A DNA stretch of 64,000 bases from Ulota crispa (taxonomy: Eukaryota; Streptophyta; Bryopsida; Orthotrichales; Orthotrichaceae), in the NCBI GenBank assembly GCA_963920765.1, contig OY987243.1:5704001-5768000 (forward strand), read 5' to 3'. Positions 1 through 64,000 of the stretch are shown here, piece by piece; the stretch's first letter is position 1; each line of letters starts with the position of its first letter. The notes beneath the pieces are model-generated. The model was given only the letters and a program-made list of their open reading frames with translations. It was not told the origin of the DNA and searched no databases. The translations under genes were made by a program, and so were the position numbers.

Positions 1-461
1 TAATAATTTGAATCATTCTTGTTTGTTCTACTCATTGAATAATACATGAATGTTGCAAACATTCAAAATCACACTTTCTACTAAAGTTCTAGAAAATTAG
101 AGGTTGAAATTACATCAAGTCTAAGGGGCACATTACTCATTGATTGAAATTGAATGATTCAAAGCTTCTCACGTATATAAATATATAAAGAACCAATTCC
201 AAATTTTTATTTTAAAGAAATGTAATTTTAAAAAAAGTTATTTGGGCTGCTTGGACAAGCAGTCCTCCCTAAATTTTCATAAATTCATGCATAACTTCTT
301 CATCAAATGTTGGAATAAAAAAAAAAACACTAGATGCCCACATAGATCTTTGAATTCCCCACCTTCAATAAAAGTTTCAAAAAATCACACAAAGTAGTTT
401 AGCCATAGGTACATGCCCAAAGTCTACCTTGTCCCCCAAAGGGACAATGGTCCTTTAGGGG
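1..461 (-). mobile_element. TTAA-flanked element, ~0.9 kb family (T1), left part outside window
   Basis: The right terminus reads GGTCCTTTAGGGG and is followed by TTAA at 462-465. The sequence inside it (ACAATGG, then a run of C's, then the conserved ACATGCCC block) is the reverse complement of the start of the complete copy at 23071-23996. The other end lies before base 1. No coding capacity is seen. It is a non-autonomous DNA element. Confidence 0.6.
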
Positions 462-644
462 TTAAGATGAAATATGTCTGCTATTTATGAACAAGGATAA
501 AAGGAAGAATCTACCTTTATGTTGAAATTGATCACTTCTGAGGTTCTTAAATCAAATCAAAGTCTTTGAATCTAGAGGCAACAACGCTAGAGTGTGAATA
601 GGGAGCTGTGAGCGTTGAGCGTTGAGCAATGAGCAATGAGCAGT

Positions 645-1235
645 TAGGATTTTTGTTTGCGGGCAGTTATGGATTCTATACTCTAAATAAACTTTGAAGT
701 CCCTTAGTTTACTCAATTTTCAATACTTTGGAAAATGTATAAGACCAAAGGACATTAATTTTTAATCACAGCATTATAACCATTGGGATTGACAATTTTT
801 TATTTCCATAATCAAATTACAAATAATTTCATATTTTTAATCATTCTCTACTTTTTTTTACTTCCTATTTTTTCCCATGTGTTGTACAATTCCAAATGAA
901 TTGAAACTTTTTTGACATGCACCCTACTTAGGTGGAATATGGAATTTAGAGAAGCACTGCCCACTCTGCCTTTTCTCCTTAACATTTTTACCTTCTAAAG
1001 GTAGCTGCCCAATTTTCCACATGACCCAAAAAAACTATTCAAACCATACTATCTTCCAATCCATTAGGTGAAAAATTCTGAATATTTTTCCACAGCTTCT
1101 AAAACTATTGCACTAAAAGGTTCTATGGTTATATATATATGCACAAAAATATTTTTGATTTCAGATTTGGCTGATGCTCTAAAAATGGCAAGATTTGAGA
1201 GTTTTTGGTGAAAACAGAGCTTGGTCTTTTAGGGG
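645..1235 (+). mobile_element. Partial T1 TTAA-family element
   Basis: This stretch is homologous to the 3' two thirds of the copies at 24722-25637 and 59349-60258 (shared blocks around GGGCAGTTATGGATTCT and CCATTGGGATT). It ends in a degenerate terminus GGTCTTTTAGGGG followed by TCAA instead of TTAA. The 5' third is missing. Just before it, at 605-645, is a short run of heptads of the GAGCGTT/GAGCAAT type. Bases 466-604 show nothing recognisable. Confidence 0.5.
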
Positions 1236-2221
1236 TCAATTTAGGATAAAAATGTAATTTTTAGACTTTTGGAATTTTAGGTTGTTAGAAGATATTTGAT
1301 AATTTAAAGTACTTATTTCAGAAACTTTTTCAAAATTTTATATTAATAATAGAGTACACTAGTAGAAAATTCCGTCCAAAATAATAGAAAATCAACAATT
1401 TCTTGTTGTTTTGGGCACTTGCCCACGCTAATTGACTAATTTAACAAAATTCTCTAAAAATTTTAATACATCTTGTTGATTTGGACACCATTATCTAAAT
1501 CAACAAAAAATTTGGAATCTTTGAAAAATCTTTTGGGAATCTATAGGAATCTTTGGAAATCTTTAAGCTTTTTTGGAATCTTTAAGAATCTTTGAAAATA
1601 TTTGAGAATCTTTTGAGAATCTTTTAAAATCTTTAGAATCTTTGAGAACCTTTGAGAATCTTTGAGAATCTTTTTGAAATCCCTAAGAATCTTCTTTGGA
1701 ATCTTTGAGGATCTTTTGGTATCTTTCATACTCTTTTTTGGAATCCTTGATAATCTTTTGAAATCTTTAATTATGAAACATGTTAAAGGACTTCAAAATC
1801 TTTATAAAAAAAATCCCTTAGACTCAATTAGAGTTGTTTCAGAATTTTTTTGTAATTCGTTAAAATACTTTAAATATTTTTTCGTAAAGAACTATTAGAA
1901 TAGTTTGAGTTGTTTTTGAAACTTTTCTAGAATCTCTTTGGACTACATAAAAATGTTTTGAAATTTTGAAAAGTAAAAGAAGTTTTGAAGAAAATTAGAA
2001 TCTTTTAGAATTTTAGTGTGGCTTTTTTCTTCATTTTTCACAATTTGGTATGGTTTAACATTAGTAGCCTTTAAAGTCTACTAAAAACATGACCAAAACA
2101 ACAAAAAATCAACAGTTTTTTGTTAATCTGGACACTTTTGGACAAAACAAAACAACAAAAAATCAACAAAAAATCAACAGTTTTCTATTGATTTGGACAC
2201 TTTTGGACAAAACTTTATTAA

Positions 2222-2447
2222 CCCCTAAAGGACATAGCGTGCCGCTGCGACCAGTAGAATACAAGGTGTTTTTCTTGTATTTGGACTAAATTCACACCTT
2301 TACTACATTTGAGATCAGCAAAGAAGTTGGAGAATAGATCAAAGCCGTTCTAGTGAGCTATTGGAGATTCCAAATTAAAACTTCTTTTTGGAAGCAAATG
2401 TTAGTTATATGGCAGCGTATATACTATGCCCTATGGTCCTTTAAGGG
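2222..2447 (+). mobile_element. 226 bp TTAA-flanked MITE (T2) in left arm
   Basis: It is flanked by TTAA (2218-2221) on the left and the near match TCAA (2448-2451) on the right. The terminal repeats are CCCCTAAAGGACATAG and CTATGGTCCTTTAAGGG. A diverged copy of exactly the same net length exists at 59216-60355, where a larger TTAA element is inserted in it. Because it occurs in both arms, it was present before the arms were duplicated. Confidence 0.65.
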
Positions 2448-2924
2448 TCAACTCAACAAACATTTATATAGAAAGTACAACATTTGTTGTTTTAAATACC
2501 AAAATTTCTTTATGAAAAAATATAAAAGATGCCCCTCAATTCTTACAAAAAATCATATATGTCCCTCAAACATTAAATGTATATATCAAAAATACCCTTG
2601 GCTTTTTGAAAAAATATCAACAATGTCTCTAATATACTAGTAAAATATTAAAAATGCTCCTCACCTATTTTGAATTATCAAATAAATCCTTCACTACTAG
2701 AAAATTTAATAGAAAATCAACAGAATTTCAATTCAAAATTGTTGATTTTATTTGTTGATTTGGTCAAGTTGATTTGGGTACTCTTTGACAAGAATCTGTT
2801 GTTTTTTTGTTAATTCTTGTTGTTTTTCTATTTATTTTTTGTTATTTTTTTGTTGATTTTAGTTGTTCATTTGTGTTTTTAATCAATTTTTTATCATCTA
2901 TTTCATAAGAATTTTTTTGTAAAT

Positions 2925-3075
2925 CCCTGCGGAAAATTTAATAACTCAACCCGAAGGTCGGCGAGGCAGGCACACCCAACGGCCAAAGGCATCGAGGCTA
3001 GGGGATCGAACCCCAGACCTCAGGCTTCCCACTCAAAACCCCTTACCATAGTCCCATGGCCATCAAACCACCAAA
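2925..3075 (-). mobile_element. tRNA-related SINE-like sequence
   Basis: On the minus strand an A-box-like TGGTAAGGGG (3039-3049) is followed about 35 bases later by a B box GGTTCGATCCC (3002-3012). That is the internal RNA polymerase III promoter layout of tRNA-derived SINEs. The body downstream is locally GC-rich, unlike the AT-rich loop around it. No tRNA cloverleaf or CCA end is evident, so it is not an intact tRNA gene. Target duplications were not recognised. The rest of the loop (3076-4248) shows nothing recognisable. Confidence 0.5.
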
Positions 3076-4354
3076 TTTGCATGTACGCACATGAGAATAA
3101 AAAATATATTTGTACACTCTAATTATTGAATACTTTTCACTACTTGGTTATTTTGGCCTTGTAGAGGGCTTTTTTTCAAAAAACTCAAAACCACAAAAAG
3201 TTGGTTGATGTAGTCTACTTTCACCTCTGACAATTTTTTTTGGATTTCAAATCTTTAATCAAAGGTTATGAGCATAAAGCTAAGAAAGTATTCAGAAATT
3301 TTCAAAAATGATTTATTTCCTTGCTTTTGATTTTAGTTCATAACTTTTGATTGAAACACATAAATCCCAAAATAATTGTTGCAAGTGAGGGTTGGCTTCA
3401 TTCCTAAAAAATTTGTTTTATTTTTTTTGAAAACAAAACTCTTATTAGGTTATTGTAGCCTCCATAGTTTGTTAGCTTCAAAAACCATCAAATTTTGAAT
3501 AGTTATGGAATTGAAAAGTTGTAATCATACAATCAAAATTTCTAAGTATCCAAAAGATTAAAATATATTCTTATATTTTGAAGATTTTTTCATCTTTTTT
3601 AAAAATTCAAAAAATATTCCATATGATTTTAATTTTTTTGTAGATCTAATTTATAAAAGAAGAGGAAATATTAAAATTGCTCTTTAGTTGTTTCAAAATA
3701 TTAAATTAAAATATAAAAAATAGTCTTGTTTTTTGTTAGAGTATCAACTCTACCTCTAGTGTTTTGAGATAATATCAAAAATGTTCTTTCATTTAGAAAT
3801 AGTAAATATTTTCTTGTGTTATTTGAAATAAAAAAATTACCTTTGGTTTTATGTAAGAGTATTAATTAAACTATACCCTTAGTTATTTTTGAGGATACTA
3901 GAAGTTTCCATAGTTCACTTTTTTTATTACAGTATTTTGTAACTACTAGAATGACAATGAAAATTACTAAATATAGAGGCAAGTGAAATGCAAACGCAAT
4001 CTTATAGTGAAGTTGTTCAAACTCTTTATAGGATTTTTACATATAGATTTATCATTGCAAATACTATTGCATCAACTGCCTAGTGGTTTTTATTTTTGAT
4101 ATAACATTTAAAATACAATCAAGAATACAATTTTATAAAAAGGCAAAAAAACACTACAAGTATTTGCAATATTTTCAAAATTTAAGAAAAAACATTAATT
4201 GGCATATTTACACAAAGCCAAAGGTAGATTTTTTTTTCAAACAACACAAGGATTTATTTGATAATTCAAAAATGTTGAGGAGCATTTTTAATATTTTACT
4301 AGTATATTAGAGACATTGTTGTATTTTTGCAAAAAGCCAAGGGTGTTTTTGATA

Positions 4355-4505
4355 CACTACAAGGAAAATTGTCCAAAATGACAAAAATATGTCCAAATCA
4401 ATATGGTCAAATCTACAAAAATTGTCCAATTTGACAAAAAATTTGTCATTTTGGACACATTTAGTCAATTTGGACATGTCAATTACGACTCAATTTATTG
4501 TAGTG
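4355..4505. mobile_element. 151 bp CACTA MITE inserted in right arm
   Basis: It begins CACTACAAGGAAAATTG and ends TTGTAGTG, flanked by the 3 bp target duplication ATA (4352-4354 and 4506-4508), as expected for CACTA transposition. It contains short repeated blocks such as GTCCAAAATGACA and AATTTGGACA. The left arm lacks it, so it entered after the arms formed. A relative lies at 18819-18974. Confidence 0.85.
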
Positions 4506-4640
4506 ATACATTTAATGTTTGAGGGACATATATGATTTTTTGTAAGAATTGAGGGGCATCTTTTATATTTTTTCATAAAGAAATTTTGGTATTTAAAACA
4601 ACAAATGTTGTACTTTCTATATAAATGTTTGTTGAGTTGA

Positions 4641-4866
4641 CCCTTAAAGGACCATAGGGCATAGTATATACGCTGCCATATAACTAACATTTGCTTCCAA
4701 AAAGAAGTTTTAATTTGGAATCTCCAATAGCTCACTAGAACGGCTTTGATCTATTCTCCAACTTCTTTGCTGATCTCAAATGTAGTAAAGGTGTGAATTT
4801 AGTCCAAATACAAGAAAAACACCTTGTATTCTACTGGTCGCAGCGGCACGCTATGTCCTTTAGGGG
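4641..4866 (-). mobile_element. T2 TTAA MITE, mirror copy in right arm
   Basis: This is the exact mirror of 2222-2447, flanked by TTAA at 4867-4870. It was copied as part of the arm rather than inserted independently. Confidence 0.65.
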
Positions 4867-5732
4867 TTAATAAAGTTTTGTCCAAAAGTGTCCAAATCAA
4901 TAGAAAACTGTTGATTTTTTGTTGATTTTTTGTTGTTTTGTTTTGTCCAAAAGTGTCCAGATTAACAAAAAACTGTTGATTTTTTGTTGTTTTGGTCATG
5001 TTTTTAGTAGACTTTAAAGGCTACTAATGTTAAACCATACCAAATTGTGAAAAATGAAGAAAAAAGCCACACTAAAATTCTAAAAGATTCTAATTTTCTT
5101 CAAAACTTCTTTTACTTTTCAAAATTTCAAAACATTTTTATGTAGTCCAAAGAGATTCTAGAAAAGTTTCAAAAACAACTCAAACTATTCTAATAGTTCT
5201 TTACGAAAAAATATTTAAAGTATTTTAACGAATTACAAAAAAATTCTGAAACAACTCTAATTGAGTCTAAGGGATTTTTTTTATAAAGATTTTGAAGTCC
5301 TTTAACATGTTTCATAATTAAAGATTTCAAAAGATTATCAAGGATTCCAAAAAAGAGTATGAAAGATACCAAAAGATCCTCAAAGATTCCAAAGAAGATT
5401 CTTAGGGATTTCAAAAAGATTCTCAAAGATTCTCAAAGGTTCTCAAAGATTCTAAAGATTTTAAAAGATTCTCAAAAGATTCTCAAATATTTTCAAAGAT
5501 TCTTAAAGATTCCAAAAAAGCTTAAAGATTTCCAAAGATTCCTATAGATTCCCAAAAGATTTTTCAAAGATTCCAAATTTTTTGTTGATTTAGATAATGG
5601 TGTCCAAATCAACAAGATGTATTAAAATTTTTAGAGAATTTTGTTAAATTAGTCAATTAGCGTGGGCAAGTGCCCAAAACAACAAGAAATTGTTGATTTT
5701 CTATTATTTTGGACGGAATTTTCTACTAGTGT

Positions 5733-6471
5733 TCATATTTATAATACCTCACTCAGCTTTTGATTATTTGTTTATTCCTTTGTATGTTGAATGTTTTTTT
5801 CAAAATAAATAACACCAAAATAAGTAATGAGGGCCATGTCTGACAACATCGTCTAACATTTCTTCATTTCCTATATACAAAAAAAATTGCATGTGTTAGT
5901 CAATTAATAATGTAAATTCAAGAAAAGAAATTTATAATGCAACGCACTAGAAACGTTTCTAAGAAAGAATCAGACCCTTAAAATATGTTTCTCCAAGAAA
6001 GCAATACATAAAAATTTCATTTATAAAAACAGAACATTAATAGCTGTATATTTCAATAAATGCTCTAGAGCTTGACGAAAAATCCACATTAGAAAATCAT
6101 TAAAAAATTATAAAAGAGGATATTTCAAAAGTTATAAATTGATTAAAGTTAAACATGTAACAATAGTAAACGTCATATTATTTTGGTGTCTAGCTTTTTA
6201 GATTTGACATGTAAAATGAGGGTTAGAAAACTTCAAGTCATTTTTGCAATTTTAACACGCCACGTTCAAACATTATAATCTTTCAAACTATATATGACAT
6301 TGTTGTGTTTTTTTTTTAATATTTAATCTCTAAAATGTTTAATGTTACTTTGTATAATTACATTACATGCAAAAATAATCAAATGAACCATTCATAAAAT
6401 ATAAATTGATTAATTAATGTACAAAATTATTATCTTGTATAAGTAGTTTAGGAGGACCAACTTGCAACATG
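5733..6471. other. AT-rich intergenic DNA
   Basis: No gene or clear repeat boundary was seen between the inverted repeat and the transposase remnant. A short block around 6180-6260 resembles sequence near 13600-13690 and is probably dispersed repeat. Confidence 0.4.
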
Positions 6472-7376
6472 TTAAATAAAACCAGTTAGACCAATATATT
6501 CTTCCCACTCAATGTTCCATGTTGATAATAAGGTCCGTGCATTGGTAATGGACTCCTCACTCCAACCATATGTTTGTGTATGTGAAAAAATAGTCTTCCA
6601 AATTTCCAATATCAAAGAGGAGTTTTACAATTTTATACAAACTCTCCATTCTTGGAATACTCAACTTTTAGATGCAACATGAAAGGCACTACATGATAAA
6701 CAGCTCGTAGTCTGGTACTCCTCAACTTTCTAATACAAAATTCTATCTTGAATTTGAAATGGTCATCTTGCTCCAAGTTTTTTTGACATGCATGTTGTAA
6801 TTTCACGTAACTCAATTGTATCCAATTGTGGGGCTAAACCTTTTTGTATCAAAAGCTCCACAAAGTTTTTGAATATGTTTAGTGGCAATATATGCATCAT
6901 ATCATATACCAAATCAGCAGCCAAATCAAAAACATATAAATAATGAAGCCTCCAAAGTTTTGAAAAAGAGGTGACTTTGTTCTCCCTTTTAAATCAAATA
7001 GAAAAAGCTAAGGCTGCAACATCTTTGGCCTCCAAGACAATGTCTTCAGTCTTTTGGCGCTCATGCAAAAAATGAACCTTGCAACAATTATTTAGATATC
7101 CAACTCCACGCTCCAATATATACTTTCCTTTCAAGTAACAACAACAACATGCATAATAGTCTGATAATTTGAAACCTTCCACCTTGCACTCCACTAGATG
7201 ATCTCCGGTCCGATACATAAGTAAAGCTCTGAGCTTTAAATGTTCAAGGCCAATTAGATGCAATAAACTTGGATCAATGAGTTTGAGTGGATAATTATAT
7301 TTTATTGGAAACTTGTGAGTAAATGTTGACTCAAGTTTCTGCATAAGAGATTCAAGAAATACTGTTAAAACTCCTT

Positions 7377-7481
7377 CACTAGTAGAAAACTGCGTTAGAA
7401 TCTACGTTTTCATGTAATATAGTTTCTGTTGAGTTCCTTAACATATGAAAACATAGATTATAACGCGGTTTTCTACTAGGG
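7377..7481. mobile_element. 105 bp CACTA MITE inside the transposase remnant
   Basis: It begins CACTAGTAGAAAACTGCG and ends as the near-perfect complement (CGCGGTTTTCTACTAGGG), with the 3 bp target duplication CTT at 7374-7376 and 7482-7484. If the insert and one CTT are ignored, a minus-strand frame reads straight through the junction as DLNEGVLTVFLES. This shows it landed in what had been an exon. Confidence 0.85.
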
Positions 7482-7800
7482 CTTCATTCAAATCCTTCAC
7501 AATTTTCTTTGAAGGGAATAAATACTAAAAGCATTGGGTGCATAACATCTTGAATTCTTCCATTCAATAATTCTCCATTGACCAAAAATCTTTGTACTTT
7601 GTTGTTGCAATAAAAAAACCATCCCAATGCGCACCAATTGCAAAGCTCTTTGGATTCCTCTATCCTAAAAATAATAATTAGCATGATTTTTCAAATTATA
7701 AAAATATAGAATGTGATTTTTAATGTGGATATAAATTTAAATACTATTTTTTTTTACAAAATCAAATTTCCTATTAGTACATGAAATCTGCAAGAAACAT

Positions 7801-7821
7801 TTATATATATATACATATATG

Positions 7822-7857
<36 letters not shown>

Positions 7858-7872
7858 ATATATTATATATAT
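7801..7872. repeat. (TA)n-rich tract
   Basis: Nearly uninterrupted TA dinucleotides with a few variant bases. Confidence 0.8.
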
Positions 7873-8182
7873 ATAATTATACAAGAGTAACAGAGTTAAG
7901 ACCATAAATGTATTTAAAATATTACAAAATTAATTTTTGCTGGTATACTTTATTACCACATGTATGCCATATATAAATAATGTATTGTAGATAAAATATG
8001 CAAATTGGAATAAATCATGAATTTTTTGAATAAAAATCATTTTGTTCATAATTATTAAAAACTATAAAATAGAAATTTATGATTTAAATGACTTCATTAG
8101 TTGAAAAATACAAAAAAACCTAAAAAGGATATATGATTTAAATGAGATTATAAACTCCAAAACAAGAAATATTATATATATA

Positions 8183-8211
8183 CTAGTATGCGCACCCGTT
8201 GTACCAATGGG
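8183..8211 (-). mobile_element. Helitron-like 3' terminus
   Basis: Read on the minus strand, a hairpin CCCATTG-GTA-CAACGGG (7 bp stem with one G-T pair) is followed 8 bases later by CTAG and then T. That is the Helitron 3' signature (hairpin, CTRR, insertion before T). The element would extend to the right in the window. Its 5' TC end was not located. Confidence 0.45.
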
Positions 8212-8456
8212 ATTATGCCTCCCATCCCTATCCCGTGCCCTCTATCCTCATGCCCCTTTATCTCCGTGACCCCTTATTCCCATACCTTCTATCTAGTGCT
8301 CCCCAATTTTACTTTATTCCATTTATAACTTTGGTTAAACTTGAACTCTACTCTATTTTTAAGTGAAACTAAAAATAGATTTTGCTGAATCGTTCTCCTC
8401 ACCTGCGGAATCGTCGAGTGCCACTGTACAATATTCAATTATTATATATAGAAGAC

Positions 8457-8678
8457 ACATACATACATACATATATACATACATACATATATACATACAT
8501 ACATATATACATACATATATACATATATACATATATACATATATACATATATACATATATACATATATACATATATACATATATACATATATACATATAT
8601 ACATATATACATATATACATATATACATATATACATATATACATATATACATATATACATATATACATATATACATAC

Positions 8679-8728
<50 letters not shown>
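8457..8728. repeat. Microsatellite of TACATA/CATATA units
   Basis: About 270 bases of interlocking ACAT and ATAT tetramers, mainly the octamer ACATATAT, ending in pure (AT)n and TATG units. The overlapping long open frames (repeats of YIHI/YMYIC) arise from the repeat and are not genes. Confidence 0.95.
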
Positions 8729-8730
<2 letters not shown>

Positions 8731-10527
8731 GGGTGTTTTGAAAAATGTGTAAAACTAATATCAATTCTAAAAAGCCATGCTTATGAATATTTTATTTTGC
8801 ATGCATACTTGAAATAAAGTAGGAGCTTCATTAATAGTCCCACAAGTGCAGTAGATTTGGTACTTTCAAAAATCATTGTCTTGTCCTTGTAACAATGCTG
8901 CGCTTTTTGTTGGTAATGCCAAAAATACACAATTGCATGTTGGACTAAAAGAATATATTGGCATTTCCCACTTGACATTAGAATTCCAAAAATCTTGCAG
9001 TTCCTACAATTTTTGTCCATGCCAAAGCCAAGAAATAGAAGGTGGTTTGTGATTTACACCTTTATGCATCCATTCTTCATGATCCCTCCAAACTTCAAGT
9101 AAATCATGGCAAAATGTCCGGCTTTCACACATTAAAGCAAGTCAAGGTCCAAAAGGCAAGTAATCAAACGCCAAAGTATGTTTGCAAAATTTATAACATA
9201 CAATGTACTTTTTGCAACAACTAGAACAATCTCGTTGCAGCCTTGTCTTTTCACATTCATTACATATGCATTTGACAACTTGAGCTTCTTCATATACATC
9301 TTCATCACTTGGTTTCAAAAGAGTTGGTGCATGTGCATTACCCTCCTCATCAGTGCAGAACCTATACCTCACGGGAGTAAGCACACCTTGGTTTGTTTAA
9401 AAATCTTCCAAATATTTCCACAATGAAACTGCAAAATACGGAATTGAATTAGATTTTGCTAGTACAAAAATGCAAAAAGTTAATGTCATTGGTTGAAACT
9501 AATTAAAATTATTGTGAATTCTTTACCAAGACACATATTCATGAAACATTTTAACACATGCATCAAATATTATTTAGAATATTTCATTTAATTCAAAATC
9601 TCAATTTAAAAATACTCTAACTTTTGAACAAAATCATTATGATAGAAAGAGTAGACGTTTTTAAATTGATTAGTTTAGAAACTAGTTTTAATTTTGAAAT
9701 CTTATGTTTAATCTTCCTTTTTTTAATGTATACATTTAAAAACCTTCAATGTATTACATATATACAATACCCATATTATCATATTGAAGTTTTTATGTTC
9801 TTCAATTTTCATTTTAAATTTTTTATTTTATAACATCACATAGTTTTTCTACAAACTATTTGATGATATTAAATTCATTTCTTTTATTCAAACATTTTCA
9901 AAGACTAGAACTCCAAATGATATGTTAATTTATGTAGTTCATTGCACTTATTATTTAAAACCATACTTTTATTGAAAGTATAACACAATAAAGGAACTCA
10001 CCAACCAAGGCAATCAATAGTTCTAAACCCATTTCATTGTAGTTGAGAAGATGCTCATCCTGGTTTACTTGCTTCTTTTCAAATATTTGTTGAAAATTTG
10101 TATTTTGCACAGTAATAGGTACATTTGAAACATCAAGAATGCCTTGAAAATTGACAACTTTGTTTTCAATAGTTTTTGTCAAATCCACTTGTACAAAAGC
10201 AAGAGAAGGAACTACGTCATTCAAAAACCCAACACTAGCCCACTTGTCCACTACACTTTGCAAAAGCTCATCAGAAGGTAGCAGTGGTGACAAAAAATGA
10301 CAATGTTCTACACTTAGAGGACTATCTTTACCACTCAAAATTGGAAATGAACCCCCTGGTGGTACAGAAAGCACGGAAGATGATGAAACTACTGATGAAG
10401 TTGGAGGTGGGTGTGATGGTATAGCTGCATCTCTAGAAGATACATCATCATCTGACTCAGCTCTGCGTCGATAATAAGTACTTTGTGAAGCTTTCTTCTC
10501 ATTGTGAAAGAATTTTTTTGGACCCAT

Positions 10528-12387
10528 TTTCTATCACAACGACATACATAAATAGTTTAGATGTAGAATGTAATGATGTTTAACTGTTTTCAAATAATCA
10601 AAATAACAATTTTTATAAAAATTGTAACAAAAAAATTTAAGTTAGTGAATACATGCTTTGAAAAAATATATATAACATCAAAAGTTTTAGTTCAATTTGA
10701 TATTTACAATGTTGCAATCAATCATATGAATGTTTAATGATTATTAGACTTCTTATTAAAAACTAATATGCGTGCCACTTCAAAAAGACTTCAATAATAT
10801 AACGCCAAAAATCAAAAGAACTACATATTATTATGTAATAATATGCCTTATTTATTAATTGATTGATGAGTGAAATGTCAATCCACATAATTATAAAGAA
10901 GGAGAACACATGAATATTGGTACCAATAAAGTGGTAATATATTTGGAAAGAAGAATAAATGTAGCAACAATGACAATGAGAACAATAAATGTAACAACAA
11001 ATCAACTAGAAACCTAGATTTAGAAACTCATTACAAACAATGTAGATGAAAATTTGAGCTAAAAAGGCATTTTTTCAAGTATAATATACATGAACTTGAA
11101 AACAAAGATTTATCTCTTCACTTGATAGTGTTACAAATGCAGAGTTTATAATGAAAGTCGCACCAAGAACTTCTCTACAACTAGCTAGTGTTTGCTAAAC
11201 AAAAACAACTTACAAATTATGTAGGATAGATGGAGTAGATAGACAAGTACATTTATAAAGAACTTGTAGTTTTTGACATAAAGTTTTCTATTTATAAAGC
11301 ATTACCTATAAAGCTATTTTGTAAGGAGCTACTTTTTTATTTCTATATATATACTAATTTATGTACCCGTTGTACCAACGGGGGCATTAAATAAAAAATG
11401 TAAAGAGTGCAACAATAGAAAACATAAAAGGAAGAAAATGTAAAAGATGCAACTTACATGCATGGAATGCAACTCATTAGTTGCACTCAAACTCTTTACT
11501 TTTCATCCAAAATGGGGTCTTGGAATTCTTTTATAGATATAGAAGATGTTGAGAATTACAAGTTGTTTATTGAAACTACAATCATTTTAGATTATAAGGC
11601 ACATATAGGACATCCAAAGGTGGTGTACATGATGATTTCAACTAAAACTAAATACTTATTTTAGAAGAAAAATCCTAAAACTTTGATTACAAATACGCAT
11701 CTACATAAAAACTGCATTGTTTTTGTTCCTCACACTCATTTCAAAATTGACTAAATTTCCACTACATGTGTGGTTATCAAATGCAATGGAATGACTAACT
11801 CCAATTTTTGCTTTCATATATATGCTGCAACCATGGTTGCTGCAATTATTTTATTAACTTCTCAATTAGTGTATTTTATCCAAGACACAAATTTGGCTTT
11901 CTTCTTTAAAACTTATACTACAAAAATTTAACCAACTTAATATTTCTAACGTATTACCTTGAATTTTTTGAGAGTGCATCAAAATTTCATTAGATATTCT
12001 TGTTGAACTAAAACTATTTCTTTCATGTTGCCAAATTAGTGCAAAAAAAATGCTAATTTTTTTTTTGTACTAGTTATACCATTATTAATGTTATTGAAAT
12101 AGTTGATGAAATAGTGATTCATATTTTAGAAAAGTAGCAATATGGCTTCTTACTTATAAATAAGTAATATACGTTTCTTGTTTATTTTACAAACTATTTT
12201 AATTACAACCGGTTCGGTCAATTATTTTAAGTAATTTCACTATCACGTACATCCATAGCAGTTTAACATTTCTCATAAGAGAGGGAAAACATAATAATAC
12301 TCTAAACACTCAGTTTTTAAAGAAATTAATACCGTATCATGAAATGATGAAGATTTAAATTGAGTTCATTAAACTGATCATCGATAT
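10528..12387. other. AT-rich intergenic DNA with a second Helitron-like end
   Basis: No gene was recognised. The one structured site is the hairpin at 11354-11382, listed separately. Confidence 0.4.
11354..11382 (-). mobile_element. Second Helitron-like 3' terminus
   Basis: The minus strand carries a perfect 7 bp hairpin CCCGTTG-GTA-CAACGGG followed by TACATAAATTAG and T. Hairpin sequence and spacing match the site at 8183-8211. The terminal tetramer is TTAG rather than CTRR, so this copy is imperfect. Confidence 0.4.
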
Positions 12388-12395
12388 TAGAGAAA

Positions 12396-12791
12396 GGGAA
12401 GGACTAGGGAGACACCCCTAGTTGCTAGCAAGACACCCCTATAGCTCAACCTATTAAATTTGAGATTATTTTTATGTCGAAATAAATCAAAATAGTATTT
12501 TAGTGCACATTTGCATATGCAAGAGTTGCAAACATACAATGAATATGTCTCATTTGTGACATGGTCAAGACTTAAACTTACAAAAGAAAAGAATGACTAG
12601 TTTTAACTCTTGATCATGTCACAAATGAGGCATATTTGTTATTTATTTACAATACTTGCAAATGCAAATGTGCACTAAAATATTGTTTTGATTTTATTTC
12701 TTATTTTGACATAACAATAATCTCAAATTTAATAGGTTAGGCTGTAGGGGTGTCTCCCTAGCAACTAGGCAATGTCTCCCTACGCTGTCCC
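12396..12791. mobile_element. 396 bp palindromic MITE, possibly hAT
   Basis: The two halves are inverted repeats of about 180 bp, with ends GGGAAGGACTAGGGAGACAC and GTCTCCCTACGCTGTCCC. The arms share AACCTATTAAATTTGAGATT and ATTTTAGTGCACATTTGCAT. The flanking octamers TAGAGAAA and TAGAAAAA match at 7 of 8 positions, consistent with an 8 bp hAT duplication. Confidence 0.65.
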
Positions 12792-12999
12792 TAGAAAAAA
12801 CTCCGAACAAATAGGGTTGAATATACTTTGCTCCACCACCGTTGAGATTCGAACTCTGGCTCTGTGTCTCATTGAGTATACCAAGTGCAGGCAGATCTGT
12901 TCGAGCATGGGGCAAGGAGAAGGGTAAAATTCATTTGTCGTGAAACATTACAGCAAAACCTCAGTCTGGGATTCCCCCGTGAGCATTACTGGGATTCAT

Positions 13000-15114
13000 G
13001 GGGCGTTTACACGAGCGTGCGCATATGCGTGTGCAGTGAAAAACAATACTAAACTAGGCATCCTATAATTTTGGAGTGAAAATAGAAGTGTGCAATGGGT
13101 GTGCGGTCTTGCTACCACTTTTATGTGTGTGTGGTAACAAGAAGGGTGTGCAACACAATTTTAGGGGAAGATCTTGAAGTGCCACATGTCTTTGGGTAAC
13201 TTTTTGAAGTGGCTCCACCACCCAATTCATCCCTACATGTTTCTACTTAGCCCCTAAATGCCCAAGGCCTCCAATTTGGGTGTTTACAAAACTTCGAAAT
13301 TGAATAAAACCTTATCAAATTATTAATTTTTAGTAGTTTTGTTTCAGTACAAGTTTGTTTTGAAGTCTATTTTCAACACTAAAAATCTGATTTTGAAAAT
13401 GAATGTGGAAGATTTTTATACTCAATTTTTTGTACAAGGGTGTGCACTGTGCATTGCAATCTTGGGGTTTTTAGTGTTAGAAAATCTTCAAAATGAGCTT
13501 CAAATACAATAAAGCTTGGAGACAAGCTCTACATTAGAAATTCATATAAAAAAATAGGAATAGCTTTTGAAAGCCGTATACTAATTAAAGTTAGACATGT
13601 AATGACCTTAAAGGTTTAACTCATACTTTTTTGGTGACCAATTTTTTAGATTTGACATGTGAAATGAGGATTAGAAGGCTTATAGTCACTTTTGCAATTT
13701 TAACACCCTCTTATTTAACCATTATAATTTTTCAAACTATAAGTGATAACGTTTTGTTTTACTTTTTTATGCAATTGCTAATGTGTTTAGTTTAAATGTG
13801 TATGGTTACAATTAACAAAAACTTGATGAAATTTATGAAAAGGTTGGTTGAGTGTTCATTTTCATGGGATTTCAAGAAGCTCAAAAAAGCCTTACACATT
13901 TAGAGGTTAATTTAATTACAGTGACTTGTGATCTTGACAATGTGGGGGTTTTTTTTAGTAAATTGAAAAACAAAAATACAAGGTAAAGGAGTATGGGTTG
14001 TGTTATTTTTGGCAAAAAGTATTGATAACCACAACTAATATTGAATGCTTACTTTGTTAATTCAGCTAATTTGCCATTTAACAAAAACAAAAACACAAAA
14101 ATATATTGTATTTATGATTATCTTTAATTTTATCTTTATGCATGTCATTGCATTTATGTTTATATTCATGTATTTTTAAAATTTTATTCACATGTATATA
14201 TTTCTGTTTATATATATTCATGTTATTATATGTATTAACTCTTTCAGTCTTCACCCTTGTGTAGGTTGCACAAGTTTGCAAAAAAACTATACAAATTTCC
14301 ACTAAAAGGGATCTTTCAAAATTTTATTTATTTATTTTGTTTGCCAAGTTATGGTATACTATACATTACAACGCATACCAAATACGAAACATCTAATATG
14401 AATTGCACAAAAAAACAAAGGGAATTGATATGTGCACACTCGGGGTTTGATATACGCACAATGGAGGAGACGATAAATCTTAGGTATATTCACCATCAAC
14501 AAGGTAAATTTGGAAAATTTGAATTTAGATTTGGATGTAGAGACCTTGATTTAGTCTAAAACCACAAAGAAAGATATAATTGAACAACACCTTGTGGAAA
14601 AGCTTAGTTTTTTTACAAATAAGGATAAAAGTAATAATTTGGCCCCTAGCTAAGTTTTACCAATGGATGTAGTTCAATTGTATCATTTTTTGTGGTTCTA
14701 AACTAAACCAAGGTCTCTAAATCCAAATCCAAATTCAAATTTTCCCAATTTACCTTGTCAACTCATGATAAATATCTAAGATTTACCCCTCCCCCGGTGT
14801 GCATATATCAAACCCTAGGTGTGCACATATAAATTCCCAAAAACAATCATAGTTGAAATGTCATTTAATTCACTTAAAGTTGGTAGGAACCCATTATGAA
14901 TTAAGAGTTTTTATTTTCAGAAATTATAGGCATTAAAAGTGAAAGCAACTCTTGACATGCTTCTAATGAATTTACAAAATGGAATTACCCTTCTACTTAC
15001 CCATGTGTGTGCAACAAGTGGAAACAAAAAACGCGTATGCATGGGTGTGCATGCGTGTGCAGTTCCAGGAGGGTTGCATCTGCATACGCTTTTGCATACT
15101 TGTGTAAACACCCC
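13000..15114. mobile_element. 2.1 kb terminal-inverted-repeat element
   Basis: The ends are GGGGCGTTTACACGAG and its counterpart CTTGTGTAAACACCCC. Similarity continues inward through TGC- and GCGT-rich sequence. A 5 bp direct repeat TTCAT flanks it (12995-12999 and 15115-15119). No transposase frame is seen. It carries the nested MITE at 14420-14838. The superfamily is unassigned. Confidence 0.6.
14420..14838. mobile_element. 419 bp MITE with GGGAATTGATATGTGCACAC ends
   Basis: The ends are GGGAATTGATATGTGCACAC and GTGCACATATAAATTCCC, and the halves are long inverted repeats. The flanking 9-mers AAAAACAAA and AAAAACAAT match at 8 of 9, which would fit a MULE-like duplication. A second copy is at 48583-48966. 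Confidence 0.65.
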
Positions 15115-15311
15115 TTCATATGAGCTCCTTATGTAATGTGAGACTCCATTCTTTTACACAAAATTTTACTGTATCGTAAGTTCCAGCTGGGATGTTTGGC
15201 ATTCATATCCCAAGCAGATTCAATTGGAGAAATAGGAAGAGTTTTGCAAGAAGAGTAACCAAGAATTACAGATTCTTTCATCCAAGAAAACCTACTTAAC
15301 CAAGGATTATG

Positions 15312-15765
15312 TATAGGGCAATGCCCAAAGAGGAGGGGATTGGGGGAAAAAAGGTGTTGACAAGGAGGGCAGAGCTTGACAAGAAGGTGTTTTTTTCCCC
15401 GCAATTCCCAACGACAAAGGCGTTGCCTAACATAAATCACAAACTGAAAAGGATGAGAAGTTGAGGATGAGAGTTGAAGCCAGATAAAAAATCCGTAATG
15501 CCCAATTATGCAAGAAACCTTGCAGAATTGAGCATTACACTGCATAAGCCTCCTAGGAACTGAACAGTTAGTTTCTCGGGAGTGGTTTATGGATTTGTCA
15601 TTCACAAATTCATAGATTCATCCAAGTATCCAATGGTTGTTTACGCCAGGCAATGTTGTCGTAGTTGAGGATTGCGGGAAAAAAAGAGTCTCCTCGTCAA
15701 GCTCCGCCTTCCTTTCAGCCTTTTTTTCCTACAATTCCCTCCTTGAACATTGCCCTATAAGGTAA
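15312..15765. repeat. Inverted pair of repeat fragments, possibly LINE-derived
   Basis: Sequence at about 15312-15440 recurs inverted at about 15640-15765, with shared blocks around TATAGGGCAATG and GAGCTTGAC. The minus-strand frame through the first arm (15129-15605, 158 codons) reads LCRWELRGKKHLL, then CPPCQ, then GHCP. This vaguely resembles the zinc-binding tail after plant LINE reverse transcriptases. No reverse transcriptase is seen. The pairing is clear; the LINE link is weak. Confidence 0.35.
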
Positions 15766-16301
15766 GAGGCTCATGAACCGACTACCTAAGGGCTGAAATT
15801 GAATTTTGGGGAGGTGAAACTTCTTAAAATATTTTTCAATAAATTTTCCTTGAAGGACAAGAGGAATTGGCATCTAACTCAAGTTGTTTTGTACTTTATA
15901 GAGCAATGTGGAATTAGTTATGAAATTTTGAAGTGGAAAGGTCATAGAGCTCTAAAACTGCCCACCTCTTCAAATGTACATCCTTTGTACATTTCCGAGA
16001 GGCTATGAATAAGACATGTACTGGCAGAGTTCATTTGGGGAGGTGAGCGGTTTTGGTGCCCTAACAAAGTTTGAGCCTCCTACCTTTACATACAACACAT
16101 GTTGAGAATTTTTTTTGTAAACATGCTTGTGTTTGTCTATCCATTGCTATGAGATTAAAATCACACTAATTGTTGACATTGACAACATTGAAAATAAGTG
16201 CCATTGACAGATGTTGAGATCATGTGTGTGTTTCATTGGAAATGACAAGTAGACGTGTTGTTGCAACAATATTGCTTGTCCATGTGATAATGCATTGCAT
16301 T

Positions 16302-16615
16302 CAAGAGCATCTTCTACCACGTGTCAATTGAAGCTTTTGGAAACTAGGTTTGGAGGGGGACGGAAGCAACAAGTAGCACAACAGGTGTGAAGTTCCCCTG
16401 CAATCCAGAGGGTTTCAGGGCCTACATTAGCATTACAACAAACCGTAGTGGTACATCTGGCTACGCATCGTGAACAATGCTTGACAAGGACTGTGAAGGG
16501 GACCTAAAGAAACCTCAAATCTAACATGAATGTGACTAAACCTAAATGACCCCACACCTACACATTGACAAATACAATATTATTGGAAACTTAAATCGCA
16601 AAAATCTTTACTAGT
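16302..16615 (-). mobile_element. Diverged copy of the 47000-47495 MITE
   Basis: It starts GAGCATCTTCTACCACG. Blocks such as GAAGTTCCCCTGCAATCC and AACTAGGTTTGGAGG match the reverse complement of 47000-47495 through most of its length, with substantial divergence. It is therefore an older Harbinger-type copy. Bases 15766-16301 show nothing recognisable. Confidence 0.55.
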
Positions 16616-16858
16616 AGAACGCAAAGTGCTCATTTGGTGGGTGGCAGGAGAACAGCTCTAGTAAAAGGATCGGCTTGCACAACGTAGTGAATTTATCACT
16701 TGGTTTCATCCAAGTCTCAGAAATTCATATCAAATCTGAAGATTCATCCGCTCATGGGTTTGGTTTTTCTGTTCATCCATTGGTCCCATCATACACAACC
16801 CAAAATGCAAGCACGTAAGGACCATGTCAAGAAATACATCAATCAAATCTGTGCACAA

Positions 16859-17248
16859 TGCATTTAGGGTGCATTGACAGTTAGGATACCTTATCCTAGA
16901 AAGGGTTACCATATGACTCATCATTTGGTCATGTGAAGGTGCATGTAACTCTCAAAAACGTGTTATTCATTATGAATACTCTTTAAAAAACATAAAATTC
17001 AAAAATTTTAAAATGTCGCTTTTTTTCAATTCAATGAACAACACTTTTTAGGTACTTGAATTTCACATGGTCTATAACTTAGATAACGATAGCTGGTTTT
17101 TTTGTAGCATCATTGGTGTGCCAAATCCTTCAAAAAAAATTGTAGCACTACTTATTGATGAAACTTATTATACTGTACCAGCACCAAATATTTATATAGT
17201 GTAAAATGTGGAGAATTTAGTGTGGGCATCTGGGGCAACCTAAATGCA
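16859..17248. mobile_element. TGCATTTAGG...CCTAAATGCA MITE
   Basis: The terminal repeats are TGCATTTAGGGTGC and GGGCAACCTAAATGCA. The same family occurs twice in tandem in NPF intron 2 (28226-29048). Confidence 0.5.
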
Positions 17249-17691
17249 ATATTCTATGTATGCTCCACTTACTTGGCATGAGTGAAGTGATGGATTAAAG
17301 GAGAAATATAAAAAATACCCCTCAATTTTTTCAAAATATCAAATATATCCCTTTATTGTTTGAAATGTCAAAAATACTCTTGGCTGTGTGTAGGAATATC
17401 AAGCATACTCCTAGTTCTTTGGGACCTTCGATTATTATGAAATATCAAATACATTTTTGCATTATTTGAATCATAAAAAATACCCCTAATTCTCTTGTGC
17501 CTCTTTTTGCAAATTTTTATAAATACTTAGATGGTATTGGAAAGTACAAAAAATAGATGTAAGTTGAATGCAAGCCAAAATTTGGAAGCAAGCTCTTTAA
17601 GCTCTATATAGGGTGTTTGCATGTAAGTCTATTGTGATCAAAGCCATTGCATTGATCAAATAGTGATTTGTATTGTCATTTTGATATTTAA

Positions 17692-18584
17692 CCCCTAAAG
17701 GCTTTTGAGTGAGTTTTCACCAAAATCGCTCCAAAACTGCCATTTTTAGTACAAATACCAAATTTTAGAAAAAATCATTTTTGGACACATGTAGATCTTA
17801 TAGTACTAGTTTTGGAAGATGCGAATAAATCAGAAATTTCTACCATGTAGGTTGTTGGATATTTGAGTTTGACTTGACAAAAAACCATTTTTTGTCTCTA
17901 CAAATACTTGGGCAACTGCACTTCATAAGGTCATAAATGGTTGTATCTCTTTGGATTCATTCTTCAAAGCAAGTTGGGTACACACTTTGAAAATTTTCAA
18001 ATCATTTGGAATTGTACAACACATGGGAAAAAAATAGTAAGCAAATAGAAATAGAGAATGATTCAAAACATTGAATTGTTAAGAATTTAATTATGAAAAT
18101 AAAAAATACCAATCCCAATGGTTATAAAGTGTAATAAAAAATCTACATGCTATGGCTTCATTTTTTCCAAAAAGATTGAAAATTGAGTCAAATAAAAGAC
18201 TTCAAAGTTTATTTTAGAATAGAGGACCCATGTCTACCCGCAAACAAAAAAAATCCTCATAATTATCATCTGATTGATCAAAATGGAATGATATCTAACT
18301 TACCACATATGTATAAATCTAAAAAACCAATCTAAAAAATTTAAAAAAATGTTATTTAAAAAAAAAATTGAGCTGCACAAGCTGCCTAATCAACAAAGAA
18401 AACTACATATCATGTAATAAATTTTGAACCATATAGTCAAAAGTTATGAATCTTGTTGGACTTTAAAGCTACTCCTTGGGCACATCATGTGTGAAACTTT
18501 CAAAGACAAAAAATGAAAAGCCGTTTATAATGAGCTGCTCAAGATTGCTACATTGCCAAAAAACATTGTTTGGACCTTTAGGGG
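17692..18584 (-). mobile_element. Complete T1 TTAA element (893 bp)
   Basis: It is flanked by TTAA on both sides (17688-17691, 18585-18588), with termini CCCCTAAAGG and CCTTTAGGGG. Internal blocks match the reverse complement of 59349-60258. No coding capacity. Confidence 0.8.
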
Positions 18585-18694
18585 TTAAAGTGTTACTTTT
18601 TTAGCTACCTACCTTACCAAATAGGAAATATGGTTACAATCGGCAGCTATTGTAATTATTGTTATTTCTCCTACAATTAAATAAATTGCTGTAT

Positions 18695-19366
18695 GAGCAT
18701 CTGCAATGCAATTGGTAACAATCCCGATATACGAAGTTTGGTCTTATAATAGACAACAAGTTATATCATTATATTTTTTATGATTTGAAGGGCATTGAAA
18801 ATGTTATTGTGAAAACGTCACTACAAGAGAGTAGCATTAGTTTGGACATTCTTAGTCAATTAGGGCACCTTGATTAGGACACTTTTCCGTCAATTTGGAC
18901 ATGTTTTTGTCAAAAAATTTCAATTTGGACATTTTAGTCAATTTGGACATGTCAAGACAATTTTTCTTGTAGTGTGTAATAAAATTTGGATTTGGACATT
19001 GATTGATTTAGATACATGTATCAACCGTTAGCTAGCTTCCAAAAATTTAGAAGTCTCTTTAAATCAAGCCTAGAAAAGGAAAATTTAACCAAGGAGACAA
19101 TTGGAATGTCATTGTACCATTCTCTTGCCTAAATTTTCCTTATTTGGGCTTGATTTGAAACGACTTCTAAATCTTTTGGAAGCTGGCTAACATTTGATGA
19201 GATGTATCTAAATGAGTCAATGTCCAAAACCAAGTTTTATCACGTTTTCATAAAAATATTTTCAATGCCCTTCAAATCATAAATGAACAATTTTTGAAAT
19301 TTATTGTATATTAAAAGACCGGACTTAATGTACTGGGCCTCTATGCCGGGTGCATTGCAGATGCCC
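18695..19366. mobile_element. 672 bp palindromic MITE with nested CACTA MITE
   Basis: The outer ends are GAGCATCTGCAATGCA and TGCATTGCAGATGCCC. The arms are inverted repeats sharing ATGATTTGAAGGGCATTGAA. The left arm is interrupted by the CACTA MITE at 18819-18974. Confidence 0.65.
18819..18974. mobile_element. 156 bp CACTA MITE (nested)
   Basis: It begins CACTACAAGAGAGTAGC and ends TTTTTCTTGTAGTG. The flanking triplets are CGT and TGT (2 of 3). The right arm of the host MITE reads AAAACGTGATAAAAC with no insert, giving an empty-site comparison. It is a relative of 4355-4505. Confidence 0.8.
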
Positions 19367-19428
19367 TAATAAATGGTAATTTGCTTTTTGTTTTTTGCAT
19401 TTTATGAGACATCGGAGTGGTTGAATAA

Positions 19429-19550
19429 GGATATGTTCACACTTGGTGTTAGGAGATATATTAGCAACATGAATGCAATCTAAAAGTGTGTCCAAATACA
19501 TCTAATTTTCCTTCACTACTACCCCTCCTAACACCAAATGTGAACATACA
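19429..19550. mobile_element. ~120 bp MITE, GGATATGTTCACA ends
   Basis: The left end GGATATGTTCACACTTGGTG complements the right end CACCAAATGTGAACATAC. A relative with the same core (ATGAATGCAATCTAAAAG) sits in NPF intron 6 at 36179-36287. Confidence 0.55.
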
Positions 19551-21256
19551 AGTTCCGGGAGTGGGGCACTGGGGCAAACAAAAGTGATCTGCCTTGCCTC
19601 TAATCCAACACAAGATTTTTGGAATTAATGAGGGATTTGTGGCACTAAACTACAGTTGTGCCGTTGCTATTGATTTCAAGGGAGGACTTGTTGGTCAAGT
19701 GCCGGCATGGCCAACCCAAATTTGCCAATTGTGCATCCCCTTGGGAGCGACTTCTGAGGTTGCCTTGCCATGGCAACAGCTCCGAGAAAATCCGGCTCAT
19801 TCAAAAAAATCTTTGAACATGCAGCAATAAACTCAACTCAAAAATCAAACATACGGAGGAAAAGGCATCCTCTCTGGCCACATCAAACACTCAAAACCCA
19901 ATTGCAACTTCATATTCGCAGTTTATAACCGGCACTTTGCACTCGAAGCAACCCTAATTTAGCTCCCGGATTGCAGGCAAGTGGGCGACTGGGCGTTGGG
20001 TAGCTCACCCAAATTTGGCACTCTCCTGTGGTTTGTGGAATTTGGGAAACACAACCAAGCCCCAATGATCGCGCCATTCAAGGCGACGCTTTGGTGCAAG
20101 ACTACAAGTGCTCCCGTCATGGATTTATGGTGGAGCTAGGCTTTGAAGGCAATGCAGAATCCTTGTAGTAACTTGCTAGAGCATTCAACATTGCAACATC
20201 AGCGCTACCTCCTCGATTTAGCCATTTTGCCTGGCGCGCAACGTGCATGATAGGATTTTGCCAGGAGTGCACTTTGGAACGTTGGGGGTTGGGTCAATGG
20301 TAGGGTTTGTTATCACGGCACTTGCTTTGCCAAAGCCGTTGTGCACTCATCAGCCCACCGACAGGGTGAGCATCTGCCCTATCTTATAACATTCAGTGTT
20401 TTGCTCGGTTTCTAAAATTGGGCCCCTGATCAGGTACATGTGGGCAACAATTTCTTTTGAATTTTTTGGTTTGGCCATACCCATGTGTATTTGTCGATGC
20501 TATGATATGACATCTAGGGTAAACTTTGGTTTTTGGTGAAGGATTTTCCAGTGACTTGTCTTGGGGATCTTGGTTCTGTCACACCACAATGGATTGGTGG
20601 AGACCCGATGGAATTCCAGTCATCTCTCGACATTTGTGTTCGTGTTTAGGTAGAGATGAAGTTGCGGACTCGACGTGGGCCTTATGGTGATGGTGCCGGT
20701 GCATTCTTGCAGGGATGAGTCGGTGACGGTGGGTGCGCACCGATAGATGTACGGCAAAGAGAGGCTCGTAGGCGGTCTTGTGTTATTTCGGACCAGACCT
20801 CTCGTGTGTTGTCGCAGTTGCGTCGGCTATCAAGGACACAAACAGTGCGCTGCTCACAATTTTGGATAAAAGGCTGAGCGGTAAGATCCTTTATAACTCG
20901 GATACTGCATTGTGGTGTGATTCCTTCGCGGCATTACACGCCAACTTCGTTTCACCTTTTTCTAAATCGTAGTCTTGCAGACGCATTATTATCATCCAAA
21001 GTTTTCAAACTGGTTGTTAGAGAGAAGGTTGGGTGGGATTGAAATGGTTTGAGTGTATTGGTGATCCTTGCTGAAGCAGGGAATGGTCACAGTCGGTGCA
21101 CGGACGTAGTTCTTGCTGCGGTATCTGAGAGTGTTTAGCTGGTGGCGTGGTTTTTTGCAGTGAAAAGGACGGAAACACAGCTACCTTCAAGTCTCGTTCA
21201 AGAGACGCCGAGGATATTCGGTCAGGTCATCACCAAGATTTACCCTCCAGCGCAGC
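19551..21256. other. Intergenic DNA upstream of DUF1677 gene
   Basis: GC content rises from about 19.6 kb towards the gene. Several short open frames exist, none recognisable. It probably contains the promoter and 5' untranslated region of the gene at 21257, but no TATA box was identified with confidence. Confidence 0.4.
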
Positions 21257-21832
21257 ATGGGTACTGGCCAAGTGGAGCTCATGACCATGACTCAGGTCTG
21301 CACGTTCGTGCGACCCAAGAGCTTAGGAAGATCACAGAGTTTCAAGGATCACCACTTGCGGAAGACGCCCACTGACATAGCCGACATCGTGGAGAGCCTC
21401 TCCAAGATCACGTTCACGGTGAAGGAGGAAGACGAGGAGGAGAAGGAGGAGCAAGAAGAGTACAAGGCCAAGTGTGACTGCTGTGGATTGCTGGAAGAGT
21501 GCACACCCGGCTACGTTGCGCGCATGAGAGCCACCTTCTTTGGGAAGCTCGTGTGTGGGCTGTGTGCGGAAGCCGTGAAGGAGGAGCGGATGCGCATGGG
21601 TCCGGAGACTTCCATGGAGGAAGCCCTGTATGCGCACATGAAGATCTGCTTCAAGTTCAACTTCACTCGGCAAGGCCCTGCAGCTGATTTGGCCCAAGCC
21701 ATGCGTCAGGTTCTGCGAAGGGATATCGAGCTTGGTGCTCATGCTAAGCCCAAAGGTCAGATGTGGCAGCGAGCTGGGCTTTCTCGGAGCGAAACGTTTA
21801 GCAACCGTGGCGGACGCCAGAGTATCCCATGA
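21257..21832 (+). CDS. DUF1677 family protein
   Basis: This is a single-exon frame of 191 residues. The core at residues 72-105 has the spacing of the plant DUF1677 family: CDCCGLLEECTP (Cys 73, 75, 76, 82), then FFGKLVCGLCAEAV (Cys 100, 103). It continues into the typical helical tail EEALYAHMKIC and AMRQVLRRD (148-156). The cysteines suggest a small metal-binding fold. The biochemical function of the family is not established. An acidic tract (Glu/Asp-rich, residues 57-69) precedes the core. The start at 21257 is the first ATG; ATGs at residues 9 and 11 are alternatives. No signal peptide or membrane segment is seen. The long minus-strand frame over it (21332-21973) is a shadow. Composition is GC-rich, unlike its surroundings, as expected for a live coding exon. 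Confidence 0.85.
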   Translation: MGTGQVELMTMTQVCTFVRPKSLGRSQSFKDHHLRKTPTDIADIVESLSKITFTVKEEDEEEKEEQEEYKAKCDCCGLLEECTPGYVARMRATFFGKLVCGLCAEAVKEERMRMGPETSMEEALYAHMKICFKFNFTRQGPAADLAQAMRQVLRRDIELGAHAKPKGQMWQRAGLSRSETFSNRGGRQSIP

Positions 21833-22837
21833 GAGTAACATACGCACCTTATTTTTCAAAGAAAAGGTGGCATTTGTCAAAACCACTCGCATTTGTTTAC
21901 GGATACGAATATATCTCAGGACTCCGCATCTGTGATAAGGCTTTTGGAGCCTTTCTCTGGGATGCTGCGCCAAGTTTGGAATTGGCTATGTCGCTAAAAT
22001 TCGAGTCATCCCACGGCATTCTATCTGCAAGGACAATGCGCTCCAATTCAAGGCCCAGCACGAAGGAACGTGTGAGGATAACTGAAGCGGTTTTTCAGGC
22101 TTCATGATTTGAACCTTGCAGGCCTCTGCACTGAGGTCTGAGGATGTTGAATACCATCAAAGCATTAGCCCTACCTGCATCAATTAGCACACGGGATCAG
22201 GGGACCTGAACTGATTTCCCCGTGCTGCAGATAATGTGGACAATACCAATATGCCGTCGCCGGGGAGGATTTCACTGTGGGTGGGCTTCAAACAAGTCGT
22301 TATCTGTCCTGTGTCTTGACACCCTGGTGTTTGTAGTTAAGTCAAGCATTTCAAGATGGATTCTTCGTTCAGCTTGACATATGTAGACTAGCACTGGATG
22401 ATCACCATTTACGGGGATTCATACCAAACACAGTGGAGAAAGTGTTGAAATCACAGTCAGATCTTTTTAGGGAGCCTGTAATGTGTAGGTTAAGTCAAGT
22501 CTCTTGACTTTCCTCCTGCTCCTTCACAGCATTTTACGGTTCGCAAGTGACAAAACATTGGTTCTATTTTGCTTTCGACTTGATGTTAATAAATGCATCG
22601 ATTGATGCAGAACGAGATATTCTCCAAGTCTCATGGTCCTCTGCGGTATTCAGGGTTGTTTACACTGGACCTGTGCTCACACTCATTGCAACCATTCCGA
22701 CTGGACTACGTCGGGAGGTGAGTTTCAGATTCGTGAGTTTGTGTTGTTTGGTTGATATGGATTGCGTTGCTTAGTGGAGAGACGTTCTTCATCCGGGAAT
22801 CTGGAAGGAAGCCAAGACATATTAACTTAACCCTTAA
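21833..22837. other. 3' flank of DUF1677 gene
   Basis: It probably includes the 3' untranslated region. No further gene was recognised; the small frame at 22547-22774 has no recognisable motif. Confidence 0.35.
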
Positions 22838-23066
22838 CCCCTGAGCGCCTGGTCAACATTATGTTGTCCATAGGGTCCAAAACTTTATCTCACTTTTTCT
22901 CTTAATCTGTACGGTGAAAACAGTCATGATTGGTCCCCATTAGCAAAAAAGGTAGTTCTTTTTCAAATCTTACAAACACTTTTTTGGATGTAATTTTCCA
23001 AGCTGTGGTGGCCATTAAACCCCCCATTTTCTTCTAAATCTTAAAATAACTCTGGGCGCTCAGGGA
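22838..23066 (+). mobile_element. 229 bp TTAA-flanked MITE (T3)
   Basis: TTAA lies at 22834-22837 and 23067-23070. The termini are CCCCTGAGCGCCT and CTGGGCGCTCAGGGA. Relatives are at 37020-37231 and 45818-46955. Its right TTAA is also the left TTAA of the next element. Confidence 0.8.
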
Positions 23067-23070
23067 TTAA

Positions 23071-23996
23071 CCCCTAAAGGACCATTGTTCCTTCGGGGGA
23101 CAAATGGGATTTTGGGCATGTACCTATGGCTAAACTACTTTGCATGATTTTCTAAAACTTTTATTGAAGGTGAGGAATTCAAAAATCCAGGGGGAAATGA
23201 AATTTTTTCTTCATTCTGACATTTGCAAAAGAAGTTATGCTTGAAATTATGAAAATTTGGGGAGGACTGCTCGCTCAGGCAGCCCTAAAACTCCTTTAGA
23301 AATTGATTTTTTTTAATTAAAATTTGAAATTGGTTCTTTAGATTTTTTCATAGGTGAAAAGCTTTGAATCATTCAATTTCAATTAAGGAGATGAAATTTA
23401 TGAGGAGTTCTTATTGACGGGAAGTTATGGATTCTCTACTCTAAAATAAACTTTGAAGTCCTTTATTTTATTCAATTTTCATTATTTTGAAAAAAAACTA
23501 AACCAAGGAAGTAGATTGTTTATCACCACATTATGACCGTTAAGATTTGCATTTTTCATTTCAATGCTTAAATTCTTAACAATTTAGTAATTTGACTCAT
23601 TCTCTACTTCTTTTTACTTATTGATTTTCCCCATGTGTTGTATAGTTCCAATTGATTTGAAAATTCTTCCACACATACCTAACTTGATCTCCTACATGGA
23701 AAAAAAAGCGCAACTTTGAGTAGAGCAACTTTTTTGTTATAAGAGTGGTCAAAGGCTTTTGAGATTTTTGGGCAGCATGGAAAAAAACTTTTTTTTTCAC
23801 TTTAGATGTAAATATCTCACTCCTCTCCATCTAGAATGAATAGATTTTTTCCCCAGAAGTACCTCTTCTAGTTTAGGATAAGATCCTATGGTTTGATTTC
23901 CAAAAAAACAAAACATAAAATCTCTTTTTACTAAACCTCCTAGAAGTGGCAATTTTCAGTGATTTTCACAGAAAAAAGGGCATGGTCCTTTAGGGG
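23071..23996 (+). mobile_element. Complete T1 TTAA element (926 bp)
   Basis: TTAA flanks it at 23067-23070 and 23997-24000. The termini are CCCCTAAAGGACCA and TGGTCCTTTAGGGG, a perfect 14 bp inverted repeat. It shares internal blocks with the other T1 copies and is non-coding. Confidence 0.85.
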
Positions 23997-24721
23997 TTAA
24001 ACATAGCGGGAGCCATTTTGTAGCTTCTGGATGACTGAAAAGTGCTCTTAGAGTGGAATAACACTGTTTTTCATCTAAGATTCCGTTGGGATATGAATAG
24101 AGCAATTCTAAAACATGTAGAAAGATAGCTTTTGCATGCATAATGTTCACAAAAGGGTCCCGCTTGCCAATTGAGTAGTAAAGATGCACCACCGTGTAGT
24201 ATATTTTGAATTTTGAGGATCTTTTTACCAAAACTCAATTTAAGTTATTAAAATGATGTATTTTTAGTTTGAGCATAACAAGCAATAGAAAGTTTACCAA
24301 ATCTTGTTTCTCCTTGTACTTTAAGATTTTGAAAAAAATCAAGTTTTGAAAATTTTATTATTGTCACAAGTTGAGTACCTATTACCACGGAATGGTTACT
24401 TTTTCTAATGTTACCAACATGGGAAGAAAAATTCTATCATGATGATCTTCATCAAGATTCACATCCACAATATAAAAAAATTGGCATAATTCAGTACATT
24501 TTGTAATTTATATGAATTTCTTTAGCATTTGCTTCAAAAATTTACAAAAATTTCAAATTTTCACCAAAGTTTATGAACATTTTTTATACATGTAGTATGC
24601 ACATACCTTCTTCAACTAAAATTATAGAATTGAATTTTGATGTTGATTGTATTGCCAAAATAATTCTTAAAAGATAATTGCAATTCCATGGAAAATCTAT
24701 GGTAGTGGGCCCATCCTTTAA

Positions 24722-25637
24722 CCCCTTAAGGACCAGGCCCCCTTTTTTAGAAACATAACAATTTTGGGCAAGTACTTGTGATTGGAGTTTTTCATATTTT
24801 AGTTTGAAATGTTAACAAAATGTGGGGACAAGGTTTATCTTTCATTTGCACTAAATTTCATGACATTTGGAATTATGAGTAAAAAGTTATGGCCTAATAT
24901 GTTGCTTTTTATGTATGAGGGGCAGCTTGGGCAGATTTTTAGAAATCACTTTTTTCAAAAAAAAAAAATTTAAAATTGGTTTAGGAGATTTATGTGAATG
25001 TAGGAAGCTTTGAATCATTCCATTTTGATCAACAAGATGAAAGTTATGAGGATTTTTTGTTTGTGGGCAATTATGGATTCTCTTCTCCAAAATAAACTTT
25101 GAAGTCCTTTATTTTACTCAATTTTCAATCTTTTTGGAAAAAAAACAAAACCAAAGGATGTAGATTGTTTATTGCAACATTATAACCATTGGGATTAGCA
25201 TTTTTCATTTCCATAATTAAATTCTTAACAATGTAGTGTTTTGAATCATTCTCTACTTCTTTTCACTTACTAATATTTTTTCATATGTTATATAACTTCA
25301 AATGATTTGAAATTTTTTTGACATGTACTTTACTTAAGTGGAATAAGGAATTTAGAGAAGCACCACCCAGATGGCCTTTTTTCCTTAGGAATTTCACCTT
25401 CCCAAGGGTAGTTGCCTGATTTTTCACAAGATGTTTTTGAATATTCAAACCATTCTAACTTCCAAACCACATGGTGAAAAGTTCTAAATTTTTTTCCACA
25501 TCTCCTAAAACTATTCTTCTACAAGATTTTACGGTCACATATGCATAAAAATGTTTTTGTTTTCAAATTTGGTTGATGCTCTAAAAATGGCAGGTTTGAA
25601 GAGTTTTTGGTGAAAACTTTACTTGGTCTTTCAGGTG
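24722..25637 (+). mobile_element. Complete T1 TTAA element (916 bp)
   Basis: TTAA flanks it at 24718-24721 and 25638-25641. The termini are CCCCTTAAGGACCA and TGGTCTTTCAGGTG. It is closest to 59349-60258 across its whole length. Confidence 0.8.
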
Positions 25638-25641
25638 TTAA

Positions 25642-27819
25642 GGGTTAAAGCCAGATGTTTTGTTCACAAAGGTCATGCTTGTAGCAGCGTACCTTAATGG
25701 TCAGTCAGCAATGACACCAGAGTAGACTTTGACCGTAACTGGAAGCATAGCCAATCTGGACCTACTGTAGTCCCAGGAGAACTTGTCCCCGCCTCTAAGT
25801 ACATCTCCATCTCCTGTATGAGTTCTGAAATCTCGTATTCATCGAACATTATTGTAGTACAATGAACACCAATGTTAAACAGTGGTTTCGTTGTTAGGAT
25901 AATAGTCAAATCTTTGTATTAGAGTTGCACATACTAATGGGAATCAAACTAAAGGAAATACTAAAGGAAATATAGTGCATGACGCTTATAACCAACAACT
26001 TCCAAATTTGAGTGGTTAGTCTACTGTCCTCAACAAATAAAAGCTATTAAAGATCACCATGACAAAGTCTTGGTTTTATTTGTCTTGTTAGTGGAATTGT
26101 TTTTGAGCTAGTGGGTATATGTGTTGTACTTTAGTACTTTTTATTGTGGTAATTGATAATTGTTGGTTATAAGTGTCATGCATTATACAATGAAGTAGAA
26201 GCAGCTACACTCAAACCTCTCTTATTGCATGGGAACGGTGGGGAGTTTTTTTAATAGTATGCACACAAAGAGGTTCAAGCACATTTTCTATTGGTGACAT
26301 TGTACTTTGGTGGTTTCACTATGACAAAAATAATTCCATCCATGATTATTGAACCACACTTTATGCCCATAGAGAGTATGCAATTTAAGAACTCCAAATA
26401 GTTATGCAAATAAGGAATATGCAATAAGAGAGACTTGACTGTACTAATCAGAAATGAGGATAGAGATTTGGAAAGTTCCTTTATCCATCTTGCCATGCCT
26501 TCAGACATCCTATTAAATGTTTCAAAAAACAACGTGACAACAAAAAGGACTGTTTTTGCCTGGTACGCACTACTAAATAGTTAGATTAGAAAAAAATTTC
26601 AAGCACTGGAGGTCAATATTGAAACAACATTGACTTCTATGGTTGTCAAACTAATATAGAAACCTATCGTGCAGGAAATATAATTATGCTACAATTATGT
26701 CCTGCTGTAGTTTATTGAATCAACATAATTGCAATAAATGCAAATTCAATATCAAACGAGAAAACATCTTGATTTCAATGGTGAGACAATTTGTTGAGTT
26801 TAGATTCGACTTCATCATAACATTCAGTAGCACCTAGTAGCGTTGCCCTCCCTCTAGATGAAATGGTGTGGAATATTTCACACTCATTTTTAGTTATGGG
26901 GACACTTGGCTAAATTTGTCAGATAGTTTATGAAAGAGAGGCTCAGTTTAGTGCACATACGTCGATATGGGGGCCAGCCATGTTTTTTTTTGTTTTTTTT
27001 TTTGGTGTGTGTTAAGATGAAGTTCATGGATGATACTTGAAGAGAGGTAAAGGCAGCCTCTCTTCAAGCTACTGAATGTTATGATCCTTGCCACCATCTC
27101 AATATTATCTAAATTTTTGCCTGCAATGTGTTTTCTAGTATTAATGGTTCAGGACTACAACACATGCGAGCCCAATATGGATATTAAACACCATTTTTTT
27201 GAGTCAATTATTAAATTGAGAAGGCAATGATAGAAACCCTATCTACTTTTGCAAGCAAGGAGACTTGTTATTGGTTGAGCACTATTTTGCCTAATTGCAT
27301 GGGTGGGGAAATTACAAAACATCAACCTGAAGTAAACGGTGTGGTGGAGATGCTCTCACAAGAACATACGAGCGAGAGTATGGGAAATTTAAGCTACAGT
27401 ATTGAAACAGAGAGTGGAGCTCCATCAAAGTGACTGGCTATGGGAATTATTAAACTAAATGGATTGCCGCCATCCATGACATCACTTCCCCATCAGCAGC
27501 AGCCCTCAATCGGAACAGCCACCCCATCACCTGCAATCCTGACGTATGCAGCAAGCGTCACGGAAAACTACCTCCTGGAATGTAAACGTCTGATACATTC
27601 CCCTCCATCCCTTCTCCGTCCCACACGATTCTCAACCTCTTCATAGCAAGACATAGCTCTTGCTAATCCTCCACTTCATCTCCAAGTCGTGATTACAATC
27701 TATGAATTCATCCTGCCCAGTCCCCGTTTCTCGCATTTACTTCTCGAGCATTCGAAGAGCTTCTCCGGGAGAAGTCGTTTAGGTAGTCTCTACATTCCCC
27801 ATCAGTTTTTTTTGGCACC
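25642..27819. other. Region upstream of the NPF gene
   Basis: Two unrecognised minus-strand frames (25694-25909, 26275-26532) flank the MITE at 25971-26187. They could be exons of an unknown gene, but no motif supports it. A T-rich tract lies at 26980-27003. The stretch 27200-27819 is less AT-rich and presumably holds the NPF promoter and 5' untranslated region. Confidence 0.35.
25971..26187. mobile_element. 217 bp MITE with TGCATGAC ends
   Basis: The left end TATAGTGCATGACGCTTATA and right end TATAAGTGTCATGCATTATA are inverted repeats extending through AACCAACAA. The flanks are TA-rich, so a TA duplication is possible but cannot be shown. Confidence 0.55.
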
Positions 27820-30800
27820 ATGGGGATCGACGACAGACACCGCGGAACCGGAGCAGCCGAGTCCCAATTCACGGAGCCTCTCATTTCAGTAAGAGCACAA
27901 TGACACTGCCTTTGAAATCGTCCTTAGAGTTCATCATCTTCCATGGCCAGGTCTTTACAAATCCGTGTGTAGGAGCAAACCGGAGCGCGAGATCATGGCG
28001 GAGAGAATCTCTACGACGGTTGTATCACTGATGTCTCTAGCGACGGTACCGTTGATTACCGAGGCAGACCTGCCGATAAAGCTACCATCGGCCGCTGGAA
28101 AGCGGTTTCGTTCATCATGGGTGCGTACTAACTAACACTCTACATTTTTATTTCCTCTCTTTCTTTCGTGTACCTCCGTGTATGTTTCCAAAAAACTAGG
28201 TTTCCAGAAAAACTACACTGAATATTGCATTTAGGTTGCCTTAACATTTAGGTTGCCTTCCCTTGGCAAAATTACCTCATGACTCACCCTTGGCCCTCTG
28301 GAGGGACATGTAACTCTCTTTGTGCTACAATAACTCAAGTTTCAACTTCCCTGTGCCCTGGCTTTGGCACTTGTTGCATTCAACCTCTCCTTCTTCCTCC
28401 ATTGCTTATCATAGTAATTATTGACAAAAATTACTATAATTGTGGTCAATATGTAGATAGTGGGAAATGTCAAGAAACTAGTATGGGGCAACCTAAATGC
28501 ATTCACTTAGAATGCCTCAACAATCAGGCTGCCTTACCTTCACAAAGTTACCTAAAGACTTTGGTCACTTGGAAGGACATAAAAATCTCTTTATGCTACA
28601 GTTATTCTAAGCTTTATGTAAAGTTCCAACTTCCTTGCTCCTTGACTGTGGCGCTTGTTGCTGCACCTAACCTCTACTTGCTTCCTCCATTATTTATCAC
28701 AATAATTATTAACAAAAGTTGTTAACGCGTTATTTGTTAAATTGGGAAAAACAGAGGTACCATTTTGTACCCACCTTAAACCCAAAAAATTATCTTAAAC
28801 CAAATTTGAAGGTATCAAATTCCAACTGAGCCACTAAGATTTTTTCCTCGCAAATTCCTCCTCTCAGGTGAGGACACGTGGACCAAAAAAATGCTATGAG
28901 CTTGGTTTTAGGAGTACTCCTGAAACCTTCAAAGTCCCACTTTGTAAGCATATTCCCAAATTAACAAAATAATATGTTTACTGTAATCTTTGTAAATATT
29001 TAAATAGTGTAAAATGTCAAGAAATTAGTATGATGCAACCTAAATGCACTATTTGGTGTAGATTATTTTTTCAGAAACTTCTAAACAACACTGCCGTTCA
29101 CATCTAATCTTCCGGAGGTCTCTCTTAACGATCATGGCGATCACAAGCAAGCAGGTCTCTCTACATCAATCTCCGAATCGTGTGGATTTCGTCTTTCTTC
29201 TGTCTCTGAAGTTGCAATATATCACATCGAAATGACGTTGAGAAGTGACTTGTATGGTGAATGCTTTGATCACTGGTGATCGAGCGTGGGAGTTGAGTTG
29301 TGTTGTGGTGCCACTGCAGGGGCGGTGGTGCTGGAGAGAATGGCATTCTACGGAGTGGCGGCCAACCTGGTGTCGTACCTGACAGTCAAGCTGCACGAGG
29401 GCAGCGCGGAGGCCGTGACGCATGCGTGGGTGTGGGGTGGGGTGGCGTGGCTGCTGCCCCTGCTTGCAGGATTCGTCGCGGATTCGTTTCTGGGGCGTTT
29501 CTGGACGATCACGTACTCACTGCTGATCTACGTTGTGGTGAGCTCCATCACTGCCTTCTCCCATTTGCAAAACAGGGTTGTTTACCTTTATTTATTTCAG
29601 TCATTTTTTTTCGGTTGTGTTTTTTTTGAAAGAAGGTCCATAAAGTGATCATTTAAGTCTACCTTCTACCTAACTCATCAATGATGATAATAAATATCTG
29701 AAAGAATATGTTACGTATTCCTAAATAGAGAATGTATTTAAAACATGGTCGCTTTTAGAGCCTAATATCTTACTACAAAGCAAGCAAAGAATTGCATGTT
29801 CTATCATGCAAGACACTATAGGTTTAACCTTGGCGGGCAAGACTTGAAGCAATGCGTAGGACAAATTAGACGGCCCTTTGCATGCTCTAAAGCATTAAAA
29901 TTGAAAGGGGCTTAATTTGCCTCATGGTAATCAGTATTTATTGTAGAATTGGTCCTTATTTGCAAAAAAAATGGATCCATATTGCAAATTTTGCAATTTA
30001 AGAACAGCAAAAAATAAAAGGAAAAACAAGCCCCTTTTGTTTTTAACATTGTAGATAAGTGGTTCAAATAATTCTAAACACATTGCTATTTAGCATGTGA
30101 TTTTTTTTGTAAGAATGCTTAACCCCTAAAGCCTTGTTGTCCCCGTGGGGGACAAATGGGATTTTGGGTAGGTACCTACGCCCTCAATTTTTTTCCTGAT
30201 TTTTTGAAACTTTTTTTGAAGATAGGTAAATACATTAGCTTTTGGGGAATATAAATTTTATACTAATCTACGCCCAAAAGCAAAAGTTATGCCTAAATAA
30301 GCAAAAAATTGTGGAGATTAGGCAGCAAATTTTTTTTACAAAAACTTGAATTTTTTTTTTTTTTTTTTTTTTTTCTTGTAGGTTATAGTTTTTCTACATT
30401 TGAAGCTTTGATTCATTCCATTTGGACTAGTTATAAAAAAGCTATGAACAATCTTGTTTTTTGGGTAATTCAAACATCTTTTTGAAAAAATAAATGATAA
30501 CCTTCATTTTTGAATGCAAATTTAACATTTTTTCAAAAAAATTGTTGGAAAGGGTGAAGTTTGTTTTCTAGAACAACCTCACCATTGGGATTATTGTGTT
30601 TCAATTCCATTGCCGGGTTATTAACAATTTAAGTTTTTGTTCAATCTCGTACCTCCTTCTACCAAATGTTTTTTTAAGAATGAAAATGAATTTTTTTTGT
30701 TTTGATTTTTTTCCAAAGATTCTCAACTCCATTTTCCACCATAAAAAAATAAACCTCAAAACTTTGTGGTGCAAAAAATTGAAGTTAAAAAAGTTCAAAG

Positions 30801-33800
30801 TCAAATAATCTAGTCATGTGAGGTGCAAAAATGTTTTTTTTTTACACTTTAAATGCACATATCTTGCAATCTGTGCAATCAAAGTTTATGAATTTTTTTT
30901 AGCACATTCTTATACTAGTCTAGTATAAGATCCTACCAGTGCATTTTTTTTTGGCGATATGGAGCAAGTCTAACAAAAACTCTGATAGTTTTGAGCCATT
31001 GGTGCGAAGTCCCTCCTTTTTTTAGCCAATCATCTGAGGACACAAAGAAATCTGGCAACAACTGCCAACACAAAAAAAAAACGCTAGATCCTATGGCTAG
31101 ATATGCAAAAAGACCAATTTTCAAACTTTTTTACTCATTGCCATAGAAATGGCAATTTTGAGTGTCTTTTGACAAAATGAAGGCCCTAGAGCTTTACGGG
31201 GTTAAGCAAACCTTGCATTTGATGGGTCATTTGAAAAAGCTCTTACTATTTAAGCTAATGGAAATTTTTCAATATCCATAAGATTGGCTTTTAGATAGTG
31301 TCATAATGAGATGTGTTTTGCATGTTTCACATAAGTATAATCAAGTTTTCTTGAATTTGTAATAAGGATGCTTATAACAATTTCATATGTGAGGATGAAA
31401 GCAATGTGAGATGGTTTTAATTTGGCACTTGAGGAGCTCAATATAAGTGATCCATTCTATATGCTCGTATGTAGGATAGCTTGGAAATGGTCTCAAGAAA
31501 AGGAAGACTCATCCAAGTAAAATATAGGAGAAAAGGTTTATGTTGTGGATCTTATGGATGTGTAGGAAACACTTTTGTAGGATAACCTTTCTCAACTTCA
31601 TTATTCACATGTTTAGTGCGTTCTTTTGGATTTTTTGGATTGTAGGGTATGTTGTTGTTGACAATATCCGTATCAGCTCCAAGCTTGACGCCACATGATT
31701 GTCCCACCAATATTGATTGTGAACATGCTTCTCCATGGCAAGTGCAAACATTTTATGGTGCGCTTTACATTGTGGCAATTGGAGCAGGCGGTGTGAAGCC
31801 ATGCTTCTCTTCTCTAGGTGCAATATACACTACCAAATACCTTTTCAAATTTGGAAAAACAATAAATTCAATTCACAAATTATTAAGTATTGTATTGTCT
31901 GTGTGCCTTTGGATTGGGTGAATACACATTTTTCAAAAGTAAAATACTACATTCTTCTAAAAGAGCTTATTTGGGATTGTGAAAATTATTGTTTTTTTTA
32001 GCTAAGAGGTACAAGTCAATCAATTAAGCCCTTAGCAATGAGTTGGTTTTGTTCATAATTATGACCAGTTGCAAATAAACAAAATCCTTAGTCATGGATT
32101 TTAAGTGATTTTGTGACTCTAAAGTGTTGGTGGCTTTCAATATTTATGCAAAGAAAGGGCATATAATCCTCCAACTAGTTTCCAACCAAATTGTGGCAAG
32201 TCACTAAGATGTTTCCAATAATTGGCTACAAACTCCTATGCAGTACACTATCTAATATGCTTACAAACACTTATAGCAAAAGAAATTGACTTGAAATTTC
32301 ACTAATGATCATTGTCTCAACATGATGTAGAATGCATCAAATATTAGTCAATTTTGCATAATTTCACAATATTGGTTTCCTTAGAAAAATCTAGATGTGG
32401 AGAAACTAGAGCAACTTTGGATCACTTAGCTAGAACTTTAAAGTGTTTTCAATTACCCAATTAAAAATAGGAATTCAACAAAATGTCATATCTCCGATCT
32501 TCTCGGATTGTTTAGTTCAAGATTTTTCTTCCCATCTCATAAACGGGCATGTCTTTTTGTTTCATAATTTCAAATTTGTTTAAGTGATTAGTTTGTCATA
32601 TTGTTAACTATAACATTCTATTTTTATTTTGGCAATCCACAAGAAAGTGTCACTAATTTTTGTCAAATTAATTCCATATCTCTTCCTAGAATTTTCTAAA
32701 ACCTTATTGTAAGACAAAAATTCTTGTTGAAACTTGGTGATGTTGATTGGAGGATAACAAAATATTTCCTACATCCGCACATTTTGAAAGTAATTGACTA
32801 TAAAATCTCCAAGCCACTTAAAAAAACTAGTCTTTGAAGATTTGAGCACTTGAATGACACCGTTTTGGTATTAAAAAATTTGCCATTTTAACATTGATGT
32901 TCAAAATTCAAAAGTTTTTCCTAATGATCCAATGCTCTAAGGTACTAAATTTTTCAATCTTGTCAATTGTGGAAGGAGCGGATCAATTTGAGGAAGAAGA
33001 CAAGATAGAGCGGCGCATGAAGCATTCGTACTTCAACTATTGGTGGGTGGCAGTGACAAGCGGCTCCTTCATTTCCTTCACAGCTCTTGTGTACATTGAA
33101 GATTGTGTGGGATATGGATGGGGCTATGGCCTTCCTACCATGGGGTTGACCATTGCTATTGTTGTATTCTTGTTTGGCGCACGCACGTATCGCTACAAGC
33201 AACCCAAGGGTAGTCCCCTCACCCAAGTGGCTTGCGTCATTGTAGCTGCAGTACGCAACCACAATGCACTAGTCCCCATTGACTCCTCTCTACTTCACGA
33301 GGTTGTGCAACCTCAAAAGCGGAACTTGCATCATACAAACTATCTTAGGTATGGTCATTCTTCCCATGCTCAAACTAACTTGATCCTACTCATTTAAAGG
33401 CAACCTAAATCAACCCCTCTACTTGATGTGTGTTTTCTTTGTGTTCATGCAAACTTGTTTTACAATCTTATATTGGAGTTGTAATCAATAGTAAAAGCTG
33501 TTAAACCTATGAACACATAAAAGTACACATAAAAAGGACCATCCCATAATATACCACTCTATTTGGGGTTTGGGGTCTGTTTTTGGTTGTGGCTTTTTTG
33601 TGTCACTAGGCGCCACTGATATATATTCAAAACTTGATACAATGCACACTATTGATATTCAATATTCACATAATGGTACTATCAATCCACTTGACACAAT
33701 TAGGGCAACATACCTTACTTACACATTTCACATCTATAACCCCTCCATGGTTAGTTTTGCAAAACAAATAGAAATTCACAACATGTGCATTTTTTCAAAC

Positions 33801-36722
33801 AAGTATCAACTTGAAACAAAATACCTGTTTGCTACATGGCAAATTTGGCACCAAACCGACATCCTCTTTGTTATATTATTTGAGGGATTGTATCAAGTTC
33901 ATTTAGTTGTCACATGTAAGATAATCACTACATCTATAGTCATAGTCTCACCAATCATACCCCAATATACTATATACCATTCTTTAGTTGTGAAAAGGAT
34001 GTATCTTCAAGCTCATTAAAATAACAGATTTCAAAAAAAAAAGATTGTGGTTTTAATCACCCCATTGAAATCTAAAATCTAGAAGAGTTTTAGTTTTTCA
34101 TTGCTCAAAGTTCTTGAAAGTCACAATATTATTGATGCTTCTAAACCAAGCCATCTCAACATACTAGTTGATTGTCTTCTTAAAGGCTGTATTCAAGGCT
34201 CTCTCAAAAAAGATATACATGATATGAAATTTGGATTATAATGATAATTATGAACTCAATACTTTGAAATGACAAGCAATGATGGAGCCTCATGATTAGT
34301 TTATAACCTTACCTTGCATGGCAATAGCTGATCTCTCATCAAGTTTAACTTAACATTTGTAAGAGTAATTAATAATCCAAAATCTCAAAGGGTGTGCTTA
34401 TTTAGATCTAAAGAATGTCAAGTATAGCAAACTTTGGCCGTGGATTGAAATAGAAGAGGACTGATTGTTTCTTTTTGTTTACACAGGTTCTTAGACAAGG
34501 CAGCCACGGCGGCAACAAACAATGATATGCAACAATGTAGTAGCAAGTGGAAGCTATGCACAATGACGCAAGTTGAGGAAGTGAAGCTGCTAGCGCAAGT
34601 GATGCCAGTGTGGGTTGCGACGCTGGTCTTCATGGTCACGATACTACAGATGTCAACGTTCTTTTTGCGCCAAGGTATCAGCATGGACAAGAGCATAGGG
34701 ATTTTTCATTTCCAAGTTCCGCCAGCGTCGTTGGAGCTTGGGTGCATTGTCATTGCATTGCTGCTCATCCCGCTCTACGACTTGTATATTGTCCCGTATG
34801 TGCAAAGGTTCACAAAGAACGAGCGAGGCTTCTCGCTGCTGCAACGGCTTGGAGTGGGCCTTGTGATCACTACCATAGGCATGGCAGTGGCAGCATTGGT
34901 GGAGATGAGGCGGTTGCTAGTGATCAAAGCATATGGGATGGAGGAGAGTGAAGCCACTATTCCAATGAGTGTGTTTTGGCTTGTTCCTCAATATAGCATC
35001 ATGGGTGTTGCCCAGGTAACTTACACTTTGCCCATCCTTGTTGCACACCATGTTTTCCTTGCACTTGGCTTCTTTGCTACACATGCTTTTACTTCTGTAG
35101 ATAGCAAATTTTGTGAATGACATGATTGCACTAGATTTCTCTAACCCAAACCTAGACACCCTTTAATCCCTCATCACTTGAGTGGACAAAAATTATCTCC
35201 ATTTCTTGTGTATATTGGGATTTGCCATATATGAGGGGTTAATGGAAACATCTTGATTTGAAGGAAGCCAAGAATATCACCCATATGGTGAAGAGGTCAA
35301 AATCAATAACCCCAGTTTACCTCTTTTCCCTTCAATCTCAACTCTCCATCATAGTGGGGAAATTAGTTGGGATTTGTTTTGGTTTTCCATTCAAAATTAT
35401 CAAAGAACATATTGTAATCCTTTTACAAAAATGGTCAATCATCCTCCTTATCCACCGCTTGGATAATGCAATCCTTTGTGAGAATTGGCATAGACAACAT
35501 TCTTTTAAAAACCTAGTTTGAGATATTCCTAACTATTCATACTTATTTATCAATACAATTTGTCCATTTGGAATTTTGGACACATGCTAATTAACCAAGT
35601 TGTTGCACTAATCTTCACACAATTAGATTGATTTGATTGCTTTTCACAATGTTACCCATAACACCTTTACATTTTTTATGATATTGAAACAACCTTTATA
35701 ATTGGGAAAAATCCATTTCTATGTATTGATGAGTGCTAAACCTGATCTCTAGTTGTTACAAGTTTGAAACATGGATCATGCACAATCCTCTACTTTGTAT
35801 GCCATAATGCATCACACATTGTATAACTCCACAAGCCTAATCTAATCTCATAGAAGTATCTACAAGATGGTAGAGGGTGTTAGTACCTTGTAGCTTACAA
35901 AGTGAAGAATTACATGTGTCACATCCATGCTTCAAACTTGAATAATCTGCAACCTATTCCAATAATTTCAAAAATGTACAAATATTCTTGAATATGTGAA
36001 AAAACAAGGCAAGGTATGTTTGACATTTTCTCTTAATTTGAGGTAGTTGGCTCTTAAAGCAATTATTTAAATCTACTAACTCATCAATGATAGTAGTAAA
36101 TATGTAAAGGAACATGTCACTCATTCCTAAATAGGAAACGCATGTAGAACATGATTACTTTTAGAGCCAATTACCTTAGGTATGCTCACTTGTGATATTA
36201 GCAATATGAATGCAATCTAAAAGAGTGTCCAAATACATCTAATTTTCCTTCGCTACTGCCACACTTACTACTAAGTGTGAAAATACCCTTAGTTTTAAAA
36301 TGAGGTTGTCAAACAGCTTCACTAAGGTTCTACCGACCACAAATGTTGAAGGCTTGGATGGATGGCAGGTGTTTGCTTATATGGGGCAGCTGGAATTTTT
36401 CTACGACCAAGTGCCAGATGACATGCAAACTATGGGAACAGCCCTCTTCACTTCCAACACCGGCGTGGCGCACTTCGCCTGCACATTCATCCTGCGGCTG
36501 GTGACCAGCGTGACGAGCAGAGGCGATGCTCAACCTTGGATTGTGAGCAACATCAATCAATCCCGGTTGGACAAGTACTACTGGATGCTCACCGTTTTGA
36601 GCACTCTCAACTTCATCGCCTTCTTTTTCGTATCACTCCGTTACACATACAAACCCACGAAGCTCCGACACGAGCCTCACAAGCATGACAAAATCCCTGT
36701 CGAACCTCTCGTGCTCACTTGA
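27820..36722 (+). CDS. NPF (NRT1/PTR family) proton-coupled transporter, seven exons
   Basis: Exons: 27820-27888, 27973-28120, 29320-29537, 31646-31817, 32976-33348, 34487-35015, 36369-36722. They sum to 1863 nt (620 residues plus TGA). All introns are GT-AG and every phase agrees, so the model is strong. Family marks in order: DYRGRPADK and GRWKAVSFIMG at the exon 2/3 join, ERMAFYG (78-84), FVADSFLGRFWT, IGAGGVKPC (190-198), GADQFEEED, SYFNYWW (220-226), ILQMSTFFLRQG, VPPASLE, PLYDLYIVPY, LLQRLGVGL, VAALVEMRR, PMSVFWLVPQY, LEFFYDQVPD. Length and order fit a 12-helix plasma-membrane or tonoplast carrier of nitrate, peptides or other small solutes. The substrate cannot be predicted. The ExxER proton-coupling motif of helix 1 reads VVLER, lacking its first Glu. 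The wording is closest, from memory, to NPF5/NPF8-like members. Introns 2-6 are 1.1-2.1 kb and hold repeats. Confidence 0.93.
28226..29048. mobile_element. Tandem pair of TGCATTTAGG MITEs in NPF intron 2
   Basis: The first copy is 28226-28501 (ends TGCATTTAGGTTGCC and GGCAACCTAAATGCA). A second, directly repeated copy runs from about 28505 to 29048 and is interrupted by the element at 28724-28979. Both copies share CATTATTTATCA-like and GAAATGTCAAGAAA-like blocks. Confidence 0.5.
28724..28979. mobile_element. AACGCGTTATT-type MITE in NPF intron 2
   Basis: The left end AACGCGTTATTTGTTAAATT mirrors the right end AATTAACAAAATAATATGTT. The inner sequence next to both ends is TTGGGAAAAA or its complement. 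A second copy is at 56432-56730. It interrupts the second copy of the tandem MITE. Confidence 0.5.
30123..31201 (+). mobile_element. T1-type TTAA element in NPF intron 3 (1079 bp)
   Basis: TTAA flanks it at 30119-30122 and 31202-31205. The termini are CCCCTAAAGCC and AGCTTTACGGGG. It contains a 26 bp T tract near 30350. Its closest relative is 60801-61722, in the opposite orientation. Confidence 0.75.
36179..36287. mobile_element. ~110 bp MITE in NPF intron 6
   Basis: The ends are GGTATGCTCACTTGTG and CTAAGTGTGAAAATACC. It shares the core ATGAATGCAATCTAAAAG with the copy at 19429-19550. Confidence 0.5.
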
Positions 36723-36907
36723 CGCAAGCCCACTCACTTTCTTTAGAACAGGAATATGGTGTTTGTAGATTATGTTTGCCATGTTTTAACCCTTAGCAGT
36801 ATTCTACAAAACCTGGCCCAACCACTTTGGAAAGTCATTGAAGATGGTTTCCCTACCAATTGTGAAGAGGCGAGGTTTAGTAACCATTGTTAGAAAGAGG
36901 ACAAGTA

Positions 36908-37506
36908 AGGTGGAAGCACCCATACCCAACAATATCCCATACTCAATCAATAGGGTGCCCTATTTTCAATATCACCAAGGATAGGTGCTTTGGATTGCAT
37001 TTAGGTTGAGACCACTTAATCCTTAAGCGTCCCAGCAACAGGATCTTGTCATTGGGGCCCACAACTTTATCTCACTTTTTCTCTTAATTTGTATGGTGAA
37101 AACAGTCATGACTAATCCCCATTAACAAAGAAGGTAGTGGTCATTTTTTTTTGATGTAATTTTCCAAACTGTGGTGGCCATTAACCCCCGTTTTCTCCTA
37201 AACCCTAAAATTAACTCTGGGCACTCGGGGATTAATTTGTGTTGTGTGTTTCAAAATGAAGTAGGAAGTAATGAGCAAAAAGTAGTTTAACTGATTTCAG
37301 ATTTACTTGAGTCTAGAGACTGGCAATGGGTTCAATGCTCTTTTTGACTCCCATTCACAGTAATTTAGTTTTGCAAATAAAATTATAAAAAAATTGCAAT
37401 CCCAACATTTCTTATCTTCCTTACATGGGAAAAACATTTACTGCCTCGAACTTATTGTAGTTTGTTGCAGAATTGGTTACGTTATCGGGTATGGGTGCTG
37501 CCACCT
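36908..37506. mobile_element. TA-flanked MITE with AGGTGGAAGCACCC ends, interrupted
   Basis: The ends are AGGTGGAAGCACCCATACCC and GGGTATGGGTGCTGCCACCT, with TA on each side (36906-36907, 37507-37508), as for Tc1/mariner-type insertions. It is interrupted by a T3 TTAA element at 37020-37231. A second copy at 58128-58818 is interrupted at a different place. Confidence 0.7.
37020..37231 (-). mobile_element. 212 bp TTAA MITE (T3)
   Basis: TTAA flanks it at 37016-37019 and 37232-37235. The termini are TCCTTAAGCGTCCC and GGGCACTCGGGGA. The internal sequence TTTATCTCACTTTTTCTCTT and the rest match 22838-23066. The paralogous site in 58128-58818 (ACCACTTGAGTCATG) is empty. Confidence 0.75.
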
Positions 37507-37508
37507 TA

Positions 37509-38155
37509 CTGCAGCGCACTCACATCATGTTAGTTGCCTTACTAGCATTCGAATCCGCAGAAACGCAACTGAAGGTGTTGTAAAATACGTCACGAGATTT
37601 CTCTACGGCGTTTTTCATCGGCAAGATGCACATGTAAACCAAGGATAGGATTGCTTCTCAGGGCTAAAGCAAGTATTAGAGTAGCAGGAGATGGAAGATA
37701 ATGAAGGAAACGGATTGCGTGGGTTAATAAATGCTAGACAATAACGTCAATTGCGACGTGAATGTTCGATTTTAATACAACACTGGCTCCAGAATTTGGT
37801 ACACCAGAATATCAATCTGTGCTGAAGTAGAGCCCTTACATTTGGGTCAAAGAATGAAACGAACACCTACCTAATGGACCCAAAAGGCTGCAAATCGAGA
37901 GCTCTGAATTCGGCGTCACGTCTAGTAGTAATATACAGAAGTATGATCTCTTTACACACCTGTTGAACTCCTTATTATCACGTTTGTGAGAAACTTGGTG
38001 TGACATAACAGATGGTGAGAGAACAAAGCGAGTTTGCCATGCACAAGGAAAAACCACCTACGCTTCACCTTCGGGGGCGATAGCTGAACAACCTAATGAC
38101 ACAAGGGGCAATCGGATGAAGAGCTCTGTCAGCATTGATGCGAGCGAGAGAGACG
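37509..38155. other. Between convergent NPF and receptor-kinase genes
   Basis: It probably holds the kinase gene's 3' untranslated region (minus strand). No other feature was recognised. Confidence 0.35.
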
Positions 38156-39499
38156 TCACACCGAGTCGTCGAGAATCGACAGCTGAGCCCACAGGAGTGG
38201 CGACGCCTTCATGGTGGCGGCCTCAGGCGTCATGTTGAGCGCGCCCGCCAGCATTTGGCTCACCTTGCGCATGGACGGCCGGTTACACTCCTTGCTAGAC
38301 AGACACTGCCCTGCGATGTTGCACAAAGCCGCTAGCTCCTCGCCGTTGTGCGCCTTCAGCTCGGGATCCAACAAGAGAGCTATGAGCTTCGGTTCGTGGA
38401 GATACTCCTGCGCCCAGTTCACCAGGGTGACTCGCTTGTCCAAGTACGGTGGCCGCCCACTGATGGTTTGCAGCAGAAACACGCCGAAGTCGTAGACGTT
38501 GTTCTCGAAACTTGGGCAATGGCGGTCACTTTCCCATTCATCGGCATATCCGGCGCTCACCTTGCACCCCATCCAGGAGGTACACCGACTGGACGATTCG
38601 AAGCATTTGCTCGTCTCGGGGATGCGCGCAATGCCGAAGTTGGCGAGCTTGGCGGAGAACTCATCTGTGAGATAAATGGCGTTGGCGTCGAAATTCAAGT
38701 GGCTGCACGGCGGGGTGAGGTCGTGGTGCATGTACTCCAGCCCATACGCGGAGCCCATGATGACGCGCATTCGCGTCGCCCAGTCGAGGTGCTCCATTTC
38801 CTTGGGGTGGTGCAAGTGGTCCGAGAGCGTGCCGTTGGAGGCGTACTCGAACACGAGCATGCGCGAGAAGGGCTGCTCCTCCGAGCAGTACCCCACGAGG
38901 TTCACCAAATGCTTGTGCTTCATGCGCGTCAAGCCTTCCACTTTGCGCCGAAACGAAAGCTCGCAGTTTGGGGACCAGTCCGAGGCCGACATGCGGAGGG
39001 ACGTCACGGCCACCTCCGTGCCGTCGGCGATCGTGCCTTTGTAAAGCACTCCGTCAGGCGACGTGCCGATGATGTTGCTGAAATCCTCGCATGCCGCTTC
39101 CAGCTCCGCGCGATTCAGAAACGGGCAAGTGGTGACGAAGGGTAAGGACGCTTTCATCCCCGCCCGCCACCGAGTCTCGGGCAGCAGGCTGTTGCAGCGC
39201 CGCAGTTGCACGCGGCGGATCATCAGCAGCAGGATCCCGATGGCGAGCACGAGCGCCACCGCGGTCACGATCAGAAACGCGTTCATCCACAGCACTGCCC
39301 TCGCATTCGCTTCCACCGTCGGCAATGGCGACGCTTGCACACTCCCATCGGGTGGGTAACTCTCAGGGTCGCTCTCATTCACCCGCATCGTCCCACTCAC
39401 GCGACCCGATACCAACACGACCGAGAGCGACCAAACCAGCCCACCCAGCACCACGTCCCTGATCGCCCGCTCCATGCTTTCAGCGCTACACAATGTCAT
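38156..39499 (-). CDS. MRH1-like (LRR-VI-2) receptor-like pseudokinase without LRRs
   Basis: This is a 447-residue single-exon frame. A hydrophobic N-terminal segment (about residues 9-36, from the second Met) looks like a signal peptide. A short Ser/Pro-rich outer part follows, then one membrane helix (68-94) and a basic stop-transfer run. The kinase-like domain spans about 138-420 and reads like MRH1 and its relatives: ELEAACEDFSNIIG, LVFEYASNGTLSDHLH, LEYMHHDLTPP, NVYDFGVFLLQTISGRPPY, and a tail MTPEAATMKASPLLWAQLSIL. Three catalytic positions are changed. The VAIK lysine is Thr166, the HRD aspartate is Asn269, and the DFG aspartate is Asn287. It is therefore predicted to be catalytically dead and to signal through partners. 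LRR-VI-2 relatives carry LRRs; none are seen here or within 1 kb upstream. Missing 5' exons remain possible. Confidence 0.88.
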   Translation of the reverse strand: MTLCSAESMERAIRDVVLGGLVWSLSVVLVSGRVSGTMRVNESDPESYPPDGSVQASPLPTVEANARAVLWMNAFLIVTAVALVLAIGILLLMIRRVQLRRCNSLLPETRWRAGMKASLPFVTTCPFLNRAELEAACEDFSNIIGTSPDGVLYKGTIADGTEVAVTSLRMSASDWSPNCELSFRRKVEGLTRMKHKHLVNLVGYCSEEQPFSRMLVFEYASNGTLSDHLHHPKEMEHLDWATRMRVIMGSAYGLEYMHHDLTPPCSHLNFDANAIYLTDEFSAKLANFGIARIPETSKCFESSSRCTSWMGCKVSAGYADEWESDRHCPSFENNVYDFGVFLLQTISGRPPYLDKRVTLVNWAQEYLHEPKLIALLLDPELKAHNGEELAALCNIAGQCLSSKECNRPSMRKVSQMLAGALNMTPEAATMKASPLLWAQLSILDDSV

Positions 39500-40300
39500 T
39501 CCTCCAGCAACTAAAACCTGCCATTCCTACATTCAACATGACCTTCGCTCTCGTCACATCACGACGACAATGCAGCCCCATTGCCTCGTTCGCCTTCCCC
39601 TCCACAAGCGCCGTGCATTGCATCCCCGGCGTGCATCGAATCATCAACCCCCAAGCTCCGATGGCACCACACACGAGCAGCCCTAAGTTAGCGCTTCCTC
39701 GTGACTACAGCCATTGCGAGCTTGCACCCATGCCCACGAGTAGCGAAACGAGCTCCACCGTTGTTAAGTGCGCGAGAGCGATGGATCCCAGCTCCAGGTA
39801 CGAAGGCCAGAAAGGGCATGAGCAGGCGAGAGTGACGGTGAGCGAACAACAACAACAACAGGGGCGATGGTGCCGGCGATGATGCATCTGACAGCTCGCC
39901 TGATGTGCAGCAGCGGGCTGCTGGCAAGCTTCGATGAGAGCACATGCACGGCAGTTATTGATCGCGTGACAAGCACAGTGATTCAGTGGCGCATCTGCTA
40001 CACTTCCTGTAGCCGCAGCAGAGCTGGTTTTTCTCGCTCCCGCTGTGCCATTTGGATCCGCCATCCCCGCTCTCGTGGCTGGTTTTAGTATCCCCCGGAC
40101 CCCCTCTTGGCCTCTTCTGGCTGGGGTCCCGTCTCCGCTGGGCATCCACGTTGGCATTTTCCTAATTCGGGCCACCCACCTTCTAATTAGATGGGTGTCA
40201 GGATGCCACTCTCTCCGATTGGTGGGTATCAATAACATGCCACGCTCCACTATTTTGGAGTCTCTAATTATTTTCGTTAAAACGAATCCATTACACAAGT
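39500..40300. other. GC-rich 5' flank of the receptor-kinase gene
   Basis: It has composition similar to the gene and several overlapping frames on both strands (longest 39705-40298, minus), none with a recognisable motif or an LRR. A short CAA repeat lies at 39846-39860. It is probably promoter and 5' untranslated region. Confidence 0.45.
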
Positions 40301-40308
40301 GCTGAGGT

Positions 40309-40626
40309 CAGGGTTTAATTTTTGTTTTTGCCAGGGTAGAGCGACCGGCACCCCAGAATGCATGCAGATAAGGAAATTTTGAAATTTTGGCAGAATGGAT
40401 GATATATGGAGTTACAAATTTTGGCAGAATGGATGATATATGGAGTTACATACAAAGAACTACTATTATAAAATACTTTTATCCAAAATTTGGCAAACTT
40501 GGTTGTTGCTCAAGGCGGGATTTGGCAATTTTATTTAGATTTTTAATCAAATATTTCAATGTACGAGTTGCTAGAGGCTTTTGGAGGTAAGATTTGGGCA
40601 AAAATTTGCCAACAAATTGAACCCTG
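40309..40626 (+). mobile_element. 318 bp hAT MITE
   Basis: The ends are CAGGGTTTAATTT and AAATTGAACCCTG, flanked by the octamers GCTGAGGT (40301-40308) and GCTGAGAT (40627-40634), which match at 7 of 8. CAGGG ends with 8 bp duplications are hAT hallmarks. It contains a 34 bp unit repeated twice in tandem (40383-40450). A relative is at 61816-62105. Confidence 0.8.
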
Positions 40627-40634
40627 GCTGAGAT

Positions 40635-42434
40635 TAGATGGCATTCTGTTATGTGGGGCTAGGGTAGAAAATTTCAATTTTTTCACTCATCCAATATAAA
40701 ATGTGAGAGTTTAAATATTTGTCATCAAGGAAATTGAATTTGAGAATTTTGAATTTAAATACAGATTTAAAGATATTGATTTAAATGAAATCCTAGGAAG
40801 AAAATAACAGTAAATTACATCAAAATAAGGTATTCTTACCGTGGTTCGTATAAATGATGAGATTTTGCCACTCCGGTCTCACCATACGGCATGTCATCTA
40901 AACCCAACCTTACACAAGTTAATTCAATTACAAGGCTTAGTGCATGTCAATGCCGCATTGGAATTAGGCAGTGACTACTATTGTTTTCCTACTTTGGGAA
41001 ACCCAAATCTCCAAAATTCTTGTGTCTTTTGCAAGAAAATTGCCAAAACACAATTTCCAATTTTGTTCTTTTGTAAGCATATTTTCATACATGGTTTAGT
41101 ATAAAAAATGTTGTTTTAGCAATTCTTTGATTCTTATGGAGCATGGAATTTGGCTAAAATAATGGTAACTTGCACTAGTTTAAAAATAAGTGGATTAGTG
41201 AGGGGCGCTAATAAAGTGGTTTAGGATTACATTTGTTGATTTAGGATATTTACGGGGTGTTGTATTTAAATATTACCTTCATTAGTATGACTCAAGTGGT
41301 CAATGTTTTGAGGAGATTTTGCAAGCAATAGGGGTAGTCACGGTTGAGTTTACGCATTCTCAATCTTCACGGAAAATTGACGTGCCGTGCTGTCCGCAAC
41401 CTGCGTGAGGCCAATTCTGTGAAGATTGAGAAATAAATTTCTCCTCCCCCAAGCATGGAGAAATGGTGTGAGAATATTATTTACTTGAGAACTCTTACCA
41501 TGGTCCGCCTGTTTACTTGCTCATGAATTAATTTTCACCCTTACTTTTTCTGCTTCTCCAATCAGTGGCTGTGTTGCATTCCTCTAAGTAAAACATTCTC
41601 CATTCTTCATTCTTCATTCTTCATTCTCCATCACTCACAAAAGGGGTGTCACACCTCCTTCCATGAAGAAGTGCTTCCATTGGCTCCTACATTCACTCAA
41701 GCATTTCTCAATCTTCACGGAAATCTCAATCTCAACTCAACCGTGACTACCCCTAATATCTTAACCAATTGCAAAGTGTGTGAAAAATGCCTCATTGTGA
41801 AAGGTGCCCTCAACAAGTCACTCCATAAGGCATGAGGGGCAGCAAAACATTATAGTTGATATCCTACTTGGAAAACAACAGCAAGAATGCATGTCATATT
41901 TGCACCAATTAGACAATATTCACCCAAATTGGTGTGAAATGTCTTGGGTTGATCAAAATCTTGCACTAATTGAAATAGCTTGTGTTTTGAACTCAAATTT
42001 TATAAGTATATTGATTGTTTTTCAAAAAGTTATTACAAACCAAAAAATCAAAAACACCATGATATACAAGTAGATCATTTGTACAAGTATGCTAGTTTTG
42101 CTCTTCATTTGTGTCACGCCCATTGTCTCCACTTCCTCATCTTGAGTTTGACAAGGCCATTTATTTAACTTCATTTCCCTAACCCACCACATGCCACAAC
42201 TTGCCAACATTATACATGTTGTGTATGTTCAATATTAGCATTTATTCCAATCTTGGTTCCAAAGCTGCCTAGCAAGGAATATAACACCATCCAACTATTG
42301 TAAAGAAGTGCACAAGATCATTTTGTAGCACAATGAAGGTGGCAGTAAAATCCAACTCCAAATCCATAGCTTACGGACTACTAAAACTCAACTACTTGCT
42401 CAAAGATTGTTGGTTGGATTTGAACTGGGGAATT
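40635..42434. other. AT-rich intergenic DNA
   Basis: No gene was recognised. It contains the MITE at 41330-41754. Confidence 0.35.
41330..41754. mobile_element. 425 bp MITE with AGGGGTAGTCACGG ends
   Basis: The left end AGGGGTAGTCACGGTTGAGT and right end ACTCAACCGTGACTACCCCT are a perfect 20 bp inverted repeat. A further inverted block CTCAATCTTCACGGAAA/GTGAAGATTGAG lies inside. A direct AAT lies on each side. Confidence 0.75.
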
Positions 42435-42673
42435 CTATTTTGTGAGCAGGGATCCGTGAGCCGTGAGCCGTGAGCTGTGATTTTTATTCAAAATATTCAA
42501 TTTCACCTATAATTGTGTACATAGGGCCTTATAATTATACATTTTAAACCTTTATCTTCTAACAAACTTTTTTTTTAATAGTTTTTCCATTGATTTTGAG
42601 ATCAAAAATGATTCTTGCTCACCAAATTTTGGCTCACCGCTCACAAGCTCACCATTCTACGCTCACAAAATAG
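42435..42673. mobile_element. 239 bp element with GTGAGC heptads
   Basis: The perfect 13 bp ends are CTATTTTGTGAGC and GCTCACAAAATAG. Inside the left end the heptad CGTGAGC repeats (42455-42475); complementary GCTCAC units lie near the right end. No clear target duplication. Confidence 0.55.
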
Positions 42674-44018
42674 CGTCGTCCGATTTGAACTAAGTCAAGT
42701 CCCACCATCTTGGAATCAAAGATTTAGTTTTCAAAAAATGTTTGGATTACAAATTGGAAGTCCACACATTTTTGGGAATTTCATTAGTACATTAACAAGA
42801 CATGCAAACCAAATTTCATTACTTGATTTTTCTTTAGAATAACCTCTACAATTATCATTTTTAACTTGAGGTCGAATATCTTTTTGGATTATGGTAGAGA
42901 CATCTAAACTGAACATCATTTTTTAAAAAAGGAATGGCTTCATAGTTATATTATCAAAATTTCCATCCAATTCTTTGTAAACAATTTTTGCCATAATTTC
43001 TAAATTATTTTATGTAAGTTGAGTCCTAACCCTAATTTTTATTAAATTTGAATAGAAAATGCCTAGATGTAATAATATGTTGAACTTTGCCCAATTTAGA
43101 CAATGTGCGAAAGTAGGGATAGCGTGTTTGAAGATTATGACTCCATCATATTCCACATGCTCAAAAAATCTTTGATTTTTTAGAAGGTCAACAACTTTCC
43201 TTATCGCATAAAAGTTCATGGAGTGATTTCCTACAATTTTTAATTTCATTCAGCCCAATTCCTCATCTACAAGTGCAAATTTGAATAAATTTCTTAAAAG
43301 ATTAAATTGTGATATCATTGATTTCTTGAAACCACGCTTTTATGGTCGGAACTAAATCCAATGCCTTTCATTTCATTTCAACAATTCTCACAAAAAAAAA
43401 ATCGGCTAGATTGTACTCCGTAACTAAAAGTCGGTTCTCCCAGGACATAACTTCTGACAACAATTTTTAGTAAAACGCAGCTTGGATACGATTCACTCTG
43501 ACTTTTTACTAGTTTTGCATGCGCTGCATTAAAGCCGTGGGGATGAACTAGAAGAAGACTATGATCCTTTGGAGGACTCAACGCCAGCCAGGGCTCTTTT
43601 CTTTGGCTAATTTTCTCATGAATCCTATCTCAATCTGACACTGGCTATCATTACTCCAAAAAAATTGGGTGAAAAAATGGATGAAATGGTCAAATGGCCA
43701 AATCCCTTGGTCCCTCCCAAGTAACACTAGGTTTGCCAAAATTTGGATAAATTTACTAATGTTAATCAATTTTACGGATGAACATGCACACATAGTTGAT
43801 TCTATCCAATTTTATCCAATTTTACTTACCTACTTGCGCTCTTGGTTGTGGGTTACAACTTGGAAAAGAACCTTGGTCAAGGCTAGGCCACATCAAAACA
43901 AATGAACGTTTTCAAAGGGCAATTGTAAAAAACAAGTGGCCGCATTTACTTCTTTGTGTAAAAAACAGATCCCTTGAATTTTTACTCTCAAGTTTTTGGT
44001 GTGTTTTAAACTCCTACT
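42674..44018. other. Intergenic DNA
   Basis: No gene was recognised. Part of 43570-43980 loosely resembles the interior of the hAT MITE at 61816-62105. Confidence 0.3.
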
Positions 44019-44597
44019 CCCTCTATCCCATTATAAAGCTCCAAAAAACTTCTCCATGAGGGATTAACTATATTTCAAGCATTATGCTAGTGACAAATGC
44101 ATTCTAGAGTCAGTATACCACCTACCAAATATTTGCAAAATCTCAAGTTCTTATGTTGCCGTTTAGATGCCCAAATTCCATGCAAAAAGTATCATATTTG
44201 TGCATAGTTTGTGAAGGCTGCCAGCCCCTCATTATTTTAGTCTTTGTACTAGTGACAGATGCATTCTAGAATCAATATACCATCTACCAAATGTGTGCAA
44301 AATCTCTAGCTTTGATGTTGCCATTTGGGCACCCAAATTCCATGCAAAAAGTACTATATTTGTACATGTTGCTAGCTCCTCATTATTGATGATTTAAAGA
44401 TTAGTAGCAACAATGGTACCTCATATGGGCAAGGCCAAGCTTGTCATGAGAGGAATGCTCTTTAATTGCTTAACTTGCCCCCATGAGATCATTGGACATG
44501 ACAAACGCTTTCTCAACAATTGAAATTAGCAAAAGAAACTTTTTTAGTGGGACAAGAACTATGCCTAATTTGGAGCTTTATATTGGGACAGAGTGAG
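44019..44597. mobile_element. 579 bp Stowaway-type (Tc1/mariner) element
   Basis: It begins CTCCCTCTATCCCATTATAA and ends TTATATTGGGACAGAGTGAG, with TA on both sides (44017-44018, 44598-44599). This is the Stowaway signature. It contains a direct duplication of about 150 bp (about 44083-44238 and 44246-44390; shared block CCCAAATTCCATGCAAAAAG). No coding capacity. Confidence 0.85.
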
Positions 44598-44599
44598 TA

Positions 44600-45813
44600 G
44601 TTTTTAGTTTTCGCAAATTGTTGTTTCCAACCTCTTGCCCTTACATGATGGAGAGATTATTCTTAAGAAAACAACACGTGAAACCTTAAGCAAAGCGATT
44701 GTCCCCAATTATCCAAAAACACAATTTACTTCTTTCATCTATTCCAAATTGGTTGTTTTTGCCAACATCAATCTGCTTAGGCTTGCCAAAGCTATGGATT
44801 CTTTTGTTTCAAATTAGTGCATGGCAACATTGGTTTGGTTGTGAAAAAAAAAAATTAGAGTAATTTACACTTTGTCTTTATTCCAACTTCACAAATCCAA
44901 GTGTAGCGCCAACATTCAACTTTGTTAGGTTATGGGGGGCAAAAAGAAATTCTAAAGGCTTGAAATTTTAGTATGGTTTATTCTTATTGCAACTTGGTTT
45001 TCAAGTTGGGATTTTCTTTTTGCTACAACCAATTCTTGGAGCAAAGATCCACTTTCTTATCCCAAAAATCTCCTAAAATTTTGCTACAATGGCATTTTTT
45101 GAGTAATTTGGAGAGATCTTTTGCATTGCTTTACATGGATTTTGACCATCTTTCTATAGGGAAATGTTGTTTTCTAACCCTTAAATGTCATATAAACTCA
45201 AGGTGATGGATTTTCATAGAATTTGCCTTTGTGCAAAAATGATACTTTATGTAGTAGCATGGGCGGGGATTTTTGTTTCAACTCGATGCTAGTCATCAAT
45301 TTCCCTTCTTTGTAACATCAAATTCTTCTGTGTTTTTTTACAATGATATCATAAGGCGTTTGAAGGATCACTTTGATCCAAGTAAGTAATTAATTAATTT
45401 TTCATGTGCTAGTTTCATATTGTGTTTCGTCAAATGCATGTTTTGCCTTGAGATTTGCTTCTTACTCTTTGTATGGTTCTTAGGACTCCCGCCAAGACCT
45501 AAAACAATGTTTATGGATTAACCTATTAAGGCTTGGACTACCACTGTGTGGTTAATTTTAGATGTTTTTTTCCTCATAGTCCGAACCATATGTAGCATGC
45601 ATTTGCTTGCATACATAAATGGTATCCTAAGTTCACATCTACATTTTGCATGTGTTATCAAATTACTTGGATCTAAAACAAAAAAAATATGATAGTAGAA
45701 AGTGGATAGGGGACTTTTCAGATTTTTAGCTTTGAAAATATTAATGTGTAAAAGTAATGGCCAGCTTATATGCAGTTTGCTTTAACTAAACGAGTAAAAT
45801 GATTTTCTCACTC
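44600..45813. other. AT-rich intergenic DNA
   Basis: No gene or clear repeat boundary was seen. Confidence 0.35.
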
Positions 45814-45817
45814 TTAA

Positions 45818-46955
45818 CCCCCTGCGCCCAGAGTTATTTTAAGATTTAGGAGAAAATGGGGGTTTAACGCTTTAACGACCACACCCATTTTTCACAGAAT
45901 CCATTGAAAACAGGGGCTGCAAGCTTAGATTTGGAATTGACTCAAATATGGACCCATTTTCAGTAATCCAACCGTACAAATGGGAAGTACATCTTGTTTA
46001 TTGTAAAACACCAAAATTTCAGCTAGATCTACCATTGGAGGTGAAACTATTATAATGATTGAGTGAGCCGTATATGGAAAATCTCTTGTGTTTCATTCTT
46101 GTTTAGTTTTGAATGTTAACCTTTCATGCAAGTTTTGATTGAGAAGAGCCTTACATTTCTAGAAAGCAGGGTTTCCCACCTTTCCAACAAGACTAGTTTC
46201 ACACAAAATAGACAAAAATAGCAATCACAAGGTGTAGCTAAGTGGACAAAAACGGTCAAAAAACCCACTTTCTTTGCTACCCGAAAACTGTTCTACAAGA
46301 AATTTGATAATTATTTAGGAAAATCCAATTGGTGAAAACAATCAAGAATTGGCCTTAAATGTAGGATGACACATTTTAAAAATGAAGTGACAACAACATT
46401 TTAGTAGATCTTCAAATACTACAATTATACTACTACCCTATATGACAACAATACAAGCATATTTCTTAAGCAATATGAATTTTTTAGAATTGTGCAATTG
46501 AAATTTGAAATTCTTCTTGCACACTTGATGTGTTGTGTTTTTGCTTTTATTCATCTTTGACAAAAAATGGATACGTATTTTGAGGCCATGATGTATAAAC
46601 ACCATTATTTATCAACTCACTTACCCAATTGCAATGTATTTTTTAGATGGATGCAAAATTCTTGTAATCACATGCATACTTCAAGACCAAATTCCAATTT
46701 ATTGAGCAATTTCAACCTACAGGCTAAAAACCACTCCTAGCGACCAAAATATGGTCGCGTGGTCTGTAAAGGATTAATAGCCACTACAACTTGGAAAATT
46801 ACATCCAAAAAAAGTGACCGTAGGATTTGAAAAAGGACTACCTTCTTTGCTGATGGGGACTAGCCTCAATTGTTTTCACAATACCAATCAAGAGAAAGAA
46901 TGAGATAAAGTTGTGGGCCCCAACGACAAGATCCTGTTGCTAGGGCACTTAAGGA
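45818..46955 (-). mobile_element. T3 TTAA MITE with nested T4 TTAA element
   Basis: TTAA flanks it at 45814-45817 and 46956-46959. Without the insert it is about 236 bp and matches the reverse complement of 22838-23066 (ends CCCCCTGCGCCCAGAG and CTAGGGCACTTAAGGA). Confidence 0.75.
45876..46773. mobile_element. Nested T4 TTAA element (898 bp)
   Basis: TTAA flanks it at 45872-45875 and 46774-46777. Its right end reads GTGGTCTGTAAAGGA. It is an inverted relative of 47652-48559, with shared blocks such as GTGAAAACAATCAAGAATTG. The uninterrupted paralogue at 22838-23066 reads GGCCATTAAACCCC across the insertion point. Confidence 0.75.
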
Positions 46956-46999
46956 TTAAGGGCCAATTTGTGTATTTAGAGATTGGGGGTAAAGCCTAA

Positions 47000-47495
47000 G
47001 AGCATCTCCTGCACCACGTTGAAATAGCCCTTTGTGTTCAACTTGTAACGGCTTCTGCAATTCAAGTCTCCAATAGCACTGTACTCATTGATGTGCAAGA
47101 GCAAGGTCTTTCATGGTTGGCCACTTTCATGTCAAATTCAAGCTTTCTCTAGGCCCTCTTTTTGGTCCTTGCCAAGCATTGTTCATGCATTGTTCACGCT
47201 GCAATGCCATGCATATCCTTGCAATTTGTTGTAACGCAAGTGCAAGCCCTCAAACCTTCCGGATTGCAGGGGAACTTCACTCCCTATTGCGCTACTTGTT
47301 GCTCCCGTCCCCTCCAAACCTAATTTCCAGGCACTTGTTTAAATGTGTTGCAAGATCCTGCAAGGAAACCATGGTCAAAATTACAAAAAATTGACAAAGA
47401 TTGTGACCTAATCTACAATGTAGTGTAGATAAGGTCACAATCTTTATCAACTTTTTGTAGAACTGACCATGGTTTCCTTGTAGTGGGAGATGCTC
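47000..47495. mobile_element. 496 bp Harbinger-type MITE
   Basis: The ends are GAGCATCTCCTGCAC and GTGGGAGATGCTC, with TAA duplicated on each side (46997-46999, 47496-47498), which fits PIF/Harbinger. Its right half folds into a strong stem: AAGGAAACCATGGTC near 47360 pairs with GACCATGGTTTCCTT near 47475, and the loop side carries TTGTGACCT/AGGTCACAA. Confidence 0.75.
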
Positions 47496-47651
47496 TAAGT
47501 AAGCATGGAGGGATCACATCTTGAAACCCGCATGTGGCAGTTTTATTTGGAGATTGGCAACCATCTGAACAACTCGCCAAATAAACAAACACACTTGCGG
47601 TTATTCAATAAAATCTCAAAACCCAAACTATGGAAACACCTCTTATTTTAA

Positions 47652-48559
47652 TCCTTTAGAGACCACTGAACCATATTTTGGTTTGGAGGAGTGGTTTTTG
47701 GCCTATACAGAAAAATCACTCAACATTTTGGAAAATATTCTTGAAGAACGCTTGTGATCACAAGAATTTTGCATCCAACCCAAAAAAACGACAATAGAAT
47801 TGAATATGGGAGTTGATAAATAGTGGTGTTTATACATCATGGCCTCAAAACACGTATCCATATTTGGTCAAAGATGGATCAAAGCAACAACACAATACAT
47901 CAAGCATCCAAAAAGAATGCCATATTTCAATTGTGCAATCTTAAAAAACTTCAGATTGCTCAAGGAATACGCTTGTATTGTTTCTCTATACGATAGTTGT
48001 ACAATTGTATTATTTGAGAATCCATTGAAATGATGCTATCAATTTGTTTAAAAAAAAGCTCATCCTACATTTAAGGCCAATTCTTGATTGTTTTCACCAA
48101 TCAGATTTTCCATAACAATTATCAAATTTCTTGTAGAACTGTCTTAGGGTAGCAAAGAAAATGGGATTTTTGACCGTTTTTGACCACTTAGCTACACCTT
48201 GTGATTGCTATTTTTGTCTATTTTGAGTGAAACTAGTCCTGTTGGAAAGGTGGGAAACCCTGCTTTCTAGAAATATAAGGCTCTTCTCAATCAAAACTTG
48301 CATGAAGCGCTAACATTCAAAGCCACACAAGCATGAAAAACTAGAGATTTTCCATATATGGTTCACTCAATCATTATAATATTGTACCTTCAACGGTAGA
48401 TCTAGTTGAAATTTAGATGCATTGCAACAAACATGGTGTCTTTCACATTTGTACGGTTGAATTATTCAAATTGGGTCCATATTTGTTTTAAATGCACATC
48501 TAACCTTATTGCCTAGGTTTCTAGTGGATTTTGGGAAAATGTGTGTGGTCTCTAAAGGA
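47652..48559. mobile_element. T4 TTAA element (908 bp)
   Basis: TTAA flanks it at 47648-47651 and 48560-48563. The ends TCCTTTAGAGACCAC and GTGGTCTCTAAAGGA are a perfect 15 bp inverted repeat. Non-coding. Confidence 0.85.
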
Positions 48560-48582
48560 TTAACTACACCATGGTATTTTTA

Positions 48583-48966
48583 GGGAACTGATATATGCAC
48601 ACTGGAGGGTTTATATTTGCACACACCTCCCCCCCGGGTAAATTTTAGAAAAGCTGAATCTCAAGATTTTGAATTTGATTTGGACTAAGTCTAGAACCAT
48701 TAAAAAGTTGTAATTCAACAACACCCAATGAAAAAGTTTAGCTAGGGGGGAAAGTGTTACTTTTACTTTTGTTTGTAAAAAAGATAAGCTTTTTCATTGG
48801 GTGTTATTGAATTTCAACTTTTTGAATGGTTCTAGAGTAAATCATGGTCTCTAAGTCCAAATTTGAATTCAAATTTCTCAAATTCAACTTTATGATGGTA
48901 GAAATCTAAAATTTACCCTAGGGGGTGTGCAAATATCAACCCCTTGATGAGCATATATCAATTCCC
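48583..48966. mobile_element. 384 bp MITE, GGGAACTGATATATGC ends
   Basis: It is a palindromic element of the same family as 14420-14838, with ends GGGAACTGATATATGCACAC and GCATATATCAATTCCC. No clear target duplication. Confidence 0.65.
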
Positions 48967-49711
48967 TTTCTTTGTTACATGTTGGTGTGTACAATTAAAC
49001 CTTTTCAAGAAACATCCAATCAACTTTTAAGCATCTTAGAATAAGGAAAAGTTCATACTTCCCCATGCAACCAACTATCTTAAGGTAGACATACCCATTC
49101 CCGACTGCTTCCCAATTTTGCACTCTACTTTTGAGGTGTTCATTGTCTACTCTTGGACCCAAAGTGGAGTAGTGAACACTCACTGCAAGAAATTGTGTCC
49201 TAATTGACATGTCCAAATTGACTAAATGTGTCCAAAATGACAAAAAGATTGTCAAATTGGACAATTTTGGTAGATTTAGCCATGTTGATTTGGACATGCT
49301 CTTGTCATTTTGGACTATTTCCCTTGTAGTGACTGCTTGCACAATCAAATTTTGCCACAAGTTAGTTGCTAAGCTGCTTTGAGAGGATTAGGATTGGGAC
49401 AATCAAGTGCCATTGTAGGAACACATCCAAACAAGTTCAAGGCTAGTCTAGAGTTGCTAATAGGAACCCTATGAGCTACAACTTTGCCCTTTAATATAAA
49501 ATAATCTACGATACTTTTTTTCACAAAAATTACGTTCCGCAATAACTTGTTGAAAGGCTAACCCTACTGATTTTTTCCAAAACTTACCAAGACCTTGAGG
49601 TACCCAAAACCCTTAGATTGTTGGGTACGGGTCTATCTACCTTAATCCTTAAACATCAAACGTGACCAATGAAGTCACCATTTGTGAATGTACTGCAAGC
49701 CATCCGACGTT
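48967..49711. other. Intergenic DNA with a CACTA MITE-like segment
   Basis: Around 49181-49331 the sequence runs from CACTGCAAGAAATTGTG to CCCTTGTAGTG and matches the interior of the CACTA MITE at 4355-4505, so it is a third family member. No gene was seen. Confidence 0.45.
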
Positions 49712-49714
49712 TAA

Positions 49715-50270
49715 GGGCCTTGTCACACTATGACCGGCCAAGTTGAGAGGCCATGGGATTGAGTGGCCAAAATTTGGTGAGAGGCCAACAGAATGGGTTG
49801 AAAATAAGTAATAAAATATTGTTTTTAAATGCTTTGGCCCACCTTAGTGTGAAGCCTCCAAAGGCCAAGTCCAAAGGCCAAACTCTTGGCAATAGCTTCC
49901 ACAACCTTTCAACTTGAATGGCCATAGTGTGAAGCCTCCAAAGGCCAAGCCCAAAGTCCAAAACCGTAGCATTTATTAGACCTTCTAAATCTAACGGCCA
50001 AGATTTTATAAGCTTTTGATTGTTTTATGAAAAGAATGTGATGGCCTCTCAATCATAGTTTGGGTCTCCATTTTTGCTTGACCCAAATTATTGCCAAAAT
50101 GCTGTCAACCTTGGATGATAAAGTGCTACCATGTAGGCATTTGGAGGATGACAGCCTTTGGAGTTTGGCCTCTAGTGTAAAGGGTTGAGAGGCCGGACTC
50201 TCAATTTCTTACAATCTGATTGGTGCAGACTGACGACCTCTTGACCTTCGGCCATAGTGTGAAGCCGCCC
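49715..50270. mobile_element. 556 bp Tourist/Harbinger-type element
   Basis: The ends are GGGCCTTGTCACACTATGAC and CATAGTGTGAAGCCGCCC, with TAA on both sides (49712-49714, 50271-50273). Units containing TAGTGTGAAGCCTCCAAAGG recur inside. Confidence 0.75.
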
Positions 50271-50273
50271 TAA

Positions 50274-51380
50274 GCCAGGTCAATCAACATTTTTAGAACC
50301 AAAACATAATGGCAAAATAGGATCCTTTGCTGGCAGCATGTAACTTTAAATGACCAAGTACATGTTATTTTAGTTCTTGTGTTGGAGCTTCCTTCCTTCC
50401 TATAGAGATGCAATCAATGTTTGGGGAGATTTTGAGCTTCCTTGGTAAAAATCCTAAATTTTTAAAATTTCAATCATTTTTTTAGTATATGCACCTAATA
50501 TTGCGTACATAGAGCAGTGGACAAAAAGATACATTCTTCACTCAAACCCTATCAAACCCTTCCCATGTCATCAATTCTTTGCCAAATCTAAAACCAATTA
50601 CACATTTTAAAAACCTCCAAAGGGAGACAATATGCATTCAAATTTGAAACGTAAACTATTAAAAATCCATGCCTTTAACCCATACCAAGTGCAATTTTGC
50701 ACTATCAAATATGCTATAGTATATTCATCAACTTTCATTCTTCCACCAACATCTTTTTAGCTTTCAACCCCCTTTTAGAGATTAAAATTGTCTCAACTCA
50801 AGCAAGGCTCTTGTCAATTGAGAATGGATTAAGAATGGATTGAGAATGTATTGGTGATAAATTGATGGTGGACTTGTAGTGATTTTAAGAGCGTTTTAAC
50901 CATAATTTGGTGCTTTTTTCAAATATTTTTTACTTACACTTCTCCTAATTTGATTCATGTCAACTTTCAACTATAGGCATTGTGCTAAGCTTTCAAGATA
51001 TATAATTATTAATTTTAGGTTTGGTGAAATATTAATTACATGGGAGGGATTTGAGTGAGGAATGAATCTTTTTGTCCCCTACTCTACTTGAACAATAACA
51101 AGAAATTTTCCAAAATCTAGTTGGTTTCTATCATGTGAATTCAAAATTCAATTGGTATACAGTACAACATGTGAACATGAAACCTTACTGTTGGTATTAG
51201 GTGCAATTGTAGATGGCTCTTTCAAAATTTATAACTTATTCTCATAGTATCCAAACAATACATTTGAAAGTGCAAACTCATCATTTTTCTCTTGCTAACA
51301 AGATCCTATAATTTGCTAGATGTTTATTTATAAACATCATGTTCAAAACCCTCAGTTTGACATTTATGGGTTTTGCTATC
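50274..51380. other. AT-rich intergenic DNA
   Basis: Nothing recognisable was seen. Confidence 0.3.
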
Positions 51381-51383
51381 TTA

Positions 51384-51697
51384 GAGCATCTCCACCGGTC
51401 CAGGCTTTTTCAAACTTTTCCATCTGTTTTGGCGAGGGCTCAAGCCTCTTGATCTCCACCCATGCTTTTTGAAAAGGTGGCCTCGCACTCCAACACACCA
51501 CATAAATAAGTAGTTGACCACTTATCAAGGAAAGTAGAGAATAAAGCTCACTAAACTTAAAGTGAATAATGAATGAATAGTGACTTGAAGGCCTCTTGCT
51601 AGACACTCCTAGACCTAGTGTCAAGAAAGGGTTTTGAGAGGAACCTCAACATATTTCATCCAATTTCAGCGTGTTGAAGTCACCTGTGGAAATGCTC
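51384..51697. mobile_element. 314 bp Harbinger-type MITE
   Basis: The ends are GAGCATCTCCACCGG and CACCTGTGGAAATGCTC. The flanking triplets TTA and TCA match at 2 of 3. The terminus is shared with 47000-47495. Confidence 0.6.
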
Positions 51698-51956
51698 TCA
51701 TAGCAGTGTAAACTCTGGCAGTTTGGTCTGGCTGGCCTGGTAAAGAGGACCACTTGAGGGCCTGAGGCCTCTTTTTATAGCTGGGGATTTCCCATTTCCA
51801 ATCAATTAATCAACAATAGAGTACACCAAACGTGCCGATGTATCTTTAAACTATTCCCTCGAGTTTCTATTTTACTGCCACTTGTTCAGTGATTTCAGAC
51901 TCTAGATTTTGAGTGAATTCGAATCAAAAGATAGAAAATGAAACATCAAATCCTAA

Positions 51957-53201
51957 CCCCTAAAGATGTTGCTGTATTTTATATGCTCTCTTGTGTTGTA
52001 TACGGATGGGGTACTTGGCAGCCCATTTCTTTTAGGCGATTTGGAGCCAAAAGGCACTAGGTTTTTAGTTTTGGCGATTGGGCCCTTGAAAAAAAGATAT
52101 ATTTTTTTACATGAAGCCAAATTGTCTCCCTCCACGATAAAGTAATTGTCACGTGGCTTTGCATGTCACTCCTATTTTTGCTAAAGTTGCTAGGTGGTTT
52201 TAAGGACAAGACCGCTGCATCTCGAGTGGCTTCACCACTTTGCACTGGCGCATTCTTGCTTGTTGCTTAATTCTCTTTGGTTGTCACTTTCAAAGTGCCA
52301 TATTGCAAGCTCTTAAGTGTGCTTCCCACCTAAGTTATGGATTTCTTTACATTGATGCAATCTCTGTAAATTGCATCGTTTCACTTGTGTGATTGCCAAT
52401 TTTGTAGTTGTGCTAGATACACGGTGCGTCAAAACTTACAATAATGGTGGTTGCACAACAAGAGTGCAAGATAGTTGTTTATAGTAAAACTTTGAAGTTG
52501 TTGTAGATGAGAAGCTTATGGAGTTACAATGTGCTAGTTTAGGATTTTAGTGTGTGCTCATTGATGAGAGGCTTACGGAGTTACAATGTGTTGGTTTAGG
52601 ATTGCGGTGTGCGTTTAATGGCTTATTTTTGCTTTTTTGCTCAGTTGCAATATTATGTAGAGAGATTGTCATGTTTGTCTTGGGTTTTTGAAGTTATTGT
52701 TTTTTATTCGGGACTTTGAATGCAAGCCTCGCCACAAGTAACAAAAATACGTTGAAAATTGTATTACTATAGCCATTGGGGACCAAAAACATGTTAAATA
52801 TTGTATTATTGTAAATGTTGAAATTATACTCCTCATCAAGACATTTTGCATGTACTTGTATTCAAAAAATTTACTTCATAGCCAAATTACTACCTACACT
52901 TTTCACTCAATGCCATACATTTTCTCCTTAAAAATAAAAACAATTGCTTGTTTGACTTTGTGTCTTTCAAAGAAGGAGCCATAGTGACTAATGACCGAAA
53001 ACAGAATAAATGCCCTCATACTTGGGTAGCACATGAATTCCATTGGAGTTGTAAACTTTAAGCCAAGTCAAAAACATATTACTAGTCACCTAAGATTTTT
53101 TGGGGATCTTTTTGCTTTTGTCATAAAGTCATTTTTTCAAATACTAAATGGTCCTTGTATGAATATAGTCAACACTTTTGATAGGCAACATTCTTTAGGG
53201 G
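51957..53201 (+). mobile_element. Long TTAA-type element (1245 bp)
   Basis: The ends are CCCCTAAAGATGTTG and CAACATTCTTTAGGGG. The right flank is TTAA (53202-53205) and the left flank is CTAA (one change). The interior is unlike other T1 copies, so only the ends place it in the group. Confidence 0.55.
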
Positions 53202-53205
53202 TTAA

Positions 53206-54705
53206 CCTTGAAAAGTAACATTGACATTTTACAAATTTACTATTTTTTGACATAATAACAACACATGTAAAAAATTATTTACTTGATTTTTACATGTTAG
53301 TGCTACACTGCATGACATCTATAACCAACTACACCTTGGTGGCAACACTTGCATGTGGTTGAATTTGGGGAGGTTCACACTCTATCCCACGTTCTACCAA
53401 AATTAGAGAATTTAATTGGTGTAAAGTCAAAAGTTGAGACTTAACATTTCACATTACGTCCCAAGTTTCATGTCTAACTTCATTGCATATTGCTTACATT
53501 GTAATGCTCCTTGAAAATTTGCGCGCCAAAGAAGGTGAGACTTCACTCTAAGTTTGGGCCAACCATTTTGCTACACCCAACTTTTAACCCACATCCCACC
53601 AAAAAATTTGCATGAAATATTCATGACTTTCTTTGATACTCCTTTTTGTCCTTTATAACCTCACGAAGCTCAGATCTCATGTTTAGATGGGATTTGCAGG
53701 GGTGGTACGTGGGACGTGTGAACCGCCCCTCATAGTAATTTGACTCCCTCCACTGAATTCCATTCACTTCATTCTAGAATATAATGTCTTTTATTGTTTT
53801 ACTTTGACAACACTCTTGTTTTATTGGGATACCCCAAGGGGTTTTATTAAACATCTCAAATAGCAAAACTAGAGTGATGGGAGCAAACAAGTAGAAAAGT
53901 GTTAATTCCTAAGGATACATTCACATCAAGGTGACAAATTAATGCATTATTCATTAAATTGAGAAAAAGCTTACATATTGGGATTTTTGAATTTTTCATT
54001 TTAAAGAATTTTTTTGTGATTTAGAGTGAATATTATGGTGATTTCTTCAAGACCTTTTGACTTTACATGAATCATCAAAAACTCACTTTAAATCACCAAA
54101 ATATTCTCACCAATGCAAACTTTAGTATTCCCAAAATGTGTTTTGGGAAAGTGCTTTTTCCCACTTTAATGAATAACACATTCAAAATCTTGGTGTTCTT
54201 AACATAACTTTGTAAATACAACAAGAAGTGAAGAAGCTCATTCACACAAAGGAGAAAAAGATACAAAAGGGGTTTAAAAAATAATCCTTGTGAGCATAAA
54301 CATACCCCTCTCCTCATTTAAAGTTCTTTCACACAAAAAGGGGAAGGATAATGTTGAGAGTGAGGATGGAACAAAATACTCCACCCTCCTTGTGGGGTTT
54401 ATACATACATCTTCACTATTTCCTCCCAACGTTTAAATACTTTGAAGATTACAATCCTATGGGAGTAAATTATAACCCTCTAAGAGGTTAAGATAGAACC
54501 CACCTTCTATGTCATGTGCCACATTAGATGTTGCTCTAATTGGTGCAAAACCATTGCATTTGTGTTTGCAAACTCAACCTCCTAAAGATTCAATAAGCCC
54601 AACCTTAGTGTGAATATAGCATAAGACTACGAAAGTCCGTTGGCTGACCATGAATGTTTTCAAACGCTTGCATGAGCTGAATGAAATGGGTGCAGTACTG
54701 TCGAG
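53206..54705. other. AT-rich intergenic DNA
   Basis: No gene or clear repeat boundary was seen. Confidence 0.3.
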
Positions 54706-54707
54706 TA

Positions 54708-55559
54708 CAACAAACATACAAACTGCTTTTTTGAGGTTGTTTGTTTTTTTGGGGAAATATCAAGTATAATCGATACATTTTTTTCAAAAAAATTACTATG
54801 GCATCCTTACATAGTCTCAATTCAGCATGCCAAATATTAGTTTCAAAAAAGAAAAACTTTATTTGTGGTGAAGTTTTGAAGTAATTTTTTTTGGTTTTAC
54901 ATGATATTTTATTAAAATAATTGGTGATGAGTTTTTGAGATTTGATTTCATGGGTACAAAGGAAACATCCATATGCACATCTTCCATGCTAAAAATTACC
55001 CCCTTAAGTAACAAAAATTTGATCAATAAAAGATTCAAAGAAACTTGAGATAGGCCTAAATTTTTGTAATTTTTAATTTTATTTTATGAAAATCAAATTT
55101 TGTTGTTTGACTCAAAATTTGTGACTAAGTTTGTATCTTCAACCATGACATCTTGATTACTTGATGAAAAGCTAGTTAAAAATGAAAGATATGTATTTTA
55201 CAAAATTTGGGCCTATCACAAGTTTCATTGAGTCTTGTATTGATCAATTTTTTGTTACTTAAGGGGGGTTTTTTAGTATGGAAGATGTGCATATGGATGT
55301 TTCCTTTGTACCCATGAAATCAAATCTCAAAAACTCATCACCAATTGATTTTAATAAAATATCATATAAAACAAAAACAAAATCACTTTAAAACTTCACC
55401 ACAAATAAAGTTTTTCTTTTCTGAAATTGATATTTGGCATGCTAGATTGAGATTGTGTAAGGATGCCATGGTAATTTTTCTGAAAAAAATATATTGATTA
55501 CACTTGGCATTTCACCAAAAAAATAGACAACCTAGAAAAGATAGTTCGTATGTTTGTTG
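54708..55559. mobile_element. 852 bp palindromic TA-flanked element
   Basis: The ends are CAACAAACATACAAACTG and CGTATGTTTGTTG, with TA on both sides (54706-54707, 55560-55561). The two ~400 bp halves are inverted repeats centred near 55134, with shared block CATATGGATGTTTCCTTTGT. The right half is also homologous to 55572-56285. Confidence 0.65.
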
Positions 55560-55571
55560 TACCCAATTGTA

Positions 55572-56285
55572 CAGTGCCCTCCAACAAGTCCTTGTACATC
55601 CTATTCAAAGAACTTTGCTAATAGATGTTTCTCTATGATAATCAATTTTTCCTATTTGATTCATACATTGTGACTAAGTTTGTATCTTTCAACATGATGT
55701 TATGTTTATTTGGTGCAAACACTAGAAGAAAAATGGCAATAAACAACTAAGTAATTTAGTTGTTGTGCAGTTATTGTGACCATATGTAGTCATTTCATAG
55801 TTGTTATATGGTCATATATGGTCACAATAACTGCACAACAACTAAATTACTTAGTTGTTTATTGCCGTTTTTCTTCTAGTGAAAGCTAGTTAAAAGGTAA
55901 AAATATATATTTTACAAAATTTGAGCATATCACAAGTTACATTGAAATCTTTGTAGATCAATTATTTGTTACTTAGGTGGGGTCCTTTTTAGCATAGAAG
56001 ATGTGTGTATGGATGTTTCCTACATACCCATGCAATCAATTCTCAAAAATTCATCACCAATACTTTTTTAATCAATTATCATGTAAAACCATGAATTTAA
56101 TACAAAATAATTCACCAAAAATGAGGTTTTGGTTTTGAGGAATCAAATGTTGGTATGCTTGGTTGAGATTGCATAAGAATCAAATTTCTATGCTTCAAAA
56201 CAAAAAAATTACCAATTACATTTCATATTAGCAAAGTTCTTTTAAAGGCAAAACAAGGTGTATGAGGACTTGTTGGAGGGCATTG
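55572..56285. mobile_element. 714 bp TA-flanked mariner-like MITE with nested CACTA hairpin
   Basis: The ends are CAGTGCCCTCCAACAAGTCC and GGACTTGTTGGAGGGCATTG, with TA on each side (55570-55571, 56286-56287). Its interior matches the right half of the preceding element, which shows the empty site of the nested MITE at 55720-55881. Confidence 0.65.
55720..55881. mobile_element. 162 bp CACTA MITE, near-perfect hairpin
   Basis: The arms of about 66 bp differ at one position. The ends are CACTAGAAGAAAAATGGC and GCCGTTTTTCTTCTAGTG. The target duplication is AAA (55717-55719, 55882-55884). The paralogous sequence near 55160 (TTGATGAAAAGCTAG) is the empty site. The high arm identity suggests a recent insertion. 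Confidence 0.9.
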
Positions 56286-56431
56286 TACATCCAAGTGTAC
56301 CTTCCAAATGTTTGGCCATATTGTTCCCCCGCCCAAGGGTCCTTACAAGCATCTATCTAGAGGTTGGAGAGCTTTTTAGCTCCTTTGGTAAAATTCATTA
56401 ATGCTCATTTTCAACTAGTTTTTTAGTGTAT

Positions 56432-56730
56432 AATGTGTTATTCATTAATTTGGGAAAACAATGGGTACCATTTTGTACCTCACCTTAATCCAGAATTGCC
56501 ATTTATTCAAATTAAGGAGGTCACTTGAAACCTAGTTAATGAACTTCTATCCAAAATTTTGAAAGTTAATGAACTTTTTGTCCAAAAGAAGCATATTTTT
56601 GGATGATATATATCTTGTTTCATTGAAAAAAAATCAACAAATTCCCAATTCAATGAATATGGTGTTCTTTGAAAAAAAAGTCACAAATCCCACTATGTAC
56701 GCTTTTTCCCAAATTAACCAATAACGCGTT
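56432..56730. mobile_element. AACGCGTTATT-type MITE, second copy
   Basis: The left end AATGTGTTATTCATTAATTT mirrors the right end AAATTAACCAATAACGCGTT. It is homologous to 28724-28979. Confidence 0.5.
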
Positions 56731-57170
56731 GTATGCACCAAATATTGCCTTTATTCTCTCATATTTTGATAGGAGGTTTTTGGTTTGTTTGGTGAAATCA
56801 ACTTTCAACTGGTTTTTTTTTACATTTCATTTAGATGACTTTCTATACTTTTTTTGGATCTCCTCGCTCATTGCACCTACCCCTTAACTATTACAAGTGC
56901 AAGGGGTTGAAACATGCACATTTGGAGCTCTTGGTGCAAAAAAAAATTGCCTGAGATCCCATAAAAAGATTTTTACCTCTTTTATAAGTTTTCTTTTTCT
57001 TTTTCATCTAATTTATAGCCTTGCACAAAAATCATGAAGCACGTAATGACTAAACTAGACACGTGTTAGAAGAATAGATAAATATTGCTTTGTGATCAAC
57101 AAATTGGCATCGGTACCATGTGAATTTATGAAAACTTTTGAAAACAGTGTGGGCAAGTAAGTGCACAAGG
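56731..57170. other. AT-rich intergenic DNA
   Basis: Nothing recognisable was seen. Confidence 0.3.
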
Positions 57171-57174
57171 TTAA

Positions 57175-58124
57175 CGCGTAAAGGACCAAGCCTTTTTTTT
57201 TTTGAAAATCACTGAAAATTGTCACTTTTGGGATGAGTAGAAAAGTAGGAAAAAAAGTTTTTTTGAAAATTCAACTATAAGATCTTACCTTAGACAATGG
57301 GAGGTGCTTGTGGGAAAAATTTCAGCTCATTCTAGAAGAAGAGGAGTGAGATATTGACATTTGAAGTGAAAAATAAAGTTTCTTTCCCTATTGCCCAAAA
57401 ATTTCAAAAGCCTTTGACGGCTCCTATATCAAAAAAATTGCTCTACACAAAGTTGAGGTTTATTTTTCCCATGTAGAAGACCAAGTTGGGTAAATGTGGG
57501 AGAATTTTCAAATGAATTGGAGGTGTAAATCATACTTTGTAAAATCTTGCAATGCCGTAAGGCCATGAAATTTGCATATATACTAGGCAAAGTTGGAGGA
57601 TTTATGTAAAATTGAGAAATCTAAATAACTTTGATCCAAATGGTGAAATCCAAGGAATCTTAGTCTACTATAACTTGGAAAACAAAAGTCAAAAAAAAAA
57701 AATCCACAAAGAGTTAAAAAAAGTAAAGTAACAAAGTTTACAAGGGACAAAAAGAATGGAGGTTTGGGAGTCCCATACCTACCCTCAAACTAAAACTTCT
57801 CATAACTTTCATCTCATCGATCAAAATTGAATGATTCAATGATCTTTGCGTATATAAAAATCTAAAGAACCAATTTTTGTTTTTTTAATTAAAAAAATGC
57901 TAATTTGATTTTTTTTTTTGGGCTACCCACCCTCCCCCTTTTTCAAAAGTTCATGCATAACTTCTTCAATAAATATTGGAATGAAGAAAAAATCAAATGC
58001 CCATGTAGACCTTTGAATTGCCCACCTTCAATAAAAGTTTCAAAAAATCACAAAAAGTAGATTGGCTATAGGTACATGCCTAAAATCCATTTGTCCCCTG
58101 ATGGGATAGTTGGTCCTTTAGGGG
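57175..58124 (-). mobile_element. Complete T1 TTAA element (950 bp)
   Basis: TTAA flanks it at 57171-57174 and 58125-58128. The ends are CGCGTAAAGGACCA and TTGGTCCTTTAGGGG. Its right TTAA overlaps the left boundary of the element at 58128. Confidence 0.8.
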
Positions 58125-58127
58125 TTA

Positions 58128-58818
58128 AGGTGGAAGCACCCATAGCCAACACCCCATACTCAACCAATAGGGTGCAATATTCCAATCTCAGTAGGGATAG
58201 GTGCTTTGGAATGCATTCTTTTGTTCTTTTCAAGGCCAAGACCACTTGAGTCATGCCATGTGTCCTAAAGTGAAATAGGAAATAAAGAGCAGAAAGTAGT
58301 TTGGCTATTATCAAAATTACATGAATTTAGAGGTTGACAATGGTTCAAAACTCTTTTTGACTCCCAAAATTCACAATGATTTCAATTTTACAAATAAAAC
58401 TTTGAATTTTTTTCAATCCCAATACTTCTTATCGTCCTACACAGGAAAAATATTCGTTGCTTCAAATTTTGTAGTTTGTTACAGAAGCGCTTAACCCCTG
58501 AGCGCCCCAGTGTCCCATATCTAGCCTCTCCATGTTTGACGGTTTGTTGTTTTTGACTATTATGATCTTTTAATCCGTGCAATGAAAGCTTATCAAAATT
58601 TTCATACATCTGCGGATCCTAAGCCTCGTGCAATATCAACAACTAATTCTTATAGATGTTATTTCTGAACTTGCAGCCTCGTGCAATATCAACAACTAAT
58701 TCTTATAAATGTTATTTCTGAACTTGCAGTACCAAGTTGTTTGCAATGAGGTCCAACATTGCATAAATCTGGATTGGGCGCACAGGGGTTAAGTTATCAT
58801 GTATGGGTGCTTCCACCT
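58128..58818. mobile_element. TA-flanked MITE, second copy of 36908-37506, interrupted
   Basis: The ends are AGGTGGAAGCACCCATA and TATGGGTGCTTCCACCT, followed by TA. It is interrupted by a TTAA element at 58495-58788, where the other copy reads GGTTACGTTATCG (empty). Confidence 0.7.
58495..58788 (+). mobile_element. 294 bp TTAA element with internal duplication
   Basis: TTAA flanks it at 58491-58494 and 58789-58792. The ends are CCCCTGAGCGCCCC and GGGCGCACAGGGG. It contains a 53 bp unit twice in tandem (58624-58729), starting CCTCGTGCAATATC. Its ends are T3-like but its interior is different. Confidence 0.8.
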
Positions 58819-59215
58819 TAGTACCGGTACTACCAGTGTGAACGGGGGCCCTCCGGTCTCAGTAGGTCAAAGATACGTCATTCCCTGTTTTGATTAGGTC
58901 AGGAGGAACAGACAGCGGTGGGACCGTGGGAGTGTGGGAAGTTGGGAACGTTTCTCTATCAATGACCCTGAACTCTGAAGTTTCAACTGCTTCATTTTCG
59001 CTGCTTTAAGTGGGAAAAAAAAGTAAGAAAAAAACTCCATGCCTATTTTCATGTATGTGCGCAAAAACAGTTTACTTGGTGGCATTGTAAGTGCCTTTTA
59101 TTTAATCAACATAATAATAATAAAAACAAACATTGCACCTAAGCATAAAATCTAGGAGTATATGCTTGTATACTTAGATCACATAACTTGGTGCATATCC
59201 ACAAGTGAGGGTTAA

Positions 59216-60355
59216 CCCTTAAACGGCCATAGGGCATAATACATATGCTCTCATAGGATTGGTATTTGCTATTAACAAGAAGTTTTAATTTGGGATCTTA
59301 AATAGTTTACCAGAATCACATTGATCTATATTTCAATTTCTTTTTTAACCCCTAAAGGACTAGATCCCTTTTTAAGAAACATAGCGATTTTGGGCAGGTA
59401 CCTAAGATTGGAGTTTTTCATATTTTAGGCTGAAATTTTAATAAAATGTGGGGACAAGGTTTATCTTTCATGTGCACTAAATATCAAAACATTTGGAATT
59501 ATGAGTAAAAAGTTATGGCCTAATATGTTATTTTTTAGGTTCGTCAAGTAGCCTCAGCATTTTATTTTTATTTTTATTTTTTTTTCAATTTTAAAAAAAT
59601 TGGTTCAGGAGATTTATGTAAATGTGGGAAGCTTTGAATCATTCCATTTTGATCAACAAGATGAAAGTTATGAGGAATTTTTGTTTGTGGGCAGTTATGG
59701 ATTCTCTTCTCCAAAATAAACTTTGAAGTCCTTTATTTTACTCAATTTTCAACATTTTGGAAAAAAAACAAAACCAAAGGATGAAGATTGTTTATGGCAA
59801 CATTATAACCATTGGGATTAGCATTTTTCATTTCCATAATTAAACTCAACAATTTACCGTTTTGAATCATTCTCTACTTCTTTTTACTTACTAATATTTT
59901 TCCATATGTTATACGACTCCAAAAGATTTGAAACTTTTTTGACATGTACTTTACTTAGGTGGAATAAGGAATTTAGAGAAGCACCACCCACATGACCTTT
60001 TTTCCTTAGGAATTTCACCTTCCCAAGGGTAGCTGCCTGGTTTTTCACAAGACGTTTTTGAATATTCAAACCATTCTAATTTCCAATCCACGTTGTGGAA
60101 AACTTTGAATTTTTTTCCACATCTCCTAAAACTATTCTTCAACAAGATCCTACGGTCACATATGCATAAAAATGTTTTTGTTTTCAAATTTGGTTGATGC
60201 TCTAAAAATGACAGTTTTGAAGAGTTTTTGGTGAAAACTTTACTTGGTCCTTTAGGGGTTAATCTCAAATGTAGTAAAGGTGTGATACCATTCTAAATAC
60301 AAGAAAAATACCTTGTATTGTATTGGTTGGAGCTGCATGCTTAGACATTTAAGGG
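59216..60355 (-). mobile_element. T2 TTAA MITE with nested T1 element
   Basis: TTAA flanks it at 59212-59215 and 60356-60359. The net length without the insert and its extra TTAA is 226 bp, identical to the copies in the 1356-5732 inverted repeat, which lack the insertion. Bases 58821-59211 show nothing recognisable. Confidence 0.75.
59349..60258 (+). mobile_element. Nested complete T1 TTAA element (910 bp)
   Basis: TTAA flanks it at 59345-59348 and 60259-60262. The ends are CCCCTAAAGGAC and GGTCCTTTAGGGG. It matches 24722-25637 closely throughout. Confidence 0.85.
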
Positions 60356-60800
60356 TTAAGTTGGGATGCACTTGGTTATGTTTAATAATCAACTCACAAA
60401 CATGTGCTTTGATTAGTTCTCTTGTTCAAACTTTGATCTATAAATCAAGAGAGTCACGCTTTGAGTAGAAAAAGTATAGGAAAATCACAAAGAAGGGCAC
60501 AAAATTATAAAGGAATGTCTTACAAAGGCATACCTCAATCATGTTGCTGCCTTTTGCTTGTTGCTTGTTATTTGTGGCTTAATGCTCACTGCCAACTTGC
60601 CCAGTCTATGATTTTTGTAAGAGTCCTTCATCGATAGTGCTTCTCACATGTGCGGTCTCGTGCCCTTTCTTGCCACACTTTCCACAACGTACTTAATTCT
60701 CGACTGTAACTCTTTGTGAATCCAAAGACAAATTTTCTTTGACCGACATTCTTGTGATACAACAAGACAACAACAATACTATGGGTGTACTCTTGTTTAA

Positions 60801-61722
60801 CCCTAAAAGACCATGGCCTTTTTCTTATCAAAAGATACTCAAAATTGTCACCTCTATGGCAAAGAGTAAAAAAGTTTGAAAATTAAGCGTTTTGCATATT
60901 TGACCGTAGGATGTTGTGCTAAACTACTATAAGAATGTGTCATACAAAATTCAAGAACTTTGACTGCACAGATTGGAAGACATTTGCATTTAAAAAGTAA
61001 AAAACAACTTTTTTTGCACCTTGGTTGATTAGATTTTTTAACTTTGAACATTTTTAACTTAAATTTTTTGCACCACAGAGTTTGGAATTCTATTTTTGCA
61101 TGGTGGGAAGTTAAGTTGGGAATCTTGGGAAAAAATTTAAAAAAAGAATACTTAATTTCCATTCTTTAAAAAAAGATTAGGTAGAAGAAGGTATGAGATT
61201 GAACAAAAACTTAAATTGCTAATAACCCTGCTATGGAATTGAAATGCAATAATCCCAATGGTGAGATTTTTCTAGAAAGCAAACTTCACCCTCTCCAACA
61301 ATTTTTTTTTTTTTTAAATGTTAAACTTGCATTCAAAAATGAAGTTTATAAGAAATTTTTTCAAGAAGATGCTTGAGTTGCCCAAAAAACAAGATTGTCC
61401 ATAACTTTCTCATAATTAGTCCAAATGGAATGATTCAAAACTTCAAACGTACACAAAGATATAATCTATAAGAAAAGAAAATTAAACTTTTTTTTCCAGT
61501 TTTTATAAGAATTTTTTTGCTGCCCCTAGTCCCCAAATTTGTGCTTATTTGGGCATAACTTTTGCTCCATGGCATCAATTGGAATAAAAATTAGATTCCC
61601 CAAAAGCTAATGTGTTTTTCTATTGTCAAAAAAAGTTTCAAAAAATCAAGACAAAAATTGAGGCTCTAGGTACTTGCCCGAAATCCCATTTGTCCCCCGT
61701 AGGGACAATGGTCCTTTAGGAG
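60801..61722 (-). mobile_element. Complete T1 TTAA element (922 bp)
   Basis: TTAA flanks it at 60797-60800 and 61723-61726. The ends are CCCTAAAAGACCATGG and CAATGGTCCTTTAGGAG. It is closest to the intronic copy at 30123-31201. Confidence 0.8.
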
Positions 61723-61815
61723 TTAAAATTACTCCTAGAGTTCACATTTTCTCATGCCCTTATTTACTAACTCTCCGATACTGTAAGTTGCAAGGGACTA
61801 ATGAAGTCATGAAGA

Positions 61816-62105
61816 CAGCGTTTAATTTGTTAGCTAATTTTTGCATAAATCTTACCTCAAAAGTCAGTTGGCTTTTATTACACTAAGATATTTGCATGAA
61901 AAATTGGATGAAGTTGTCAGATCCTTCTTGAAGCATAATCCCAATTTGTCAAATTTTGGATGAAAGTAACTTACATTAGCAATTTTTTGAATGAATCTCT
62001 GTAGACCATTCAGTCATTCCAATTTTAACTAAATTGTCCTTACCTGCATGCATTCTAGGTGCGGGTCGCTCTACCATGACAAAATAAAAATAAAAATAAA
62101 CCCTG
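61816..62105 (-). mobile_element. 290 bp hAT MITE
   Basis: The ends are CAGCGTTTAATTT and AAAAATAAACCCTG. The flanking octamers CATGAAGA (61808-61815) and CATGAAGG (62106-62113) match at 7 of 8. It is a relative of 40309-40626; both share a block containing GTAGAGCGAC and AGAATGCATGCAG. Confidence 0.75.
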
Positions 62106-62113
62106 CATGAAGG

Positions 62114-62949
62114 CTAAAAAATTAGGTGTGGGGAAATCTATTACAGTAGTTGATTAGCAGACGTTTTCTTTGTGCGGGTCCTTTGACTCTTATCCTTTAA
62201 TGATCAAGGTACTTGCTCTAAAGTGGCTGTTCCACGTGTCACCACAGCAATGCATGGCAGTATTTGAACTGGGGTGCATTCAAAGCAATGTAGAGTGTAA
62301 CTCAAGTGCTTTCGAAACTTGCGTTGGAGTTAGCAAACATGTACAGTACTCACCTTTCTTTTAGGTCGCCAAAAAATAATCTGGAATAGAAAAACTACAT
62401 TCAAAAAATTCATTATTGGGTATAGCTTGTCATAGTTTTTTGCCGAGGTTTCATTCACAAGTGAATTTTCATCCACTTGGTCATATTCATTTTTGTTGAA
62501 TCACACAAAAAAATCTTGCGTTAATGTTGTTTGGTTATTTCCATACATACATACAAGGAATCATGGATTTAGGGAGATTTAGGAAGTTATTAGTAAATAT
62601 CCAATATTACAGGCGGTAGACATGAACATGACAGTTTAGTGTATTTGTTATTAGACCGTTTTTAAGGCCAAACCTACCTAGAGGTGGGGCTAAACAATTA
62701 CGAAGAGAAAGCTACCTTGGTTGAGATGGCATTGTAAATAGAAACATGATCACTTTTGTGCGGAAAGTGTTAAAAGTTGAGTGTCCTCTATCTATACAAA
62801 AAGTACAGGTTATTCTTATCAATAGCTCCTTTGTTTCAAACTCAAAATTTATAGTATTCATTCTACTATATTGGAGTGGAAATGTACAAGTTAGTAGGAA
62901 CTCTCTGCTACTTTGTTTATGATTGATTATATATTCAAATTCACCTTCA
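62114..62949. other. AT-rich intergenic DNA
   Basis: No gene was recognised. Confidence 0.3.
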
Positions 62950-62953
62950 TTAA

Positions 62954-63896
62954 TCCCTAAAGGACCAAGGGTGGTTTTTGAGAAAAAATCTCAGAAACTG
63001 CCAGCTTTTAGGGCATTGCCCAAAATTGAAACTAAAAACTTTTTTCTGAATTTCGACTGTACAAAAGTGTGCTAAACAAATAAATGAATACGTGCAAAAA
63101 TTCAGCCCATTTGACCCGTGGATTGTAAGATTATAAGTTGTGAACTGAGAAAACAACTTTTTTTCATTCTTGTAAAACAACGTCTACGGACTTCAAGCCC
63201 TCATGGAGTAATTTTTTTTGCTCTACTCAAAATGAGGTATTTGACAATTTATAAGTATATGATGTTAGGTCAACTCATGATAAATTTCAGAAGCAAATAT
63301 AGAACCTAGCTTATTCTAAATCACTTTGTAATGTAAGGAGGTTAAGTGGATTGACAACACATTAGTCATTTTTTCATGATTTCTTGTGGAATGAAGAAGT
63401 CTTTATTTTCAAAATCTGAATAGTAAAAAATTTAGAGACAAATATTTGGAATATTTGTAAAAGGTTTCAAGAAATTTGAATTTATAGATAGCAAGATCGT
63501 ACGGCTTGAAGTTAGAAAAAAATGTTTTTTCTTGAAATTGCCCAAACATAGTTAACAAAGTGGCTCCTCTTAATATATGATTGAGATCTCATTTTTTTTA
63601 AACAATTTTATATCATATTTTATCAATTATATACATGCCAAACTTCAAAAGTTGATGAGAGTTTTAGCATAAGATTCTCCAATGATGCCCAAATTGCCCA
63701 AGCTACCCAAATTCTTTTGTGCAACATGACTTTTAAATCGGGCATCCCTTTGGGGAAAACATTACATATCTACTTGGGAGATACATATTTACACCTTGTG
63801 TAACAATTTTGAGGACATCTAGTAAAAATTAACTTTGTATGACCCTACCCAAGTTCTCAAGTGTTTGTTGAACAAACACTTTTAGTCCTTTAGGGG
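62954..63896 (-). mobile_element. T1-type TTAA element (943 bp)
   Basis: TTAA lies on the left (62950-62953) and TCAA on the right (63897-63900). The ends are TCCCTAAAGGACCA and TAGTCCTTTAGGGG. The interior is more diverged than in other copies. Confidence 0.65.
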
Positions 63897-64000
63897 TCAA
63901 TTGGATTGCAAAAAAAAACTCACCTAACAATTGGCTCTCTACTAGCTACATTGGACAGAAAAACGTCCATCTCAACGTTTACGGGTTAAAAGTGGCTCAA

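Follow-up and report, generated by a model that had tools for sequence, protein, structure and literature searches.

TTAA-flanked short elements in the moss Ulota crispa are very probably MITEs of piggyBac DNA transposons

The window analysed here, a 64,000-nucleotide stretch of Ulota crispa contig OY987243.1, carries 20 mapped elements amounting to 12,707 bp (19.9% of the window), including two with poor ends (13247-13910 and 30119-31205) and two that are partial (136-465 and 646-1239). Fifteen of these, covering 10,651 bp or 23% of the interval, fall within 17688-63900, where a first-pass annotation had described a population of about 18 elements; the population stands, its number having been slightly high. 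Five further elements lie upstream of that interval, at 136-13910. The elements are as follows:

136..465, minus strand: T1, partial, extending towards the window edge; end TTAACCCCTAAAGGACCATTGT at 465
646..1239, plus strand: T1, partial; right end, with TTGA flank at 1239
2218..2451, minus strand: T3, 234 bp; uninserted copy used for the nested insertion at 59345
4637..4870, plus strand: T3; mirror copy of 2218-2451 within a 1,227-bp perfect inverted repeat
13247..13910, no strand assigned: 664-bp element with TTAG/TTAA flanks and weaker ends CCCCTAAATGCCC / CCTCTAAATG
17688..18588, minus strand: T1, 901 bp; TTAA on either side
22834..23070, plus strand: T2 (220-237 bp family); right TTAA common to the T1 at 23067; uninserted copy for the 45864 insertion
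23067..24000, plus strand: T1, 934 bp; CCCCTAAAGGACCA at both ends; terminal match to transposase loci
24718..25641, plus strand: T1, 924 bp
30119..31205, plus strand: T1-like, 1,087 bp; degraded ends
37016..37235, plus strand: T2 (220-237 bp family); uninserted copy for the 45864 insertion
45814..46959, minus strand: T2 (220-237 bp family), interrupted; split by the T4 at 45864-46777
45864..46777, minus strand: T4, 914 bp; sits in T2, TTAA on either side
47648..48563, plus strand: T4, 916 bp; ends TCCTTTAGAGACC; a copy in E14 has CCCTTTAGAGACC / CCCTTTAAAGACC
57171..58128, minus strand: T1, 958 bp
58491..58792, plus strand: 302-bp element with T2-like ends and an unrelated body; first 38 bp resemble the L040 left end
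59212..60359, plus strand: T3, interrupted; split by the T1 at 59345-60262; 234 bp without the insert
59345..60262, plus strand: T1, 918 bp; nested in T3, TTAA on either side
60797..61726, minus strand: T1, 930 bp
62950..63900, no strand assigned: T1, 951 bp; right flank TTGA, read inwards

The earlier division into four size groups, T1 to T4, holds overall, except that T2 comprises two families with only their ends in common: a 220-237 bp family (22834, 37016 and 45814) and the 302-bp element at 58491, which are alike over only 16 bp. The element at 13247-13910 shows 72% identity to elements adjoining two transposase loci.

The elements terminate in inverted repeats of the CCC[C/T] type, ~13-14 bp long. 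A passage in PMC2872659 gives the piggyBac end rule as ends starting CC[C/T]T, and short inverted ends of this kind were found on the T1 at 23067-24000, which has CCCCTAAAGGACC at both ends. Searches with a degenerate end pattern, TTAA+CCCYWNANNGNCC, built partly from the ends of the window itself, identified 29 matches in the window with at most one mismatch (resampled mean 0.125) and 9 exact matches (0 in 8 first-order Markov resamples). With at most two mismatches the count rose to 41 (resampled mean 3.4), and with at most three to 71, which is near background given a resampled mean of 50. Across the genome, 67,836 ends matched the pattern with at most one mismatch, compared to 896 for a reversed-pattern control, and CCCCTAAAGG occurred 18,843 times (reversed control, 213), directly preceded by TTAA at 15,411 of these sites (82%). 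The TTAA flanks and ends originally quoted are present in the window, and the observation is confirmed.

In two cases in the window and two elsewhere in the genome, comparing a nested insertion with uninserted copies gives a result consistent with a 4-bp TTAA duplication. The T4 inserted in T2 at 45864 has TTAA on both sides, and two uninserted T2 copies (22834 and 37016) have one TTAA; the T1 inserted in T3 at 59345, likewise with TTAA on both sides, was compared with the uninserted T3 copy at 2218-2451. Outside the window, the empty site of a T1 within a T1 on C7 is represented by one TTAA in L062 and L063, and a T4 within a T4 on C6 provides the second empty-site case. Since the uninserted copies read CTGA for T1 in T3 and TCAA for T4 in T4, those two cases show one 4-bp site rather than an intact TTAA. 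For T1, the 4-bp TTAA target duplication of the piggyBac superfamily was observed.

A profile search of the genome returned at least 120 matches to PF13843, the piggyBac transposase family (best E 1.3e-73). Stop codons were present in all but 10 of 120 among the matches listed, and most of the transposase reading frames are broken. One open frame, of 365 aa, has matches to piggyBat (9c0f, E 2.5e-20) and to T. ni piggyBac (6x67, E 7.2e-19); its three Asp motifs line up with 9c0f in the alignment, and a DDE_Tnp_1_7 domain with three catalytic Asp was found. When ad hoc motifs were sought in one frame, all three Asp motifs were recovered in 10 of 30 loci; the remainder have decayed, carry frameshifts or escaped these motifs.

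Two transposase copies in TTAA-bounded elements are 90.5% identical over 5,029 aligned bases, with homology beginning and ending at TTAA-type ends. Three further transposase loci possess paired ends whose scores were reached by 0, 2 and 1 of 60 resamples, and in 5 of the 10 loci scored (L041-L044 and L052) paired ends were absent or not above resampled sequence. A pairing at 1595-8215 in L044 was dropped, its right part matching a T1 MITE, and the apparent left end of L041 (1317) belongs to a MITE at 1317-2242. Within 1.5 kb on either side of the first 30 transposase matches, TTAACCCCT was found at none and TTAACCC at 5, with no end pairs in any; the coding elements proved to span 5-8.5 kb, and examining wider stretches settled the matter. 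The genome harbours several transposase lineages that differ in their end sequences.

A right-end match was predicted for four further transposase loci before they were fetched, and the prediction held for 4 of 4: TTAA+CCCCTAAARGA stands at the right end of each locus fetched (E25, E26, E34 and E38), and over its last ~360 bp the T1 at 23067 is 72-78% identical to these right ends. Its first ~189-216 bp match the left ends of two of the four (E26 and E38), those of E25 and E34 not being found. The E26 and E38 left ends, placed on the basis of sequence common to both loci and T1, precede the transposase domain by ~5.5 kb, and these two elements with both ends assigned are ~8.3-8.5 kb long and carry a DDE_Tnp_1_7 (piggyBac) transposase gene. 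Among these loci, homology is continuous from well before the T1-like tail (between E26 and E34, for example, 715 bp align), and the tail is therefore not a later-inserted MITE. No counterpart to the central ~350 bp of T1 (about 217-569) was seen in the coding elements. In the transposase tree, five piggyBac loci bearing T1-type ends group as a single clade with support 1.0, and the ends track the tree. Together, the terminal regions common to T1 and the transposase loci and the single clade indicate that T1 arose from piggyBac by internal deletion. The transposase class originally inferred is hence borne out for this main group, and the longer transposase-coding relative with T1 ends, whose existence had been proposed as a check, was recovered at the right end in 4/4 and at the left end in 2/4 loci, in copies that are mostly broken.

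The piggyBac class is less firmly tied to the remaining groups. The first 38 bp of the 58491 element show 82% identity to the left end of L040, a modest match (E 1.6e-6 against ends only and 2e-4 against whole loci) to a locus whose paired-end score was reached by 1 of 60 resamples. T4 resembles a transposase locus in one right-end motif only (CCCTTTAGCGACC, in L043, the right end of which reads CCCTTTAGCGACCA and the left end of which was not found), and otherwise matches only other MITEs adjoining transposase loci. Neither the 220-237 bp T2 family nor T3 has a match in 14 long transposase loci, which represent only a small share of the 120 matches, and both are tied to piggyBac by ends and target only. 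A scenario in which T3, T4 or the 220-237 bp T2 family was not mobilised by piggyBac, and resembles T1 only in ends and target, is unlikely: the lack of sequence common to T3 or this T2 family in any examined transposase locus, and the single motif and MITE-only matches of T4, lend it some weight, but all three have the end layout and TTAA-type flanks of T1, and T4 additionally has empty-site evidence.

Sola3 elements likewise duplicate TTAA. It is nonetheless very improbable that the short elements come from another TTAA-targeting superfamily (Kolobok or Sola3), with the piggyBac transposases forming an unrelated population. Kolobok also duplicates TTAA and is reported from some algae according to passages in PMC9587614, which give its termini as 5'-RR...YY-3', whereas the ends here read CCC...GGG; furthermore, hundreds of terminal bp are common to T1 and piggyBac-coding loci in 4/4 tested. 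Scarcely credible is a misreading by one or two bases of the ends of Tc1/mariner (TA) or PIF/Harbinger (TTA/TAA) MITEs, since, even if these targets lie inside TTAA and both superfamilies appear in a list of plant MITEs in PMC10004981, the outer T is kept in 15,411/16,065 (96%) of TAACCCCTAAAGG sites, the nested insertion at 45864 is flanked by TTAA on each side where its empty copies carry one, no 2-bp TA or 3-bp TWA duplication was found, and the matching transposase is piggyBac.

Very probably, then, the elements are MITEs, short copies without coding capacity that derive from piggyBac DNA transposons; the kind is a known one, but its abundance here is unusual for a land plant. The plastid PsaB identifies the host as a moss, whose genome contains tens of thousands of such short copies alongside the longer, mostly broken ones that formerly encoded the transposase. 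Transposase from the coding elements would have bound the ends common to the short copies, excised them and re-inserted them at TTAA, and a separate transposase lineage may have served each end group. This scheme is well supported for T1, is suggested for the 58491 element and T4, and may extend to T3 and the 220-237 bp T2 family. Even the most similar MITE copies seen differ by at least 7%, segmental duplicates excepted, which together with stop codons in nearly all transposase matches makes the system look silent at present, nothing seen suggesting recent activity.

Insects and other animals are the hosts from which piggyBac is best known, and reports from plants are only occasional. The moss elements resemble other members of the superfamily (piggyBac and piggyBat) in DDE_Tnp_1_7 with aligned Asp motifs, TTAA duplication and CC[C/T]T-type ends, and differ in their host. 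By extrapolation, they make up about 11-17% of the genome. With at least 120 transposase matches and ~68,000 recognisable ends, the piggyBac superfamily is able to expand greatly in a land plant, and TTAA-flanked repeats in bryophyte assemblies therefore need checking for a piggyBac origin. The genome also represents a natural set of diverged transposase/end pairs for studying end recognition by piggyBac. Whether mosses more broadly host a long-lived piggyBac radiation, with many coexisting transposase lineages each having its own end code and with MITEs that rival the Tourist/Stowaway load of flowering plants at about one-tenth of this genome or more, is an evenly balanced proposition. Stowaway and Tourist are short, non-coding plant MITEs of high copy number; the moss elements are similarly numerous, short and non-coding, but the Stowaway and Tourist targets are TA and TAA/TTA and their transposase is different.

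No report of piggyBac elements in a moss was found among the papers listed from the open-licence literature, which is weak evidence of their absence in print, and the text of a moss genome paper matched only as 'piggybacking', in 2 of 2 places. Passages in the literature are in line with the first-pass statement that such elements are not known as a major component of plant genomes, although piggyBac-type MITEs are listed for angiosperms in a passage of PMC10004981; these and the moss elements have the superfamily label in common, and neither copy numbers nor a coding partner were seen for the angiosperm MITEs. According to passages in the respective sources, insects, fungi and plants have all yielded piggyBac (PMC10813416), and C-fern has 1,230 copies, amounting to 0.00% of its genome (PMC6890710). 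The CMITEs of Acropora corals, also of piggyBac type, are described in a passage of PMC2872659 as ~100 bp long with one conserved interior; the moss elements, in contrast, comprise several families and reach ~0.95 kb. Coding elements here span ~5.0-8.5 kb, compared to 2.1-3.5 kb for intact beetle piggyBac in a passage of PMC12732532; since E38 contains another repeat, part of this length reflects later insertion, at least in E38. L055 and L058 also have open frames upstream of their transposase.

Mapping by end scans, BLAST among copies and nested alignments placed 20 elements in the window, bases 5,704,001-5,768,000 of contig C2. Together they occupy 12,707 bp (19.9%), and they include two partial elements and two with poor ends. 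The first-pass annotation had counted about 18 TTAA-bounded, piggyBac-like miniature elements between 17688 and 63900, and although such elements are indeed present, only 15 of the 20 lie in that interval. Its four size groups also required revision, as T2 comprises two groups:

Window elements formerly placed in T2 (window positions)
22834, 37016 and a copy split at 45814: T2 family of 220-237 bp
58491: separate 302-bp element, sharing only 16 bp of end with that family

The exact end strings originally quoted were recovered in the window. A degenerate end pattern, TTAACCCYWNANNGNCC, derived from ends found here and at transposase loci, occurs in the window 9 times exactly (0 in eight first-order Markov resamples), and 29, 41 and 71 times when up to one, two and three mismatches are allowed (resample means of 0.125, 3.4 and 50, respectively). 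Genome-wide counts, covering 274.8 Mb in 157 contigs (C1-C10 spanning 41.4 to 15.8 Mb), gave 32,120 exact occurrences compared with 24 for the reversed pattern, and 67,836 compared with 896 at up to one mismatch. Across the genome CCCCTAAAGG occurs 18,843 times (control: 213), and TTAA immediately precedes 15,411 of these. Further, the outer T is present at 15,411 (96%) of 16,065 TAACCCCTAAAGG sites, which makes TTAA, rather than TA, the target. Contig C157 encodes PsaB and represents the plastid. Among solved structures its PsaB matches 7ksq, 6l35 and 8htu chain B best, at 1681 bits, followed by 9lut at 1643 and a further structure at 1603; the top three are photosystem I of the moss Physcomitrium patens, so a moss is the most likely host. 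A total of 46 partial psaA/psaB matches elsewhere, scattered over C1-C10 and at most ~700 bp long, are probably pieces of plastid DNA in the nuclear genome.

Four nested insertions were compared with uninserted copies. A T4 element (45864-46777) interrupts a T2 copy, reading GGGGGT|TTAA...TTAA|TAGCCACTACAACTTGG, and two uninserted T2 copies carry a single TTAA at this place. Similarly, a T1 element (59345-60262) is inserted in T3, and at the corresponding place the uninserted T3 copy shows a single 4-bp site, CTGA. For a T1 nested in T1 on contig C7, two fetched copies (L062 and L063) carry one TTAA and the window copy at 23067 none, and for a T4 nested in T4 on C6 the three uninserted copies shown read TCAA. 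All four insertions fit a 4-bp duplication, with an intact TTAA in the empty copies for two of the four.

A profile search of the genome with the piggyBac transposase family PF13843 (DDE_Tnp_1_7) returned at least 120 matches (best E 1.3e-73), a lower bound given that 116 of 528 candidates were scored, and with some elements giving more than one match; only 10 of the 120 are free of stop codons. PF13843 was the sole Pfam family matched (E 0.001) by each of four open frames tested. Two pairs of equal-scoring, oppositely oriented matches, C2:36765124-36766008 with C2:36779670-36780554 (~14 kb apart, no stops) and C7:18203169-18204302 with C7:18223004-18224137 (~20 kb apart), are perhaps inverted duplications.

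The first-pass annotation had proposed a search for an autonomous copy sharing these ends, and for T1 four piggyBac transposase loci were found to end in a T1-type right end, two of them also possessing the left. A T1 segment (23647-23865) matches sequence 3' of the transposase domain in L025, L026, L034 and L038, which predicted a T1-type end shortly beyond these loci. Once flanking stretches were added (E25, E26, E34 and E38, respectively), all four were found to terminate in TTAA + CCCCTAAA[A/G]GA, and T1 from positions 569-581 to 934 aligns with their right ends at 72-78% identity through the TTAA. The 3' homology shared by the coding loci extends without a break beyond the stretch matched by T1 (633 bp for E25-E34; ~700 bp for E26-E34), so the T1-like tail is part of the coding element. 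Left ends were identified in E26 and E38, matching T1 1-216 and 1-189 at 75-79% and giving element lengths of 8,530 and 8,255 bp; those of E25 and E34 were not found within the stretch fetched. The middle ~350 bp of T1 has no match in these coding elements. A further locus, L041, matches the T1 right end at 82% over 57 bp. A FastTree phylogeny was built from 32 transposase domains, namely 30 family matches together with L043 and L044. All five loci bearing T1-type ends (L011, the same locus as L041, and the four above) group in one clade with support of 1.0, and loci with other assigned ends fall outside it. Two T1-type coding elements also carry open frames 5' of the transposase domain (L055 1421-1876; L058 1868-2836); these include acidic stretches (DFLDSQ...) and may represent a separate 5' exon.

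Other transposase loci are bounded by TTAA with different ends. L039 (1863-6889) has a copy on C10, E18, with 90.5% identity across 5,029 aligned bases; the limits of homology fall at TTAA + CCC[C/T]TCAT[C/T]GCC, except that TTCA lies left of E18. Paired ends also delimit E14 (5,102 bp), E30 (5,360 bp) and L040 (6,010 bp). When the paired-end scores of ten loci were each compared with 60 Markov resamples, the score was reached by none for L039, E18 and E14, two for E30 and one for L040; no end pair stood out in the other five (L041, 14; L042, 60; L043, 54; L044, 25; L052, 46). L042 possesses an uninterrupted 365-aa frame (4311-5408, minus strand) matching solved structures (piggyBat 9c0f, E 2.5e-20; 6x67, E 7.2e-19), in which VDE, TDN and GVDIVDQ align with LDE, MDN and GVDRADQ of 9c0f. 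No CCC-type TTAA pair was recognised in its 9.9 kb, and the frame may represent either a fragment of an element or a domesticated gene.

Ties of the remaining groups to these loci vary. The first 38 bp of the 58491 element are 82% identical to the L040 left end (E 1.6e-6 for ends alone; 2e-4 for whole loci). T4 has a right-end motif alone in common with L043, full-length T4 matches in L043 and E14 being other T4 miniature elements upstream of the transposase. Neither T3 nor the 220-237 bp T2 family has a match in the 14 long transposase loci.

On the features tested (TTAA, CC[C/T]T ends and transposase), T1 is a piggyBac element; the end rule of Kolobok, as worded in a passage of PMC9587614, is not matched. 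What is unusual here is the host and the scale. Excerpts from the literature describe piggyBac in plants as occasional, naming red algae (a 2025 beetle paper, PMC12732532), and list 1,230 copies, or 0.00% of the genome, in a fern (PMC6890710); a review passage names piggyBac as one of the MITE superfamilies of angiosperms and gives no numbers (PMC10004981). No report of piggyBac in mosses was present among the matches listed in open-licence literature.

Among 40 of 10,360 T1 candidates scored, full-length or near-full-length non-self copies share 84-89% identity with the query (23067-24000) and six partial neighbours 76-82%; between fetched copies the best value is 91.5%, apart from three on C9. 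These three (L064, L065 and L066; C9:9402903-9444800) show no differences across 3,942 bp, a stretch that takes in the T1 copy and its flanks, and one of them lies in the reverse orientation to the others; this reflects segmental duplication or an assembly artefact, not transposition. Full-length T4 copies are 90-93% identical (40 of 2,401 candidates scored). Given this divergence, nothing seen suggests current activity. End density in the window is 1.2-fold (exact) to 1.8-fold (one mismatch) that of the genome; scaling the 19.9% accordingly, an extrapolation from this one window, would bring elements of this kind to ~11-17% of the genome.

Additional repeats were also observed. A perfect 1,227-bp inverted repeat (1356-2582 and 4506-5732; 100% complementary, arms 1.9 kb apart), with one T3 in each arm and short matching inner stretches to ~2670/4270, reflects either an inverted duplication that arose very recently or an artefact of the assembly. 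An 8-bp unit forms a tandem array of 33 register copies at 8401-8772. Fold-back elements of ~300-430 bp, self-matching on both strands, form a family of their own, with copies at 14411-14842 and 48575-48973 and in L012, L022, L034, L038 and L044; copies in E25 and E38, one of them inside the long E38 element, have ends like TCAACCCCTCGGTGTGCACATATCAA. A further dispersed inverted-repeat family, with several copies near each other, is found at 54688-56180 and in L026 and L043.
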